Shown here: in pieces, positions 1-64,000 of the stretch
Position numbering within the stretch: position 1 is the stretch's first letter
Layout of the letters: every line of letters begins with the position of its first letter
Assembly: GCA_963402885.1 (NCBI GenBank)
Contig: OY727095.1
Location: 27,223,001-27,287,000, forward strand
Source: Antedon bifida
Lineage: Eukaryota; Echinodermata; Crinoidea; Comatulida; Antedonidae
Reading direction: 5' to 3'
DNA: 64,000 nucleotides
The notes under the pieces: generated by a model
What the model was told of the DNA's origin: nothing
Database searches by the model: none
What the model saw: only the letters and a program-made list of their open reading frames with translations
Translations under genes and position numbers: made by a program

Positions 1-290
1 CGCACTTTCTAATGTTACAAAATTCGGTAGCGATAAAACAGTTTACAATTGATGTGAAGCAACCGTGGCTGAAAATTTCGTTAAAAAATATTTATTTGTT
101 TCAAAGTTATGATCAATTTAAGAATTTCAGAAATTCGCGCGTAACTTACGCTACGTGGCTCTGACAGCGTCCAAAAGCTTCGCAGTACAACTTCAGTTAA
201 ATGTCTAAATGTTTAGAAAGTTACAACATGTTATGTTAACACGTTGCAGAGAAACAGCGTGCACAAAATCTGAGAAAGAAAGAAGAATAA
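1..290 (+). repeat. Family A unit, 3' block only (cut by window edge)
   Basis: Begins inside the 3' block and ends with the standard GAAAGAAAGAAGAATAA directly before the next CTAG. No hairpin cassette is present at this junction. Confidence 0.9.
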
Positions 291-460
291 CTAGATCTGA
301 ACTCGTCACTTGAGGACGAGTTTGGTTATCCGCCCGCTACAAAACGTATCTTGCGCATTCAAGTACTTTTCAGTTATGGCTTTTCCAAAAAGTAGCCTAT
401 TCGAAATTAAAACTGCATATTCAATGTAACAACCAAATAATCCTTTTATTTAATTGTTTT

Positions 461-518
461 CCCGTGACGGGCTCGATCCAAAGTCGGTTGCACTACACAT
501 CGAGCCATATGAGCACCT
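461..518 (-). other. tRNA-like module, internally deleted
   Basis: Copy of the satellite's tRNA-like promoter in which the stretch between the B box and the anticodon region is missing. The A-box side (TGGCTCGATGTG on minus) remains. It is probably not a working Pol III promoter. Confidence 0.75.
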
Positions 519-1865
519 GCCGAATAAAATCCGAAGAAAGATTCCTCGTTCTTTCGGTATGTCGTGAACTCCCTCGATGCAAGTAGATTATTACATATCG
601 AACTAAATCATAATTTTTACTATGATAAAATCTTCACAAATTTCAAACTGTGACATATTATGAAAGTGCATACTTTCAAGTTTTATATATTAACACGTGA
701 AGAAAAAAGATAAACGTTATGTTTATTGTTTTGCTCTTTGAAAATGTTATTGTTTGTTTGATGATCAAAATTTCAAAAATTATATTTAATATGCAAATAA
801 TGTAACCATCAAACACGTTTTGACATTCAACACTATAATAAATCACACCTATGATTCATAGACTGTAATAAAATAAAATAAAACATGGGGGTAACCTGGC
901 GTTCTGATGAACTGTATCATTTTTAAAAGTAGACATATTTTGCAATATTTTCACATTTTTTAACGTTTTACGTGCGCAACCTGTCATGTTTAACGTGCTC
1001 GTAGAACGCCATTTCAAGTTGATAAGTGAATAAAATAACGTTAAATTGTTAACCGAAGTTTGATAAACACAATCTATGCAAAATAAAAGCTCATACGCGA
1101 TCCCTGCGCCGTGCGCGCGTAAAAATGTGCACACCAGTGGCAATTTTGTAATGCTTAAAATGACCTGAATCGTGCTCTAATTTAATCAGAAATTTACTTC
1201 AAGCATTTTAAAATTTCAAACGCCGTTTACGCGCGCACTTTCTAATGTTACAAATTTCGGTAGCAATAATAAAGTTAGCAATTGATGTGAAGCTAACGTG
1301 GCTGAAAATGACGTTAAAAAATATTTATCTGTTTCGAAGTTATAACCAATTTAAGATTTTCAGAAAATCGCGCGTAACTTACGCTACGCGGATCTGACAT
1401 CGTCAAAAAGCTTGGCTGCTCAACTTCAGTAAAATGTCTAAATGCTGAACAAGTTACAACATATTATGTTTACACGTTGCAGAGAAACAGCGTGCACAAA
1501 TTTGGAGCATTTTAAATGTGCAAACGCAGTTTACGCGCAAACTTTCTAGTGTTCAAAAATTTGCTGAAGATCGAAAAAGTTAGCCATTGATGTGAAGAAA
1601 ACGTGGCTGAAAGTTACGTTAAAAAATAGTTATCGGTTTCGAAGTTATGACCGATTTAAGATTTTCAGAATATCGCGCGTGACTTACGCTACGCGGATCT
1701 GACATCGTCAAAAAGCTTGGCTGAACATCTTCAGTTAAATGTCTATATGTTGACCAAGTTACAACGTGTTATGTTAACACGTTGAAGAGAAAAAGCGTGC
1801 ACAAAATCTGAGAAAGAAAGAAGAATAATAAAAAAAAAAAAAAAAAGTAACACTACAATTCCAAG

Positions 1866-1891
1866 GGCTTATCCGCTTGAGGCGGATAACC
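1866..1891. repeat. 3' hairpin cassette, type A
   Basis: Arms GGCTTATCCGC and GCGGATAACC flank a TTGAG loop, with one unpaired C in the left arm. It is preceded by A-rich DNA and GTAACACTACAATTCCAAG, and followed by AACTAG at the unit junction. Confidence 0.85.
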
Positions 1892-1902
1892 AACTAGATC
1901 TG

Positions 1903-1937
1903 AAACTCGTCACTTGAGGACGAGTTTGGTTATCCGC
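1903..1937 (+). other. Representative 5' hairpin and subterminal word, family A
   Basis: Stem AAACTCGTC / GACGAGTTT (9 bp) with loop ACTTGAG at 1903-1927, followed at once by GGTTATCCGC (1928-1937). That word is the same sequence as the left arm of the type A 3' hairpins, so each unit carries an inverted repeat between its 5' subterminus and its 3' hairpin. Confidence 0.85.
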
Positions 1938-2065
1938 CCGCAACAAACGTATCTTGCGCATTCAAGTACTTTTCAATCATGACTTTTCCAAAAAAGTAGC
2001 CTATTCAAAATTAAAACTGCCCTTTCAGTGTAATAACCTAATAAATCCTTTTAATTGATTGTTTT

Positions 2066-2140
2066 CCCGTGATGGGATTCGAACCCGGTACCTCTGATAC
2101 CAAAGTCGGTTGCACTACACATCGAGCCATATGAGCACCT
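2066..2140 (-). promoter_or_regulatory. tRNA-like Pol III promoter module
   Basis: On minus: A box TGGCTCGATGTG, then about 43 nt later an exact B box GGTTCGAATCC. A T-run on minus (CTTTTTTGG, near 1,990-2,000) about 70-80 nt downstream of the B box could end a Pol III transcript of roughly 150 nt pointing to the unit's 5' end. The acceptor arms do not pair, so it is a SINE-like head and not a tRNA gene. Confidence 0.75.
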
Positions 2141-3451
2141 GGTGAAAAAATCCGAAGAAAGAATCCTCGTTCATTCGGTATGTCGTGAACCCCCTCGATG
2201 CAAGTTGATTATTACATATCGAACTTAAATCATAATTTTTACTATGATGAAATCTTCACAAATTTTAAACAGTCACATATTATGAAAGTGCATACTTTCA
2301 AGTTTTATATATTAACATGTAAAGAAAAAAGATAAACGTTATGTTTATTGTTTTACTCTTTAAATATGTTTATGTTTGTTTGATGATAATTATTGCAAAA
2401 ATTACATTTAATATGCAAATAATGTAGCCATCAAACACTTTTTAACATTCAAGACTATTATAAATTAGACCTATGATTCATACACTGCAAGAAAATAAAA
2501 TAAAAAATGGGGGTAACCTTGCATTCTGGTGAACTGTTTCATTTTTAAAAGTAGACATATTTTGGAACATTTTCACAATTTGTTGACGTTTTCGTGCGCA
2601 ACCTGTCATGTTTAACGTGCTCGTAGAACGCCATTTCAAGTTGAAAAGTGAATAAAATAACGTAAAATTGTTAACCGAAGATTTAAAAACACAAATCGTG
2701 TAAAAGAAATGCTCATACGTGTTCCCTGCGCCGTGCGCGCGTAAAAATGTGCGCACCAGTGGCAATTTTTTAAACGCTTAAAATGACCTATATCGTGCTC
2801 TAATTTAATCAGAAATTGATTTGAAGCATTTTAAAATTTTAAACGCCATTTACGCACGCACTTTCTAATGTTACAAATTGCGGTAGCGTTAAAAAAGTTA
2901 ACTATTGATGTGAAGCAAACGTGGCTGAAAATGACGTTAAAAAATATTCGTTTGTTTCGAAGTTATAACCAATTTAAGATTTTCAGAAAATCACGCGTAA
3001 CTTACGCTACGCGGCTCTGACTTCGTCAAAAAGCTTGGCTGGACAACTTCAGTAAAATGTCTAAATGCTGAACAAGTTACAACATATTATGTTTACACGT
3101 TGAAGAGAAACAGCGTGCACAAAATAAGAAGAGTAAAATATTTCAAACGCAATTTACGCGAAAACTTTCTAGTCTCCAAAAATTTGTTAAACATTCCAAA
3201 AGTTAGCCATTGATGTGAAGAAAACGTGGCTGAAAATTTCGTTAAAAAATATTTATCGGTTTCGAAGTTATGACCGATTTAAGATTTTCAGAAAATCGCG
3301 CGTGACTTACGCTACGCGGATCTGACAGCGTCCAAAAGCTTGGCTGAACATCTTCAGTTAAATGTCTAAATGTTGACCAAGTTACAACATGTTATGTTAA
3401 CACGTTGAAGAGAAAACGCGTGCACAAAATCTGAGAAAGAAAGAAGAATAA

Positions 3452-4706
3452 CTAGATCTGAACTCGTCACTTGAGGACGAGTTTGGTTATCCGCCCGCAA
3501 CAAAACGTATCTTGCGCATTCAAGTACTTTTCAGTTATGGCTTTTCCAAAAAGTAGCCTATTCGAAAAATAAAACTGCCTTTTCAGTGTAACAACCAAAT
3601 AAATCCTTTTATTAAATTGTTTTCCCGTGACGGGACTCGATCCCGGTACCTCTAATACCAAAGTCGGTGGCACTACACATCGAGCCATATGAGCACCTGC
3701 TGATGAAATCCGAAGAAAGTTTACTGGTTCATTCGGTATGTCGTGAACCACTCGATGCAAATAGATTATTACTTATCAAACTAAATCATAATTTTTACTA
3801 TGATGAAATCTTCACAAATTTTAAACAGTGACATATTATGAAAGTGCATACATTTAAGTTTTATATATTAACATGTGAAGAAAAAAGATAAACATTATGT
3901 TTATTGTTTTGCTCTTTGAAAATGTTTATGTTTGTTTGATGATAAAAATTTCAAAAATTATATTTAGTATGCAAATAATGTAGCCTTCAAACACGTTTTA
4001 ACATTCAACACTATAATAAATTACACCTACGATTCATACACTGCAAGAAAATAAAATAAAAAATAGGGGTAACCTTACATTCTGATGAACTGTATCATTT
4101 TTAAAAGTAGACATATTTTGCAACATTTTCACAATTTTTTAACGTTTTATGTGCGCAACCAGTCATGTTTAACGTGCTCGTAGAACGCCATTTCAAGTTG
4201 AATAGTGAATAAAATAACGTAAAATTGTTAACCGAAGATTGAAAAACACAAATCGTGCAAAAGAAATGCTCATACGTGTTTCCTGCGTCGTGCGCGCGTA
4301 AAAATGTGCGCACCTGGAGGCAATTTTTCAAACGCTTAAAATGACCTGAATCGTGCTCTAATTTAATCAGAAATTGATTTGGAGCATTTTCAAATTTCAA
4401 ACGCCGTTTACGCGCGCACTTTCCAATGTTACAAATTTCGGTAGCGATAAAAAAGTTAGCAATTGATGTGAAGCAAACGTGGCTGAACATTACGTTAAAA
4501 AATATTCATCTGTTTCGAAGTTATGATCAACTTAGGATTTTCAGAAAATCGCGCGTGACTTACGCTACGCGGGTCTGACATCGTCAAAAAGCTTGGCTGC
4601 ACATCTTCAGTTAAAGGTCTAAATGTTTACCAAGTTACAACATGTAATGTTAACACGTTGCAGAGAAAAGTTGAACACAAAAAGTGGCGGAAATTGAGAA
4701 GAATAA
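3452..4706 (+). repeat. Family A unit, one 3' block, no hairpin
   Basis: 1,255 bp short form. tRNA-like module at 3624-3698. It ends with the variant GTTGAACACAAAAAGTGGCGG and a GAGAAGAATAA tail. Confidence 0.92.
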
Positions 4707-6273
4707 CTAGATCTTAAACTCGTCACTTGAGGACGAGTTTGGTTATCCGCCCGCAACAAAACGTATCTTGCGTATTAAAGTACTTCTCAGTTATGACTTT
4801 TCCAAAAAAGTAGCCTATTCAAAATTAAAACTGCCCTTTAAGTGTAATAACCAAATAAATCCTTTTTTGATTGTTTTCCCGTGATGGGATTCGAACCCGG
4901 TACCTGTGATACCAAAGTCGGTTGCACTACACATCGAGCCATATCAGCACCTGGTGAAGAAAATCCGAAGAAAGAATCCTCGTTCATTCGGTATGTCGTG
5001 AACCCCCTCGATGCAAGTTGATTATTACATATCGAACTTAAATCATAATGTTTACTATGATGAAATCTTCACACATTTTAAACAGTGACATATTATGAAA
5101 GTGCATACTTTCAAGTTTAATATATTAACATGTAAAGAAAAAAGATAAACGTTATGTTTATTGTTTTACTCTTTGAATATGTTTATGTTTGTTTGATGAT
5201 AAATATTTCAAAAATTACATTTAATATGCAAATAATGTAGCCATCAAACACTTTTTAACATTCAAGACTATTATAAATTAGACCTATGATTCATACTCTG
5301 CAAGAAAATAAAATTAAAAAATGGGGTAACCTTGCATTCTGATGAACTGTTTCATTTTTAAAAGTAGACATATTTTGGAACATTTTCACAATTTGTTGAC
5401 GTTTTCGTGCGCAACCTGTCATGTTTAACGTGCTCGTAGAACGCCATTTCAAGTTGAAAAGTGAATAAAATAACGTAAAATTGTTAACCGAAGATTTAAA
5501 AACACAAATCGTGTAAAAGAAATGCTCATACGTGTTCCCTGCGCCGTGCGCGCGTAAAAATGTGCGCAACAGTGGCAATTTTTTAAACGCTTAAAATGAC
5601 CTGAATCGTGCTCTAATTTAATCAGAAATTGATTTGGAGCATTTTAAAATTTCAAACGCCATTTACGCGCGCACTTTCTAACGTTACAAATTGCGGTAGC
5701 GTTAAAAAAGTTAACTATTGATGTGAAGCAAACGTGGCTGAAAATGACGTTAAAAAATATTCGTTTGTTTCGAAGTTATAACCAATTTAAGATTTTCAGA
5801 AAATCACGCGTAACTTACGCTACGCGGCTCTGACATCGTCAAAAAGCTTGGCTGGACAACTTCAGTAAAATGTCTAAATGCTGAACAAGTTACAACATAT
5901 TATGTTTACACGTTGAAGAGAAACAGCGTGCACAAAATAAGAAGAGTAAAATATTTCAAACGCAATTTACGCGAAAACTTTCTAGTCTCCAAAAATTTGT
6001 TAAACATTCCAAAAGTTAGCCATTGATGTGAAGAAAACGTGGCTGAAAATTTCGTTAAAAAATATTTATCGGTTTCGAAGTTATGACCGATTTAAGATTT
6101 TCAGAAAATCGCGCGTGACTTACGCTACGCGGATCTGACAGCGTCCAAAAGCTTGGCTGAACATCTTCAGTTAAATGTCTAAATGTTGACCAAGTTACAA
6201 CATGTTATGTTAACACGTTGAAGAGAAAACGCGTGCACAAAATCTGAGAAAGAAAGAAGAATAATAAAAAAAA
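4707..6273 (+). repeat. Family A unit, two 3' blocks
   Basis: 1,567 bp. tRNA-like module at 4878-4952. The tail is extended by AATAAAAAAAA but holds no hairpin, possibly the stub of a lost cassette. Confidence 0.92.
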
Positions 6274-7527
6274 CTAGATCTGAACTCGTCACTTGAGGAC
6301 GAGTTTGGTTATCCGCCCGCAACACAACGTATCTTGCGCATTCAAGTACTTTTCAGTTATGGCTTTTCCAAAAAGTAGCCTATTCGAAATTAAAACTGCC
6401 TTTTCAGTGTAACAACCAAATAAATCCTTTTATTAAATTGTTTTCCCGTGACGGGACTCGATCCCGGTACCTCTGATACCAAAGTTGGTGGCACTACACA
6501 TCGAGCCATATGAGCACCTGCTGATAAAATCCGAAGAAAGTTTACTCGTTCATTCGGTATGTCGTGAACCACTCGATGCAAATAGATTATTACTTATTAA
6601 ACTAAATCATAATTTTTACTATGATGAAATCTTCACAAATTTTAAACAGTGACACATTATGAAAGTGCATACATTTAAGTTTTATATATTAACATGTGAA
6701 GAAAAAAGATAAACCTTATGTTTATTGTTTTGCTCTTTGAAAATGTTTATGTTTGTTTGATGATAAAAATTTCAAAAATTATATTTAATATGCAAATAAT
6801 GTAGCCTTCAAACACGTTTTAACATTCAACACTATAATAAATCACACCTACGATTCATACACTGCAAGAAAATAAAATAAAAAATAGGGGTAACCTTACA
6901 TTCTGATGAACTGTATCATTTTTAAAAGTAGACATATTTTGCAACATTTTCACAATTTTTTGACGTTTTATGTGCGCAACCAGTCATGTTTAACGTGCTC
7001 GTAGAACGCCATTTCAAGTTGAATAGTGAATAAAATAACGTAAAATTGTTAACCGAAGATTAAAAAACACAAATCGTGCAAAAGAAATGCTCATACGTGT
7101 TTCCTGCGCCGTGCGCGCGTAAAAATGTGCGCACTTGGTGGCAATTTTTCAAACGCTTAAAATGACCTGAATCGTGTTCTAATTTAATCAGAAATTGATT
7201 TGGAGCATTTTAAAATTTCAAACGCCGTTTACGCGCGCACTTTCCAATGTTACAAATTTCGGTAGCGATAAAAAAGTTAGCAATTGATGTGAAGCAAACG
7301 TGGCTGAACATTACGTTAAAAAATATTCATCTGTTTCGAAGTTATGATCAACTTAGGATTTTCAGAAAATCGCGCGTGACTTACGCTACGCGGCTCTGAC
7401 ATCGTCAAAAAGCTTGGCTGCACATCTTCAGTTAAAGGTCTAAATGTTTACCAAGTTACAACATGTAATGTTAACACGTTGCAGAGAAAAGTTGAACACA
7501 AAAAGTGGCGGAAATCGAGAAGAATAA
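6274..7527 (+). repeat. Family A unit, one 3' block
   Basis: 1,254 bp. tRNA-like module at 6445-6519. By eye very close to the unit at 3,452. The preceding long units (1,894 and 4,707) also match, so the long-short pair appears duplicated. Confidence 0.92.
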
Positions 7528-8783
7528 CTAGATCTAAACTCGTCACTTGAGGACGAGTTTGGTTATCCGCCAGCAACAAAACGTATCTTGCGTATTCAAG
7601 TACTTCTAAGTTATGACTTTTCCAAAAAAAGTAGGCTATTCAAAATTAAAACTGCCCTTTAAGTGTAATAACCAAATAAACCTTTTTAATTAATTGTTTT
7701 CCCGTGACGGGATTCGAACCCGGTACCTCCGATACCAAAGGCGGTTGCACTACACATCGAGCCATATGAGCACCTGCCGAAGAAAATCCAAAGAAAGATT
7801 ACTCGTTCATTCGGTATGTCGTGAACCCCCGTGATGCAAGTTGATTATTACATATCAAACTAAATCATAATTTTAACTATGATGAAATCTTCACAAATTT
7901 TAAACAGTGACATATTACGAAAGTGCATACTTTCAAGTTTTATATATTAACATGTAAGGAAAAAAGATAAACGTTATGTTTATTGTTTTGCTCTTTGAAA
8001 ATGTTAGTGTTTGTTTGATGATCAAAATTTCAAAAATTATATTTAATATGCAAATAATGTAGCCATCAAACACGTTTTAGCATTCAACACTATAATAAAT
8101 CAGACCTACGATTCATACACTGCAAGAAGATAAAATAAAAAATGGGGGTAACCGTTAATTCTGATAAACTGTTTCATTTTTAAAAGTAGACATATTTTGC
8201 AACATTTTCACAATTTTGTAACGTTTTACGTGCACAACCAGTCATGTTTAACGTGCTCGTGGAACGCCATTTAAAGTTGAATATTGAATAAAATAACGCA
8301 AAATTGTTAACTGAAGTTTGAAAAACACAATCTATGCAAAATAAAGGCTCATACGCGTTCCCTGCGCCGTGCGCGCGTGAAAATGTGCGCATCTGGTGGG
8401 AATTTTTTAAACGCTTAAAATGACCTGAAACGTGCGCTAATTTAATCAGAAAATGATTTGAAGCATTTTAAAATTTCAAACGCCGTTTACGCGCGCACTT
8501 TCTAATGTTACAAAATTCGGTAGCGATAAAACAGTTTACAATTGATGTGAAGCAACCGTGGCTGAAAATTTCGTTAAAAAATATTTATTTGTTTCAAAGT
8601 TATGATCAATTTAAGAATTTCAGAAATTCGCGCGTAACTTACGCTACGTGGCTCTGACAGCGTCCAAAAGCTTCGCAGTACAACTTCAGTTAAATGTCTA
8701 AATGTTTAGAAAGTTACAACATGTTATGTTAACACGTTGCAGAGAAACAGCGTGCACAAAATCTGAGAAAGAAAGAAGAATAA
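7528..8783 (+). repeat. Family A unit, one 3' block
   Basis: 1,256 bp. The tRNA-like module at 7701-7775 has the best-paired T arm in the array. The final 290 bp match the partial unit at 1-290. Confidence 0.92.
7701..7775 (-). promoter_or_regulatory. tRNA-like module, best-preserved T arm
   Basis: On minus the T arm reads CCGGG-TTCGAAT-CCCGT, four of five pairs around a canonical T loop. The A box TGGCTCGATGTG gives a D stem with three of four pairs. The presumed acceptor arms do not pair, and I could not fold a convincing anticodon arm. Confidence 0.75.
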
Positions 8784-10344
8784 CTAGATCTAAACTCGTC
8801 ACTTGAGGACGAGTTTGGTTATCCGCCAGCAACAAAACGTATCTTGCGTATTCAAGTACTTCTAAGTTATGACTTTTCCAAAAAAAAGTAGGCTATTCAA
8901 AATTTAAACTGCCCTTTAAGTGTAATAACCAAATAAACCTTTTTAATCAATTGTTTTCCCGTGACGGGATTCGAACCCGGTACCTCTGATACCAAAGGCG
9001 GTTGCACTACACATCGAGCCATATCAGCACCTGCTGAAGACAATCCGAAGAAAGAGTCCTCGTTCATTCGGTATGTCGTGAACCCCCTCGATGCAAGTTG
9101 ATTATTACATAATGAACTTAAATCATAATTTTTACTATGATGAAATCTTCACAAATTTTAAACAGTTACATATTATGAAAGTGCATACTTTCAAGTTTTA
9201 TATATTAACATATAAAGAAAAAAGATAAACATTATGTTTATTGTTTTACTTTTTGAATATGTTTATGTTTGTTTGATGATAATTATTTCAAAAATTACAT
9301 TTAATATGCAAATAATGTAGCCATCAAACACTTTTTAACATTCAGGACTATAATAAATTAGACCTGTGATTAATACACTGCAAGAAAATAAAATAAAAAA
9401 TGGGGGTAACCTTGCATTCTGATGAACTGTTTCATTTTTAAAAGTAGACATATTTTGGAACATTTTCACAATTTGTTGACGTTTTCGTGCGCAACCTGTC
9501 ATGTTTAACGTGCTCGTAGAACGCCATTTCAAGTTGAAAAGTGAATAAAATAACGTAAAATTGTTAACCGAAGATTTAAAAACACAAATCGTGTAAAAGA
9601 AATGCTCATACGTGTTCCATGCGCCGTGCGCGCGTAAAAATGTGCGCACCAGTGGTAATTTTTTAAACGCTTAAAATGACCTGAATCGTGCTCTAATTTA
9701 ATCAGAAATTGATTTAAAGCATTTTAAAATTTCAAACGCCATTTACGCGCGCACTTTCTAATGTTACAAATTGCGGTAGCGTTAAAAAAGTTAACTATTG
9801 ATGTGAAGCAAATGTGGCTGAACATGACGTTAAACAATATTCATTTGCTTTGAAGTTATAACCGATTAAAGATTTTCAGAAAATCACGCGTAACTTACGC
9901 TACGCGGCTCTGACATCGTCAAAAAGCTTGGCTGGACAACTTCAGTAAAATGTCTAAATGCTGAACAAGTTACAACATATTATGTTTACACGTTGAAGAG
10001 AAACAGCGTGCACAAACTAAGAAGAGTAAAATATTTCAAACGCAATTTACGCGAAAACTTTCTAGTCTCCAAAAATTTGTTAAACATTCCAAAAGTTAGC
10101 CATTGATGTGAAGAAAACGTGGCTGAAAATTTCGTTAAAAAATATTTATCGGTTTCGAAGTTATGACCGATTTAAGATTTTCAGAAAATCGCGCGTGACT
10201 TACGCTACGCGGATCTGACAGCGTCCAAAAGCTTGGCAGAACATCTTCAGTTAAATGTCTAAATGTTGACCAAGTTACAACATGTTACGTTAACACGTTG
10301 AAGAGAAAATGCGTGCACAAAATCTGAGAAAGAAAGAAGAATAA
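8784..10344 (+). repeat. Family A unit, two 3' blocks
   Basis: 1,561 bp. tRNA-like module at 8958-9032. No hairpin cassette at the 3' junction. Confidence 0.92.
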
Positions 10345-12027
10345 CTAGATCTTAACTCGTCACTTGAGGACGAGTTTGGTTATCCGCCCGCAACAAACGT
10401 ATCTTGCGCATTCAAGTACTTTTCAATCATGACTTTTCCAAAAAGTAGCCTATTCGATAATAAAACTCCCTTTCAGTGTAATAAGCAAACAAATCCTTTT
10501 ATTTAATTATTTTCCCGTGACGGGATTCGATCCCGGTACCTCTGATACCAAAGTCGGTTGCACTACACATCGAGCCATATGAGCACCTGCTGAAGAAAAT
10601 CCGAAGAACAATTACTCGTTCATTCGGTATGTCGTGAACCCCTCGATGCAAGTTGATTATTACCTATCAAACTAAATCATAATTTTTACTAGGATGAAAT
10701 CTTCACACATTTGAAACAGTAACATATTATGAAAGTTCATACTTTCAAGTTTTATATATTATAATGTGAAGAAAAAAGATAAACGTTATGTTTATTGTTT
10801 TGCTCTTTGAAAATGTTAGTGTTTGTTTGATGATCAAAATTTCAAAAATTTTATTTAATATGCATATAATGTAGCCATCAAGCACGTTTTAGCATTCAAG
10901 ACTATAATAAATCAGACCTATGATTCATACACTGCAAGAAAATAAAATAAAAAATGGGGGTAACCTTGCATTCTGATGAACTGTATCGTTTTTAAAAGTA
11001 GACATATTTTGCAACATTTTCACAATTATTAGACATTTTACGTGCGCAACCAGTCATGTTTAACGTGCTCGTGGAACGCCATTTCCAGTTGAATAGTGAA
11101 TAAAATAACGCAAAATTGTTAACTGAAGTTTGAAAAACACAATCTATGCAAAATAAAGGCTCATACGCGTTCCCTGCGCCGTGCGCGCGTGAAAATGTGC
11201 GCATCTGGTGGGAATTTTTTAAACGCTTAAAATGACCTGAAACGTGCGCTAATTTAATCAGAAAATGATTTGAAGCATTTTAAAATTTCAAACGCCGTTT
11301 ACGCGCGCACTTTCTAATGTTACAAAATTCTGTAGCGATAAAACAGTTTACAATTGATGTGAAGCAACCGTGGCTGAAAATTTCGTTAAAAAATATTTAT
11401 TTGTTTCAAAGTTATGATCAATTTAAGAATTTCATAAATTCGCGCGTAACTTACGCTACGTGGCTCTGACAGCGTCCAAAAGCTTCGCAGTACAACTTCA
11501 GTTAAATGTCTAAATGTTTAGAAAGTTACAACATGTTATGTTAACACGTTGCAGAGAAACAGCGTGCACAAAATCTGAGAAAGAAAGAAGAATAATAAAA
11601 AAAAGTAACACTACAATTCCAAGGGCTTATCCGCTTGAGGCGGATAACCAATAAAAAAAAAAAAAAAAAGTAACACTACAATTCCAAGGGCTTATCCGCT
11701 TGAGGCGGATAACCAATAAAAAAAAAGTAACACTACAATTCCAAGGGCTTATCCGCTTGAGGCGGATAACCAATAAAAAAAAAGTAACACTACAATTCCA
11801 AGGGCTTATCCGCTTGAGGCGGATAACCAAAAAGAAACACGTACAATAACAAAGGTTATCCGCTTGTGGCGGATAACCAATAAAAAAAAAGTAACACTAC
11901 AATTCCAAGGGCTTATACGCTTGAGGCGGATAACCAATAAAAAAAAGTAACACTACAATTCCAAGGGCTTATCCGCTTGAGGCGGATAACCAATAACAAA
12001 GGTTATCCGCTTGAGGCGGATAACCAA
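10345..12027 (+). repeat. Family A unit, one 3' block, eight 3' hairpins
   Basis: 1,683 bp in all: a body of about 1,250 bp (tRNA-like module at 10514-10588) plus about 430 bp of hairpin cassettes. Confidence 0.92.
11596..12024 (+). repeat. Hairpin cassette array, eight type A cassettes
   Basis: Eight repeats of about 50-65 bp, each an A-run, GTAACACTACAA(TTCCAAG or TAACAAA), and a TTATCCGC...GCGGATAA hairpin. Cassette 5 has loop TTGTG; cassette 6 has an arm change (TTATACGC) without a compensating change. Every cassette keeps the unit's orientation. Confidence 0.9.
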
Positions 12028-13646
12028 CTAGATCTAAACTCGTCACTTGAGGACGAGTTTGGTTATCCGCCCGCAACAAAACGTATCTTGCGTATTAAAG
12101 TACTTCTCAGTTATGACGTTTCCAAAAAAGTAGCCTATTCAAAATTAAAACTTCCCTTTCAGTGTAATAACCTAATAAATACTTTTAATTAATTGCTTTC
12201 CCGTGATGGGATTCGATCCCGGTACCTCTAATACCAAAGTCGGTTGCACTACACATCGAGCCATATGAGCACCTGCTGAAGAAAATCCGAAGAAAGAGTC
12301 CTCGTTCATTCGGTATGTCGTGAACCCCCTCGATGCAAGTTGATTATTACATATCGAACTTAAATCATAATTTTTACTATGATGAAATCTTCACAAATTT
12401 TAAACACTGACATATTATGAAAGTGCATACTTTCAAGTTTTATGTATTAACATGTAAAGAAAAAAGATAAACGTTATGTTTATTGTTTTACTCTTTGAAT
12501 ATGTTTATGTTTGTTTGTTGATAATTATTTCAAAAATTACATTTAATATGCAAACAATGTAGCTATCAAACACTTTTTAACATTCAAGACTATAATAAAT
12601 TAGACCTATGATTAATACACTGCAAGAAAATAAAATAAAAAATGGGGGTAACCTTGCATTCTGATGAACTGTTTCATTTTTAAAAGTAGACATATTTTGC
12701 AACATTTTCACAATTTGTTGACGTTTTCGTGCGCAACCTGTTATGTTTAACGTGCTCGTAGAACGCCATTTCAAGTTGAAAAGTGAATAAAATAACGTAA
12801 AATTGTTAACCGAAGATTTAAAAACACAAATCGTGTAAAAGAAATGTTCATATGTGTTCCCTGCGCCGTGCGCGCGTAAAAATGTGCGCACCAGTGGCAA
12901 TTTTTTAAACGCTTAAAATGACCTGAATCGTGCTCTAATTTAATCAGAAATTGATTTGAAGCATTTTAAAATTTCAAACGCCATTTACGCGCGCACTTTC
13001 TAATGTTACAAATTGCGGTAGCGTTAAAAAAGTTAACTATTGATGTGAAGCAAACGTGACTGAAAATGAAGTTAAAAAATATTCATTTGTTTCGAAGTTA
13101 TAACCAATTTAAGATTTTCAGAAAATCACGCGTAACTTACGCTACGCGGCTCTGACATCGTCAAAAAGCTTGGCTGGACAACTTCAGTAAAATGTCTAAA
13201 TGCTGAACAAGTTACAACATATTATGTTTACACGTTGAAGAGAAACAGCGTGCACAAAATAAGAAGAGTAAAATATTTCAAACGCAATTTACGCGAAAAC
13301 TTTCTAATCTCCAAAAATGTGTTAAACATTCCAAAAGTTAGCCATTGATGTGAAGAAAACGTGGCAGAAAATTTCGTTAAAAAATATTTATCGGTTTCGA
13401 AGTTATGACCGATTTAAGATTTTCAGAAAATCGCGCGTGACTTACGCTACGCGGATCTGACAGCGTCCAAAAGCTTGGCAGAACATCTTCAGTTAAATGT
13501 CTAAATGTTGACCAAGTTACAACATGTTATGTTAACACGTTGAAGAGAAAATGCGTGCACAAAATCTGAGAAAGAAAGAAGAATAATAAAAAAAAAAAAG
13601 TAACACTACAATTCCAAGGGCTTATCCGCTTGAGGCGGATAACCAA
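12028..13646 (+). repeat. Family A unit, two 3' blocks, one hairpin
   Basis: 1,619 bp. tRNA-like module at 12200-12274 with the variant CTCTAATACC. By eye almost identical to the unit at 15,207. Hairpin at 13619-13644. Confidence 0.92.
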
Positions 13647-15206
13647 CTAGAACTTAAACTCGTCACTTGAGGACGAGTTTGGTTATCCGCCCGCAACAAA
13701 ACGTATATTGCGTATTAAAGTACTTCTCAGTTATGACTTTTCCAAAAAAGTAGCCTATTCAAAATTAAAACTGCCCTTTCAGTGTAATAACCTAATAAAT
13801 CCTTTTAATTAATTGTTTTCCCGTGACGGGATTCGAACCCGGTACCTCTGATACCAAAGTCGGTTGCACTACACATCGAGCTATATGAGCACCTGCTGAA
13901 GAAAGTCCGAAGAAAGAGTCCTCGTTCATTCGGTATGTCGTGAACCCCCTCGATGCAAGTTGATTATTACATATCGAACTTAAATCATAATTTTTACTAT
14001 GATGAAATCTTCACAAATTTTAAACAGTGAAATATTATGAAAGTGCATACTTTCAAGTTTTATATATTAACATGTAAAGAAAAAAGATAAACTTTATGTT
14101 TATTGTTTTACTCTTTGAATATGTTTATGTTTGTTTGATGATAATTATTTAAAAAATTACATATAATATGCAAATAATGTAGCCATCAAACACTCTTTAA
14201 CATTCAAGACTATTATAAATTAGACCTATGATTCATACACTGCAAGAAAATAAAATAAAAAATGGGGGTAACCTTGCATTCTGATGAACTGTTTCATTTT
14301 TAAAAGTAGACATATTTTAGAACATTTTCACAATTTGTTCACGTTTTCGTGCGCAACCTGTCATGTTTAACGTGCTCGTAGAACGCCATTCCAAGTTGAA
14401 AAGTGAATAAAATAACGTAAAATTGTTAACCGAAGATTTAAAAACACAAATCGTGTAAAAGAAATGCTCATACGTGTTCCCTGCGCCGTGCGCGCGTAAA
14501 AATGTGCGCACCAGTGGCAATTTTTTAAACGCTTAAAATGACCTGAATCGTGCTCTAATTTAATCAGAAATTGATTTGAAGCATTTTAAAATTTCAAACG
14601 CCTTTTACGCGCGCACTTTCTAATGTTACAAATTGCGGTAGCGTTAAAAAAGTTAACTATTGATGTGAAGCAAACGTGGCTGAAAATGACGTTAAAAAAT
14701 ATTCATTTGTTTCGAAGTTATAACCAATTTAAGATTTTCAGAAAATCACGCGTAACTTACGCTACGCGGCTCTGACATCGTCAAAAAGCTTGGCTGGACA
14801 ACTTCAGTAAAATGTCTAAATGCTGAACAAGTTACAACATATTATGTTTACACGTTGAAGAGAAACAGCGTGCACAAAATAAGAAGAGTAAAATATTTCA
14901 AACGCAATTTACGCGAAAACTTTCTAGTCTCCAAAAATTTGTTAAACATTCCTAAAGTTAGCCATTGATGTGAAGAAAACGTGGCTGAAAATTTCGTTAA
15001 AAAATATTTATCGGTTTCGAAGTTATGACCGATTTAAGATTTTCAGAAAATCGCGCGTGACTTACGCTACGCGGATCTGACACCGTCCAAAAGCTTGGCT
15101 GAACATCTTCAGTTAAATGTCTAAATGTTGACCAAGTTACAACATGTTATGTTAACACGTTAAAGAGAAAACGCGTGCACAAAATCTGAGAAAGAAAGAA
15201 GAATAA
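13647..15206 (+). repeat. Family A unit, two 3' blocks
   Basis: 1,560 bp. It starts CTAGAACTTAAACTC and not CTAGATCT, so the base composition just after CTAG is not fixed. tRNA-like module at 13820-13894. Confidence 0.92.
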
Positions 15207-16824
15207 CTAGATCTAAACTCGTCACTTGAGGACGAGTTTGGTTATCCGCCCGCAACAAAACGTATCTTGCGTATTAAAGTACTTCTCAGTTATGACTTTT
15301 CCAAAAAAGTAGCCTATTCAAAATTAAAACTTCCCTTTCAGTGTAATAACCTAATAAATACTTTTAATTAATTGCTTTCCCGTGATGGGATTCGATCCCG
15401 GTACCTCTAATACCAAAGTCGGTTGCACTACACATCGAGCCATATGAGCACCTGCTGAAGAAAATCCGAAGAAAGAGTCCTCGTTCATTCGGTATGTCGT
15501 GAACCCCCTCGATGCAAGTTGATTATTACATATCGAATTTAAATCATAATTTTTACTATGATGAAATCTTCACAAATTTTAAACACTGACATATTATGAA
15601 AGTGCATACTTTCAAGTTTTATGTATTAACATGTAAAGAAAAAAGATAAACGTTATGTTTATTGTTTTACTCTTTGAATATGTTTATGTTTGTTTGTTGA
15701 TAATTATTTCAAAAATTACATTTAATGTGCAAACAATGTAGCTATCAAACACTTTTTAACATTCAAGACTATAATAAATTAGACCTATGATTAATACACT
15801 GCAAGAAAATAAAATAAAAAATGGGGGTAACCTTGCATTCTGATGAACTGTTTCATTTTTAAAAGTAGACATATTTTGCAACATTTTCACAATTTGTTGA
15901 CGTTTTCGTGCGCAACCTGTCATGTTTAACGTGCTCGTAGAACGCCATTTCAAGTTGAAAAGTGAATAAAATAACGTAAAATTGTTAACCGAAGATTTAA
16001 AAACACAAATCGTGTAAAAGAAATGTTCATATGTGTTCCCTGCGCCGTGCGCGCGTAAAAATGTGCGCACCAGTGGCAATTTTTTAAACGCTTAAAATGA
16101 CCTGAATCGTGCTCTAATTTAATCAGAAATTGATTTGAAGCATTTTAAAATTTCAAACGCCATTTACGCACGCACTTTCTAATGTTACAAATTGCGGTAG
16201 CGTTAAAAAAGTTAACTATTGATGTGAAGCAAACGTGACTGAAAATGAAGTTAAAAAATATTCATTTGTTTCGAAGTTATAACCAATTTAAGATTTTCAG
16301 AAAATCACGCGTAACTTACGCTACGCGGCTCTGACAGCGTCAAAAAGCTTGGCTGGACAACTTCAGTAAAATGTCTAAATGCTGAACAAGTTACAACATA
16401 TTATGTTTACACGTTGAAGAGAAACAGCGTGCACAAAATAAGAAGAGTAAAATATTTCAAACGCAATTTACGCGAAAACTTTCTAATCTCCAAAAATTTG
16501 TTAAACATTCCAAAAGTTAGCCATTGATGTGAAGAAAACGTGGCAGAAAATTTCGTTAAAAAATATTTATCGGTTTCGAAGTTATGACCGATTTAAGATT
16601 TTCAGAAAATCGCGCGTGACTTACGCTACGCGGATCTGACAGCGTCCAAAAGCTTGGCAGAACATCTTCAGTTAAATGTCTAAATGTTGACCAAGTTACA
16701 ACATGTTATGTTAACACGTTGAAGAGAAAACGCGTGCACAAAATCTGAGAAAGAAAGAAGAATAATAAAAAAAAAAAAGTAACACTACAATAACAAAGGT
16801 TATCCGCTTGAGGCGGATAACCAA
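15207..16824 (+). repeat. Family A unit, two 3' blocks, one hairpin before a family B unit
   Basis: 1,618 bp. tRNA-like module at 15379-15453. Its hairpin (16799-16822, perfect GGTTATCCGC arms) is type A although the next unit is family B. Here the hairpin therefore belongs to the unit upstream of it. Confidence 0.92.
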
Positions 16825-16831
16825 CTAGATT

Positions 16832-16868
16832 TAATTCGTCACTATGACGAATTATAGGTTATATGCAT
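16832..16868 (+). other. 5' hairpin and subterminal word, family B
   Basis: Stem TAATTCGTCA / TGACGAATTA (10 bp, loop CTA), then AGGTTATATGCAT at 16856-16868. Compared with family A the stem carries a paired C-G to T-A change. The word equals the arm of the type B hairpins at 49,076-50,196. Confidence 0.85.
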
Positions 16869-17170
16869 TGATTAAAATAAAGATAATTGATTTGTAAAAG
16901 ATATATTGATTGATTGATTTTCTCAGAATCTTTAATTATTTATAATATATGCTAGGATCTTGCTAACGCAAATACAATAGCCGGTATCGCAATCCGATCA
17001 AAGATCCCTCTGCGTATAATGTCATAAACCACATTTGTTACATAATAATAAAGACATAAGTTTCTTTTTATCTAGATTTCATTATAAATCATGTGTATAA
17101 TCTATACACTAAGAAATAAAATTGAACAAACAATACAAATAATAAAAAAAAATCTTATTTCGTTTCGTTA

Positions 17171-17242
17171 CCCAAGGTGAGGCTCGATCTCGGTACCTTG
17201 AATGCTATAAACACGAGCACAGACCACCGAGCCATACACAAC
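17171..17242 (-). promoter_or_regulatory. Diverged tRNA-like module, family B
   Basis: On minus, A box TGGCTCGGTGGTC and a weakened B box (GAGATCGAGCC) lie at the same unit position and spacing as in family A. The rest of the module is largely unalike. Retention of the A box may reflect use as a promoter, but two near-identical copies cannot show selection. Confidence 0.6.
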
Positions 17243-18243
17243 TGACTAAAACATGTAGAATGATTCCTCCGTGTATTTACTATTCAGTAGCCACTTTGGT
17301 GCAGATAGATTATTACATACCGCAATGAATTATAATGTATTACTATGATGACATCTTTAAAAATTTAAAAAAATGATGCACTGTCAAACTATATACTTTT
17401 AACTTTAATATATGAAATTCTTAAGAAAGAAAGTTAATGTTAAGTTTGTTATTTCGGCCTAAGAAAATGTCAAAATTTGTTTGATTGTCGAAATTAATTT
17501 TTTTTAATTCAATATGCAATTAATGATGACTTAATCAACTTTTGTTCTCTTAATTTGATAATAAATCATACATATGATACATACACTTCAAGAAAATGAA
17601 ATAAAAAATAGGTGTTCCCCAGCATTCTGACGATATATATTAATTTTAAAATTTAGCATATTTTCACTATTTTGTTAACTTATACGTGCGTTGCCTGTCA
17701 CTTTTGACGTGCTCTTATAACGCAATTTCGAGTTGAAAAGTGAATCAAATATGATGATATTATTAAAGAAAGGTTGTAAAACAGAAATCGGGCAAAAAGA
17801 GTGCGCATTAACGTTTAACGCGCAGTGCGCGTGCAAAATTCTGCGCACTCGTGGCAATTTTTTAAACGCTTAAAATTGCCTGAAACGTACTCTAATTTCA
17901 TCGAAAATAGATTTTGACAATTTTAAAACTTTTAAGCGCGCGTACGCATGCGTTATATGCGCTACGCACGTAATTATATTGCCATATGATGAAATATGAC
18001 CTGAAATTTATGAGTACCAAATTTTGTTTAAAAGTGATTCATGCTTGTGAAGATATGATTACAAACGTGATTTCATTAAATCGCGCGTAGACCACGTAAT
18101 GTTTGATTGCGCACCGTGAAAACATGACCACATCGATTCCTGGCCATAAGGAATATACTCTGAAAAATTGACTTAGCTAGATGAAACTGATGCCAAGATA
18201 ATTCACGGACAAAATAGTGCTAAGGAAAGAATAAATAAATAAA

Positions 18244-19671
18244 CTAGATTTAATTCGTCACTATGACGAATTATAGGTTATATGCATTTGATTAAAATAA
18301 AGATAATTGATTTGTAAAAGATATATTGATTGATTGATTTTCTCAGAATCTTTAATAATTTATAATAATAATGCTAAGATCTTGCTAAGGCAAATACAAT
18401 AGCCGGTATCGCAATCCGATCAAAGATCCCTCTGCGTATAATGTCATAAACCATATTTGTTACATAATAATAAAGACATAAGTTTCTTTTTATCTAAATT
18501 TCATTATAAATCATGTGTATAATCTATACACTAAGAAATAAAATTGAACAAACAATACAAATAATAAAAAAAAATCTTATTTCGTTTCGTTACCCAAGGT
18601 GAGGCTCGATCTCGGTACCTTGAATGCCATAAACACGAGCACAGACCACCGAGCCATACACAACTTACTAAAACATGTAGAAAGATTCCTCCGTGTATTT
18701 ACTATTCAGTAGCCACTTTGGTGCAGATAGATTATTACATACCGCAATGAATTATAATTTATTACTATGATGACATCTTTAAAAATTTAAAAAAATGATG
18801 CACTGTCAAACTATATACTTTTAACTTTAATATATGAACTTCTTAAGAAAGAAAGTTAATGTTAAGTTTGTTATTTCGGCCTAAGAAATTGTCAAAATTT
18901 GTTTGATTGTCGAAATTAATTTTTTTAAATTCAATATGCAATTAATGATGACTTAATCAACTTTTGTTCTCTTAATTTGATAATAAATCATACATATGAT
19001 ACATACACTTCAAGAAAATGAAATAAAAAATAGGTGTTCCCCAGCATTCTGACGATATATATTAATTTTAAAATTTAGCATATTTTCACTATTTTGTTAA
19101 CTTATACGTGCGTAGCCTGTCACTTTTGACGTGCTCGTATAACGCAATTTCGAGTTGAAAAGTGAATCAAATATGATGATATTATTAAAGAAAGGTTGTA
19201 AAACAGAAATCGGGAAAAAATAGTGCGCATTAACGTTTAACGCGCAGTGCGCGTGCAAAATTCTGCGCACTCGTGGCAATTTTTTAAACGCTTAAAATTG
19301 CCTGAAACGTACTCTAATTTCATCGAAAATAAATTTTGACAATTTTAAAACTTTTAAGCGCGCGTACGCATGCGTTATATGCGCTACGCACGTAATTATA
19401 TTGCCATATGATGAAATATGACCTGAAATTTATGAGTACCAAATTTTGTTTAAAAGTGATTCATGCTTGTGAAGATATGATTACAAACGTGATTTCATTA
19501 AATCGCGCGTAGACCGCGTAATTTATGATTGCGCACCGTGAAAACATGACCACATCGATTCCTGGCCATAAGGAATATACTCTGAAAAATTGACTTAGCT
19601 AGATGAAACTGATGCCAAGATAATTCACGGACAAAATAGTGCTAAGGAAAGAATAAATAAACTAGATCTGA
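18244..19671 (+). repeat. Family B unit 2
   Basis: 1,428 bp, nearly identical to the preceding family B unit. tRNA-like module at 18593-18664. No 3' hairpin. The array returns to family A at the next CTAG. Confidence 0.92.
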
Positions 19672-21220
19672 AACTCGTCACTTGAGGACGAGTTTGGTTA
19701 TCCGCCCGCAACAAACGTATCTTGCGCATTCAAGTACTTTTCAATCATGACTTTTCCAAAAAAGTAGCCTATTCAAAATTAAAACTGCCCTTTCAGTGTA
19801 ATAACCTAATAAATCCTGTTAATTGATTGTTTTCCCGTGATGGGATTCGAACCCGGTACCTCTGATACCAAAGCCGGTTGCACTACACATCGAGCCATAT
19901 GAGCACCTGGTGAAGAAAATCCGAAGAAAGAATCCTCGTTCATTCGGTATGTCGTGAACCCCCTCGATGCAAGTTGATTATTACATATCGAACTTAAATC
20001 ATAATTTTTACTATGATGAAATCTTCACAAATTTTAAACAGTCACATATTATGAAAGTGCATACTTTCAAGTTTTATATATTAACATGTAAAGAAAAAAG
20101 ATAAACGTTATGTTTATTGTTTTACTCTTTGAATATGTTTATGTTTGTTTGATGATAATTATTTCAAAAATTACATTTAATATGCAAATAATGTTGCCAT
20201 CAAACACTTTTTAACATTCAAGACTATTATAAATTAGACCTATGATTCATACACTGCAAGAAAATAAAATAAAAAATGGGGGTAACCTTGCATTCTGGTG
20301 AACTGTTTCATTTTTAAAAGTAGACATATTTTGCAACATTTTCACAATTTGTTGACGTTTTCGTGCGCAACCTGTTATGTTTAACGTGCTCGTAGAACGC
20401 CATTTCAAGTTGAAAAGTGAATAAAATAACGTAAAATTGTTAACCGAAGATTTAAAAACACAAATCGTGTAAAAGAAATGCTCATACGTGTTCCCTGCGC
20501 CGTGCGCGCGTAAAAATGTGCGCACCAGTGGCAATTTTTTAAACGCTTAAAATGACCTGAATCGTGCTCTAATTTAATCAGAAATTGATTTGAAGCATTT
20601 TAAAATTTCAAACGCCGTTTACGCGCGCACTTTCTAACGTTACAAATTGCGGTAGCGTTAAAAAAGTTAACTATTGATGTGAAGCAAACGTGGCTGAAAA
20701 TGACGTTAAAAAATATTCGTTTGTTTCGAAGTTATAACCAATTTAAGATTTTCAGAAAATCACGCGTAACTTACGCTACGCGGCTCTGACTTCGTCAAAA
20801 AGCTTGGCTGGACAACTTCAGTAAAATGTCTAAATGCTGAACAAGTTACAACATATTATGTTTACACGTTGAAGAGAAACAGCGTGCACAAAATAAGAAG
20901 AGTAAAATATTTCAAACGCAATTTACGCGAAAACTTTCTAGTCTCCAAAAATTTGTTAAACATTCCAAAAGTTAGCCATTGATGTGAAGAAAACGTGGTT
21001 GAAAATTTCGTTAAAAAATATTTATCGGTTTCGAAGTTATGACCGATTTAAGATTTTCAGAAAATCGCGCGTGACTTACGCTACGCGGATCTGACAGCGT
21101 CCAAAAGCTTGGCTGAACATCTTCAGTTAAATGTCTAAATGTTGACCAAGTTACAACATGTTATGTTAACACGTTGCAGAGAAACAGCGTGCACAAAATC
21201 TGAGAAAGAAAGAAGAATAA
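19672..21220 (+). repeat. Family A unit, two 3' blocks
   Basis: 1,549 bp. tRNA-like module at 19834-19908. Very close to the unit at 1,894. Confidence 0.92.
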
Positions 21221-22844
21221 CTAGATCTAAACTCGTCACTTGAGGACGAGTTTGGTTATCCGCTCGCAACAAAACGTATCTTGCGTATTCAAGTACTTCT
21301 CAGTTATGACTTTTCCAAAAAAGTAGCCTATTCAAAATTAAAACTGCCCTTTCAGTGTAATAACCAAAAAAATCCTTTTAATTGATTGTTTTCCCGTGAT
21401 GGGATTTGAACCCGGTACCTCTGATACCAAAGTCGGTTGCACTACACATCGAGTCATATGACCACCTGCTGAAGAAAATCCGAAGAAAGAATCCTCGTTC
21501 ATTCGGTATGTCTTGGAACCCCCTCGATGCAAGTTGATTATTACATATCGAACTTAAATCATAATTTTTACTATGATGAAATCTTCACAAATTTTAACCA
21601 GTGACATATTATAAAAGTGCATACTTTCAAGTTTTATATATTAACATGTAAAGAAAAAAGATAAACGTTATGTTTATTGTTTTACTCTTTGAATATGTTT
21701 ATGTTTGTTTGATGATAATTATTTCAAAAATTACATTTAATATGCAAATAATGTAGCCATCAAACACTTTTTAACATTCAAGACTATAATAAATTAGACC
21801 TATGATTCATACACTGCAAGAAAATAAAATAAAAAATGAGGGTAACCTTGCATTCTGGTGAACTGTTTCATTTTTAAAAGTAGACATATTTTGCAACATT
21901 TTCACAATTTGTTGACATTTTCGTGCGCAACCTGTCATGTTTAACGTGCTCGTATAACGCCATTTCAAGTTGAAAAGTGAATAAAATAACGTAAAATTGT
22001 TAACCGAAGATTTAAAAACACAAATCGTGTAAAAGAAATGCTCATACGTGTTCCCTGCGCCGTGCGCGCGTAAAAATATGCGCACCAGTGGCAATTTTTT
22101 AAACGCTTAAAATGACCTGAAACGTGCTCTAATTTAATCAGAAATTGATTTGAAGCATTTTAAAATTTCAAACGCCGTTTACGCGCGCACTTTCTAATGT
22201 TATAAAATTCGGTAGGGATAAAAAAGTTAACAATTGATGTGAAGCAAACGTGGCTGAAAATTACATTAAAAAATATTTATCGGTTTCAAAGTTATGATCA
22301 ATTTAAGATTTTCAGAAAATCGCGCGTAACTTACGCTACGCGCCTCTGACAGCGTCCAAAAGCTTGGCTGCACAATTTCAGTTAAATGTCTATATGTTGA
22401 CCAAGTAACAACATGTTATGTTAACGCGTTGCAGAGAAACAGCGTGAACAAATTTGGAGCATTTTAAAATTCCAAACGCAATTTACGCGAAAATTTTCTA
22501 GTCTCCAAAAATGTTCTAAAGATCGACAAAGTTAGCCATTGATGTGAAGAAAACGTGGCTGAAAGTTACGTTAAAAAATATTTATCGGTTTCGAAGTTAT
22601 GATCAATTTAAGATTTTCAGAAAATCGTGCGTAACTTACGCTACGCGCGTCTGAAAGCGTCCAAAAGCTTGGCTGCACATCTTCAGTTAAATGTCTAAAT
22701 GTTTACCAAGTTACAACATGTTATGTTAACACGTTGCAGAGAAACGGCGCGAACAAAAGTGGCGGAAAGAAAGAAGAATAATAAAAAATAAAAAAAAGAA
22801 ACGCTACAATTCCAAGGGCTTATCCGCTTGAAGCGGATAACCAA
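21221..22844 (+). repeat. Family A unit, two 3' blocks, one hairpin
   Basis: 1,624 bp. tRNA-like module at 21393-21467. The hairpin at 22817-22842 has CCGCTT-G-AAGCGG at its tip, a paired extension compared with the usual TTGAG loop. Confidence 0.92.
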
Positions 22845-24278
22845 CTAGATCTAAACTCGTCACTTGAGGACGAGTTTGGTTATCCGCCCGCAACAAAACG
22901 TATCTTGCGCATTCAAGTACTTTTCAATCATGACTTTTCCAAAAAGTAGCCTATTCAAAATTAAAACTGCTCTTTCAGTTTAATTACCAAATAAATCCTT
23001 TTATTTAAATGTTTTCCCGTGACGGGATTCGATCCCGGTACCTCTGATACCAAAGTCGATTGCACTACACATCGAGCCATATGAGCACCTGTCGAATAAA
23101 ATCCGAAGAAAGCTTCCTCGTTCATTCGGTATGTCGTGAACCACTCGATGCAAATAGATTATTACTTATCAAACTAAATCATAATTTTTACTATGATGAA
23201 ATCTTCACAAATTTTAAACAGTAACATATTATGAAAGTGCATACTTTTAAGTTTTATATATTAACATGTGAAGAAAAAAGATAAACGTTATGTTTATTGT
23301 TTTGCTCTTTGAAAATGTTTATGTTTGTTTGATGATAAAAATTTCAAAAATTATTTTTAATATGCAAATAATGTAGCCTTCAAACACGTTTTAACATTCA
23401 ACACTATAATAAATCACACCTACGATTCATACACTGCAAGAAAATAAAATAAAAAATAGGGGTAACCTTCCATTCTGATGAACTGTATCATTTTTAAAAG
23501 TAGACATATTTTGCAACATTTTCACAATTTTTTAACGTTTTATGTGCGCAACCAGTCATGTTTAACGTGCTCGTAGATCGCCATTTCAAGTTGAATAGTG
23601 AATAAAATAACGCAAAATTGTTAACTGAAGTTTGAAAAACACAGTCTATGCAAAATAAAGGCTCATACGCGTTCCCTGCGCCGTGCGCGCGTGAAAATGT
23701 GCGCATCTGGTGGGAAATTTTTAAACGCTTAAAATGACCTGAAACGTGCGCTAATTTAATCAGAAAATGATTTGAAGCATTTTAAAATTTCAAACGCCGT
23801 TTACGCGCGCACTTTCTAATGTTACAAAATTCGGTAGCGATAAAACAGTTTACAATTGATGTGAAGCAACCGTGGCTGAAAATTTCGTTAAAAAATATTT
23901 ATTTGTTTCTAAATTATGATCAATTTAAGAATTTCAGAAATTCGCGCGTAACTTACGCTACGTGGCTCTGACAGCGTCCAAAAGCTTCGCAGTACAACTT
24001 CAGTTAAATGTCTAAATGTTTAGAAAGTTACAAAATGTTATGTTAACACGTTGCAGAGAAACAGCGTGCACAAAATCTGAGAAGTTCGAATCAAGTTATG
24101 ATCAACTTAGGATTTTCAGAAAATCGCGCGTGACTTACGCTACGCGGCTCTGACATCGTCAAAAAGCTTGGCTGCACATCTTCAGTTAAATGTCTAAATG
24201 TTTACCAAGTTACAACATGTAATGTTTACACGTTGCAGAGAAAAGTTGAACACAAAAAGTGGCGGAAATCGAGAAGAA
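22845..24278 (+). repeat. Family A unit with a partial second 3' block
   Basis: 1,434 bp. tRNA-like module at 23016-23090. After the first 3' block, sequence jumps at about 24,085 into the middle of a second block (GAAGTTCGAATCAAGTTATG), so this unit looks like a recombinant or deletion product of a long form. Confidence 0.9.
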
Positions 24279-25834
24279 CTAGATCTTAACTCGTCACTTG
24301 AGGACGAGTTTGGTTATCCGCCCGCAACAAACGTATCTTGCGCATTCAAGTACTTTTCAATCATGACTTTTCCAAAAAGTAGCCTATTCGAAAATAAAAC
24401 TCCCTTTCAGTGTAATAAGCAAATAAATCCTTTTATTTAATTATTTTCCCGTGACGGGATTCGATCCCGGTACCTCTGATACCAAAGTCGGTTGCACTAC
24501 ACATCGAGCCATATGAGCACCTGGTGAAGAAAATCCGAAGAAAGAATCCTCGTTCATTCGGTATGTCGTGAACCCCCTCGATGCAAGTTGATTATTACAT
24601 ATCGAACTTAAATCATAATTTTTACTATGATGAAATCTTCACAGATTTTAAACAGTCACATATTATGAAAGTGCATACTTTCAAGTTTTATATATTAACA
24701 TGTAAAGAAAAAAGATAAACGTTATGTTTATTGTTTTACTCTTTGAACATGTTTATGTTTGTTTGATGATAATTATTTCAAAAATTACATTTAATATGCA
24801 AATAATGTAGCCATCAAACACTTTTTAACATTCAAGACTATTATAAATTAGACCTATGATTCATACACTGCAAGAAAATAAAATAAAAAATGGGGGTAAC
24901 CTTGCATTCTGGTGAACTGTTTCATTTTTAAAAGTAGACATATTTTGGAACATTTTCACAATTTGTTGACGTTTTCGTGCGCAACCTGTTATGTTTAACG
25001 TGCTCGTAGAACGCCATTTCAAGTTGAAAAGTGAATAAAATAACGTAAAATTGTTAACCGAAGATTTAAAAACACAAATCGTGTAAAAAAAATGCTCATA
25101 CGTGTTCCCTGCGCCGTGCGCGCGTAAAAATGTGCGCACCAGTGGCAATTTTTTAAACGCTTAAAATGACCTGAATCGTGCTCTAATTTAATCAGAAATT
25201 GATTTGAAGCATTTTAAAATTTCAAACGCCATTTACGCGCGCACTTTCTAATGTTACAAATTGCGGTAGCGTTAAAAAAGTTAACTATTGATGTGAAGCA
25301 AACGTGGCTGAAAATGACGTTAAAAAATATTCGTTTGTTTCGAAGTTATAACCAATTTAAGATTTTCAGAAAATCACGCGTAACTTACGCTACGCGGCTC
25401 TGACTTCGTCAAAAAGCTTGGCTGGACAACTTCAGTAAAATGTCTAAATGCTGAACAAGTTACAACATATTATGTTTACACGTTGAAGAGAAACAGCGTG
25501 CACAAAATAAGAAGAGTAAAATATTTCAAACGCAATTTACGCGAAAACTTTCTAGTCTCCAAAAATTTGTTAAACATTCCAAAAGTTAGCCATTGATGTG
25601 AAGAAAACGTGGCTGAAAATTTCGTTAAAAAGTATTTATTGGTTTCGAAGTTATGACCGATTTAAGATTTTCAGAAAATCGCGCGTGACTTACGCTACGC
25701 GGATCTGACAGCGTCCAAAAGCTTGGCTGAACATCTTCAGTTAAATGTCTAAATGTTGACCAAGTTACAACATGTTATGTTAACACGTTGAAGAGAAAAC
25801 GCGTGCACAAAATCTGAGAAAGAAAGAAGAATAA
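24279..25834 (+). repeat. Family A unit, two 3' blocks
   Basis: 1,556 bp. tRNA-like module at 24448-24522. The 5' third resembles the units at 10,345 and 40,338 while the rest resembles 19,672, which suggests an exchange between unit types. Confidence 0.92.
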
Positions 25835-27399
25835 CTAGATCTGAACTCGTCACTTGAGGACGAGTTTGGTTATCCGCCCGCAACAAAACGTATCTTGCGT
25901 ATTAAAGTACTTCTCAGTTATGACTTTTCCAAAAAAGTAGCCTATTCAAAATTAAAACTGCCCTTTCAGTGTAATAACCAAAAAAATCCTTTTAATTAAT
26001 TGTTTTCCCGTGATGGGATTTGAACCCGGTACCTCTGATACCAAAGTCGGTTGCACTACACATCGAGTCATATGAGCACCTGCTGAAGATAATCCGAAGA
26101 AAGAGTCCTCGTTCATTCGGTATGTCGTGAACCCCCTCGATGCAAGTTGATTATTACATATCGAACTTAAATCATAATTTTTACTATGATGAAATCTTCA
26201 CAAATTTTAAACAGTTACATATTATGAAAGTGCATACTTTCAAGTTGTATATATTAACATGTAAAGAAAAAAGATAAACGTTATGTTTATTGCTTTGCTC
26301 TTTGAATATGTTTATGTTTGTTTGATGATAATTATTTCAAAAATTACATTTAATATGCAAATAATGTAGCCATCAAACACTTTTTAACATTCAAGACTAT
26401 AATAAATCAGCCCTATGATTCATACACTGCAAGAAAATAAAATAAAAAATGGGGGTAACCTTGCATTCTGATGAACTGTTTCATTTTTAAAATTAGACAT
26501 ATTTTGCAACAATTTCACAATTTGTTGACGTTTTCGTGCGCAACCTGTCATGTTTAACGTACTCGTAGAACGCCAATTTAAGTTTTCAAAATGAATAAAA
26601 CAACGTAAAATTGTTAACCAAAGTTTGAAAAACACAATTTATGTAAAAGAAAAGCTTATATGCGTTCCCTGCGCCATGCGCGCGTAAAAATGTGCGCACC
26701 GGTGGCAATTTTTTAAACGCTTAAAATGACCTGAAACGTGCTCTAATTTAATCAGAAATTGATTTGAAGCATTTTAAAATTTCAAACGCCGTTTACGCGT
26801 GCACTTTCTAATGTATTAAAATTCGGCAGGGATAAAAAAGTTAACAATTGATGTGAAGCAAACGTGGCTGAAAATTACGTTAAAAAATATTTATCTGTTT
26901 CAAAGTTATGACCAATTTAAGATTTTCAGAAAATCGCGCGTAACTTACGATACGCGCCTCTGACGGCGTCCAAAAGCTTGGCTGCACAATTTCAGTTAAA
27001 TGTCTATATGTTGACCAAGTAACAACATGTTATGTTAACGCGTTGCAGAGAAACAGCGTGAACAAATTTGGAGCATTTTAAAATTTCAAACGCAATTTAC
27101 GCGCAAATTTTCTAGTCTCCAAAAATGTTCTAAAGATCGAAAAAGTTAGCCATTGATGTGAAGAAAACGTGGCTGAAAGTTACGTTAAAAAATATTTATC
27201 GGTTTCGAAGTTATGATCAATTTAAGATTTTCAGAAAATCGCGCGTAACTTACGCTACGCGGTTCTGCCAGCGTCCAAAAGCTTGGCTGCACATCTTCAG
27301 TTAAATGTCTAAAGGTTTACCAAGTTACAACATGTTATGTTAACACGTTGCAGAGAAACGGCGCGAACAAAAGTGGCGGAAAGAAAGAAGAATAATAAA
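25835..27399 (+). repeat. Family A unit, two 3' blocks
   Basis: 1,565 bp. tRNA-like module at 26007-26081. It shares private variants (GTTGTATATATT, AATCAGCCCTATG, CACCGGTGG) with the unit at 37,229. Confidence 0.92.
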
Positions 27400-28954
27400 C
27401 TAGATCTGAACTCGTCACTTGAGGACGAGTTTGGTTATCCGCCCGCAACAAAACGTATCTTGCGTATTAAAGTACTTCTCAGTTATGACTTTTCCAAAAA
27501 AGTAGCCTATTCAAAATTAAAACTGCCCTTTCAGTGTAATAACCAAAAAAATCCTTTTAATTAATTGTTTTCCCGTGATGGGATTTGAACCCGGTACCTC
27601 TGATACCAAAGTCGGTTGCACTACACATCGAGTCATATGAGCACCTGCTGAAATAAATCCGAAGAAAGAGTCCTCGTTCATTCGGTATGTCGTGAACCCC
27701 CTCGATGCAAGTTGATTATTACATATCGAACTTAAATCATAATTTTTACTATGATGAAATCTTCACAAATTTTAAACAGTTACATATTATGAAAGTGCAT
27801 ACTTTCAAGTTTTATATATTAACATGTAAAGAAAAAAGATAAACGTTATGTTTATTGTTTTGCTCTTTGAATATGTTTATGTTTGTTTGATGATAATTAT
27901 TTCAAAAATTACATTTAATATGCAAATAATGTAGCCATCAAACACTTTTTAACATTCAAGACTATAATAAATCAGACCTATGATTCATACACTGCAAGAA
28001 AATAAAATAAAAAATGGGGGTAACCTTGCATTCTGATGAACTGTTTCATTTTTAAAATTAGACATATTTTGCAACAATTTCACAATTTGTTGACGTTTTC
28101 GTGCGCAACCTGTCATGTTTAACGTGCTCGTAGAACGCCAATTTAAGTTTTCAAAATGAATAAAACAACGTAAAATTGTTAACCGAAGTTTGAAAAACAC
28201 AATTTATGTAAAAGAAAAGCTTATATGCGTTCCCTGCGCCATGCGCGCGTAAAAATGTGCGCACCAGTGGCAATTTTTTAAACGCTTAAAATGACCTGAA
28301 ACGTGCTCTAATTTAATCAGAAATTGATTTGAAGCATTTTAAAATTTCAAACGCCGTTTACGCGTGCACTTTCTAATGTTATAAAATTCGGTAGGGATAA
28401 AAAAGTTAACAATTGATGTGAAGCAAACGTGGCTGAAAATTACGTTAAAAAATATTTATCTGTTTCAAAGTTATGATCAATTTAAGATTTTCAGAAAATC
28501 GCACGTAACTTACGATACGCGCCTCTGACAGCGTCCAAAAGCTTGGCTGCACAATTTCAGTTAAATGTCTATATGTTGACCAAGTAACAACATGTTATGT
28601 TAACGCGTTGCAGAGAAACAGCGTGAACAAATTTGGAGCATTTTAAAATTTCAAACGCAATTTACGCGAAAATTTTCTAGTCTCCAAAAATGTTCTAAAG
28701 ATCGAAAAAGTTAGCCATTGATGTGAAGAAAACGTGGCTGAAAGTTACGTTAAAAAATATTTATCGGTTTCGAAGTTATGATCAATTTAAGATTTTCAGA
28801 AAATCGTGCGTAACTTACGCTACGCGCGTCTGAAAGCGTCCAAAAGCTTGGCTGCACATCTTCAGTTAAATGTCTAAACCAAGTTACAACATGTTATGTT
28901 AACACGTTGCAGAGAAACGGCGCGAACAAAAGTGGCGGAAAGAAAGAAGAATAA
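27400..28954 (+). repeat. Family A unit, trimer position 1
   Basis: 1,555 bp, two 3' blocks, no hairpin. tRNA-like module at 27572-27646. A short deletion near 28,878 (CTAAACCAAGTTAC) is shared with the unit at 31,844. Confidence 0.92.
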
Positions 28955-30282
28955 CTAGATCTAAACTCGTCACTTGAGGACGAGTTTGGTTATCCGCCCG
29001 CAACAAAACGCATAACGCAAAACGCAAACGCTTGCGCATTCAAGTACTTTTCAATCATGACTTTTCCAAAAAGTAGCCTATTCAAAATTAAAACTGCTCT
29101 TTCAGTTTAATTACCAAATAAATCCTTTTATTTAAATGTTTTCCCGTGACGGGATTCGATCCCGGTACCTCTGATACCAAAGTCGATTGCACTACACATC
29201 GAGCCATATGAGCACCTGTCGAATAAAATCCGAAGAAAGCTTCCTCGTTCATTCGGTATGTCGTGAACCACTCGATGCAAATAGATTATTACTTATCAAA
29301 CTAAATCATAATTTTTACTATGATGAAATCTTCACAAATTTTAAACAGTAACATATTATGAAAGTGCATACTTTTAAGTTTTATATATTAACATGTGAAG
29401 AAAAAAGATAAACGTTATGTTTATTGTTTTGCTCTTTGAAAATGTTTATGTTTGTTTGATGATAAAAATTTCAAAAATTATTTTTAATATGCAAATAATG
29501 TAGCCTTCAAACACGTTTTAACATTCAACACTATAATAAATCACACCTACGATTCATACACTGCAAGAAAATAAAATAAAAAATAGGGGTAACCTTACAT
29601 TTTGATGAACTGTATCATTTTTAAAATAGACATATTTTGCAACATTTTCACAATTTTTTAACGTTTTATGTGCGCAACCAGTCATGTTTAACGTGCTCGT
29701 AGAACGCCATTTCAAGTTGAATAGTGAATAAAATAACGTAAAATTGTTAACCGAAGATTGAAAAACACAAATCGTGCAAAAGAAATGCTCATACGTGTTT
29801 CCTGCGGCGTGCGCGCGTAAAAATGTGCGCACCTGGTGGCAATTTTTCAAACGCTTAAAATGACCTGAATCGTGCTCTAATTTAATCAGAAATTGATTTG
29901 GAGCATTTTAAAATTTCAAACGCCGTTTACGCGCGCACTTTCCAATGTTACAAATTTCGGTAGCGATAAAAAAGTTAGCAATTGATGTGAAGTAAACGTG
30001 GCTGAACATTACGTTGAAAAATAGTCATCTGTTTCGAAGTTATGATCAACTTAGGATTTTCAGAAAATCGCGCGTGACTTACGCTACGCGGCTCTGACAT
30101 CGTCAAAAAGCTTGGCTGCACATCTTCAGTTAAATGTCTAAATGTTTACCAAGTTACAACATGTAATGTTAACACGTTGCAGAGAAAAGTTGAACACAAA
30201 AAGTGGCGGAAATCGAGAAGAATAATAAAAAAAAAGTAACACTACAATTCCAAGGGCTTATCCGCTTGAGGCGGATAACCAA
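28955..30282 (+). repeat. Family A unit, trimer position 2, one hairpin
   Basis: 1,328 bp, one 3' block. tRNA-like module at 29143-29217. Hairpin at 30255-30280. Confidence 0.92.
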
Positions 30283-31843
30283 CTAGAACTTAAACTCGTC
30301 ACTTGAGGACGAGTTTGGTTATCCGCCCGCAACAAAACGTATATTGCGTATTAAAGTACTTCTCAGTTATGACTTTTCCAAAAAGTAGCCTATTCGAAAT
30401 TAAAACTGCACTTTCAGTGTAATAACCTAATAGATCCTTTTAATTAATTGTTTTCCCGTGACGGGATTTGAACCCGGTACCTCTGATACCAAAGTCGGTT
30501 GCACTACACATCGAGCCATATGAGCACCTGCTGAAGAAAATCCGAAGAAAGAGTCCTCGTTCATTCGGTATGTCGTGAACCCCCTCGATGCAAGTTGATT
30601 ATTACATATCGAACTTAAATCATAATTTTTACTATGATGAAATCTTCACAAATTTTAAACAGTGACATATTATGAAAGTGCATACTTTCAAGTTTTATAT
30701 ATTAACATGTGAAGAAAAAAGATAAACGTTATGTTTATTGTTTTGCTCTTTGAAAAAGTTTATGTTTGTTTGATGATAAAAATTTCAAAAAATATATTTA
30801 ATATGCAAATAATGTAGCCATCAAACACGTTTTAACATTCAACACTATAATAAATCAGACCTATGATTCATACATTGCAAGAAAATAAAATAAAAAATGG
30901 GGGTAACCTTGCATTCTGATGAACTGTTTCATTTTTAAAATTAGACATATTTTGCAACAATTTCACAATTTGTTGACGTTTTCGTGCGCAACCTGTCATG
31001 TTTAACGTGCTCGTAGAACGCCAATTTAAGTTTTCAAAATGAATAAAACAACGTAAAATTGTTAACCGAAGTTTGAAAAACACAATTTATGTAAAAGAAA
31101 AGCTTATACGCATTCCCTGCGCCATGCGCGCGTAAAAATATACGCACCAGTGGCAATTTTTTAAACGCTTGAAATGACCTGAAACGTGCTCTAATTTAAT
31201 CAGAAATTGATTTGAAGCATTTTAAAATTTCAAACGCCTTTTACGCGCGCACTTTCTAATGTTACAAATTGCGGTAGGGTTAAAAAAGTTAACAATTGAT
31301 GTTAAGCAAACGTGGCTGAAAATTACGTTAAAAAATATTCATTTGTTTCAAAGTTATGATCAATTTCAGATTTTCAGAAAATCGCGCGTAACTTACGCTA
31401 CGCGGCTCTGACATCGTCAAAAAGCTTGGCTGGACAACTTCAGTAAAATGTCTAAATGCTGAACAAGTTACAACATATTATGTTTACACGTTGAAGAGAA
31501 ACAGCGTGCACAAAATAAGAAGAGTAAAATATTTCAAACGCAATTTACGCGAAAACTTTCTAGTCTCCAAAAATTTGTTAAACATTCCTAAAGTTAGCCA
31601 TTGATGTGAAGAAAACGTGGCTGAAAGTTACGTTAAAAAATATTTATCGGTTTCGAAGTTATGATCAATTTAAGATTTTCAGAAAATCGCGCGTAACTTA
31701 CGCTACGCGGCTCTGCCAGCGTCCAAAAGCTTGGCTGCACATCTTCAGTTAAATATCTAAAGGTTTACCTAGTTACAACATGTTATGTTAACACGTTGCA
31801 GAGAAACGTCGCGAACAAAAGTGGCGGAAAGAAAGAAGAATAA
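30283..31843 (+). repeat. Family A unit, trimer position 3
   Basis: 1,561 bp, two 3' blocks, starts CTAGAACTTAAAC. tRNA-like module at 30455-30529. Confidence 0.92.
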
Positions 31844-33398
31844 CTAGATCTGAACTCGTCACTTGAGGACGAGTTTGGTTATCCGCCCGCTACAAAACGT
31901 ATCTTGCGTATTAAAGTACTTCTCAGTTATGACTTTTCCAAAAAAGTAGCCTATTCAAAATTAAAACTGCCCTTTCAGTGTAATAACCAAAAAAATCCTT
32001 TTAATTAATTGTTTTCCCGTGATGGGATTTGAACCCGGTACCTCTGATACCAAAGTCGGTTGCACTACACATCGAGTCATATGAGCACCTGCTGAAATAA
32101 ATCCGAAGAAAGAGTCCTCGTTCATTCGGTATGTCGTGAACCCCCTCGATGCAAGTTGATTATTACATATCGAACTTAAATCATAATTTTTACTATGATG
32201 AAATCTTCACAAATTTTAAACAGTTACATATTATGAAAGTGCATACTTTCAAGTTTTATATATTAACATGTAAAGAAAAAAGATAAACGTTATGTTTATT
32301 GTTTTGCTCTTTGAATATGTTTATGTTTGTTTGATGATAATTATTTCAAAAATTACATTTAATATGCAAATAATGTAGCCATCAAACACTTTTTAACATT
32401 CAAGACTATAATAAATCAGACCTATGATTCATACACTGCAAGAAAATAAAATAAAAAATGGGGGTAACCTTGCATTCTGATGAACTGTTTCATTTTTAAA
32501 ATTAGACATATTTTGCAACAATTTCACAATTTGTTGACGTTTTCGTGCGCAACCTGTCATGTTTAACGTGCTCGTAGAACGCCAATTTAAGTTTTCAAAA
32601 TGAATAAAACAACGTAAAATTGTTAACCGAAGTTTGAAAAACACAATTTATGTAAAAGAAAAGCTTATATGCGTTCCCTGCGCCATGCGCGCGTAAAAAT
32701 GTGCGCACCAGTGGCAATTTTTTAAACGCTTAAAATGACCTGAAACGTGCTCTAATTTAATCAGAAATTGATTTGAAGCATTTTAAAATTTCAAACGCCG
32801 TTTACGCGTGCACTTTCTAATGTTATAAAATTCGGTAGGGATAAAAAAGTTAACAATTGATGTGAAGCAAACGTGGCTGAAAATTACGTTAAAAAATATT
32901 TATCTGTTTCAAAGTTATGATCAATTTAAGATTTTCAGAAAATCGCACGTAACTTACGATACGCGCCTCTGACAGCGTCCAAAAGCTTGGCTGCACAATT
33001 TCAGTTAAATGTCTATATGTTGACCAAGTAACAACATGTTATGTTAACGCGTTGCAGAGAAACAGCGTGAACAAATTTGGAGCATTTTAAAATTTCAAAC
33101 GCAATTTACGCGAAAATTTTCTAGTCTCCAAAAATGTTCTAAAGATCGAAAAAGTTAGCCATTGATGTGAAGAAAACGTGGCTGAAAGTTACGTTAAAAA
33201 ATATTTATCGGTTTCGAAGTTATGATCAATTTAAGATTTTCAGAAAATCGTGCGTAACTTACGCTACGCGCGTCTGAAAGCGTCCAAAAGCTTGGCTGCA
33301 CATCTTCAGTTAAATGTCTAAACCAAGTTACAACATGTTATGTTAACACGTTGCAGAGAAACGGCGCGAACAAAAGTGGCGGAAAGAAAGAAGAATAA
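31844..33398 (+). repeat. Family A unit, trimer position 1, copy 2
   Basis: 1,555 bp, two 3' blocks. tRNA-like module at 32016-32090. Confidence 0.92.
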
Positions 33399-35667
33399 CT
33401 AGATCTAAACTCGTCACTTGAGGACGAGTTTGGTTATCCGCCCGCAACAAAACGCATAACGCAAAACGCAAACGCTTGCGCATTCAAGTACTTTTCAATC
33501 ATGACTTTTCCAAAAAGTAGCCTATTCAAAATTAAAACTGCTCTTTCAGTTTAATTACCAAATAAATCCTTTTATTTAAATGTTTTCCCGTGACGGGATT
33601 CGATCCCGGTACCTCTGATACTAGTCTGGGCTCCAGACGGAGTTTTGTAAAAATATAAATATTTTTGCACATATGGCGTTTCATACGTGTATTACTTGAG
33701 TTTGGATACTCCGTCTGGGGAAACACGCATAAGTCACGTGGTTTGACACCAAGAATTCTTGGTGCATAAATTATCCAGTTGACTAGTTTCAGCCGCATGC
33801 CATTGGCTACTCACTCGTACGTCGTTTTAATATTCATATTTCAGAATTTCAAAGACTCAACATCTAAGACGATGCGCATGCGCTATGTTACGTTTAGACA
33901 ATGTGTACTTGAGTACATTGATGAAAGTTTTCGAAGGCTAGAAATGATTTTATATGCCTAGTAAGTAGTAAACATTTGATGAGATTTTTCCCAAGAACAT
34001 GAAAACTCGTCTTGATATGATAGGCTAGCTTCTCCGCCAAATCAAACATTGAATGGATCATTTATTTAATTCCCACCCAGACCCTGTCCTGTTCTGTGTG
34101 GTGGTGTAGCCCTGTTGTGTGCCCGTCGGTGGTGGTATGTACCTTATTGGCGTTTTATTTGGCAGGTCGTACGTACAAGTTGAGTAGCCCTACGAAGGAG
34201 GTCTAGGCCAGGACTAAACAATTAATAAACAAAACAACTTGGCAACACGATTTTATATTTCAACAGTTGTTCAGTCTCGATCGTACATTCAGCACTGTAC
34301 GTACGTACTCGATCTTTTTCATTTTGAAACAAAATGATCATTGGTTGATTCGAAATCCATATTTACATACCGCCCGCCCCATATAGCCAAATACGGTATG
34401 ATAACCTACGTCATTCTTATCGGACGTTTGCGGTCTGCAAATCGATTTCTATACGTGTTTCACAAGTCTGTATTTTCAGACAAAAATCGCGGTCGAAATG
34501 AAAACAAATAAATAAAAAAAAAAGACAATAAATACAGACTTGGGGCAAGTCTACTCTGATACCAAAGTCGATTGCACTACACATCGAGCCATATGAGCAC
34601 CTGTCGAATAAAATCCGAAGAAAGCTTCCTCGTTCATTCGGTATGTCGTGAACCACTCGATGCAAATAGATTATTACTTATCAAACTAAATCATAATTTT
34701 TACTATGATGAAATCTTCACAAATTTTAAACAGTAACATATTATGAAAGTGCATACTTTTAAGTTTTATATATTAACATGTGAAGAAAAAAGATAAACGT
34801 TATGTTTATTGTTTTGCTCTTTGAAAATGTTTATGTTTGTTTGATGATAAAAATTTCAAAAATTATTTTTAATATGCAAATAATGTAGCCTTCAAACACG
34901 TTTTAACATTCAACACTATAATAAATCACACCTACGATTCATACACTGCAAGAAAATAAAATAAAAAATAGGGGTAACCTTACATTTTGATGAACTGTAT
35001 CATTTTTAAAATAGACATATTTTGCAACATTTTCACAATTTTTTAACGTTTTATGTGCGCAACCAGTCATGTTTAACGTGCTCGTAGAACGCCATTTCAA
35101 GTTGAATAGTGAATAAAATAACGTAAAATTGTTAACCGAAGATTGAAAAACACAAATCGTGCAAAAGAAATGCTCATACGTGTTTCCTGCGGCGTGCGCG
35201 CGTAAAAATGTGCGCACCTGGTGGCAATTTTTCAAACGCTTAAAATGACCTGAATCGTGCTCTAATTTAATCAGAAATTGATTTGGAGCATTTTAAAATT
35301 TCAAACGCCGTTTACGCGCGCACTTTCCAATGTTACAAATTTCGGTAGCGATAAAAAAGTTAGCAATTGATGTGAAGTAAACGTGGCTGAACATTACGTT
35401 GAAAAATAGTCATCTGTTTCGAAGTTATGATCAACTTAGGATTTTCAGAAAATCGCGCGTGACTTACGCTACGCGGCTCTGACATCGTCAAAAAGCTTGG
35501 CTGCACATCTTCAGTTAAATGTCTAAATGTTTACCAAGTTACAACATGTAATGTTAACACGTTGCAGAGAAAAGTTGAACACAAAAAGTGGCGGAAATCG
35601 AGAAGAATAATAAAAAAAAAGTAACACTACAATTCCAAGGGCTTATCCGCTTGAGGCGGATAACCAA
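33399..35667 (+). repeat. Family A unit, trimer position 2, split by a transposon
   Basis: A 1,328-bp unit split at 33,621 by a 932-bp element. The tRNA-like module is cut into 33587-33621 and 34563-34602. One 3' block; hairpin at 35640-35665. Confidence 0.92.
33622..34553. mobile_element. Non-autonomous DNA transposon, 932 bp, 9-bp TSD
   Basis: Flanked by CTCTGATAC on both sides (33613-33621 and 34554-34562). The unit reads continuously once the element and one duplicate are removed, so both ends are exact. Each end can fold: TCTGG/CCAGA at the left, AGACTTG/CAAGTCT at the right. The two ends agree only at alternating positions (TAGnCTnGnCnCnAG). No transposase-like frame is visible. A 9-bp duplication is typical of Mutator-like elements, but the family is not established. 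Confidence 0.88.
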
Positions 35668-37228
35668 CTAGAACTTAAACTCGTCACTTGAGGACGAGTT
35701 TGGTTATCCGCCCGCAACAAAACGTATATTGCGTATTAAAGTACTTCTCAGTTATGACTTTTCCAAAAAGTAGCCTATTCGAAATTAAAACTGCACTTTC
35801 AGTGTAATAACCTAATAGATCCTTTTAATTAATTGTTTTCCCGTGACGGGATTTGAACCCGGTACCTCTGATACCAAAGTCGGTTGCACTACACATCGAG
35901 CCATATGAGCACCTGCTGAAGAAAATCCGAAGAAAGAGTCCTCGTTCATTCGGTATGTCGTGAACCCCCTCGATGCAAGTTGATTATTACATATCGAACT
36001 TAAATCATAATTTTTACTATGATGAAATCTTCACAAATTTTAAACAGTGACATATTATGAAAGTGCATACTTTCAAGTTTTATATATTAACATGTGAAGA
36101 AAAAAGATAAACGTTATGTTTATTGTTTTGCTCTTTGAAAAAGTTTATGTTTGTTTGATGATAAAAATTTCAAAAAATATATTTAATATGCAAATAATGT
36201 AGCCATCAAACACGTTTTAACATTCAACACTATAATAAATCAGACCTATGATTCATACATTGCAAGAAAATAAAATAAAAAATGGGGGTAACCTTGCATT
36301 CTGATGAACTGTTTCATTTTTAAAATTAGACATATTTTGCAACAATTTCACAATTTGTTGACGTTTTCGTGCGCAACCTGTCATGTTTAACGTGCTCGTA
36401 GAACGCCAATTTAAGTTTTCAAAATGAATAAAACAACGTAAAATTGTTAACCGAAGTTTGAAAAACACAATTTATGTAAAAGAAAAGCTTATACGCATTC
36501 CCTGCGCCATGCGCGCGTAAAAATATACGCACCAGTGGCAATTTTTTAAACGCTTGAAATGACCTGAAACGTGCTCTAATTTAATCAGAAATTGATTTGA
36601 AGCATTTTAAAATTTCAAACGCCTTTTACGCGCGCACTTTCTAATGTTACAAATTGCGGTAGGGTTAAAAAAGTTAACAATTGATGTTAAGCAAACGTGG
36701 CTGAAAATTACGTTAAAAAATATTCATTTGTTTCAAAGTTATGATCAATTTCAGATTTTCAGAAAATCGCGCGTAACTTACGCTACGCGGCTCTGACATC
36801 GTCAAAAAGCTTGGCTGGACAACTTCAGTAAAATGTCTAAATGCTGAACAAGTTACAACATATTATGTTTACACGTTGAAGAGAAACAGCGTGCACAAAA
36901 TAAGAAGAGTAAAATATTTCAAACGCAATTTACGCGAAAACTTTCTAGTCTCCAAAAATTTGTTAAACATTCCTAAAGTTAGCCATTGATGTGAAGAAAA
37001 CGTGGCTGAAAGTTACGTTAAAAAATATTTATCGGTTTCGAAGTTATGATCAATTTAAGATTTTCAGAAAATCGCGCGTAACTTACGCTACGCGGCTCTG
37101 CCAGCGTCCAAAAGCTTGGCTGCACATCTTCAGTTAAATATCTAAAGGTTTACCTAGTTACAACATGTTATGTTAACACGTTGCAGAGAAACGTCGCGAA
37201 CAAAAGTGGCGGAAAGAAAGAAGAATAA
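35668..37228 (+). repeat. Family A unit, trimer position 3, copy 2
   Basis: 1,561 bp, two 3' blocks. tRNA-like module at 35840-35914. Confidence 0.92.
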
Positions 37229-38789
37229 CTAGATCTGAACTCGTCACTTGAGGACGAGTTTGGTTATCCGCCCGCTACAAAACGTATCTTGCGTATTAAA
37301 GTACTTCTCAGTTATGACTTTTCCAAAAAAGTAGCCTATTCAAAATTAAAACTGCCCTTTCAGTGTAATAACCAAAAAAATCCTTTTAATTAATTGTTTT
37401 CCCGTGATGGGATTTGAACCCGGTACCTCTGATACCAAAGTCGGTTGCACTACACATCGAGTCATATGAGCACCTGCTGAAGAAAATCCGAAGAAAGAGT
37501 CCTCGTTCATTCGGTATGTCGTGAACCCCCTCGATGCAAGTTGATTATTACATATCGAACTTAAATCATAATTTTTACTATGATGAAATCTTCACAAATT
37601 TTAAACAGTTACATATTATGAAAGTGCATACTTTCAAGTTGTATATATTAACATGTAAAGAAAAAAGATAAACGTTATGTTTATTGTTTTGCTCTTTGAA
37701 TATGTTTATGTTTGTTTGATGATAATTATTTCAAAAATTACATTTAATATGCAAATAATGTAGCCATCAAACACTTTTTAACATTCAAGACTATAATAAA
37801 TCAGCCCTATGATTCATACACTGCAAGAAAATAAAATAAAAAATGGGGGTAACCTTGCAATCTGATGAACTGTTTCATTTTTAAAATTAGACATATTTTG
37901 CAACAATTTCACAATTTGTTGACGTTTTCGTGCGCAACCTGTCATGTTTAACGTGCTCGTAGAACGCCAATTTAAGTTTTCAAAATGAATAAAACAACGT
38001 AAAATTGTTAACCGAAGTTTGAAAAACACAATTTATGTAAAAGAAAAGCTTATATGCGTTCCCTGCGCCATGCGCGCGTAAAAATGTGCGCACCGGTGGC
38101 AATTTTTTAAACGCTTAAAATGACATGAAACGTGCTCTAATTTAATCAGAAATTGATTTGAAGCATTTTAAAATTTCAAACGCCGTTTACGCGTGCACTT
38201 TCTAATGTATTAAAATTCGGTAGGGATAAAAAAGTTAACAATTGATGTGAAGCAAACGTGGCTGAAAATTACGTTAAAAAATATGTATCTGTTTCAAAGT
38301 TATGACCAATTTAAGATTTTCAGAAAATCGCGCGTAACTTACGATACGCGCCTCTGACGGCGTCCAAAAGCTTGGCTGCACAATTTCAGTTAAATGTCTA
38401 TATGTTGACCAAGTAACAACATGTTATGTTAACGCGTTGCAGAGAAACAGCGTGAACAAATTTGGAGCATTTTAAAATTTCAAACGCAATTTACGCGCAA
38501 ATTTTCTAGTCTCCAAAAATGTTTTAAAGATCGAAAAAGTTAGCCATTGATGTGAAGAAAACGTGGCTGAAAGTTACGTTAAAAAATATTTATCGATTTC
38601 GAAGTTATGATCAATTTAAGATTTTCAGAAAATCGCGCGTAACTTACGCTACGCTGTTCTGCCAGCGTCCAAAAGCTTGGCTGCACATCTTCAGTTAAAT
38701 GTCTAAAGGTTTACCAAGTTACAACATGTTATGTTAACACGTTGCAGAGAAACGGCGCGAACAAAAGTGGCGGAAAGAAAGAAGAATAA
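37229..38789 (+). repeat. Family A unit, two 3' blocks
   Basis: 1,561 bp. tRNA-like module at 37401-37475. Closest to the unit at 25,835, so the same type bounds both sides of the duplicated trimers. Confidence 0.92.
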
Positions 38790-40337
38790 CTAGATCTAAA
38801 CTCGTCACTTGAGGACGAGTTTGGTTATCCGCCCGCAACAAAACGTATCTTGCGTAATAAAGTACTTTTCAGTTATGACTTTTCCAAAAAAGTAGCCTAT
38901 TCAAAATTAAAACTGCCCTTTCAGTGTAATAACCTAATAAATCCTTTTAATTGATTGTTTTCCCGTGATGGGATTCGAACCCGGTACCTCTGATACTAAA
39001 GTCGGTTGCACTACACATCGAGCCATATGAGCACCTGGTGAAGAAAATCCGAAGAAAGTTTACTCGTTCATTCGGTATGTCGTGAACCCCCTCGATGCAA
39101 GTTGATTATTACATATCGAACTTAAATCATAATTTTTACTATGATGAAATCTTCACACATTTTAAACAGTGACATATTATGAAAGTGCATACTTTCAAGT
39201 TTTATATATTAACATGTAAAGAAAAAAGATAAACGTTATGTTTATTGTTTTGCTCTTTGAAAATGTTTATGTTTGTTTGATGATAAAAATTTCAAAAATT
39301 ATATTTAATATGCAAATAATGTAGCCTTCAAACACGTTTTAACATTCAACACTATAATAAATCACACCTACGATTCATACACTGCAAGAAAATAAAATAA
39401 AATATAGGGGTAACCTTACATTCTGATGAACTGTATCATTTTTAAAAGTAGACATATTTTGCAACATTTTCACAATTTTTTAACGTTTTATGTGCGCAAC
39501 CAGTCATGTTTAACGTGCTCGTAGAACGCCATTTCAAGTTGAATAGTGAATAAAATATCGTAAAATTGTTAACCGAAGATTGAAAAACACAAATCGTGCA
39601 AAAGAAATGCTCATACCTGTTTCCTGCGGCGTGCGCGCGTAAAAATGTGCGCACCTGGTGGCAATTTTTTAAACGCTTAAAATGACCTGAATCGTGCTCT
39701 AATTTAATCAGAAATTGATTTGGAGCATTTTAAAATTCCAAACGCCGTTTACGCGCGCACTTTCCAATGTTACAAATTTCGGTAGCGATAAAAAAGTTAG
39801 CAATTGATGTGAAGCAAACGTGGCTGAACATTACGTTAAAAAATATTCGTCTGTTTCGAAGTTATGATCAACTTAGGATTTTCAGAAAATCGCGCGTGAC
39901 TTACGCTACGCGGCTCTGACATCGTCAAAAAGCTTGGCTGCACATCTTCAGTTAAATGTCTAAATGTTTACCAAGTTACAACATGTAATGTTAACACGTT
40001 GCAGAGAAAAGTTGAACACAAAAAGTGGCGGAAATCGAGAAGAATAATAAAAAAAAAGTAACACTACAATTCCAAGGGCTTATCCGCTTGAGGCGGATAA
40101 CCAATAAAAAAAAAAAAAAAAAAGAAACACTACAATTCCAAGGGCTTATCCGCTTGAAGCGGATAACCAATAAAAAAAGAAAAAAAGAAACGCTACAATT
40201 CCAAGGGCTTATCCGCTTGAAGCGGATAACCAAAAAGAAACACTACAATTCCAAGGGCTTATCCGCTTGAGGCGGATAACCAAAAAAAAAGTAACACTAC
40301 AATTCCAAGGGCTTATCCGCTTGAGGCGGATAACCAA
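38790..40337 (+). repeat. Family A unit, one 3' block, five hairpins
   Basis: The body of about 1,255 bp (tRNA-like module at 38962-39036) is almost identical to the unit at 41,779, which has no hairpins. Confidence 0.92.
40049..40335 (+). repeat. Hairpin cassette array, five type A cassettes
   Basis: Hairpins at about 40077, 40143, 40206, 40256 and 40310. The second and third carry CTTGAAGCGG tips (paired), the others CTTGAGGCGG. The A-runs between them vary in length. Confidence 0.9.
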
Positions 40338-41778
40338 CTAGATCTTAATTCGTCACTTGAGGACGAGTTTGGTTATCCGCCCGCAACAAACGTATCTTGC
40401 GCATTCAAGTACTTTTCAATCATGACTTTTCCAAAAAGTAGCCTATTCGAAAATAAAACTCCCTTTCAGTGTAATAAGCAAATAAATCCTTTTATTTAAT
40501 TATTTTCCCGTGACGGGATTCGATCCCGGTACCTCTGATACCAAAGTCGGTTGCACTACACATCGAGCCATATGAGCACCTGCTGAAGAAAATCCGAAGA
40601 ACAATTACTCGTTCATTCGGTATGTCGTGAACCCCTCGATGCAAGTTGATTATTACCTATCAAACTAAATCATAATTTTTACTATGATGAAATCTTCACA
40701 CATTTTAAACAGTAACATATTATGAAAGTTCATACTTTCAAGTTTTATATATTAAAATGTGAAGTAAAAAGATAAACGTTATGTTTATTGTTTTGCTCTT
40801 TGAAAATGTTAGTGTTTGTTTGATGATCAAAATTTCAAAAATTATATTTAATATGCACATAATGTAGCCATCAAACACGTTTTAGCATTCAAGACTATAA
40901 TAAATCAGACCTATGATTCATACACTGCAAGAAAATAAAATAAAAAATGGGGGTAACCTTGCATTCTGATGAACTGTATCGTTTTTAAAAGTAGACATAT
41001 TTTGCAACATTTTCACAATTATTAGACATTTTACGTGCGCAACCAGTCATGTTTAACGTGCTCGTGTAACGCCATTTCCAGTTGAATAGTGAATAAAATA
41101 ACGCAAAATTGTTAACTGAAGTTTGAAAAACACAGTCTATGCAAAATAAAGGCTCATACGCGTTCCCTGCGCCGTGCGCGCGTGAAAATGTGCGCATCTG
41201 GTGGGAATTTTTTAAACGCTTAAAATGACCTGAAACGTGCGCTAATTTAATCAGAAAATTATTTGAAGCATTTTAAAATTTCAAACGCCGTTTACGCGCG
41301 CACTTTCTAATGTTACAAAATTCGGTAGCGATAAAACAGTTTACAATTGATGTGAAGCAACCGTGGCTGAAAATTTCGTTAAAAAATATTTATTTGTTTC
41401 CAAGTTATGATCAATTTAAGAATTTCATAAATTCGCGCGTAACTTACGCTACGTGGCTCTGACAGCGTCCAAAAGCTTCGCAGTACAACTTCAGTTAAAT
41501 GTCTAAATGTTTAGAACGTTACAACATGTTATGTTAACACGTTGCAGAGAAACAGCGTGCACAAAATCTGAGAAAGAAAGAAGAATAATAAAAAAAAAAA
41601 AAGTAACACTACAATTCCAAGGGCTTATCCGCTTGAGCCGGATAACCAATAAAAAAAAAAAAAAAAAAAAGTAACACTACAATTCCAAGGGCTTATCCGC
41701 TTGAGGCGGATAACCAATAATAAAAAAAAAAGTAACACTACAATTCCAAGGGCTTATCCGCTTGAGGCGGATAACCAA
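40338..41778 (+). repeat. Family A unit, one 3' block, three hairpins
   Basis: Body close to the units at 43,037 and 46,303. tRNA-like module at 40507-40581. The 5' hairpin reads TTAATTCGTC / GACGAGTTT here, so one stem pair is weakened to T-G. Cassettes occupy about 41588-41776; the first has the arm tip GAGCCGG. Confidence 0.92.
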
Positions 41779-43036
41779 CTAGATCTAAACTCGTCACTTG
41801 AGGACGAGTTTGGTTATCCGCCCGCAACAAAACGTATCTTGCGTAATAAAGTACTTTTCAGTTATGACTTTTCCAAAAAAGTAGCCTATTCAAAATTAAA
41901 ACTGCCCTTTCAGTGTAATAACCTAATAAATCCTTTTAATTGATTGTTTTCCCGTGATGGGATTCGAACCCGGTACCTCTGATACTAAAGTCGGTTGCAC
42001 TACACATCGAGCCATATGAGCACCTGGTGAAGAAAATCCGAAGAAAGTTTACTCGTTCATTCGGTATGTCGTGAACCCCCTCGATGCAAGTTGATTATTA
42101 CATATCGAACTTAAATCATAATTTTTACTATGATGAAATCTTCACACATTTTAAACAGTGACATATTATGAAAGTGCATACTTTCAAGTTTTATATATTA
42201 ACATGTAAAGAAAAAAGATAAACGTTATGTTTATTGTTTTGCTCTTTGAAAATGTTTATGTTTGTTTGATGATAAAAATTTCAAAAATTATATTTAATAT
42301 GCAAATAATGTAGCCTTCAAACACGTTTTAACATTCAACACTATAATAAATCACACCTACGATTCATACACTGCAAGAAAATAAAATAAAAAATAGGGGT
42401 AACCTTACATTCTGATGAACTGTATCATTTTTAAAAGTAGACATATTTTGCAACATTTTCACAATTTTTTAACGTTTTATGTGCGCAACCAGTCATGTTT
42501 AACGTGCTCGTAGAACGCCATTTCAAGTTGAATAGTGAATAAAATATCGTAAAATTGTTAACCGAAGATTGAAAAACACAAATCGTGCAAAAGAAATGCT
42601 CATACCTGTTTCCTGCGGCGTGCGCGCGTAAAAATGTGCGCACCTGGTGGCAATTTTTTAAACGCTTAAAATGACCTGAATCGTGCTCTAATTTAATCAG
42701 AAATTGATTTGGAGCATTTTAAAATTCCAAACGCCGTTTACGCGCGCACTTTCCAATGTTACAAATTTCGGTAGCGATAAAAAAGTTAGCAATTGATGTG
42801 AAGCAAACGTGGCTGAACATTACGTTAAAAAATATTCGTCTGTTTCGAAGTTATGATCAACTTAGGATTTTCAGAAAATCGCGCGTGACTTACGCTACGC
42901 GGCTCTGACATCGTCAAAAAGCTTGGCTGCACATCTTCAGTTAAATGTCTAAATGTTTACCAAGTTACAACATGTAATGTTAACACGTTGCAGAGAAAAG
43001 TTGAACACAAAAAGTGGCGGAAATCGAGAAGAATAA
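41779..43036 (+). repeat. Family A unit, one 3' block, no hairpin
   Basis: 1,258 bp. tRNA-like module at 41951-42025. Sister of 38,790 with zero cassettes. Confidence 0.92.
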
Positions 43037-44463
43037 CTAGATCTTAACTCGTCACTTGAGGACGAGTTTGGTTATCCGCCCGCAACAAACGTATCTTGCG
43101 CATTCAAGTACTTTTCAATCATGACTTTTCCAAAAAGTAGCCTATTCGAAAATAAAACTCCCTTTCAGTGTAATAAGCAAATAAATCCTTTTATTTAATT
43201 ATTTTCCCGTGACGGGATTCGATCCCGGTACCTCTGATACCAAAGTCGGTTGCACTACACATCGAGCCATATGAGCACCTGCTGAAGAAAATCCGAAGAA
43301 CAATTACTCGTTCATTCGGTATGTCGTGAACCCCTCGATGCAAGTTGATTATTACCTATCAAACTAAATCATAATTTTTACTATGATGAAATCTTCACAC
43401 ATTTTAAACAGTAACATATTATGAAAGTTCATACTTTCAAGTTTTATATATTAAAATGTGAAGTAAAAAGATAAACGTTATGTTTATTGTTTTGCTCTTT
43501 GAAAATGTTAGTGTTTGTTTGATGATCAAAATTTCAAAAATTATATTTAATATGCACATAATGTAGCCATCAAACACGTTTTAGCATTCAAGACTATAAT
43601 AAATCAGACCTATGATTCATACACTGCAAGAAAATAAAATAAAAAATGGGGGTAACCTTGCATTCTGATGAACTGTATCGTTTTTAAAAGTAGACATATT
43701 TTGCAACATTTTCACAATTATTAGACATTTTACGTGCGCAACCAGTCATGTTTAACGTGCTCGTGTAACGCCATTTCCAGTTGAATAGTGAATAAAATAA
43801 CGCAAAATTGTTAACTGAAGTTTGAAAAACACAGTCTATGCAAAATAAAGGCTCATACGCGTTCCCTGCGCCGTGCGCGCGTGAAAATGTGCGCATCTGG
43901 TGGGAATTTTTTAAACGCTTAAAATGACCTGAAACGTGCGCTAATTTAATCAGAAAATTATTTGAAGCATTTTAAAATTTCAAACGCCGTTTACGCGCGC
44001 ACTTTCTAATGTTACAAAATTCGGTAGCGATAAAACAGTTTACAATTGATGTGAAGCAACCGTGGCTGAAAATTTCGTTAAAAAATATTTATTTGTTTCC
44101 AAGTTATGATCAATTTAAGAATTTCATAAATTCGCGCGTAACTTACGCTACGTGGCTCTGACAGCGTCCAAAAGCTTCGCAGTACAACTTCAGTTAAATG
44201 TCTAAATGTTTAGAACGTTACAACATGTTATGTTAACACGTTGCAGAGAAACAGCGTGCACAAAATCTGAGAAAGAAAGAAGAATAATAAAAAAAAGTAA
44301 CACTACAATTCCAAGGGCTTATCCGCTTGAGGCGGATAACCAATAAAAAAAAAGTAACACTACAATTCCAAGGGCTTATCCGCTTGAGGCGGATAACCAA
44401 TAAAAAAAAAAAGAAACACGTACAATAACAAAGGTTATCCGCTTGTGGCGGATAACCAATAAA
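43037..44463 (+). repeat. Family A unit, one 3' block, three hairpins
   Basis: 1,427 bp. tRNA-like module at 43206-43280. Cassettes at about 44287-44458; the third has the loop TTGTG, also seen in cassette 5 of the 11,596 array. Confidence 0.92.
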
Positions 44464-46302
44464 CTAGATCTTAAACTCGTCACTTGAGGACGAGTTTGGT
44501 TATCCGCCCGCAACAAAACGTATCTTGCGCATTCAAGTAATTTTCAGTTATGACTTTTTCAAAAAGTAGCCTATTCAAAATTAAAACTGCCCTTTCAGTG
44601 TAATAGCCTAATAAATCCTTTTATTTAATTGTTTTCCCGTGACGGGACTCGATCCCGGTACCTCTGATACCAAAGTCGGTTGCACTACACATCGAGCCAT
44701 ATGAGCACCTGCCGAAGAAAATCCGAAGAAAGATTACTCGTTCATTCGGTATGTCGTGAACCCCCTCGATGCAAGTTGATTATTACATATCAAACTAAAT
44801 CATAATTTTAACTATGATGAAATCTTCACACATTTTAAACAGTGACATATTACGAAAGTGCATACATTCAAGTTTTATATATTAACATGTGAAGAAAAAA
44901 GATAAACGTTATGTTTATTGTTTTGCTCTTTGAAAATGTTAGTGTTTGTTTGATGATAAAAATTTCAAAAATTATATTTAATATGCAAATGATGTAGCCA
45001 TCAAACACGTTTTAACATTCAACACTATAATAAATCACACCTACGATTCATACACTGCAAGAAAAGAAAATAAAAAATAGGGGTAACCTTGCATTCTGAT
45101 GAACTGTATCATTTTTAAAAGTAGACATATTTTGCAACATTTTCACAATTTTTTGACGTTTTTGTGCGCAACCAGTCATGTTTAATGTGCTAGTAGAACG
45201 CCATTTCAAGTTGAATAGTGAATAAAATAACGTAAAATTGTTAACCGAAGATTTAAAAACACAAATCGTGTAAAAGAAATGCTCATACGTGTTCCCTGCG
45301 CCGTGCGCGGGTAAAAATGTGCGCACCAGTGGCAATTTTTTAAACGCATAAAATGACCTGAATCGTGCTCTAATTTAATCAGAAATTGATTTGAAGCATT
45401 TTAAAATTTCAAACGCTATTTACGCGCGCACTTTCTATTGTTACAAATTTCGGTTGCGTTAAAAAAGTTAACTATTGATGTGAAGCAAACGTGGCTGAAA
45501 ATGACGTTAAAAAATATTTATTTGTTTCGAAGTTACAACCAATTTAAGATTTTCAGAAAATCAAGCGTAACTTACGCTACGCGGCTCTGACATCGTCAGA
45601 AAGCTTGGCTGGACAACTTCAGTAAAATGTCTAAATGCTGAACAAGTTACAACATATTATGTTTACACGTTGAAGAGAAACAGCGTGCACAAAATAAGAA
45701 GAGTAAAATATTTCAAACGCAATTTACGCGAAAACTTTCTAATCTCCGAAAATTTGTTAAACATTCCAAAAGTTAGCCATTGATGTGAAGAAAACGTGGC
45801 TGAAAATTTCGTTAAAAAATATTTATCGGTTTCGAAGTTATGACCGATTTAAGATTTTCAGAAAATCGCGCGTGACTTACGCTACGCGGATCTGACAGCG
45901 TCCAAAAGCTTGGCTGAACATCTTCAGTTAAATGTCTAAATGTTGACCAAGTTACAACATGTTATGTTGCGTGCACAAAATCTGAGAAAGAAAGAAGAAT
46001 AATAAAAAAAAAAGTAACACTACAATAACAAAGGTTATCCGCTTGAGGCGGATAACCAAAAAGTAACACTACAATAACAAAGGTTATCCGCTTGAGGCGG
46101 ATAACCAAAAAAAAAAAAAAAGTAACACTACAATTATTCCAAGGGCTTATCCGCTTGAGGCGGATAACCAATAAAAAAAAAGTAACACTACAATTCCAAG
46201 GGCTTATCCGCTTGAGGCGGATAACCAATAAAAAAAAAAAAAAGTAGCACTACAATAACAAATGCTTATCCGCTTGAGGCGGATAACCAATAAATAAATA
46301 AA
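44464..46302 (+). repeat. Family A unit, two 3' blocks, five hairpins
   Basis: 1,839 bp. tRNA-like module at 44636-44710. A short stretch (AACACGTTGAAGAGAAA) is missing near 45,968. Cassettes at about 46003-46290, three with the ACAATAACAAA leader and two with ATTCCAAG. Confidence 0.92.
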
Positions 46303-47554
46303 CTAGATCTTAACTCGTCACTTGAGGACGAGTTTGGTTATCCGCCCGCAACAAACGTATCTTGCGCATTCAAGTACTTTTCAATCATGACTTTTCCAAA
46401 AAGTTGCCTATTCGAAAATGAAACTCCCTTTCAGTGTAAAAAGCAAATAAATCCTTTTATTTAATTATTTTCCCGTGACGGGATTCGATCCCGGTACCTC
46501 TGATACCAAAGTCGGTTGCACTACACATCGAGCCATATGAGCACCTGCTGAAGAAAATCCGAAGAACAATTACTCGTTCATTCGGTATGTCGTGAACCCC
46601 TCGATGCAAGTTGATTATTACCTATCAAACTAAATCATAATTTTTACTATGATGAAATCTTCACACATTTTAAACAGTAACATATTATGAAAGTTCATAC
46701 TTTCAAGTTTTATATATTAAAATGTGAAGTAAAAAGATAAACGTTATGTTTATTGTTTTGCTCTTTGAAAATGTTAGTGTTTGTTTGATGATCAAAATTT
46801 CAAAAATTATATTTAATATGCACATAATGTAGCCATCAAACACGTTTTAGCATTCAAGACTATAATAAATCAGACCTATGATTCATACACTGCAAGAAAA
46901 TAAAATAAAAAATGGGGGTAACCTTGCATTCTGATGAACTGTATCGTTTTTAAAAGTAGACATATTTTGCAACATTTTCACAATTATTAGACATTTTACG
47001 TGCGCAACCAGTCATGTTTAACGTGCTCGTGGAACGCCATTTCCAGTTGAATAGTGAATAAAATAACGCAAAATTGTTAACTGAAGTTTGAAAAACACAG
47101 TCTATGCAAAATAAAGGCTCATACGCGTTCCTTGCGCCGTGCGCGCGTGAAAATGTGCGCATCTGGTGGGAATTTTTTAAACGCTTAAAATGACCTGAAA
47201 CGTGCGCTAATTTAATCAGAAAATGATTTGAAGCATTTTAAAATTTCAAACGCCGTTTACGCGCGCACTTTCTAATGTTACAAAATTCGGTAGCGATAAA
47301 ACAGTTTACAATTGATGTGAAGCAACCGTGGCTGAAAATTTCGTTAAAAAATATTTATTTGTTTCCAAGTTATGATCAATTTAAGAATTTCAGAAATTCG
47401 CGCGTAACTTACGCTACGTGGCTCTGACAGCGTCCAAAAGCTTCGCAGTACAACTTCAGTTAAATGTCTAAATGTTACAAAGTTACAACATGTTATGTTA
47501 ACACGTTGCAGAGAAAAGCTGAACACAACAAGTGGCGGAAATATGGAAGAATAA
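46303..47554 (+). repeat. Family A unit, one 3' block
   Basis: 1,252 bp. tRNA-like module at 46472-46546. Body matches 40,338 and 43,037, but the 3' tail is the GTTGAACACA/GTGGCGG type (GCTGAACACAACAAGTGGCGG). Confidence 0.92.
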
Positions 47555-48935
47555 CTAGAACTTAAACTCGTCACTTGAGGACGAGTTTGGTTATCCGCCC
47601 GCAACAAAACGTATCTTGCGTAATAAAGTACTTTTCAGTTATGACTTTTCCAAAAAAGTAGCCTATTCAAAATTAAAACTGCCCTTTCAGTGTAATAACC
47701 TAATAAATCCTTTTAATTGATTGTTTTCCCGTGATGGGATTCGAACCCGGTACCTCTGATACTAAAGTCGGTCGCACTACACATCGAGCCATATGAGCAC
47801 CTGGTGAAGAAAATCCGAAGAAAGTTTACTCGTTCATTCGGTATGTCGTGAACCCCCTCGATGCAAGTTGATTATTACATATCGAACTTAAATCATAATT
47901 TTTACTATGATGAAATCTTCACACATTTTAAACAGTGACATATTATGAAAGTGCATACTTTCAAGTTTTATATATTAACATGTAAAGAAAAAAGATAAAC
48001 GTTATGTTTATTGTTTTACTCTTTGAATATGTTTATGTTTGTTTGATGATAATTATTTCAAAAATTACATTTAATATGCAAATAATGTAGCCATCAAACA
48101 CTTTTTAACATTCAAGACTATTATAAATTAGACCTATGATTCATACACTGCAAGAAAATAAAATAAAAAATGGGGGTAACCTTGCATTCTGGTGAACTGT
48201 TTCATTTTTAAAAGTAGACATATTTTGGAACATTTTCACAATTTGTTGACGTTTTCGTGCGCAACCTGTCATGTTTAACGTGCTCGTAGAACGCCATTTC
48301 AAGTTGAAAAGTGAATAAAATAACGTAAAATTGTTAACCGAAGATTTAAAAACACAAATCGTGTAAAAGAAATGCTCATACGTGTTCCCTGCGCCGTGCG
48401 CGCGTAAAAATGTGCGCACCAGTGGCAATTTCTTAAACGCTTAAAATGACCTGAATCGTGCTCTAATTTAATCAGAAATTGATTTGAAGCATTTTAAAAT
48501 TTCAAACGCCATTTACGCGCGCATTTTCTAATGTTACAAATTGCGGTAGCGTTAAAAAAGTTAACTATTGATGTGAAGCAAACGTGGCTGAAAATGACGT
48601 TAAAAAATATTCGTTTGTTTCGAAGTTATAACCAATTTAAGATTTTCAGAAAATCACGCGTAACTTACGCTACGCGGCTCTGACATCGTCAAAAAGCTTG
48701 GCTGGACAACTTCAGTAAAATGTCTAAATGCTGAACAAGTTACAACATATTATGTTTACACGTTGAAGAGAAACAGCGTGCACAAAATAAGAAGAGTAAA
48801 ATATTTCAAACGCAATTTACGCGAAAACTTTCTAGTCTCCAAAAATTTGTTAAACATTCCAAAAGTTACAACATGTTATGTTTACACGTTGAAGAGAAAA
48901 CGCGTGCACAAAATCTGAGAAAGAAAGAAGAATAA
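47555..48935 (+). repeat. Last family A unit, second 3' block deleted
   Basis: tRNA-like module at 47728-47802. At about 48,867 the sequence jumps from the start of the second 3' block (CCAAAAGTTA) to its end (AGTTACAACATG), losing about 180 bp between two AAGTTA words, which suggests a microhomology deletion. Confidence 0.9.
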
Positions 48936-49075
48936 TAAAAAAAAAAAAAAGTAACACTACAATAACAAATGCTTATCCGCTTGAGGCGGATAACCAATAA
49001 AAAAAAGAAACACTACAATTCCAAGGGCTTATCCGCTTGAGGCGGATAACCAATAAAGATCCTGACAGAATCAAG

Positions 49076-49222
49076 AGGTTATATGCATATCATGCATATA
49101 ACCTAATAAATAAATAAAGATCCTGACAGAATCAAGAGGTTATATGCATATCATGCATATAACCTAATAAATAAAGATCCTGACAGAATCAAGAGGTTAT
49201 ATGCATATCATGCATATAACCT
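49076..49222. repeat. Three type B hairpins
   Basis: At 49076-49104, 49137-49165 and 49194-49222. Each is a perfect 13-bp stem, AGGTTATATGCAT / ATGCATATAACCT, with loop ATC. The arm equals the subterminal word of the family B units at 16,825 and 18,244. Confidence 0.92.
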
Positions 49223-50050
49223 AATAAAAAAGAAACACTACAATTCCAAGGGCTTATCCGCTTGAGGCGGATAACCAAAAAAAAGTAACACTACAATTCC
49301 AAGGGCTTATCCGCTTGAGGCGGATAACCAATAAAAAAAAGTAACACTACAATAACAAATGCTTATCCGCTTGAGGCGGATAACCAATGAGGCGGATAAC
49401 CAATAAAAAAGAAACACTACAATTCCAAGGGCTTATCCGCTTGAGGCGGATAACCAAAAAAAAAAAAGTAACACTACAATTCCAAGGGCTTATCCGCTTG
49501 AGGCGGATAACCAATAACAAAAAAAAGTAACACTACAATAACAAAGGTTATCCGCTTGAGGCGGATAACCAATAAAAAAAAGTAACACTACAATAACAAA
49601 TGCTTATCCGCTTGAGGCGGATAACCAAAAAGTAACACTACAATAACAAATGCTTATCCGCTTGAGGCGGATAACCAAAAAAGAAACACTACAATTCCAA
49701 GGGCTTATCCGCTTGAGGCGGATAACCAAAAAGTAACACTACAATTCCAAGGGCTTATCCGCTTGAGGCGGATAACCAATAAAAAAAAAAGAAAAAAAAA
49801 GTAACACTACAATTCCAAGGGCTTATCCGCTTGAGGCGGATAACCAAAAAAAAAAGTAACACTACAATAACAAAGGTTATCCGCTTGAGGCGGATAACCA
49901 ATAAAATTCCAAGGGCTTATCCGCTTGAGGCGGATAACCAAAAAAAAAAGTAACACTACAATAACAAAGGCTTATCCGCTTGAGGCGGATAACCAATAAA
50001 AAAAAGTAACACTACAATAACAAATGCTTATCCGCTTGAGGCGGATAACC

Positions 50051-50052
50051 AA

Positions 50053-50083
<31 letters not shown>

Positions 50084-50094
50084 AGATCCTGACA
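50051..50094. repeat. (TAAA)n microsatellite
   Basis: About eleven TAAA repeats between a type A and a type B cassette, probably grown from the AATAAATAAA linker that follows the hairpins. Confidence 0.9.
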
Positions 50095-50102
50095 GAATCA
50101 AG

Positions 50103-50196
50103 AGGTTATATGCATATCATGCATATAACCTAATAAATAAATAAATAAAGATCCTGACAGAATCAAGAGGTTATATGCATATCATGCATATAACCT
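50103..50196. repeat. Two type B hairpins at the array edge
   Basis: At 50103-50131 and 50168-50196, identical to the group at 49,076, each led by GATCCTGACAGAATCAAG. They are the last hairpins before the array ends. Confidence 0.92.
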
Positions 50197-50208
50197 AATA
50201 AATGCTAG

Positions 50209-50868
50209 GGCCTACATACATCAAAGCATGAACCAATACAAAAAACACACAAATTCACCCCTCTTTTTATACAGTATCATGGCTCTCTGTGTGTTTTTGA
50301 CACAAACTTTCAGAGACTCGTTCATCATTTAATTTGTAATAATTTGCCTTTATTATTTTAACATTGTTCATACCCTATTCAATATATTAAAAAATATATC
50401 CACGACACTTTATTATTTTATTTAGTCATCAAAGCATGCGTTATGAATTGAAAATATTACATAATTGTTATTAATAGGACGTAGTTATGGGATGTTTCGT
50501 TCCAAAATCAATCAATCGAACTTTATAATGTACTAGCGCACGCGCGCGCAATATTCTTTGCCGCAAGTACTTCTGTACGCTGTGCACAACGATATTTCAC
50601 CGTAAAATGTGCAATTACATTTTTTTAAATATAAGAAAAAGTTTAAAGTTTGACACAAATTGATCCAATAATAGTATAAACGACATGGACCGGGATGACG
50701 ATAAATGGATTGGGGCGAGTAGGGTCCAGTCATTTCAGAAAAATACCACCTGTCCCGGTCCATGCCGTCTAGCTGCCATTTTATGCAATTTTAAAACGCT
50801 ACTACAATTTTACGTTTTTATAAAAAATGCAATATAAACGCATGATAGGGCTATAATTACGTTATAAA
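50209..50868. other. AT-rich non-array DNA with a short inverted/direct repeat
   Basis: No gene seen. CGGCATGGACCGGG at 50869-50882 has its inverse complement at 50754-50767. A related direct copy (CATGGACCGGGATGACG) lies at 50684. A small degraded element is possible. Confidence 0.5.
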
Positions 50869-50904
50869 CGGCATGGACCGGGGTGACGATACATGGGTGT
50901 GTGG

Positions 50905-51350
50905 ATGGTCTTACACCCCTTCTTTGTCTGTGGATGGTCTTATACCCCCTTCTTTGTCTGTGGATGGTCTTACATCCCCTTCTTTGTCTGTGGATGGTCC
51001 TACACCCCCTTCTTTGTCTGTGGATGGTCTTATACCACCTTCTTTGTCTGTAAGTGATCCTATAGCCCTTTCTTTGTCAGTGGATGGTCTTACACTCCCT
51101 TCTTTGTCTGTGGACGATCCTACACCGCTTCTTTGTCTGTGGACGATCCTACACCGCTTCTTTGTCTGTGGATGGTCCTACACCCTTCTTTGTCTGTGGA
51201 TGGTCCTAAACCCCCTTCTTTGTCTGTAGATGGCCTTACAACCCTTTCTTTGTCTGTGGATGGTCTTATACCCCATTCTTTGTGTGTGGATGGTCTTACA
51301 CCCACTTCTTTTTCTGTGGATGGTCTTACACCCCCTTCTTTGTCTGGACC
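50905..51350. repeat. 30-bp minisatellite, about 15 copies
   Basis: Tandem repeats of a 30-bp motif built on TTCTTTGTCTGTGGATGGTC plus TTACACCCCC. Because 30 is divisible by three, the reading frames stay open on both strands and would encode a 10-residue repeat (SVDGLTPPSL on plus). No start, splice or homology evidence supports a gene. Confidence 0.88.
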
Positions 51351-51560
51351 CACTACTTTGATTGATTAAAAAAATCAGACATTGTTTCTTGTATGATATA
51401 GGAGACCAAGACCTTCAAAGTGAAAGTCCACAGGTGGATGCCTAAAAAGGTCTTGTACAGAACAGTATATTGTAGGTCCATGTCACTAATTTGAGGATTA
51501 CTTGAATAATTATATTGAGATGTCTTTTACGAATTGATTTGGTTCGGATTTTGCTAAAAA

Positions 51561-51860
51561 ATGTGTTTTAGTGTAAAGTTCCTACACCAACGGTCAAACC
51601 CCCTCTTCGTCATCTTCTATAGAGCCTTTCGTCTCGAAGAGATTCTTGCTATTGCTATAGATTTCTTAAAGATGGATCATGGAAAGGGAGGCATTCTTGT
51701 TATGACGAATGTGTTTAGGTCCCATGTAAAGATCAGACGGCTGATACAGTTGCTTTTGTATTGAGAAATAATTGGTTTTCCCACTATGGTGTGCCAGCAC
51801 GGTTATTCGGATCAAGGTAGATCCTTTGAAGGTAAAATTATTCAAGGTAGGCCCTATTAT
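51561..51860 (+). mobile_element. Ty3/Gypsy-like integrase relic (fossil)
   Basis: Short relic of the integrase core of a Ty3/Gypsy-type LTR retroelement. Recognisable family signatures are the ILVMT stretch, NWFSHYG and SDQG. The rest of the element, including LTRs, gag, protease and RT, is not seen nearby. It is broken, with at least two breaks, and looks old. Confidence 0.7.
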
Positions 51861-52173
51861 TAAAATTATGTACTAGGCTAGGCCTAGTCGACTTTATATG
51901 GCATGACAAAATCTCGCACTACGGCGTATTGACCTGCAGGTGCAGTGCGAACGTTTATGCACCTAGGCCTAAATGCAGTTTATTGCGTTCGACGCAAATG
52001 GCCTGATTGCTTCTATTCTTCTATTCAGCATATTGTGTTTATGTATAATTATCCCACCCCTCATCACCGGTGGCGCCAGGATCTTCTCGACGAGGGGGGA
52101 GATTTTTTTCTCCGTACGAGAGTTCCTCCATCGGTTCGTTTCGGCCTCAATCGACTCTCTTCGGTATTCGGTA
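51861..52173. other. Non-array DNA, no gene recognised
   Basis: Contains AGGCCTAG-like words near 51,870-51,890 and a GC-rich stretch (GGTGGCGCCAGGATCTTC, near 52,070). The latter might be the edge of a mobile element, but I see no second end. Confidence 0.4.
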
Positions 52174-52181
52174 AGTCAGCT

Positions 52182-53074
52182 GGTTCAGGGACGATTCGGC
52201 CCGGGACTATTCGGCCCACTTTTAGTGGGACGTTTCGGCCCACTTTTGGGCCGAAACATCCCACTTTGTGGGCCGAAACGTCTCACTTTAGACCAAATTC
52301 ATATTCATTTTTTGGGGTATTTATCAAGTGTTTAAGTGTGTTTAACAATCCGTATTTTATTAATATTGACAATGTTGATATAATATATATAATAAATTAC
52401 TAAAAAAACGTAATTTTATATTCAATTTATGCACTTGTCAATTGTATGACCCACTATACGACCCCCGGGAGAGGTGCGTCATGGGTGCGTCATTTACAAA
52501 TAATTACTGACGCAGGGGTGCGTCAAAAAACCTAGATGGTACGTCACATCAATGAACAAGGTGTGTCAATGTCCGTCACTTTACCACCCACCATATCATA
52601 AACAACATGGTCACAGTGCGTCAAAATGGGTGTGTCATGGTCACCTAAAGGTAAGTCACCTTTTTGACGCATGGGTGCGTCATGGTATTCAAAAGTATGA
52701 CGCACATCGGACAAATGACGCACCTCTCCCGGGGGTCGTATAGTGGGTCATACAATTGACAAGTGCATTATTACTTCGAAAACCTTGTTTATTTCGTGCA
52801 TTCGCCAAGCGGCCAACAGAGGGCGTAACTTGTTTACATCGTTCGCGTGACTAAAAAATGATCATTTTCGACAATTTTTTTTATATGTTTGCTTTATTGC
52901 ATCTTTAACCCTAGTAGTACTACCCCATAGTCTCTCTGAAAATAAAGTTTGGGGAAAAAAGCTTATTTTATGCTTATAAAATGCATCAAAGCCGATAAAT
53001 GTAAGTGTGTCGAATCGTCTCAGGGCCGAATCGTCCCGGGCCGAATCGTCTCAGGGCCGAATCGTCCCGTTACC
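52182..53074. mobile_element. DNA transposon, 893 bp, 8-bp TSD, internally invaded
   Basis: AGTCAGCT flanks both sides (52174-52181 and 53075-53082). The ends are imperfect inverted repeats: left GGTTCAGGGACGATTCGGCC, right (inverse complement) GGTAACGGGACGATTCGGCC. The GGGACGATTCGGCC motif recurs two to four times at each end in subterminal tandem. No transposase frame. An 8-bp duplication fits hAT or P, but the terminal bases do not identify the family. A smaller MITE sits inside. Confidence 0.88.
52430..52767. mobile_element. MITE with 52-bp perfect TIRs, nested, TTA TSD
   Basis: Ends TGCACTTGTCAATTGTATGA... and its exact inverse complement, perfect for about 52 bp (52430-52481 and 52716-52767). 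TTA on both flanks (52427-52429, 52768-52770) fits PIF/Harbinger-type TWA duplications. The interior is filled with the word GGTGCGTCA on both strands, about ten copies, possibly transposase-binding repeats. Perfect TIRs suggest recent insertion. Confidence 0.9.
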
Positions 53075-53082
53075 AGTCAGCT

Positions 53083-53833
53083 CACTGATGCGTGACAACA
53101 TAATACGGAATTTACAAACCGCGAGCTTACTTTCACAGGCTCTCACAACAGTAAAAAGAATCTACACTAATACGAACTTTGATTGACATTAATTAATAAA
53201 TACTAGGCCTAGGCCTACTTAGTAATTACATTAAGAACCCAATAGCATTTTAAAGATATTTAGGCCTAGGTCTACGACCCAATAGAAGGCCGTATCAGAT
53301 ATTATTTTTTGAAGTTGAACGACCTTTTGTCACGAACGAGAGGTTCTTTTCTTCTTATGGTATTGTAGCTAGCCCATGGCTAGCCTAGACAAGCTTGTGT
53401 AGGCCTATGCCATGTATTACTTTTGAATTTAAAATGATTATGTACAGTAGGAATTCCTATGCACAGTGTATGTTTTTTATACTTTTTAAAATAATATTAT
53501 TAAATTAATATTTATATTGTTTGTAGGCTGATGGAAATTTTACGTTAAAGATGTATTAACTATTATCCCTAATCATGAAAAATAAAGATTTCAGACTTTT
53601 AATAATAGGCCATTTTGGTTTTAATTCAATAGAAAAAAAAATGATTTCAATTATAAAAAAAAAACAAAATAAACAGTTAAATCTAACCAAAAACCCATTG
53701 CCTGACAGACAATTTGACTGTTTGTTACTTTAAATTATAGTTTTTTCCGGTAAATAGTTTTTTTTGCAAATCCAATTTTTGGTCAAAGTGAATAACTATT
53801 ATGTGACATTAAAATAACATATTCAGCAACTAG
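53083..53833. other. AT-rich non-array DNA
   Basis: No gene recognised. AGGCCTAGGCCTA-type palindromic words occur at about 53,203-53,270, and poly(A) tracts near 53,632-53,670. Confidence 0.5.
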
Positions 53834-53967
53834 AGGGTACTCCGAGAGTACAAACCTCCGCCTACTGTAAAATTCCCCTACATAAAATGCCCCCTGAATA
53901 TTTTTTTTTTTACATTTTTTTTTATTAGTTCTAAGTCTAAATATGTTAACTGCACACTACAAAGTTG

Positions 53968-54048
53968 TGGATGACAGTGTGGTGTAATGGTTATGTATCC
54001 AGCCTCTCACAGTTGAGATCGCTGGTTCAAGTCCCACTGAGGTTTTTT
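53968..54048 (+). promoter_or_regulatory. tRNA-like Pol III promoter of a SINE
   Basis: A box TGGTGTAATGG and exact B box GGTTCAAGTCC, ending in a T-run. CAGTG before the A box pairs with CACTG after the B box, like the inner half of an acceptor stem. The D and anticodon arms are degenerate. Unrelated in sequence to the satellite's tRNA-like module. Confidence 0.75.
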
Positions 54049-54277
54049 TTTTTTTATTATTTTGTTATTTCTTTTGTTTTTTGTTGATCATTGTGGCTAA
54101 GTTTGGTGAGAATCGGATAAAAACTGTGGTCTCTAGGCAGTAAAGTAGTTTTTTGTTAGTTGTGACCTTGACCTATGACTTTTTCCCCTCAAATTCGAAC
54201 TCGTTCGAGCTTTTGGGGCATAGATCATTGTTGCCAAATTTGGTGAGAATCGGATAAAAACTGTGGCCTCCAGGCTG

Positions 54278-54328
54278 TTCACAGACACACAAACACACAC
54301 ACACACAAACACACAAACATACATACAG
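54278..54328. repeat. CA-rich microsatellite
   Basis: Interrupted (CA)n/(CAAA)n/(CATA)n tract inside the composite element. Confidence 0.85.
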
Positions 54329-54359
54329 GGGTGAAAACATAACCTCCTTGGCGGAGGTA

Positions 54360-55242
54360 ATAAAATGTTTACATAAATTGGGGTTTTTTTTCAGGGGGAT
54401 AATATATCATTAAAATAAAATTAAAAACTTAAATTTTCCAAGAGTCTAGATTCAAGAAATTGTATTGGCCCACTTAAAATGGAAATTCATTATATTTATA
54501 AGAATAAAACAAATACATAAAAAATAATATAGCCTAAATCCTATTATTATTATTACAGTATATCATATTAATAAATCAAAATATGAATATCATTAAAATA
54601 AATTAGGTCAATTAAAATCCTAAAAATACATTACAAAAATAACTGATACATACTATACTACTAACATCTTGTCATAATTTTATTTGAATCAAATTTCTTG
54701 TATGAGTAAACATTTCTTTCAATTAAGTACTTTTCTACGTTGAAAAAAAAAATAACAGAGAGTTTTTCGAAATGTACTAATATTTTATTTGGAACAGGGG
54801 TTTCGTTAGTAGCCGGCAACCGTCGCATTCGACCGTCTACTTTGACATTTTCGCCGGCTACTTTCTGTCTAGGCCTACACGGCCTAGCCTAGTAGGCTAG
54901 CTCCCGGCGCGAGTACTTTTATTATTCAAGAACAATACGTACGTGTTTGTTGTATTTATTACGTTCTCGCGACGACACGATGATGATGGATTAAAATAGG
55001 ATTGTAATTAAATATTTAATCAATTATTTTACCATGTAATCTGTACACGAAAGGGACCTAAAACTCCCTGACCTATCTATGGAATTTTCCTTTGAAACTT
55101 TTCGCACTACTGCACTGTGTGTGTGTAGCATGCGTTTCCGAGGCATTGTTAGAATCCTTCAACCGTGACGACCTACCTGTCAACGTCGAATACACCAACG
55201 AGATTCGCTTAAAATGACATCATATGATGTACTGATATTTAT
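54360..55242. other. AT-rich non-array DNA with one hairpin
   Basis: No gene seen. AGTAGCCGGC (54808-54817) and GCCGGCTACT (54853-54862) form 10-bp inverted arms. Confidence 0.45.
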
Positions 55243-55449
55243 GTGGTTGAGCCTCTCAGAATTTCACGAAAATTCTTTTAAACATGTAAAAATTAGATAT
55301 TTTTTATGATATACGATTTATCTATAAACAACTCGAATTATAAACTACCTAATATTTCGAGAAAATAAAACATTTTTAGCACTAAAACTATAGAACTATA
55401 TTATCTTGGCGTAGGAAAACAAATTTTAATTTGTGAGAGGCTCAACCAC
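55243..55449. mobile_element. MITE-like element, 207 bp
   Basis: Perfect 16-bp inverted termini GTGGTTGAGCCTCTCA (55243-55258) and TGAGAGGCTCAACCAC (55434-55449) around AT-rich DNA. No target-site duplication is evident, so the true ends are uncertain. Confidence 0.65.
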
Positions 55450-56037
55450 GCTGAAGGTATAGTGGGGGAAGTCCCCTCCTGGACCACATGTAGCCGTTTT
55501 GCGTTGAAAATTGTCGTACGGGCTTGTGTGGTTCGTGTCGTTAACTGTATCATATAGTTAATATGATGCATTGGAAATCAAACTTATATGATCTTTTAGA
55601 TTAATAAGTAAATAATTAGACACCAAAGCCATTTTTTCATAGTATATTTATTCTCAGAGTAATTGATAATCAAAAATTGTTTACTAGGCCTAGTGAAGAA
55701 AAATAGCACGTCAAAGAAATCGCGCGCATAGTAACGTATCGTAGTTGAATCGTGGAAAGCAAAATACTGCTCTGGGACGCGTGCCTCTCAAACTCCCTAA
55801 TAATAGACCTAGCCTAGGCCCTATATTATTATTATTAATAATATATAATATTATTATTGAACTTCCTACGTCATAAAATAAGGAACCACGCATTTTAAAT
55901 TAATAAAGTACATAACAAATGGGAGTAAAATAATTGCTAAATACGTCGGGCCAAACAAGTTTCGTGCGTTTATATGTTGTTATTGTTATGCTATTTTTTT
56001 GTAATTAGTATTTTTTTAAAAACACAAATATGCAGGG
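55450..56037. other. AT-rich DNA with an (ATT)n palindrome
   Basis: No gene recognised. ATTATTATTATTAATAATAT around 55,828-55,858 can fold on itself. AGGCCTAG words lie at 55,685 and 55,810. Confidence 0.45.
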
Positions 56038-56500
56038 TTTTTTTTTTCAAATATTTAATATACATAAATGCAATAAAAATAAATATATTTATTTCAAATT
56101 AAGCATATATTTATGTGTCTGTAAACTAGTTTAAATGACCTATATACCTCTAGAAAGCCTGAGCTTCCAGGGGCCTTTCGAATTCCAATGTAAAAGCCTA
56201 CCCGGACATCTTTCACTAGTTTTAATATACTCATTGAAAGAATGGGGACAGTAACCTTTCAACACCTTAAATCCTAATGAAAGTCTATGTAATTTAAACA
56301 AGTCATCAATAGATAATAATTCAAGCACTTTCAACCTATGAAAATAAGATGTGTCCCAGGAACCTTCCTTTCTAAACATTATTATCCTTGTTGCTTTCCT
56401 TTGTATACTTTCTATTCTATTAATATATGATTTCTCAAATGGTGCCCACATTGAACAACAGTAGGTAACCACTGAAAGTAATAGAGCTTTGTATAAGTTC

Positions 56501-58262
56501 CTACGCTCGCGCTAAGGTCAAATTTTCGTTCGCCAAAATGGCGAAAGGTTTTGAAAAACATTAGCCAAATTGAAAATCCTTTAGCCAAATTAAAAAAACC
56601 ATAAAAATTCGCAAAAATGTTTATTTAATAAATAATGCATGTATTTGTTTGTTATTTGTGACTTCTTTTACATTTATATTATTATTAGGTATCCCAATGA
56701 AGCTGATTTTCGTTACCGCGATTTTAACACGTTCGTGAAATTTCAAAAAGTGACGTGTCTTTGAAGTTAAAAATATACTATTTCTTATGTACCCATGAGA
56801 ATAAAAATTATATGCCTGGAAAGATCTTGTTTAAGGGATTATTTTTATATATTTTTAATCTATGTTTATTAAATATTTTAATAGAAAACGCGAGTTAAAA
56901 ATGAGGTACAAAAGCCGGCGAGCCGAAATCCGCGCGCTAAAAATAACTTTGGAAAACACCTACCCATTTTCGCACCCGATCGCACGAGGTCCATAATAGG
57001 TGGTGGAGTAATTTTTGTTGCATGTTATCAGGCTTTAAATACTCTTTATTTTGATATGTAAATCGGTTATTATTATTATGTACATCCGCCTCATATGTCA
57101 ATTTTAACGATAAAAATTGAATTTTTGAGTCTTTCTCATTATCAAAATCTGGCTAATTTAGTATTGAATTAAAGCTAATTTATATTTCTGTTTGATAAAC
57201 CACATCGTTTTATTTGACTTTGCGTGGACCTCGTGCGAAGAAGCCAACAAGACCAACCACTGAAAAAAATAATCCCTACCATAAATATCAGTGTTTACCA
57301 TTTTCCTTACGGGGGATTCAGTTCTCCGCTTATTACTAAATTACCGTCGCCCAGGCAATGTGCATGGTATGCATGTATTAGCGCGTTAATTAATGATTGG
57401 ATAACCCCCGCAGTGGACTGTTCCATTTTCTGAACTAGTCTTCGCCGCACACGAGGCATGTCGAAAAATGTCGCCTCTCATCATGGAATATTTGCTTCGA
57501 AACGTCAATTTTACCGATTTATTAAATTATTTAATAAGTGGAATATTTATCAATCTATTATATAAAACAAGTACGTTAGGAAGAAATGTACCGCAGAAAT
57601 TTAAGAAGCTTTGAATTTGCTATGCAGCGGCCGTAACCCATTCTATGTAGGCGGCCGAAACGCGCTTTGGCCAGGGTTGCCGTTGTAGTATACGCTGTTT
57701 CTTAGCTATTCAATTTAAGCGCAACTTTCGGTTAGAATAATCGAAAGGGAAATAAAATTAAACATGTTAACATTTTACAATTGAGGTAATTACTTTTACT
57801 TTTTAAATAACAGAACAGCCTCGTTTACGGAAGTATTCGTCCACATGTTTCTGTTTACATTTTTCTTCTCGAAGTTCATTTTCTACGTCGAAGAATAGGG
57901 ACTTCCCTTTTATTCGCTCATCATCACGTCGACGAAGGCCGGCCACGAACCAATCACATTAACTGTGTGTCATTAAAACGTCATCGAGGCACGCTCTGCG
58001 CATGTTTAATCAGAACTAAAAAAATAAACACGGCGATCGTGACGTCGTCACATAAAATGCTGTGGTGGTAAAAAGTGTACCCGAGTCAGAAAGTACCGAA
58101 GTGTGGCGAATTCTCGCTCCCATAAGAAGTCACGCCGACCAGGCTAGGCCTAGGCTTGGAAATGTATTTTCGCCAATTTGGCGAACGAGGCAATAATTAT
58201 TTTCGCCAAATGGAGACTCCAGTCGCCATTGGCGAATTGGCGAGCGGTTAGCGCGAGCGTAG
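56501..58262. mobile_element. DNA transposon, 1,762 bp, 5-bp TSD, inside the LINE
   Basis: AGTTC on both sides (56496-56500, 58263-58267). Terminal inverted repeat CTACGCTCGCGCTAA, 15 bp perfect at both ends, followed by GCCAAA/TTGGCGAA-rich subterminal repeats. Removing the element and one AGTTC rejoins the LINE at MLN followed by LYKALLLS. No transposase frame is recognisable. A 5-bp duplication occurs in Transib and some hAT elements; the family is unassigned. Confidence 0.88.
56980..57238. mobile_element. Possible small nested MITE, 259 bp
   Basis: Perfect 14-bp inverted ends TCGCACGAGGTCCA (56980-56993) and TGGACCTCGTGCGA (57225-57238). A related word, CGCACACGAGG, lies at about 57,446. 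No target duplication is visible, so these could instead be internal repeats of the host transposon. Confidence 0.45.
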
Positions 58263-58680
58263 AGTTCAACATAGCTAACCAGGACATATTTTTACTACAT
58301 TTTGAAATGAAACCAAGCAATCTGCTTGCTTTACAACATATATAATTAACTTGTGTATGACAAGACAACGAACTATTTACATAAACACCTAGAAATTTGA
58401 ATTCTGATTCTATGGGATAATCCCAGTTAACTATCTCTTTACATCTTGTAACATGCATTACGGCGCATTTGACAGGATTTAAGGGAAGTTTGTTTACATT
58501 TGCCCATTTAGCAATTAAATCTAAATCCTTTTGAAGCAATTTACAATCATTATTGTTATAAATAGGACGTGATAATGTGTGATCATCAGCAAATTGAAAA
58601 AGTGAAGAAGAAATATTATTTACAATATCACTTACATAAATCAAAAATAAAAGAGGCAAGCATGTGTTTCTATACATTAT

Positions 58681-59196
58681 AACTTACAAGAATACATGTA
58701 ATACTATAGGCCTCTATGTATGTATGTAATGTATACATTTTTTTCAAATGTTTACACTTAAAAACCTGAAAAAAATTGTAATTTTCTTGATAAAAAACAT
58801 CTGTTGTATTTATGTATCAATAAATATGTGTCTAATAAATCCATGATGACTAACTAAGCTAAAAGTACTTATCACAGTGTATATCAACAGTACAAATATA
58901 TAAACTATAATATTGCTAAATGTGTCCAACTTTCAATAATTTACATTATTGTACGTAAAATGTAAAGTGAGCTTTTTAAAAATATATATATATTGTATCC
59001 AATCATATCTCATTGTTTTTTGTCAGTACTTCCTTTGTTAGATAAAAACACAGAGCAGAAAAGTGTTTATTCTTGTTCGGAAAACAATAATATTACTTGT
59101 ATTATTTACCGAGCATTGGCAAGCGCGCGATTTTTTAATCCTAATTTTACATTTACACTTTCAACATTAACAAAGTCAGTGCTGAATTGTAACTGG
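58681..59196. other. AT-rich non-array DNA
   Basis: No gene recognised. Short (AT)n near 58,981-58,994. The array-like sequence begins at about 59,197. Confidence 0.45.
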
Positions 59197-59506
59197 CGTG
59201 CGTGCGTAACTTCTTGTAAAACATGCCATTTTTAATCCATAGAAAGTTTGCCCTTGATATAACTTAAATTTTCACTAAGTGTCAATTCAAAATGACTTTT
59301 ATTTTTTATCCTATGATCAATCATTAAAATTCATAAAATCGTGCGTAAGTCACGTTGCGCAACTCTGACGTCAGTCAAAATATGGAGGTGCACAACTTCA
59401 GGTAAATGTATATGATGACCAAGTTATACAATCTTATGTTGACAAGGATGAGAGATATGCGTGCAACAAAATTTTGGGAAAGAAAGAAGAATAAAGAAGA
59501 TGAAAA
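59197..59506 (+). repeat. Family D unit, 3' block only
   Basis: Truncated at its 5' side where the array begins. It ends GAAAGAAAGAAGAATAAAGAAGATGAAAA just before CTAG. Confidence 0.85.
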
Positions 59507-61020
59507 CTAGACATGAAACTCGTCACTTTGACGAGTTAGTTATCCGCACGACAAACGCCACGTGCACGTCATACGTTGGAATATTGCACACAGAAAACTA
59601 TTATGGCATTATGACCTGAACTGAAGAATATGATATGTTGTTATTGCTGAATTCTGTTATTTTCTGTCATATCATAGTATACACAGTATAATCTGTATAC
59701 ATATCACATACAGTGTAGAATAGGTGAAATTACGGGACCCGCTATTTATTCCAAATTTTAACATGTTGACGGTTTCAAAATGAAACGCGAAGGTAGCAAT
59801 TTCGGAAGGAAATTATCTCAGCAACAACATATTAATGTGTAGAGTAAATTTGAATACGTGAAATATTGATGCGCGCTCTTTTAAATGTAATGAACTATGA
59901 CGCAAAAGATGACTTTTTAAAGTCAAGTGGCCATATAATGACGTCACAACATCCGATTGGCAAAATGTTAACATGATTTTGTATCTACAATCCAATAGCT
60001 TCCAGAAAATGTTTTAATCATGATTATCACGTTTTATTCTGACGAGCTATAACAGATTGAAATTTACTGTAAAGATGAAAATAAGTGACCTAGGTTATTT
60101 ACATTTTTAGATATGATGACGTCATAAAAATTAAAATATTTTTAACTCATGCGAAAGATAGTTGATTGACCTAGAAAATATAAAAATCGGGGTGAAAATG
60201 GAAAACAGATAAGTGGAGATGCGCTCTATTAAATGTGATGAGCTATGACGAAAGATACAAAAATCCTATATTTTATATTCGCATGGCCATACGATGACAT
60301 CTCAATGACCGGTTCGCCATACCAATGCATGATTCCATATCTACAACTTATCATCTTCCAGAATATGTAATAAAAATAACTTTCACCGTTTAGTTTAGAA
60401 ACTACGACCGTTTGAAAAAAGGTATAATTTTGACAAATTTTTGAACTTTTTCATCAAAAACGCACGTAAATTATCCAATTCAACGTGCCCGTATGACGTA
60501 ATTTTAAGTCGAAATTGTTTAAAAGTTGGTAAAATTACTAGAAAAGGCTGGCAAAACATAAATCACGCAAAAAAAATTGTTTTCAACGCTACGTTCGCAC
60601 CGTGCGCATAAAAAAATGAGTGCGCGTGGGAATTTTTTACATGCACAAAATGATATGAAACGCGTAGAAAGTTGATTAGAAATTGATTTTTCGCATTTTA
60701 AAATTTTAATCGCGCGTGCGCGCATAACTTTGTGTGAAACATGCCATTTTTTTTCCACAGTCAGCTAGCGCAAGATATAAATTAAATTTTTGTTAAGTTT
60801 CAATTTACGTTATTATATGGTTTTCGATATATGTTAAAAACGGCAAATTCATAAAAACGCGCGTAAGTCACGTTGCGCATTTCTGACGTTATTCACAATA
60901 GCAGGTGCACAACTTCACGTGAATGCCCACATGTTGACAAAGTTATGAAATGTTATGTGTACACGTTTTTGAGATACGCGTGACACAAAAATGACAGAAA
61001 GAAAGAAGAATACAGAAAAA
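59507..61020 (+). repeat. Family D1 unit
   Basis: 1,514 bp. 5' hairpin AACTCGTCA / TGACGAGTT (59517-59537), then AGTTATCCGC at 59538-59547. An internal segment (GATGCGCTCT...GGCCATA) occurs twice, near 59,868 and 60,219. Confidence 0.88.
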
Positions 61021-62244
61021 CTAGATTTGAACTCGTCACTTTGACGAGTTCGGGTTATCCGCGCAAACGCAACATGCACATACGTTTATATATATGAACG
61101 CCGACAATTATTATGCCATCATATGACATGAAATAAATATGTTTACAGTGCTGAATTGTACCTATTTTGTAGCATACAGCATATTACAGTATTTACAGAA
61201 TACACTGTATATGTTATATACAGTGTAGCATGGACGAAATTACGAAATCTTTTAAATCCAATTATTAACACGATGACGTCATCAAATTGACATATAAACA
61301 TAACTATTTTAAAAGCTAATTATCTAAATAATTACATTAATACAAATTTGAAGAATTTTGGGCACGTAAAATGAGATGCGCTCTCGTTTAAACGCAATGA
61401 AATTTTACGCAAGAGATGAAAATATGACTTTTTGAATTCAACGGGCCATATGATGACGTCATTATGACATCAGATAGACAAAATTTGTATATGAATTCAT
61501 ATCTACAATTCAACAACTTCTATAATAAGTTTTAATCATGCGTGTCACTTTTTATTCTGACGAGCTATAACAGATTAAAATTTACTGTATAAGAGAGATG
61601 TGTTCTTTTGAATGTGATGAGCAATAACGAAATAGACAAAAATCCTATATTTTACATGCGTGTGGCCATACGATGTTGTCATAACATCCGAGAGGTAAAA
61701 ATTCTGCATGAAATCATTTCTACAATTTATCTTCTTGCATAATAAGTTAAAAAAATTGGGGGTCACCTTTGATCCTGAAGAGCTATAATAGATTCAAAAT
61801 AGGCATTATTTTGACAATATTTTATAACTTTTTAAACTAAAACGCGCGCAAATGGTCTAAATCAACGTGTTCGTATGACATCATTTTAATTTGAAATTAT
61901 GTCAATCTTTTTGAAAATGACTAGGAAAGGCTGGAAAATCACAATTCAAGAGAAAAAACTTTTTGTGAAACATGCCATTTTTAATCCATTGAAAGTTTGC
62001 CCTTGATATAATTTAAATTTTCACCAAGTGTCAATACAAAATGACTTTTGGTTTATAATCCATGACCAATCATTGAAATTCATAAAATTGCGCGTAACTT
62101 ACGCTGCGCGACTCTAACGTCATTAAAAATATGGAGGTGCACAACTTCAGGTAAATGTCCATATAATGACAAAGTTATACAAAAGATATATTCACAAGCA
62201 ATAGGGGATATGCTGCTCACAAAAATCCGGGAAAGAAAGAAGAA
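61021..62244 (+). repeat. Family D2 unit
   Basis: 1,224 bp. 5' hairpin GAACTCGTCA / TGACGAGTTC (61029-61051, loop CTT), then GGTTATCCGC at 61053-61062. Confidence 0.88.
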
Positions 62245-63753
62245 CTAGACATGAAACTCGTCACTTTGACGAGTTAGTTATCCGCTCGACAAACGCCACA
62301 TGCACGTCATACGTTGGAATGTTGCACACAGAAAAGGATTATGGCATTATGACCTGAACTGAAGAATATGATATGTTGTTAGTGCTAAATTCTGTCTATT
62401 TTGTGTCATATAGTATATACATTTTAAAGTACACAGTATAATCTGTATACACGTAATTTAAATTTTTAGGCATGATGATGTCATAAAAATTAAATATTTT
62501 TAACTCATGCATAAGATAGTTGATTGACCTAGACAATATTAAAATCTCGGAGAAAAAGGAATACAGATAAGCGTGATGCGCTCCATTTAATGTGATGAGC
62601 AATAACGAAAGAGACAAAAATCATATATTTTACATTTGTGTGGCCATACGATGACGTCACAATGTCCGGTTAGCCATATTGATTAATGATCCGATATCTA
62701 CAACTCATCACCTTCCATAATATGTAAGTAAAAAAAAGTTTACCTCGTAGTATAGAATCTATGATTGTTTAAAAAAAGGCATAATTTTGACGAATTTTTG
62801 AATTTTTTCATTAAAAACACGCACAAATTGTACAATTCGACGTGCTCGTATGACGTAATTTTAAGTCTAAATTGTTTTAAAATTTGATAAAATTACTATA
62901 AAAGGCTGGAAAAACATCATTCGCGCAAAAAAAGATGTTTTTAGCGCTACGTGCGGACATGCTCAAAATGTCATGATCAGCGTAGAAAGTTGATTAGAAA
63001 TTAATTTTGCGCATTTTAAATTTTAAATGCGCGTGCGCGCGTAACTTCGTGTAAAACATGCCATTTTTAGTGCACAAAAAGTTAGTGCAAGATATAAATT
63101 AAACTTTTGCTAAGTTTCAACTTAAATTGTTATATGGTTTTCAGTCTATGTTAAATACGGGAAATTCATAAAATCACACGTAAATCACGTTACGCATTTC
63201 TGACATCATTCACAATAGTAGGTGCACAACTTCACGTGATTGCCCATATTTTGACAAAGTTATGAAATGTTATGTTTACACATTTTTGATATAAGCGAGA
63301 AACAAAAATAGAGGAGAAATGCGCGTGCGCGTGTAACGTCTTGTAAAACATGGCATTTTTAATCCACAAAAAGTTTGCCCTTGATATGACTTAAATTTTC
63401 ACAAAGTGTCAAAATAAAATTATGCTTGGTTTTTAGCCTATGATCAATCATAAAAAATCATAAAATCGCACGTAAGTCACGTTGCGCAAATCTGACGTCA
63501 TTCAAAAATAGGAGGTGCACATGTTCACGTACATGCCCACATGTTGACAAAGTTATAAAATGTTATGTTTACACGTTTTTGAGATACGCGACCCACAAAA
63601 ATGACAGAAAGAAAGAAGAATAACATAGAAAAAGAATCTGGACAATAACAAGGAGTTATCCGCTTCTAAGCGGATAACTAATAAAGATGAAAAAAAAAAA
63701 GATATTTACAATCACAAGGATTATCCGCAACTTAATAAGTTGCGGATAACCAA
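62245..63753 (+). repeat. Family D1 unit with two 3' blocks and two hairpins
   Basis: 1,509 bp. Starts as D1 (AGTTATCCGC after the hairpin) and carries a duplicated 3' block (about 63,010-63,310 and 63,315-63,640), the same duplication seen in long family A units. Two different hairpins follow. Confidence 0.88.
63654..63749. repeat. Two dissimilar 3' hairpins
   Basis: Hairpin 1 (63654-63679): AGTTATCCGCTT / AAGCGGATAACT, 12-bp stem, matching the D1 subterminal word. Hairpin 2 (63721-63749): TTATCCGCAACTT / AAGTTGCGGATAA, 13-bp stem, loop AAT, matching TTATCCGCAAC of the next unit (63788-63798). Leaders are GACAATAACAAGG and TACAATCACAAGG, like those of family A cassettes. Confidence 0.88.
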
Positions 63754-64000
63754 CTAGATTTGAACTCGTCACTTTGACGAGTTCGGGTTATCCGCAACAT
63801 GCACATACGTTTAAAATATATGAACGCTGACAATTATTATGCCATCCTATGACATGAATTAAATATGTTTACAGTGCTGAATTGTACCTATTTTGTAGCA
63901 TACAGCATATTACAGTATTTACAGAATACATTGTATGTTATATACAGTGCAGCATAGACGAAATTACGAGACCCAAGATGACGTCATCAAATTGACATAT
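63754..64000 (+). repeat. Family D2 unit (cut by window edge)
   Basis: Starts CTAGATTTGAACTCGTCA. The word after the hairpin reads TTATCCGCAACATG, where 61,021 has TTATCCGCGCAAACGCAACATG, an 8-bp difference. Confidence 0.85.

Follow-up and report, generated by a model that had tools for sequence, protein, structure and literature searches.

The window analysed here, a 64,000-nucleotide stretch of Antedon bifida DNA, carries repeat units of families A, B, D1 and D2 (Table 1). A unit opens with a stem-loop and, after it, a word (W) that is repeated in a hairpin at the opposite end, both in the window and at genomic loci; W falls into six classes at the 33 genomic loci examined. The stem-loop, of the ACTCGTC/GACGAGT type, sits 7-10 nt from a CTAG end. 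A strict pattern for this end finds 29 family-A ends within the window, where the family-A words GGTTATCCGC and GCGGATAACC occur 40 and 48 times, respectively. The word positions cited for the window in an earlier note on this DNA were all confirmed.

Table 1. Coordinates of repeat-unit ends and hairpins in the window
Feature	Position	Strand	Details
Family A/B HINE array	1..50196	+	Bodies in tandem at a spacing of mostly 1.25-1.6 kb, interspersed with and followed by hairpin clusters
Family-A stem-loop end (example)	291..333	+	CTAGATCTGA, ACTCGTC/GACGAGT stem-loop, W GGTTATCCGC (324-333)
A W-hairpin cluster	11604..12027	+	Interpreted as a stack of 5' termini belonging to nested copies
Family-B stem-loop end	16825..16868	+	W AGGTTATATGCAT from 16856
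Family-B stem-loop end, second	18244..18287	+	W from 18275
A W-hairpin cluster	40058..40337	+	n=5
A W-hairpin cluster	44297..44457	+	n=3
A W-hairpin cluster	46009..46290	+	Four by script, a fifth (46145-46169) by eye
Terminal cluster, A and B W-hairpins	48943..50196	+	B hairpins, arms AGGTTATATGCAT, at 49076, 49137, 49194, 50103, 50168
Family-D1 stem-loop end	59507..59547	+	W AGTTATCCGC from 59538
Family-D2 stem-loop end	61021..61062	+	W GGGTTATCCGC
Family-D1 stem-loop end	62245..62285	+	W from 62276; closing hairpin at 63654
D1 W-hairpin	63654..63679	+	AGTTATCCGC/GCGGATAACT, partner arm at 63670
D2 W-hairpin	63721..63751	+	Terminal GCGGATAACC; bracket partner is the D2 end at 61021
Family-D2 stem-loop end	63754..63795	+	Inserted with the hairpin at 63721 immediately before it

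Unit ends and an autonomous partner

In the 315.6-Mb genome, GGTTATCCGC occurs 2694+2768 times, compared with 34+53 for its reversed control, and the stem-loop core at least 2359+2344 times, compared with 6+5; the latter count is a lower bound because the trailing 'not G' letter of the search pattern loses some copies. These counts rule out a chance origin of the words and stem-loops. The family-A hairpins of the window (n=45) were defined by a left arm ending in TTATCCGC and the right arm GCGGATAACC. Their matched arm is the right one, the inverted repeat of W, while the left arm is a perfect GGTTATCCGC in only 8/45 and the one-mismatch form GCTTATCCGC in 37/45, so that the arm pair described earlier for family A holds for the right arm and not for a perfect left arm. 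A tRNA-like stretch in the family-A body gave no tRNA with ARAGORN.

An autonomous element lies at about C8:27201290-27218410 on the minus strand, with its Rep domain 16 kb upstream of the window. The element has an open frame of 3182 residues and carries OTU, DUF6570, Helitron_like_N, PIF1 and EEP nuclease domains, with profile matches to Rep (PF14214, 4e-36), PIF1 helicase (PF05970, 1.2e-13) and endonuclease (PF03372, 1.9e-8) when three pieces of one minus-strand frame were scanned separately. Compared with a family-A unit of the window, its two ends show 92% identity across 594 bases and 89% across 1411 bases. Since the partner has the same two ends together with the helicase and endonuclease, the units are HINEs, short, gene-free and non-autonomous deletion derivatives of Helentrons, and W is the Helentron subterminal inverted repeat (subTIR). 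The Helitron2/Helentron origin proposed in the earlier note is thus supported, and the Rep/helicase frame bounded by the same ends for which it suggested a search does exist. Its assignment of the ends has to be reversed: in the orientation of published Helentrons, the W-hairpin is the 5' palindromic subTIR, with a 5' end reading TTGG or TTAG, and the stem-loop with CTAG is the 3' end. The Helitron_like_N matches number 39. A second Rep clade is 57-66% identical to the first (22/30 loci, at least 900 residues each, copies within one genome). The 3 kb following one second-clade Rep frame (L082) showed no W-hairpin, and in element L012 the located body end is followed immediately by another start (L083, L084), its own hairpin lying beyond the part reached.

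Assignment to a different class of transposon, for instance a TIR transposon, or to canonical Helitron1 is very hard to sustain. The 3' CTAG fits the CTRR of canonical Helitrons, as does the nearby stem-loop, but the TTGG/TTAG 5' end and the A^A/T^T site do not, and the full Helitron1 set (5'-TC, 3'-CTRR, hairpin 10-12 nt from the 3' end, A/T insertion) is not found. The EEP nuclease joined to Rep/helicase, the subTIRs with a stem-loop, and insertion at A^A/T^T instead of A^T, with at most an AA duplicated at the target, all point away from these classes.

Joint variation of W and the hairpin right arm

W and the hairpin right arm differ together, both between families and within one lineage. 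Outside the window, in a non-random sample of 33 loci (part from a list of GGTTATCCGC hits and the rest from a W-blind stem-loop list, from which families and clusters were hand-picked, with copies related by descent), the word class was equal in 47/53 end pairs, compared with a mean of 14.7 and a maximum of 26 in 10,000 shuffles. The co-variation by family that the earlier note described within the window extends to other loci. Among the six mismatched pairs, five have A at one end and G at the other as the initial letter of W, and the sixth includes a start whose W is damaged. All six come from L065, L066 and L067, loci in which some hairpins lack a start or were overlooked by the finder. 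The hairpin finder misses some hairpins (e.g. that of L073, without AA immediately after it), and opposite-strand hairpins with the word GCGCATTTT, which are body parts, were excluded prior to counting. Four apparent exceptions, combining a D2 start with an AGTT hairpin (L050, L057, L063 and L064), were set aside when each start proved to have a hairpin of D2 type. A D1 start lies on the same strand about 1 kb beyond the examined stretch in L050, L063 and L064 (5574125, 10311024 and 13187484, respectively), while L057 showed no such start.

In the GGTTTTCC/GGTTATCC lineage, a single W base varies in step at the internal site and in the two arms of the hairpin. The two arms were concordant in 100/100 hairpins listed, of 268, and at unit distance the start carried the same base as the hairpin in 51/53 cases (Fisher 1e-9, with non-independent copies). 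Mere nearness does not explain the association: hairpins within 100 bp of a start carried the other base in 3/13 cases, which indicates that element membership counts. That the two ends are recognized in common, or pair with each other, is consistent with these data. Descent alone, with families defined by their subTIRs and functional coupling unnecessary, is an unlikely explanation of the joint variation, but one with some weight, as the bodies also differ between W families (local matches mostly 65-82% identity), the published scheme delimits families by subTIR identity in the part of PMC4067079 used here, and change within the lineage perhaps amounts to one or two events, copied often. Against descent alone, W appears as GGTTTTCC, GGTTATCC or AGTTATCC among members of one lineage that share a hairpin lead, each matched by the other end, and the left arm of the window's family-A hairpins departs from W where the right arm matches it.

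Insertion sites, nesting and array growth

Starts are preceded by A in 93/93 cases and by AA in 87/93. A filled site in a LINE reads A5, element, A7, and the three empty copies read have A10 (two copies) or TA9 (one copy). The joined LINE flank query was fully covered by 18 genomic matches (93-99%), 13 of which span exactly its 103 bases. The elements thus insert into A^A (T^T in the published orientation) without clear target-site duplication; nothing is duplicated beyond a possible AA, which as a 2-bp repeat is indistinguishable from the terminal As of the element.

Several loci show bracket order. In locus N1 (C1:9945700-9967000; 21 kb, four word classes), 12 starts and 12 hairpins pair last-in first-out in 12/12 cases and first-in first-out in 6/12; shuffling the hairpin order gave a mean of 4.1, and 0/2000 shuffles reached 12. 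Bracket pairing was 5/5 in L054. Runs of n starts followed by n hairpins occur in N1, L043, L054, L058 and L074, with the order told by the word in N1, L043 and L054; next to the window, three starts and three hairpins form a nest that interrupts a single LINE copy. Few loci separate the two orders by word: bracket and queue order scored equally in L057, L058, L063, L064, L066 and L074, and L065 favored queue order (3/3 vs 1/3) with an earlier hairpin finder. In several loci, then, copies have inserted next to a resident hairpin, and the ends nest like brackets, forming satellite-like arrays, because newcomers land close to the terminus of an earlier copy. It is also possible that two nested elements transposed together as a single composite. 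The absence of B hairpins from the ends of B units, noted earlier as a caveat, holds as an observation and is accounted for by nesting, since later insertions part a unit from its hairpin. In the family-A array of the window, the stretch from the second B end to the first B hairpin holds 19 A starts and 20-21 A hairpins, and the array gives no exact parse. Six A hairpins or half-hairpins of the window that one script left unlisted were tallied by eye. Nesting and duplication look alike in homogeneous arrays.

An ordinary satellite, grown by unequal crossing over or from rolling-circle concatemers, with the hairpins and stem-loops as mere parts of the repeat unit, would suit the long, regular family-A arrays of the window, the tandem duplications of period 94 and 273 in its terminal hairpin cluster, where slippage contributes, and the exact hairpin-to-start joins at some junctions. 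Such joins also occur between families (A hairpin to B start, 16822-16825), and a satellite should repeat start, body and hairpin in the same order in every unit rather than present n starts and then n mirror-ordered hairpins, as in N1, L043 and L054. The explanation is improbable as a whole: bracket order, complete across the four word classes of N1 where queue order reaches half, excludes growth by satellite processes alone for mixed-family nests, while local amplification of family A in the window is possible.

Our overall reading (probability about 0.88) is that the units are HINEs derived from Helentrons, with subTIR words at both ends, and form nested arrays by insertion beside resident hairpins. 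An element in the published orientation reads TT, palindromic subTIR (W/W'), body, subTIR, stem-loop and AGATCTAG, set between T and T. The element-encoded Rep/helicase would recognize the subTIR at both ends, so that W changes at the two ends together, and transposition would include a rolling-circle step. New copies would enter T^T (A^A) roughly 100 bp or less from the palindromic subTIR of a resident copy, in the same orientation because one strand of the target is rich in A, and repeated events would leave stem-loop ends and W-hairpins in balanced-bracket order.

What draws insertions to the neighborhood of hairpins may be no more than sequence composition: nesting would be real and undirected, at any A-run, with hairpin surroundings that are rich in long A-runs and lie in insertion-collecting regions. 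This has not far short of an even chance, given that many hairpins adjoin long A-runs, that host insertions likewise lie in A-rich sites, and that 3/93 starts read as within element bodies. However, neighbors within 3.3 kb were found on the same strand for 34/96 copies and on the opposite strand for 2/96, and numerous sites are short AA rather than long runs. Moreover, the 32 window bodies measured (27 A, 2 B, 3 D) hold 323 A-runs of at least 5 and 151 of at least 6, and all 36 window starts lie at a body end or hairpin. We tentatively suggest, as a possibility somewhat against the odds, that insertion is steered to the resident palindromic subTIR, with a hairpin-bound Rep complex bringing the incoming single strand to the adjoining T-run. 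Arrays would then grow by site-directed, orientation-fixed nesting, and an array would be a stack recording the insertion order of competing families.

The novelty lies in the manner of array building, by insertion beside a resident hairpin with bracket nesting, which ties Helentron subTIRs to multiple 5' termini and to the origin of satellite arrays, topics usually handled separately. Bracket order allows displaced ends to be assigned to their own elements, so that end co-variation becomes testable in thousands of copies, and a single locus can reveal how old the families are relative to one another. The paired base difference of GGTTTTCC and GGTTATCC offers a clean substrate pair for asking which hairpin strand Rep reads. 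Self-targeting, if true, would give head-to-tail arrays without unequal crossing over.

Comparison with known Helentrons and HINEs

The elements share with Helentrons and HINEs a Rep/PIF1/EEP partner, subTIRs common to both ends, a 3' stem-loop, and TT insertion without duplication. Helentron subTIRs are expected to be about 11-15 bp and common to both ends; the subterminal repeat is 10 bp in family A and 13 bp in family B. The sections of Thomas et al. 2014 (PMC4067079) drawn on here describe, for Helentrons and HINE/DINE-1 elements, a Rep/helicase with fused endonuclease, possibly palindromic subTIRs 2-4 nt from the 5' end, a stem-loop near the 3' end, TT insertion with variable Ts and an unmodified target, and coding elements outnumbered by deletion derivatives, all of which resemble the present case. 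The 3' CTAG is that of proto-Helentron-Pi, and the Rep frame is antisense to the usual Helentron layout, as reported for Helentron-Da-40, in the same sections, which give a distance of 38-60 nt from the 3' subTIR to the 3' end, whereas the four window ends measured have 31-33 nt.

The Helitron2-type FoHeli elements of Fusarium oxysporum are also similar, in that the inverted repeat itself folds into a hairpin at the opposite end, multiple 5' termini are attributed to self-insertion, and some coding frames are reversed (PMC5148889, in part). The same portion mentions that copies nest or insert in tandem, in bat, Drosophila, rice and maize as well. The duplicated FoHeli 5' termini it describes are typically <200 bp, with one nested case, whereas here the stacks in bracket order reach a dozen elements, drawn from several word classes. 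In the Pacific oyster, the non-autonomous Helentrons Cg_HINE are likewise tied to satellite-like repeats and insert at TT without duplication, according to the sections of PMC7492417 used; the tandem repeats there lie inside one element, whereas the arrays here consist of whole elements, and the missing end of each seemingly truncated inner copy is found further along the array.

Coupled words at the two ends of the unit

Read along the forward strand of the window (27,223,001-27,287,000 of contig C8 in a 315.6-Mb genome), each unit, a non-autonomous Helentron derivative (HINE), begins with CTAGA, then a short stem-loop (TCGTCACT..GACGA core) and the subterminal word W. It closes with a body end like GAAAGAAGAATAA, an A-run, a short lead (e.g. 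GTAACACTACAATTCCAAGG) and a terminal hairpin (the W-hairpin). The right arm of this hairpin reads as W in reverse complement, and AA follows directly. All words and positions named in the earlier note were found in the window, and in whole-genome counts W words and stem-loops gave thousands of matches, reversed controls being rare. The word classes are GGTTATCC (families A, D2 and F), AGTTATCC (D1), GGTTTTCC (E), AGGTTATATG (B), AGGTGATCA (C) and AGGCTATCG (H, one pair); family letters other than A, B and D were assigned in this analysis.

The earlier note had proposed that the end words change together between families. Its proposal held when 33 loci, 26 of them with at least one start, were parsed by joining each hairpin to the most recent start still unpaired: 47 of 53 pairs shared a word class, compared with a mean of 14.7 and a maximum of 26 in 10,000 random re-pairings of the 53 pairs. 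The six mismatched pairs were confined to three loci (L065, L066 and L067). Leftovers inside the fetched stretches comprised 4 starts lacking a hairpin and 13 hairpins lacking a start, and in the 16 loci that parsed completely 33/35 pairs matched.

Joint change was also seen within one lineage. The hairpin form AGAGGTTWTCCTGCAACTTCGTTGCGGAWAACC occurs 268 times, and its W positions were complementary in 100/100 of the matches listed, under a pattern that permits mixed ones. For the corresponding starts, TTTGACGAGTTTGGTTWTCCGCNGCGCAAGTGG, 301 occurrences were counted and 100 listed; among listed matches on the same strand at one-unit distance, start-hairpin pairs were 40 T-T, 11 A-A, 2 A-T and 0 T-A (Fisher 1e-9, which overstates independence because the copies are related). 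Another element, in the nested array N1, has an identical hairpin lead and AGTTATCC at both ends.

Of the 45 family A hairpins in the window, 37 have a left arm one base off W, while the right arm matches W; this suggests that the conserved feature is the inverted repeat formed by the two ends and not base pairing within the hairpin. Functional coupling of the ends is strongly suggested by sequence. A binding site shared by both ends and direct pairing of the ends predict the same inverted-repeat identity, and either would fit.

Nesting and insertion sites

Coordinates of arrays, the autonomous partner and neighboring features
Feature	Position	Strand	Observation
Nested array N1	C1:9945700-9967000		12 starts, 12 hairpins, four word classes
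E-lineage nest	C1: starts 15455593 (T), 15457152 (A); hairpins 15460472 (A), 15460542 (T)		Mirror order
tRNA-like stretch GGGATTCGATCCCGGTACC	window 440-520		A bodies (by eye); recurs at the corresponding site of other A units; L059
Minisatellite	window 50900-51346		15 copies of a 30-bp unit, some 700 bases past hairpin cluster
GACGATTCGGCCC / GGGCCGAAAC short repeats	window 52188-53069		Beside array (by eye)
GACGATTCGGCCC / GGGCCGAAAC repeats	L061, about 555-660	minus	Within upstream region of autonomous Helentron (by eye)
Reverse-transcriptase-like remnant	window 58150-58677	minus	175-aa open frame (by eye)
Autonomous coding element	C8: about 27201290-27218410	minus	Upstream of window
Helentron frame L060	C8:27208897-27212400	minus	OTU protease domain
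L009	C12:16129729-16130268		Best Helitron_like_N match (1.4e-53); 606-residue frame, then second frame

In several loci, starts and hairpins are ordered as nested brackets. N1 reads (((())()((()())(())))()), and last-in first-out pairing matched 12/12 of its words, first-in first-out (queue) pairing 6/12 and shuffled hairpins a mean of 4.1. Locus L054 has five starts then five hairpins, the last of which closes the outermost word. Three loci read (()); the words of L043 separate bracket (2/2) from queue order (1/2), while those of L058 and L074 do not. At the right end of the window, starts D1, D2 and D1 are followed by hairpins D1 and D2.

Nesting also resolves the earlier caveat that B hairpins do not end a B unit: between the second B start and the B hairpins lie 19 A starts and 20-21 A hairpins, equal within one or two, as nesting predicts. 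Most window hairpins beyond the B hairpins have no start in the window; since the A copy crossing the left edge is 5'-truncated against LINE sequence (by eye), their starts may have been lost. ARAGORN called no tRNA in the window, the tRNA-like stretch of A bodies included.

By script, 41 of 93 starts followed a body end, 25 a W-hairpin and 27 lay elsewhere; by eye, the last comprised 5 further body ends, 3 positions inside element bodies and 19 in host sequence. In the 32 window bodies measured (27 A, 2 B, 3 D) there are 323 A-runs at least five bases long, and a body-interior context was found for none of the 36 window starts, which are not independent events owing to duplication within the array. 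On C1, 34/96 copies have a same-strand neighbor within 3.3 kb and 2/96 an opposite-strand one, consistent with orientation fixed by an A^A target; a bound hairpin may actively guide insertion.

Starts with exact CTAGA were preceded by A in 93/93 and by AA in 87/93. Joined LINE flanks gave 18 genomic matches over the full query (93-99%), 13 spanning exactly 103 bases. Three empty copies read carry ten As (two copies) or T and nine As (one), and the filled site has five As before the element and seven after it, so the element either brings two As or duplicates AA; against these three copies, no target duplication longer than AA was found at the LINE site.

The autonomous partner

Helitron_like_N has 39 genomic matches, several of them in frames that stay open for roughly 3,000 residues. 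One match, 16 kb upstream of the window, is on the minus strand. Along this strand, the reverse-transcriptase frame of a LINE (checked by translation left of the nest) is broken by nested A elements and resumes after three W-hairpins, in the order A start, A body, A start, A body, A start with the coding element, A-type tail and the three hairpins. The coding element is 92% identical to a window A unit in the start region and 89% in the tail, and carries the Pfam domains OTU, DUF6570, Helitron_like_N, PIF1 and EEP-nuclease (three pieces scanned apart). These shared ends and domains indicate that A units arose by deletion from this Helentron or one closely related to it, and lend support to the rolling-circle, HINE-like origin suggested earlier.

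Two stretches of L060, apparently a tandem duplicate, match PF04843, the N-terminal family of herpesvirus tegument proteins (1.8e-21). A second Rep/helicase clade (L030, L031, L034-L036) is 57-66% identical to the first; in L082, the single example read, the 3 kb following the frame contained no W-hairpin. L009 reads clearly unlike the Helentron copies and is possibly a canonical Helitron.

Comparison with published elements

No description of bracket-ordered Helentron arrays was found in the available text of the open-licence literature searched, which is weak evidence of novelty. As far as the accessible portions of the sources go, Helentrons carry subterminal inverted repeats (subTIRs) that lie 2-4 nt from the 5' end and are palindromic in some cases, have a stem-loop near the 3' end and insert at TT (PMC4067079); the A. 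bifida elements fit in reverse complement, as TT, palindromic subTIR, body, subTIR, stem-loop and CTAG. Identical subTIRs delimit Helentron families (PMC4067079), so a paired difference between families is expected in kind. In FoHelis, an inverted repeat takes the form of a hairpin at the opposite end, and the occurrence of multiple 5' termini is ascribed to self-insertion (PMC5148889). Satellite-like repeats of oyster HINEs are internal to the element (PMC7492417). Tandem insertions are recorded in bat, Drosophila, rice and maize (PMC5148889), and inner copies of tandem Helitrons are often 3'-truncated (PMC7492417), for which nesting could be a source.
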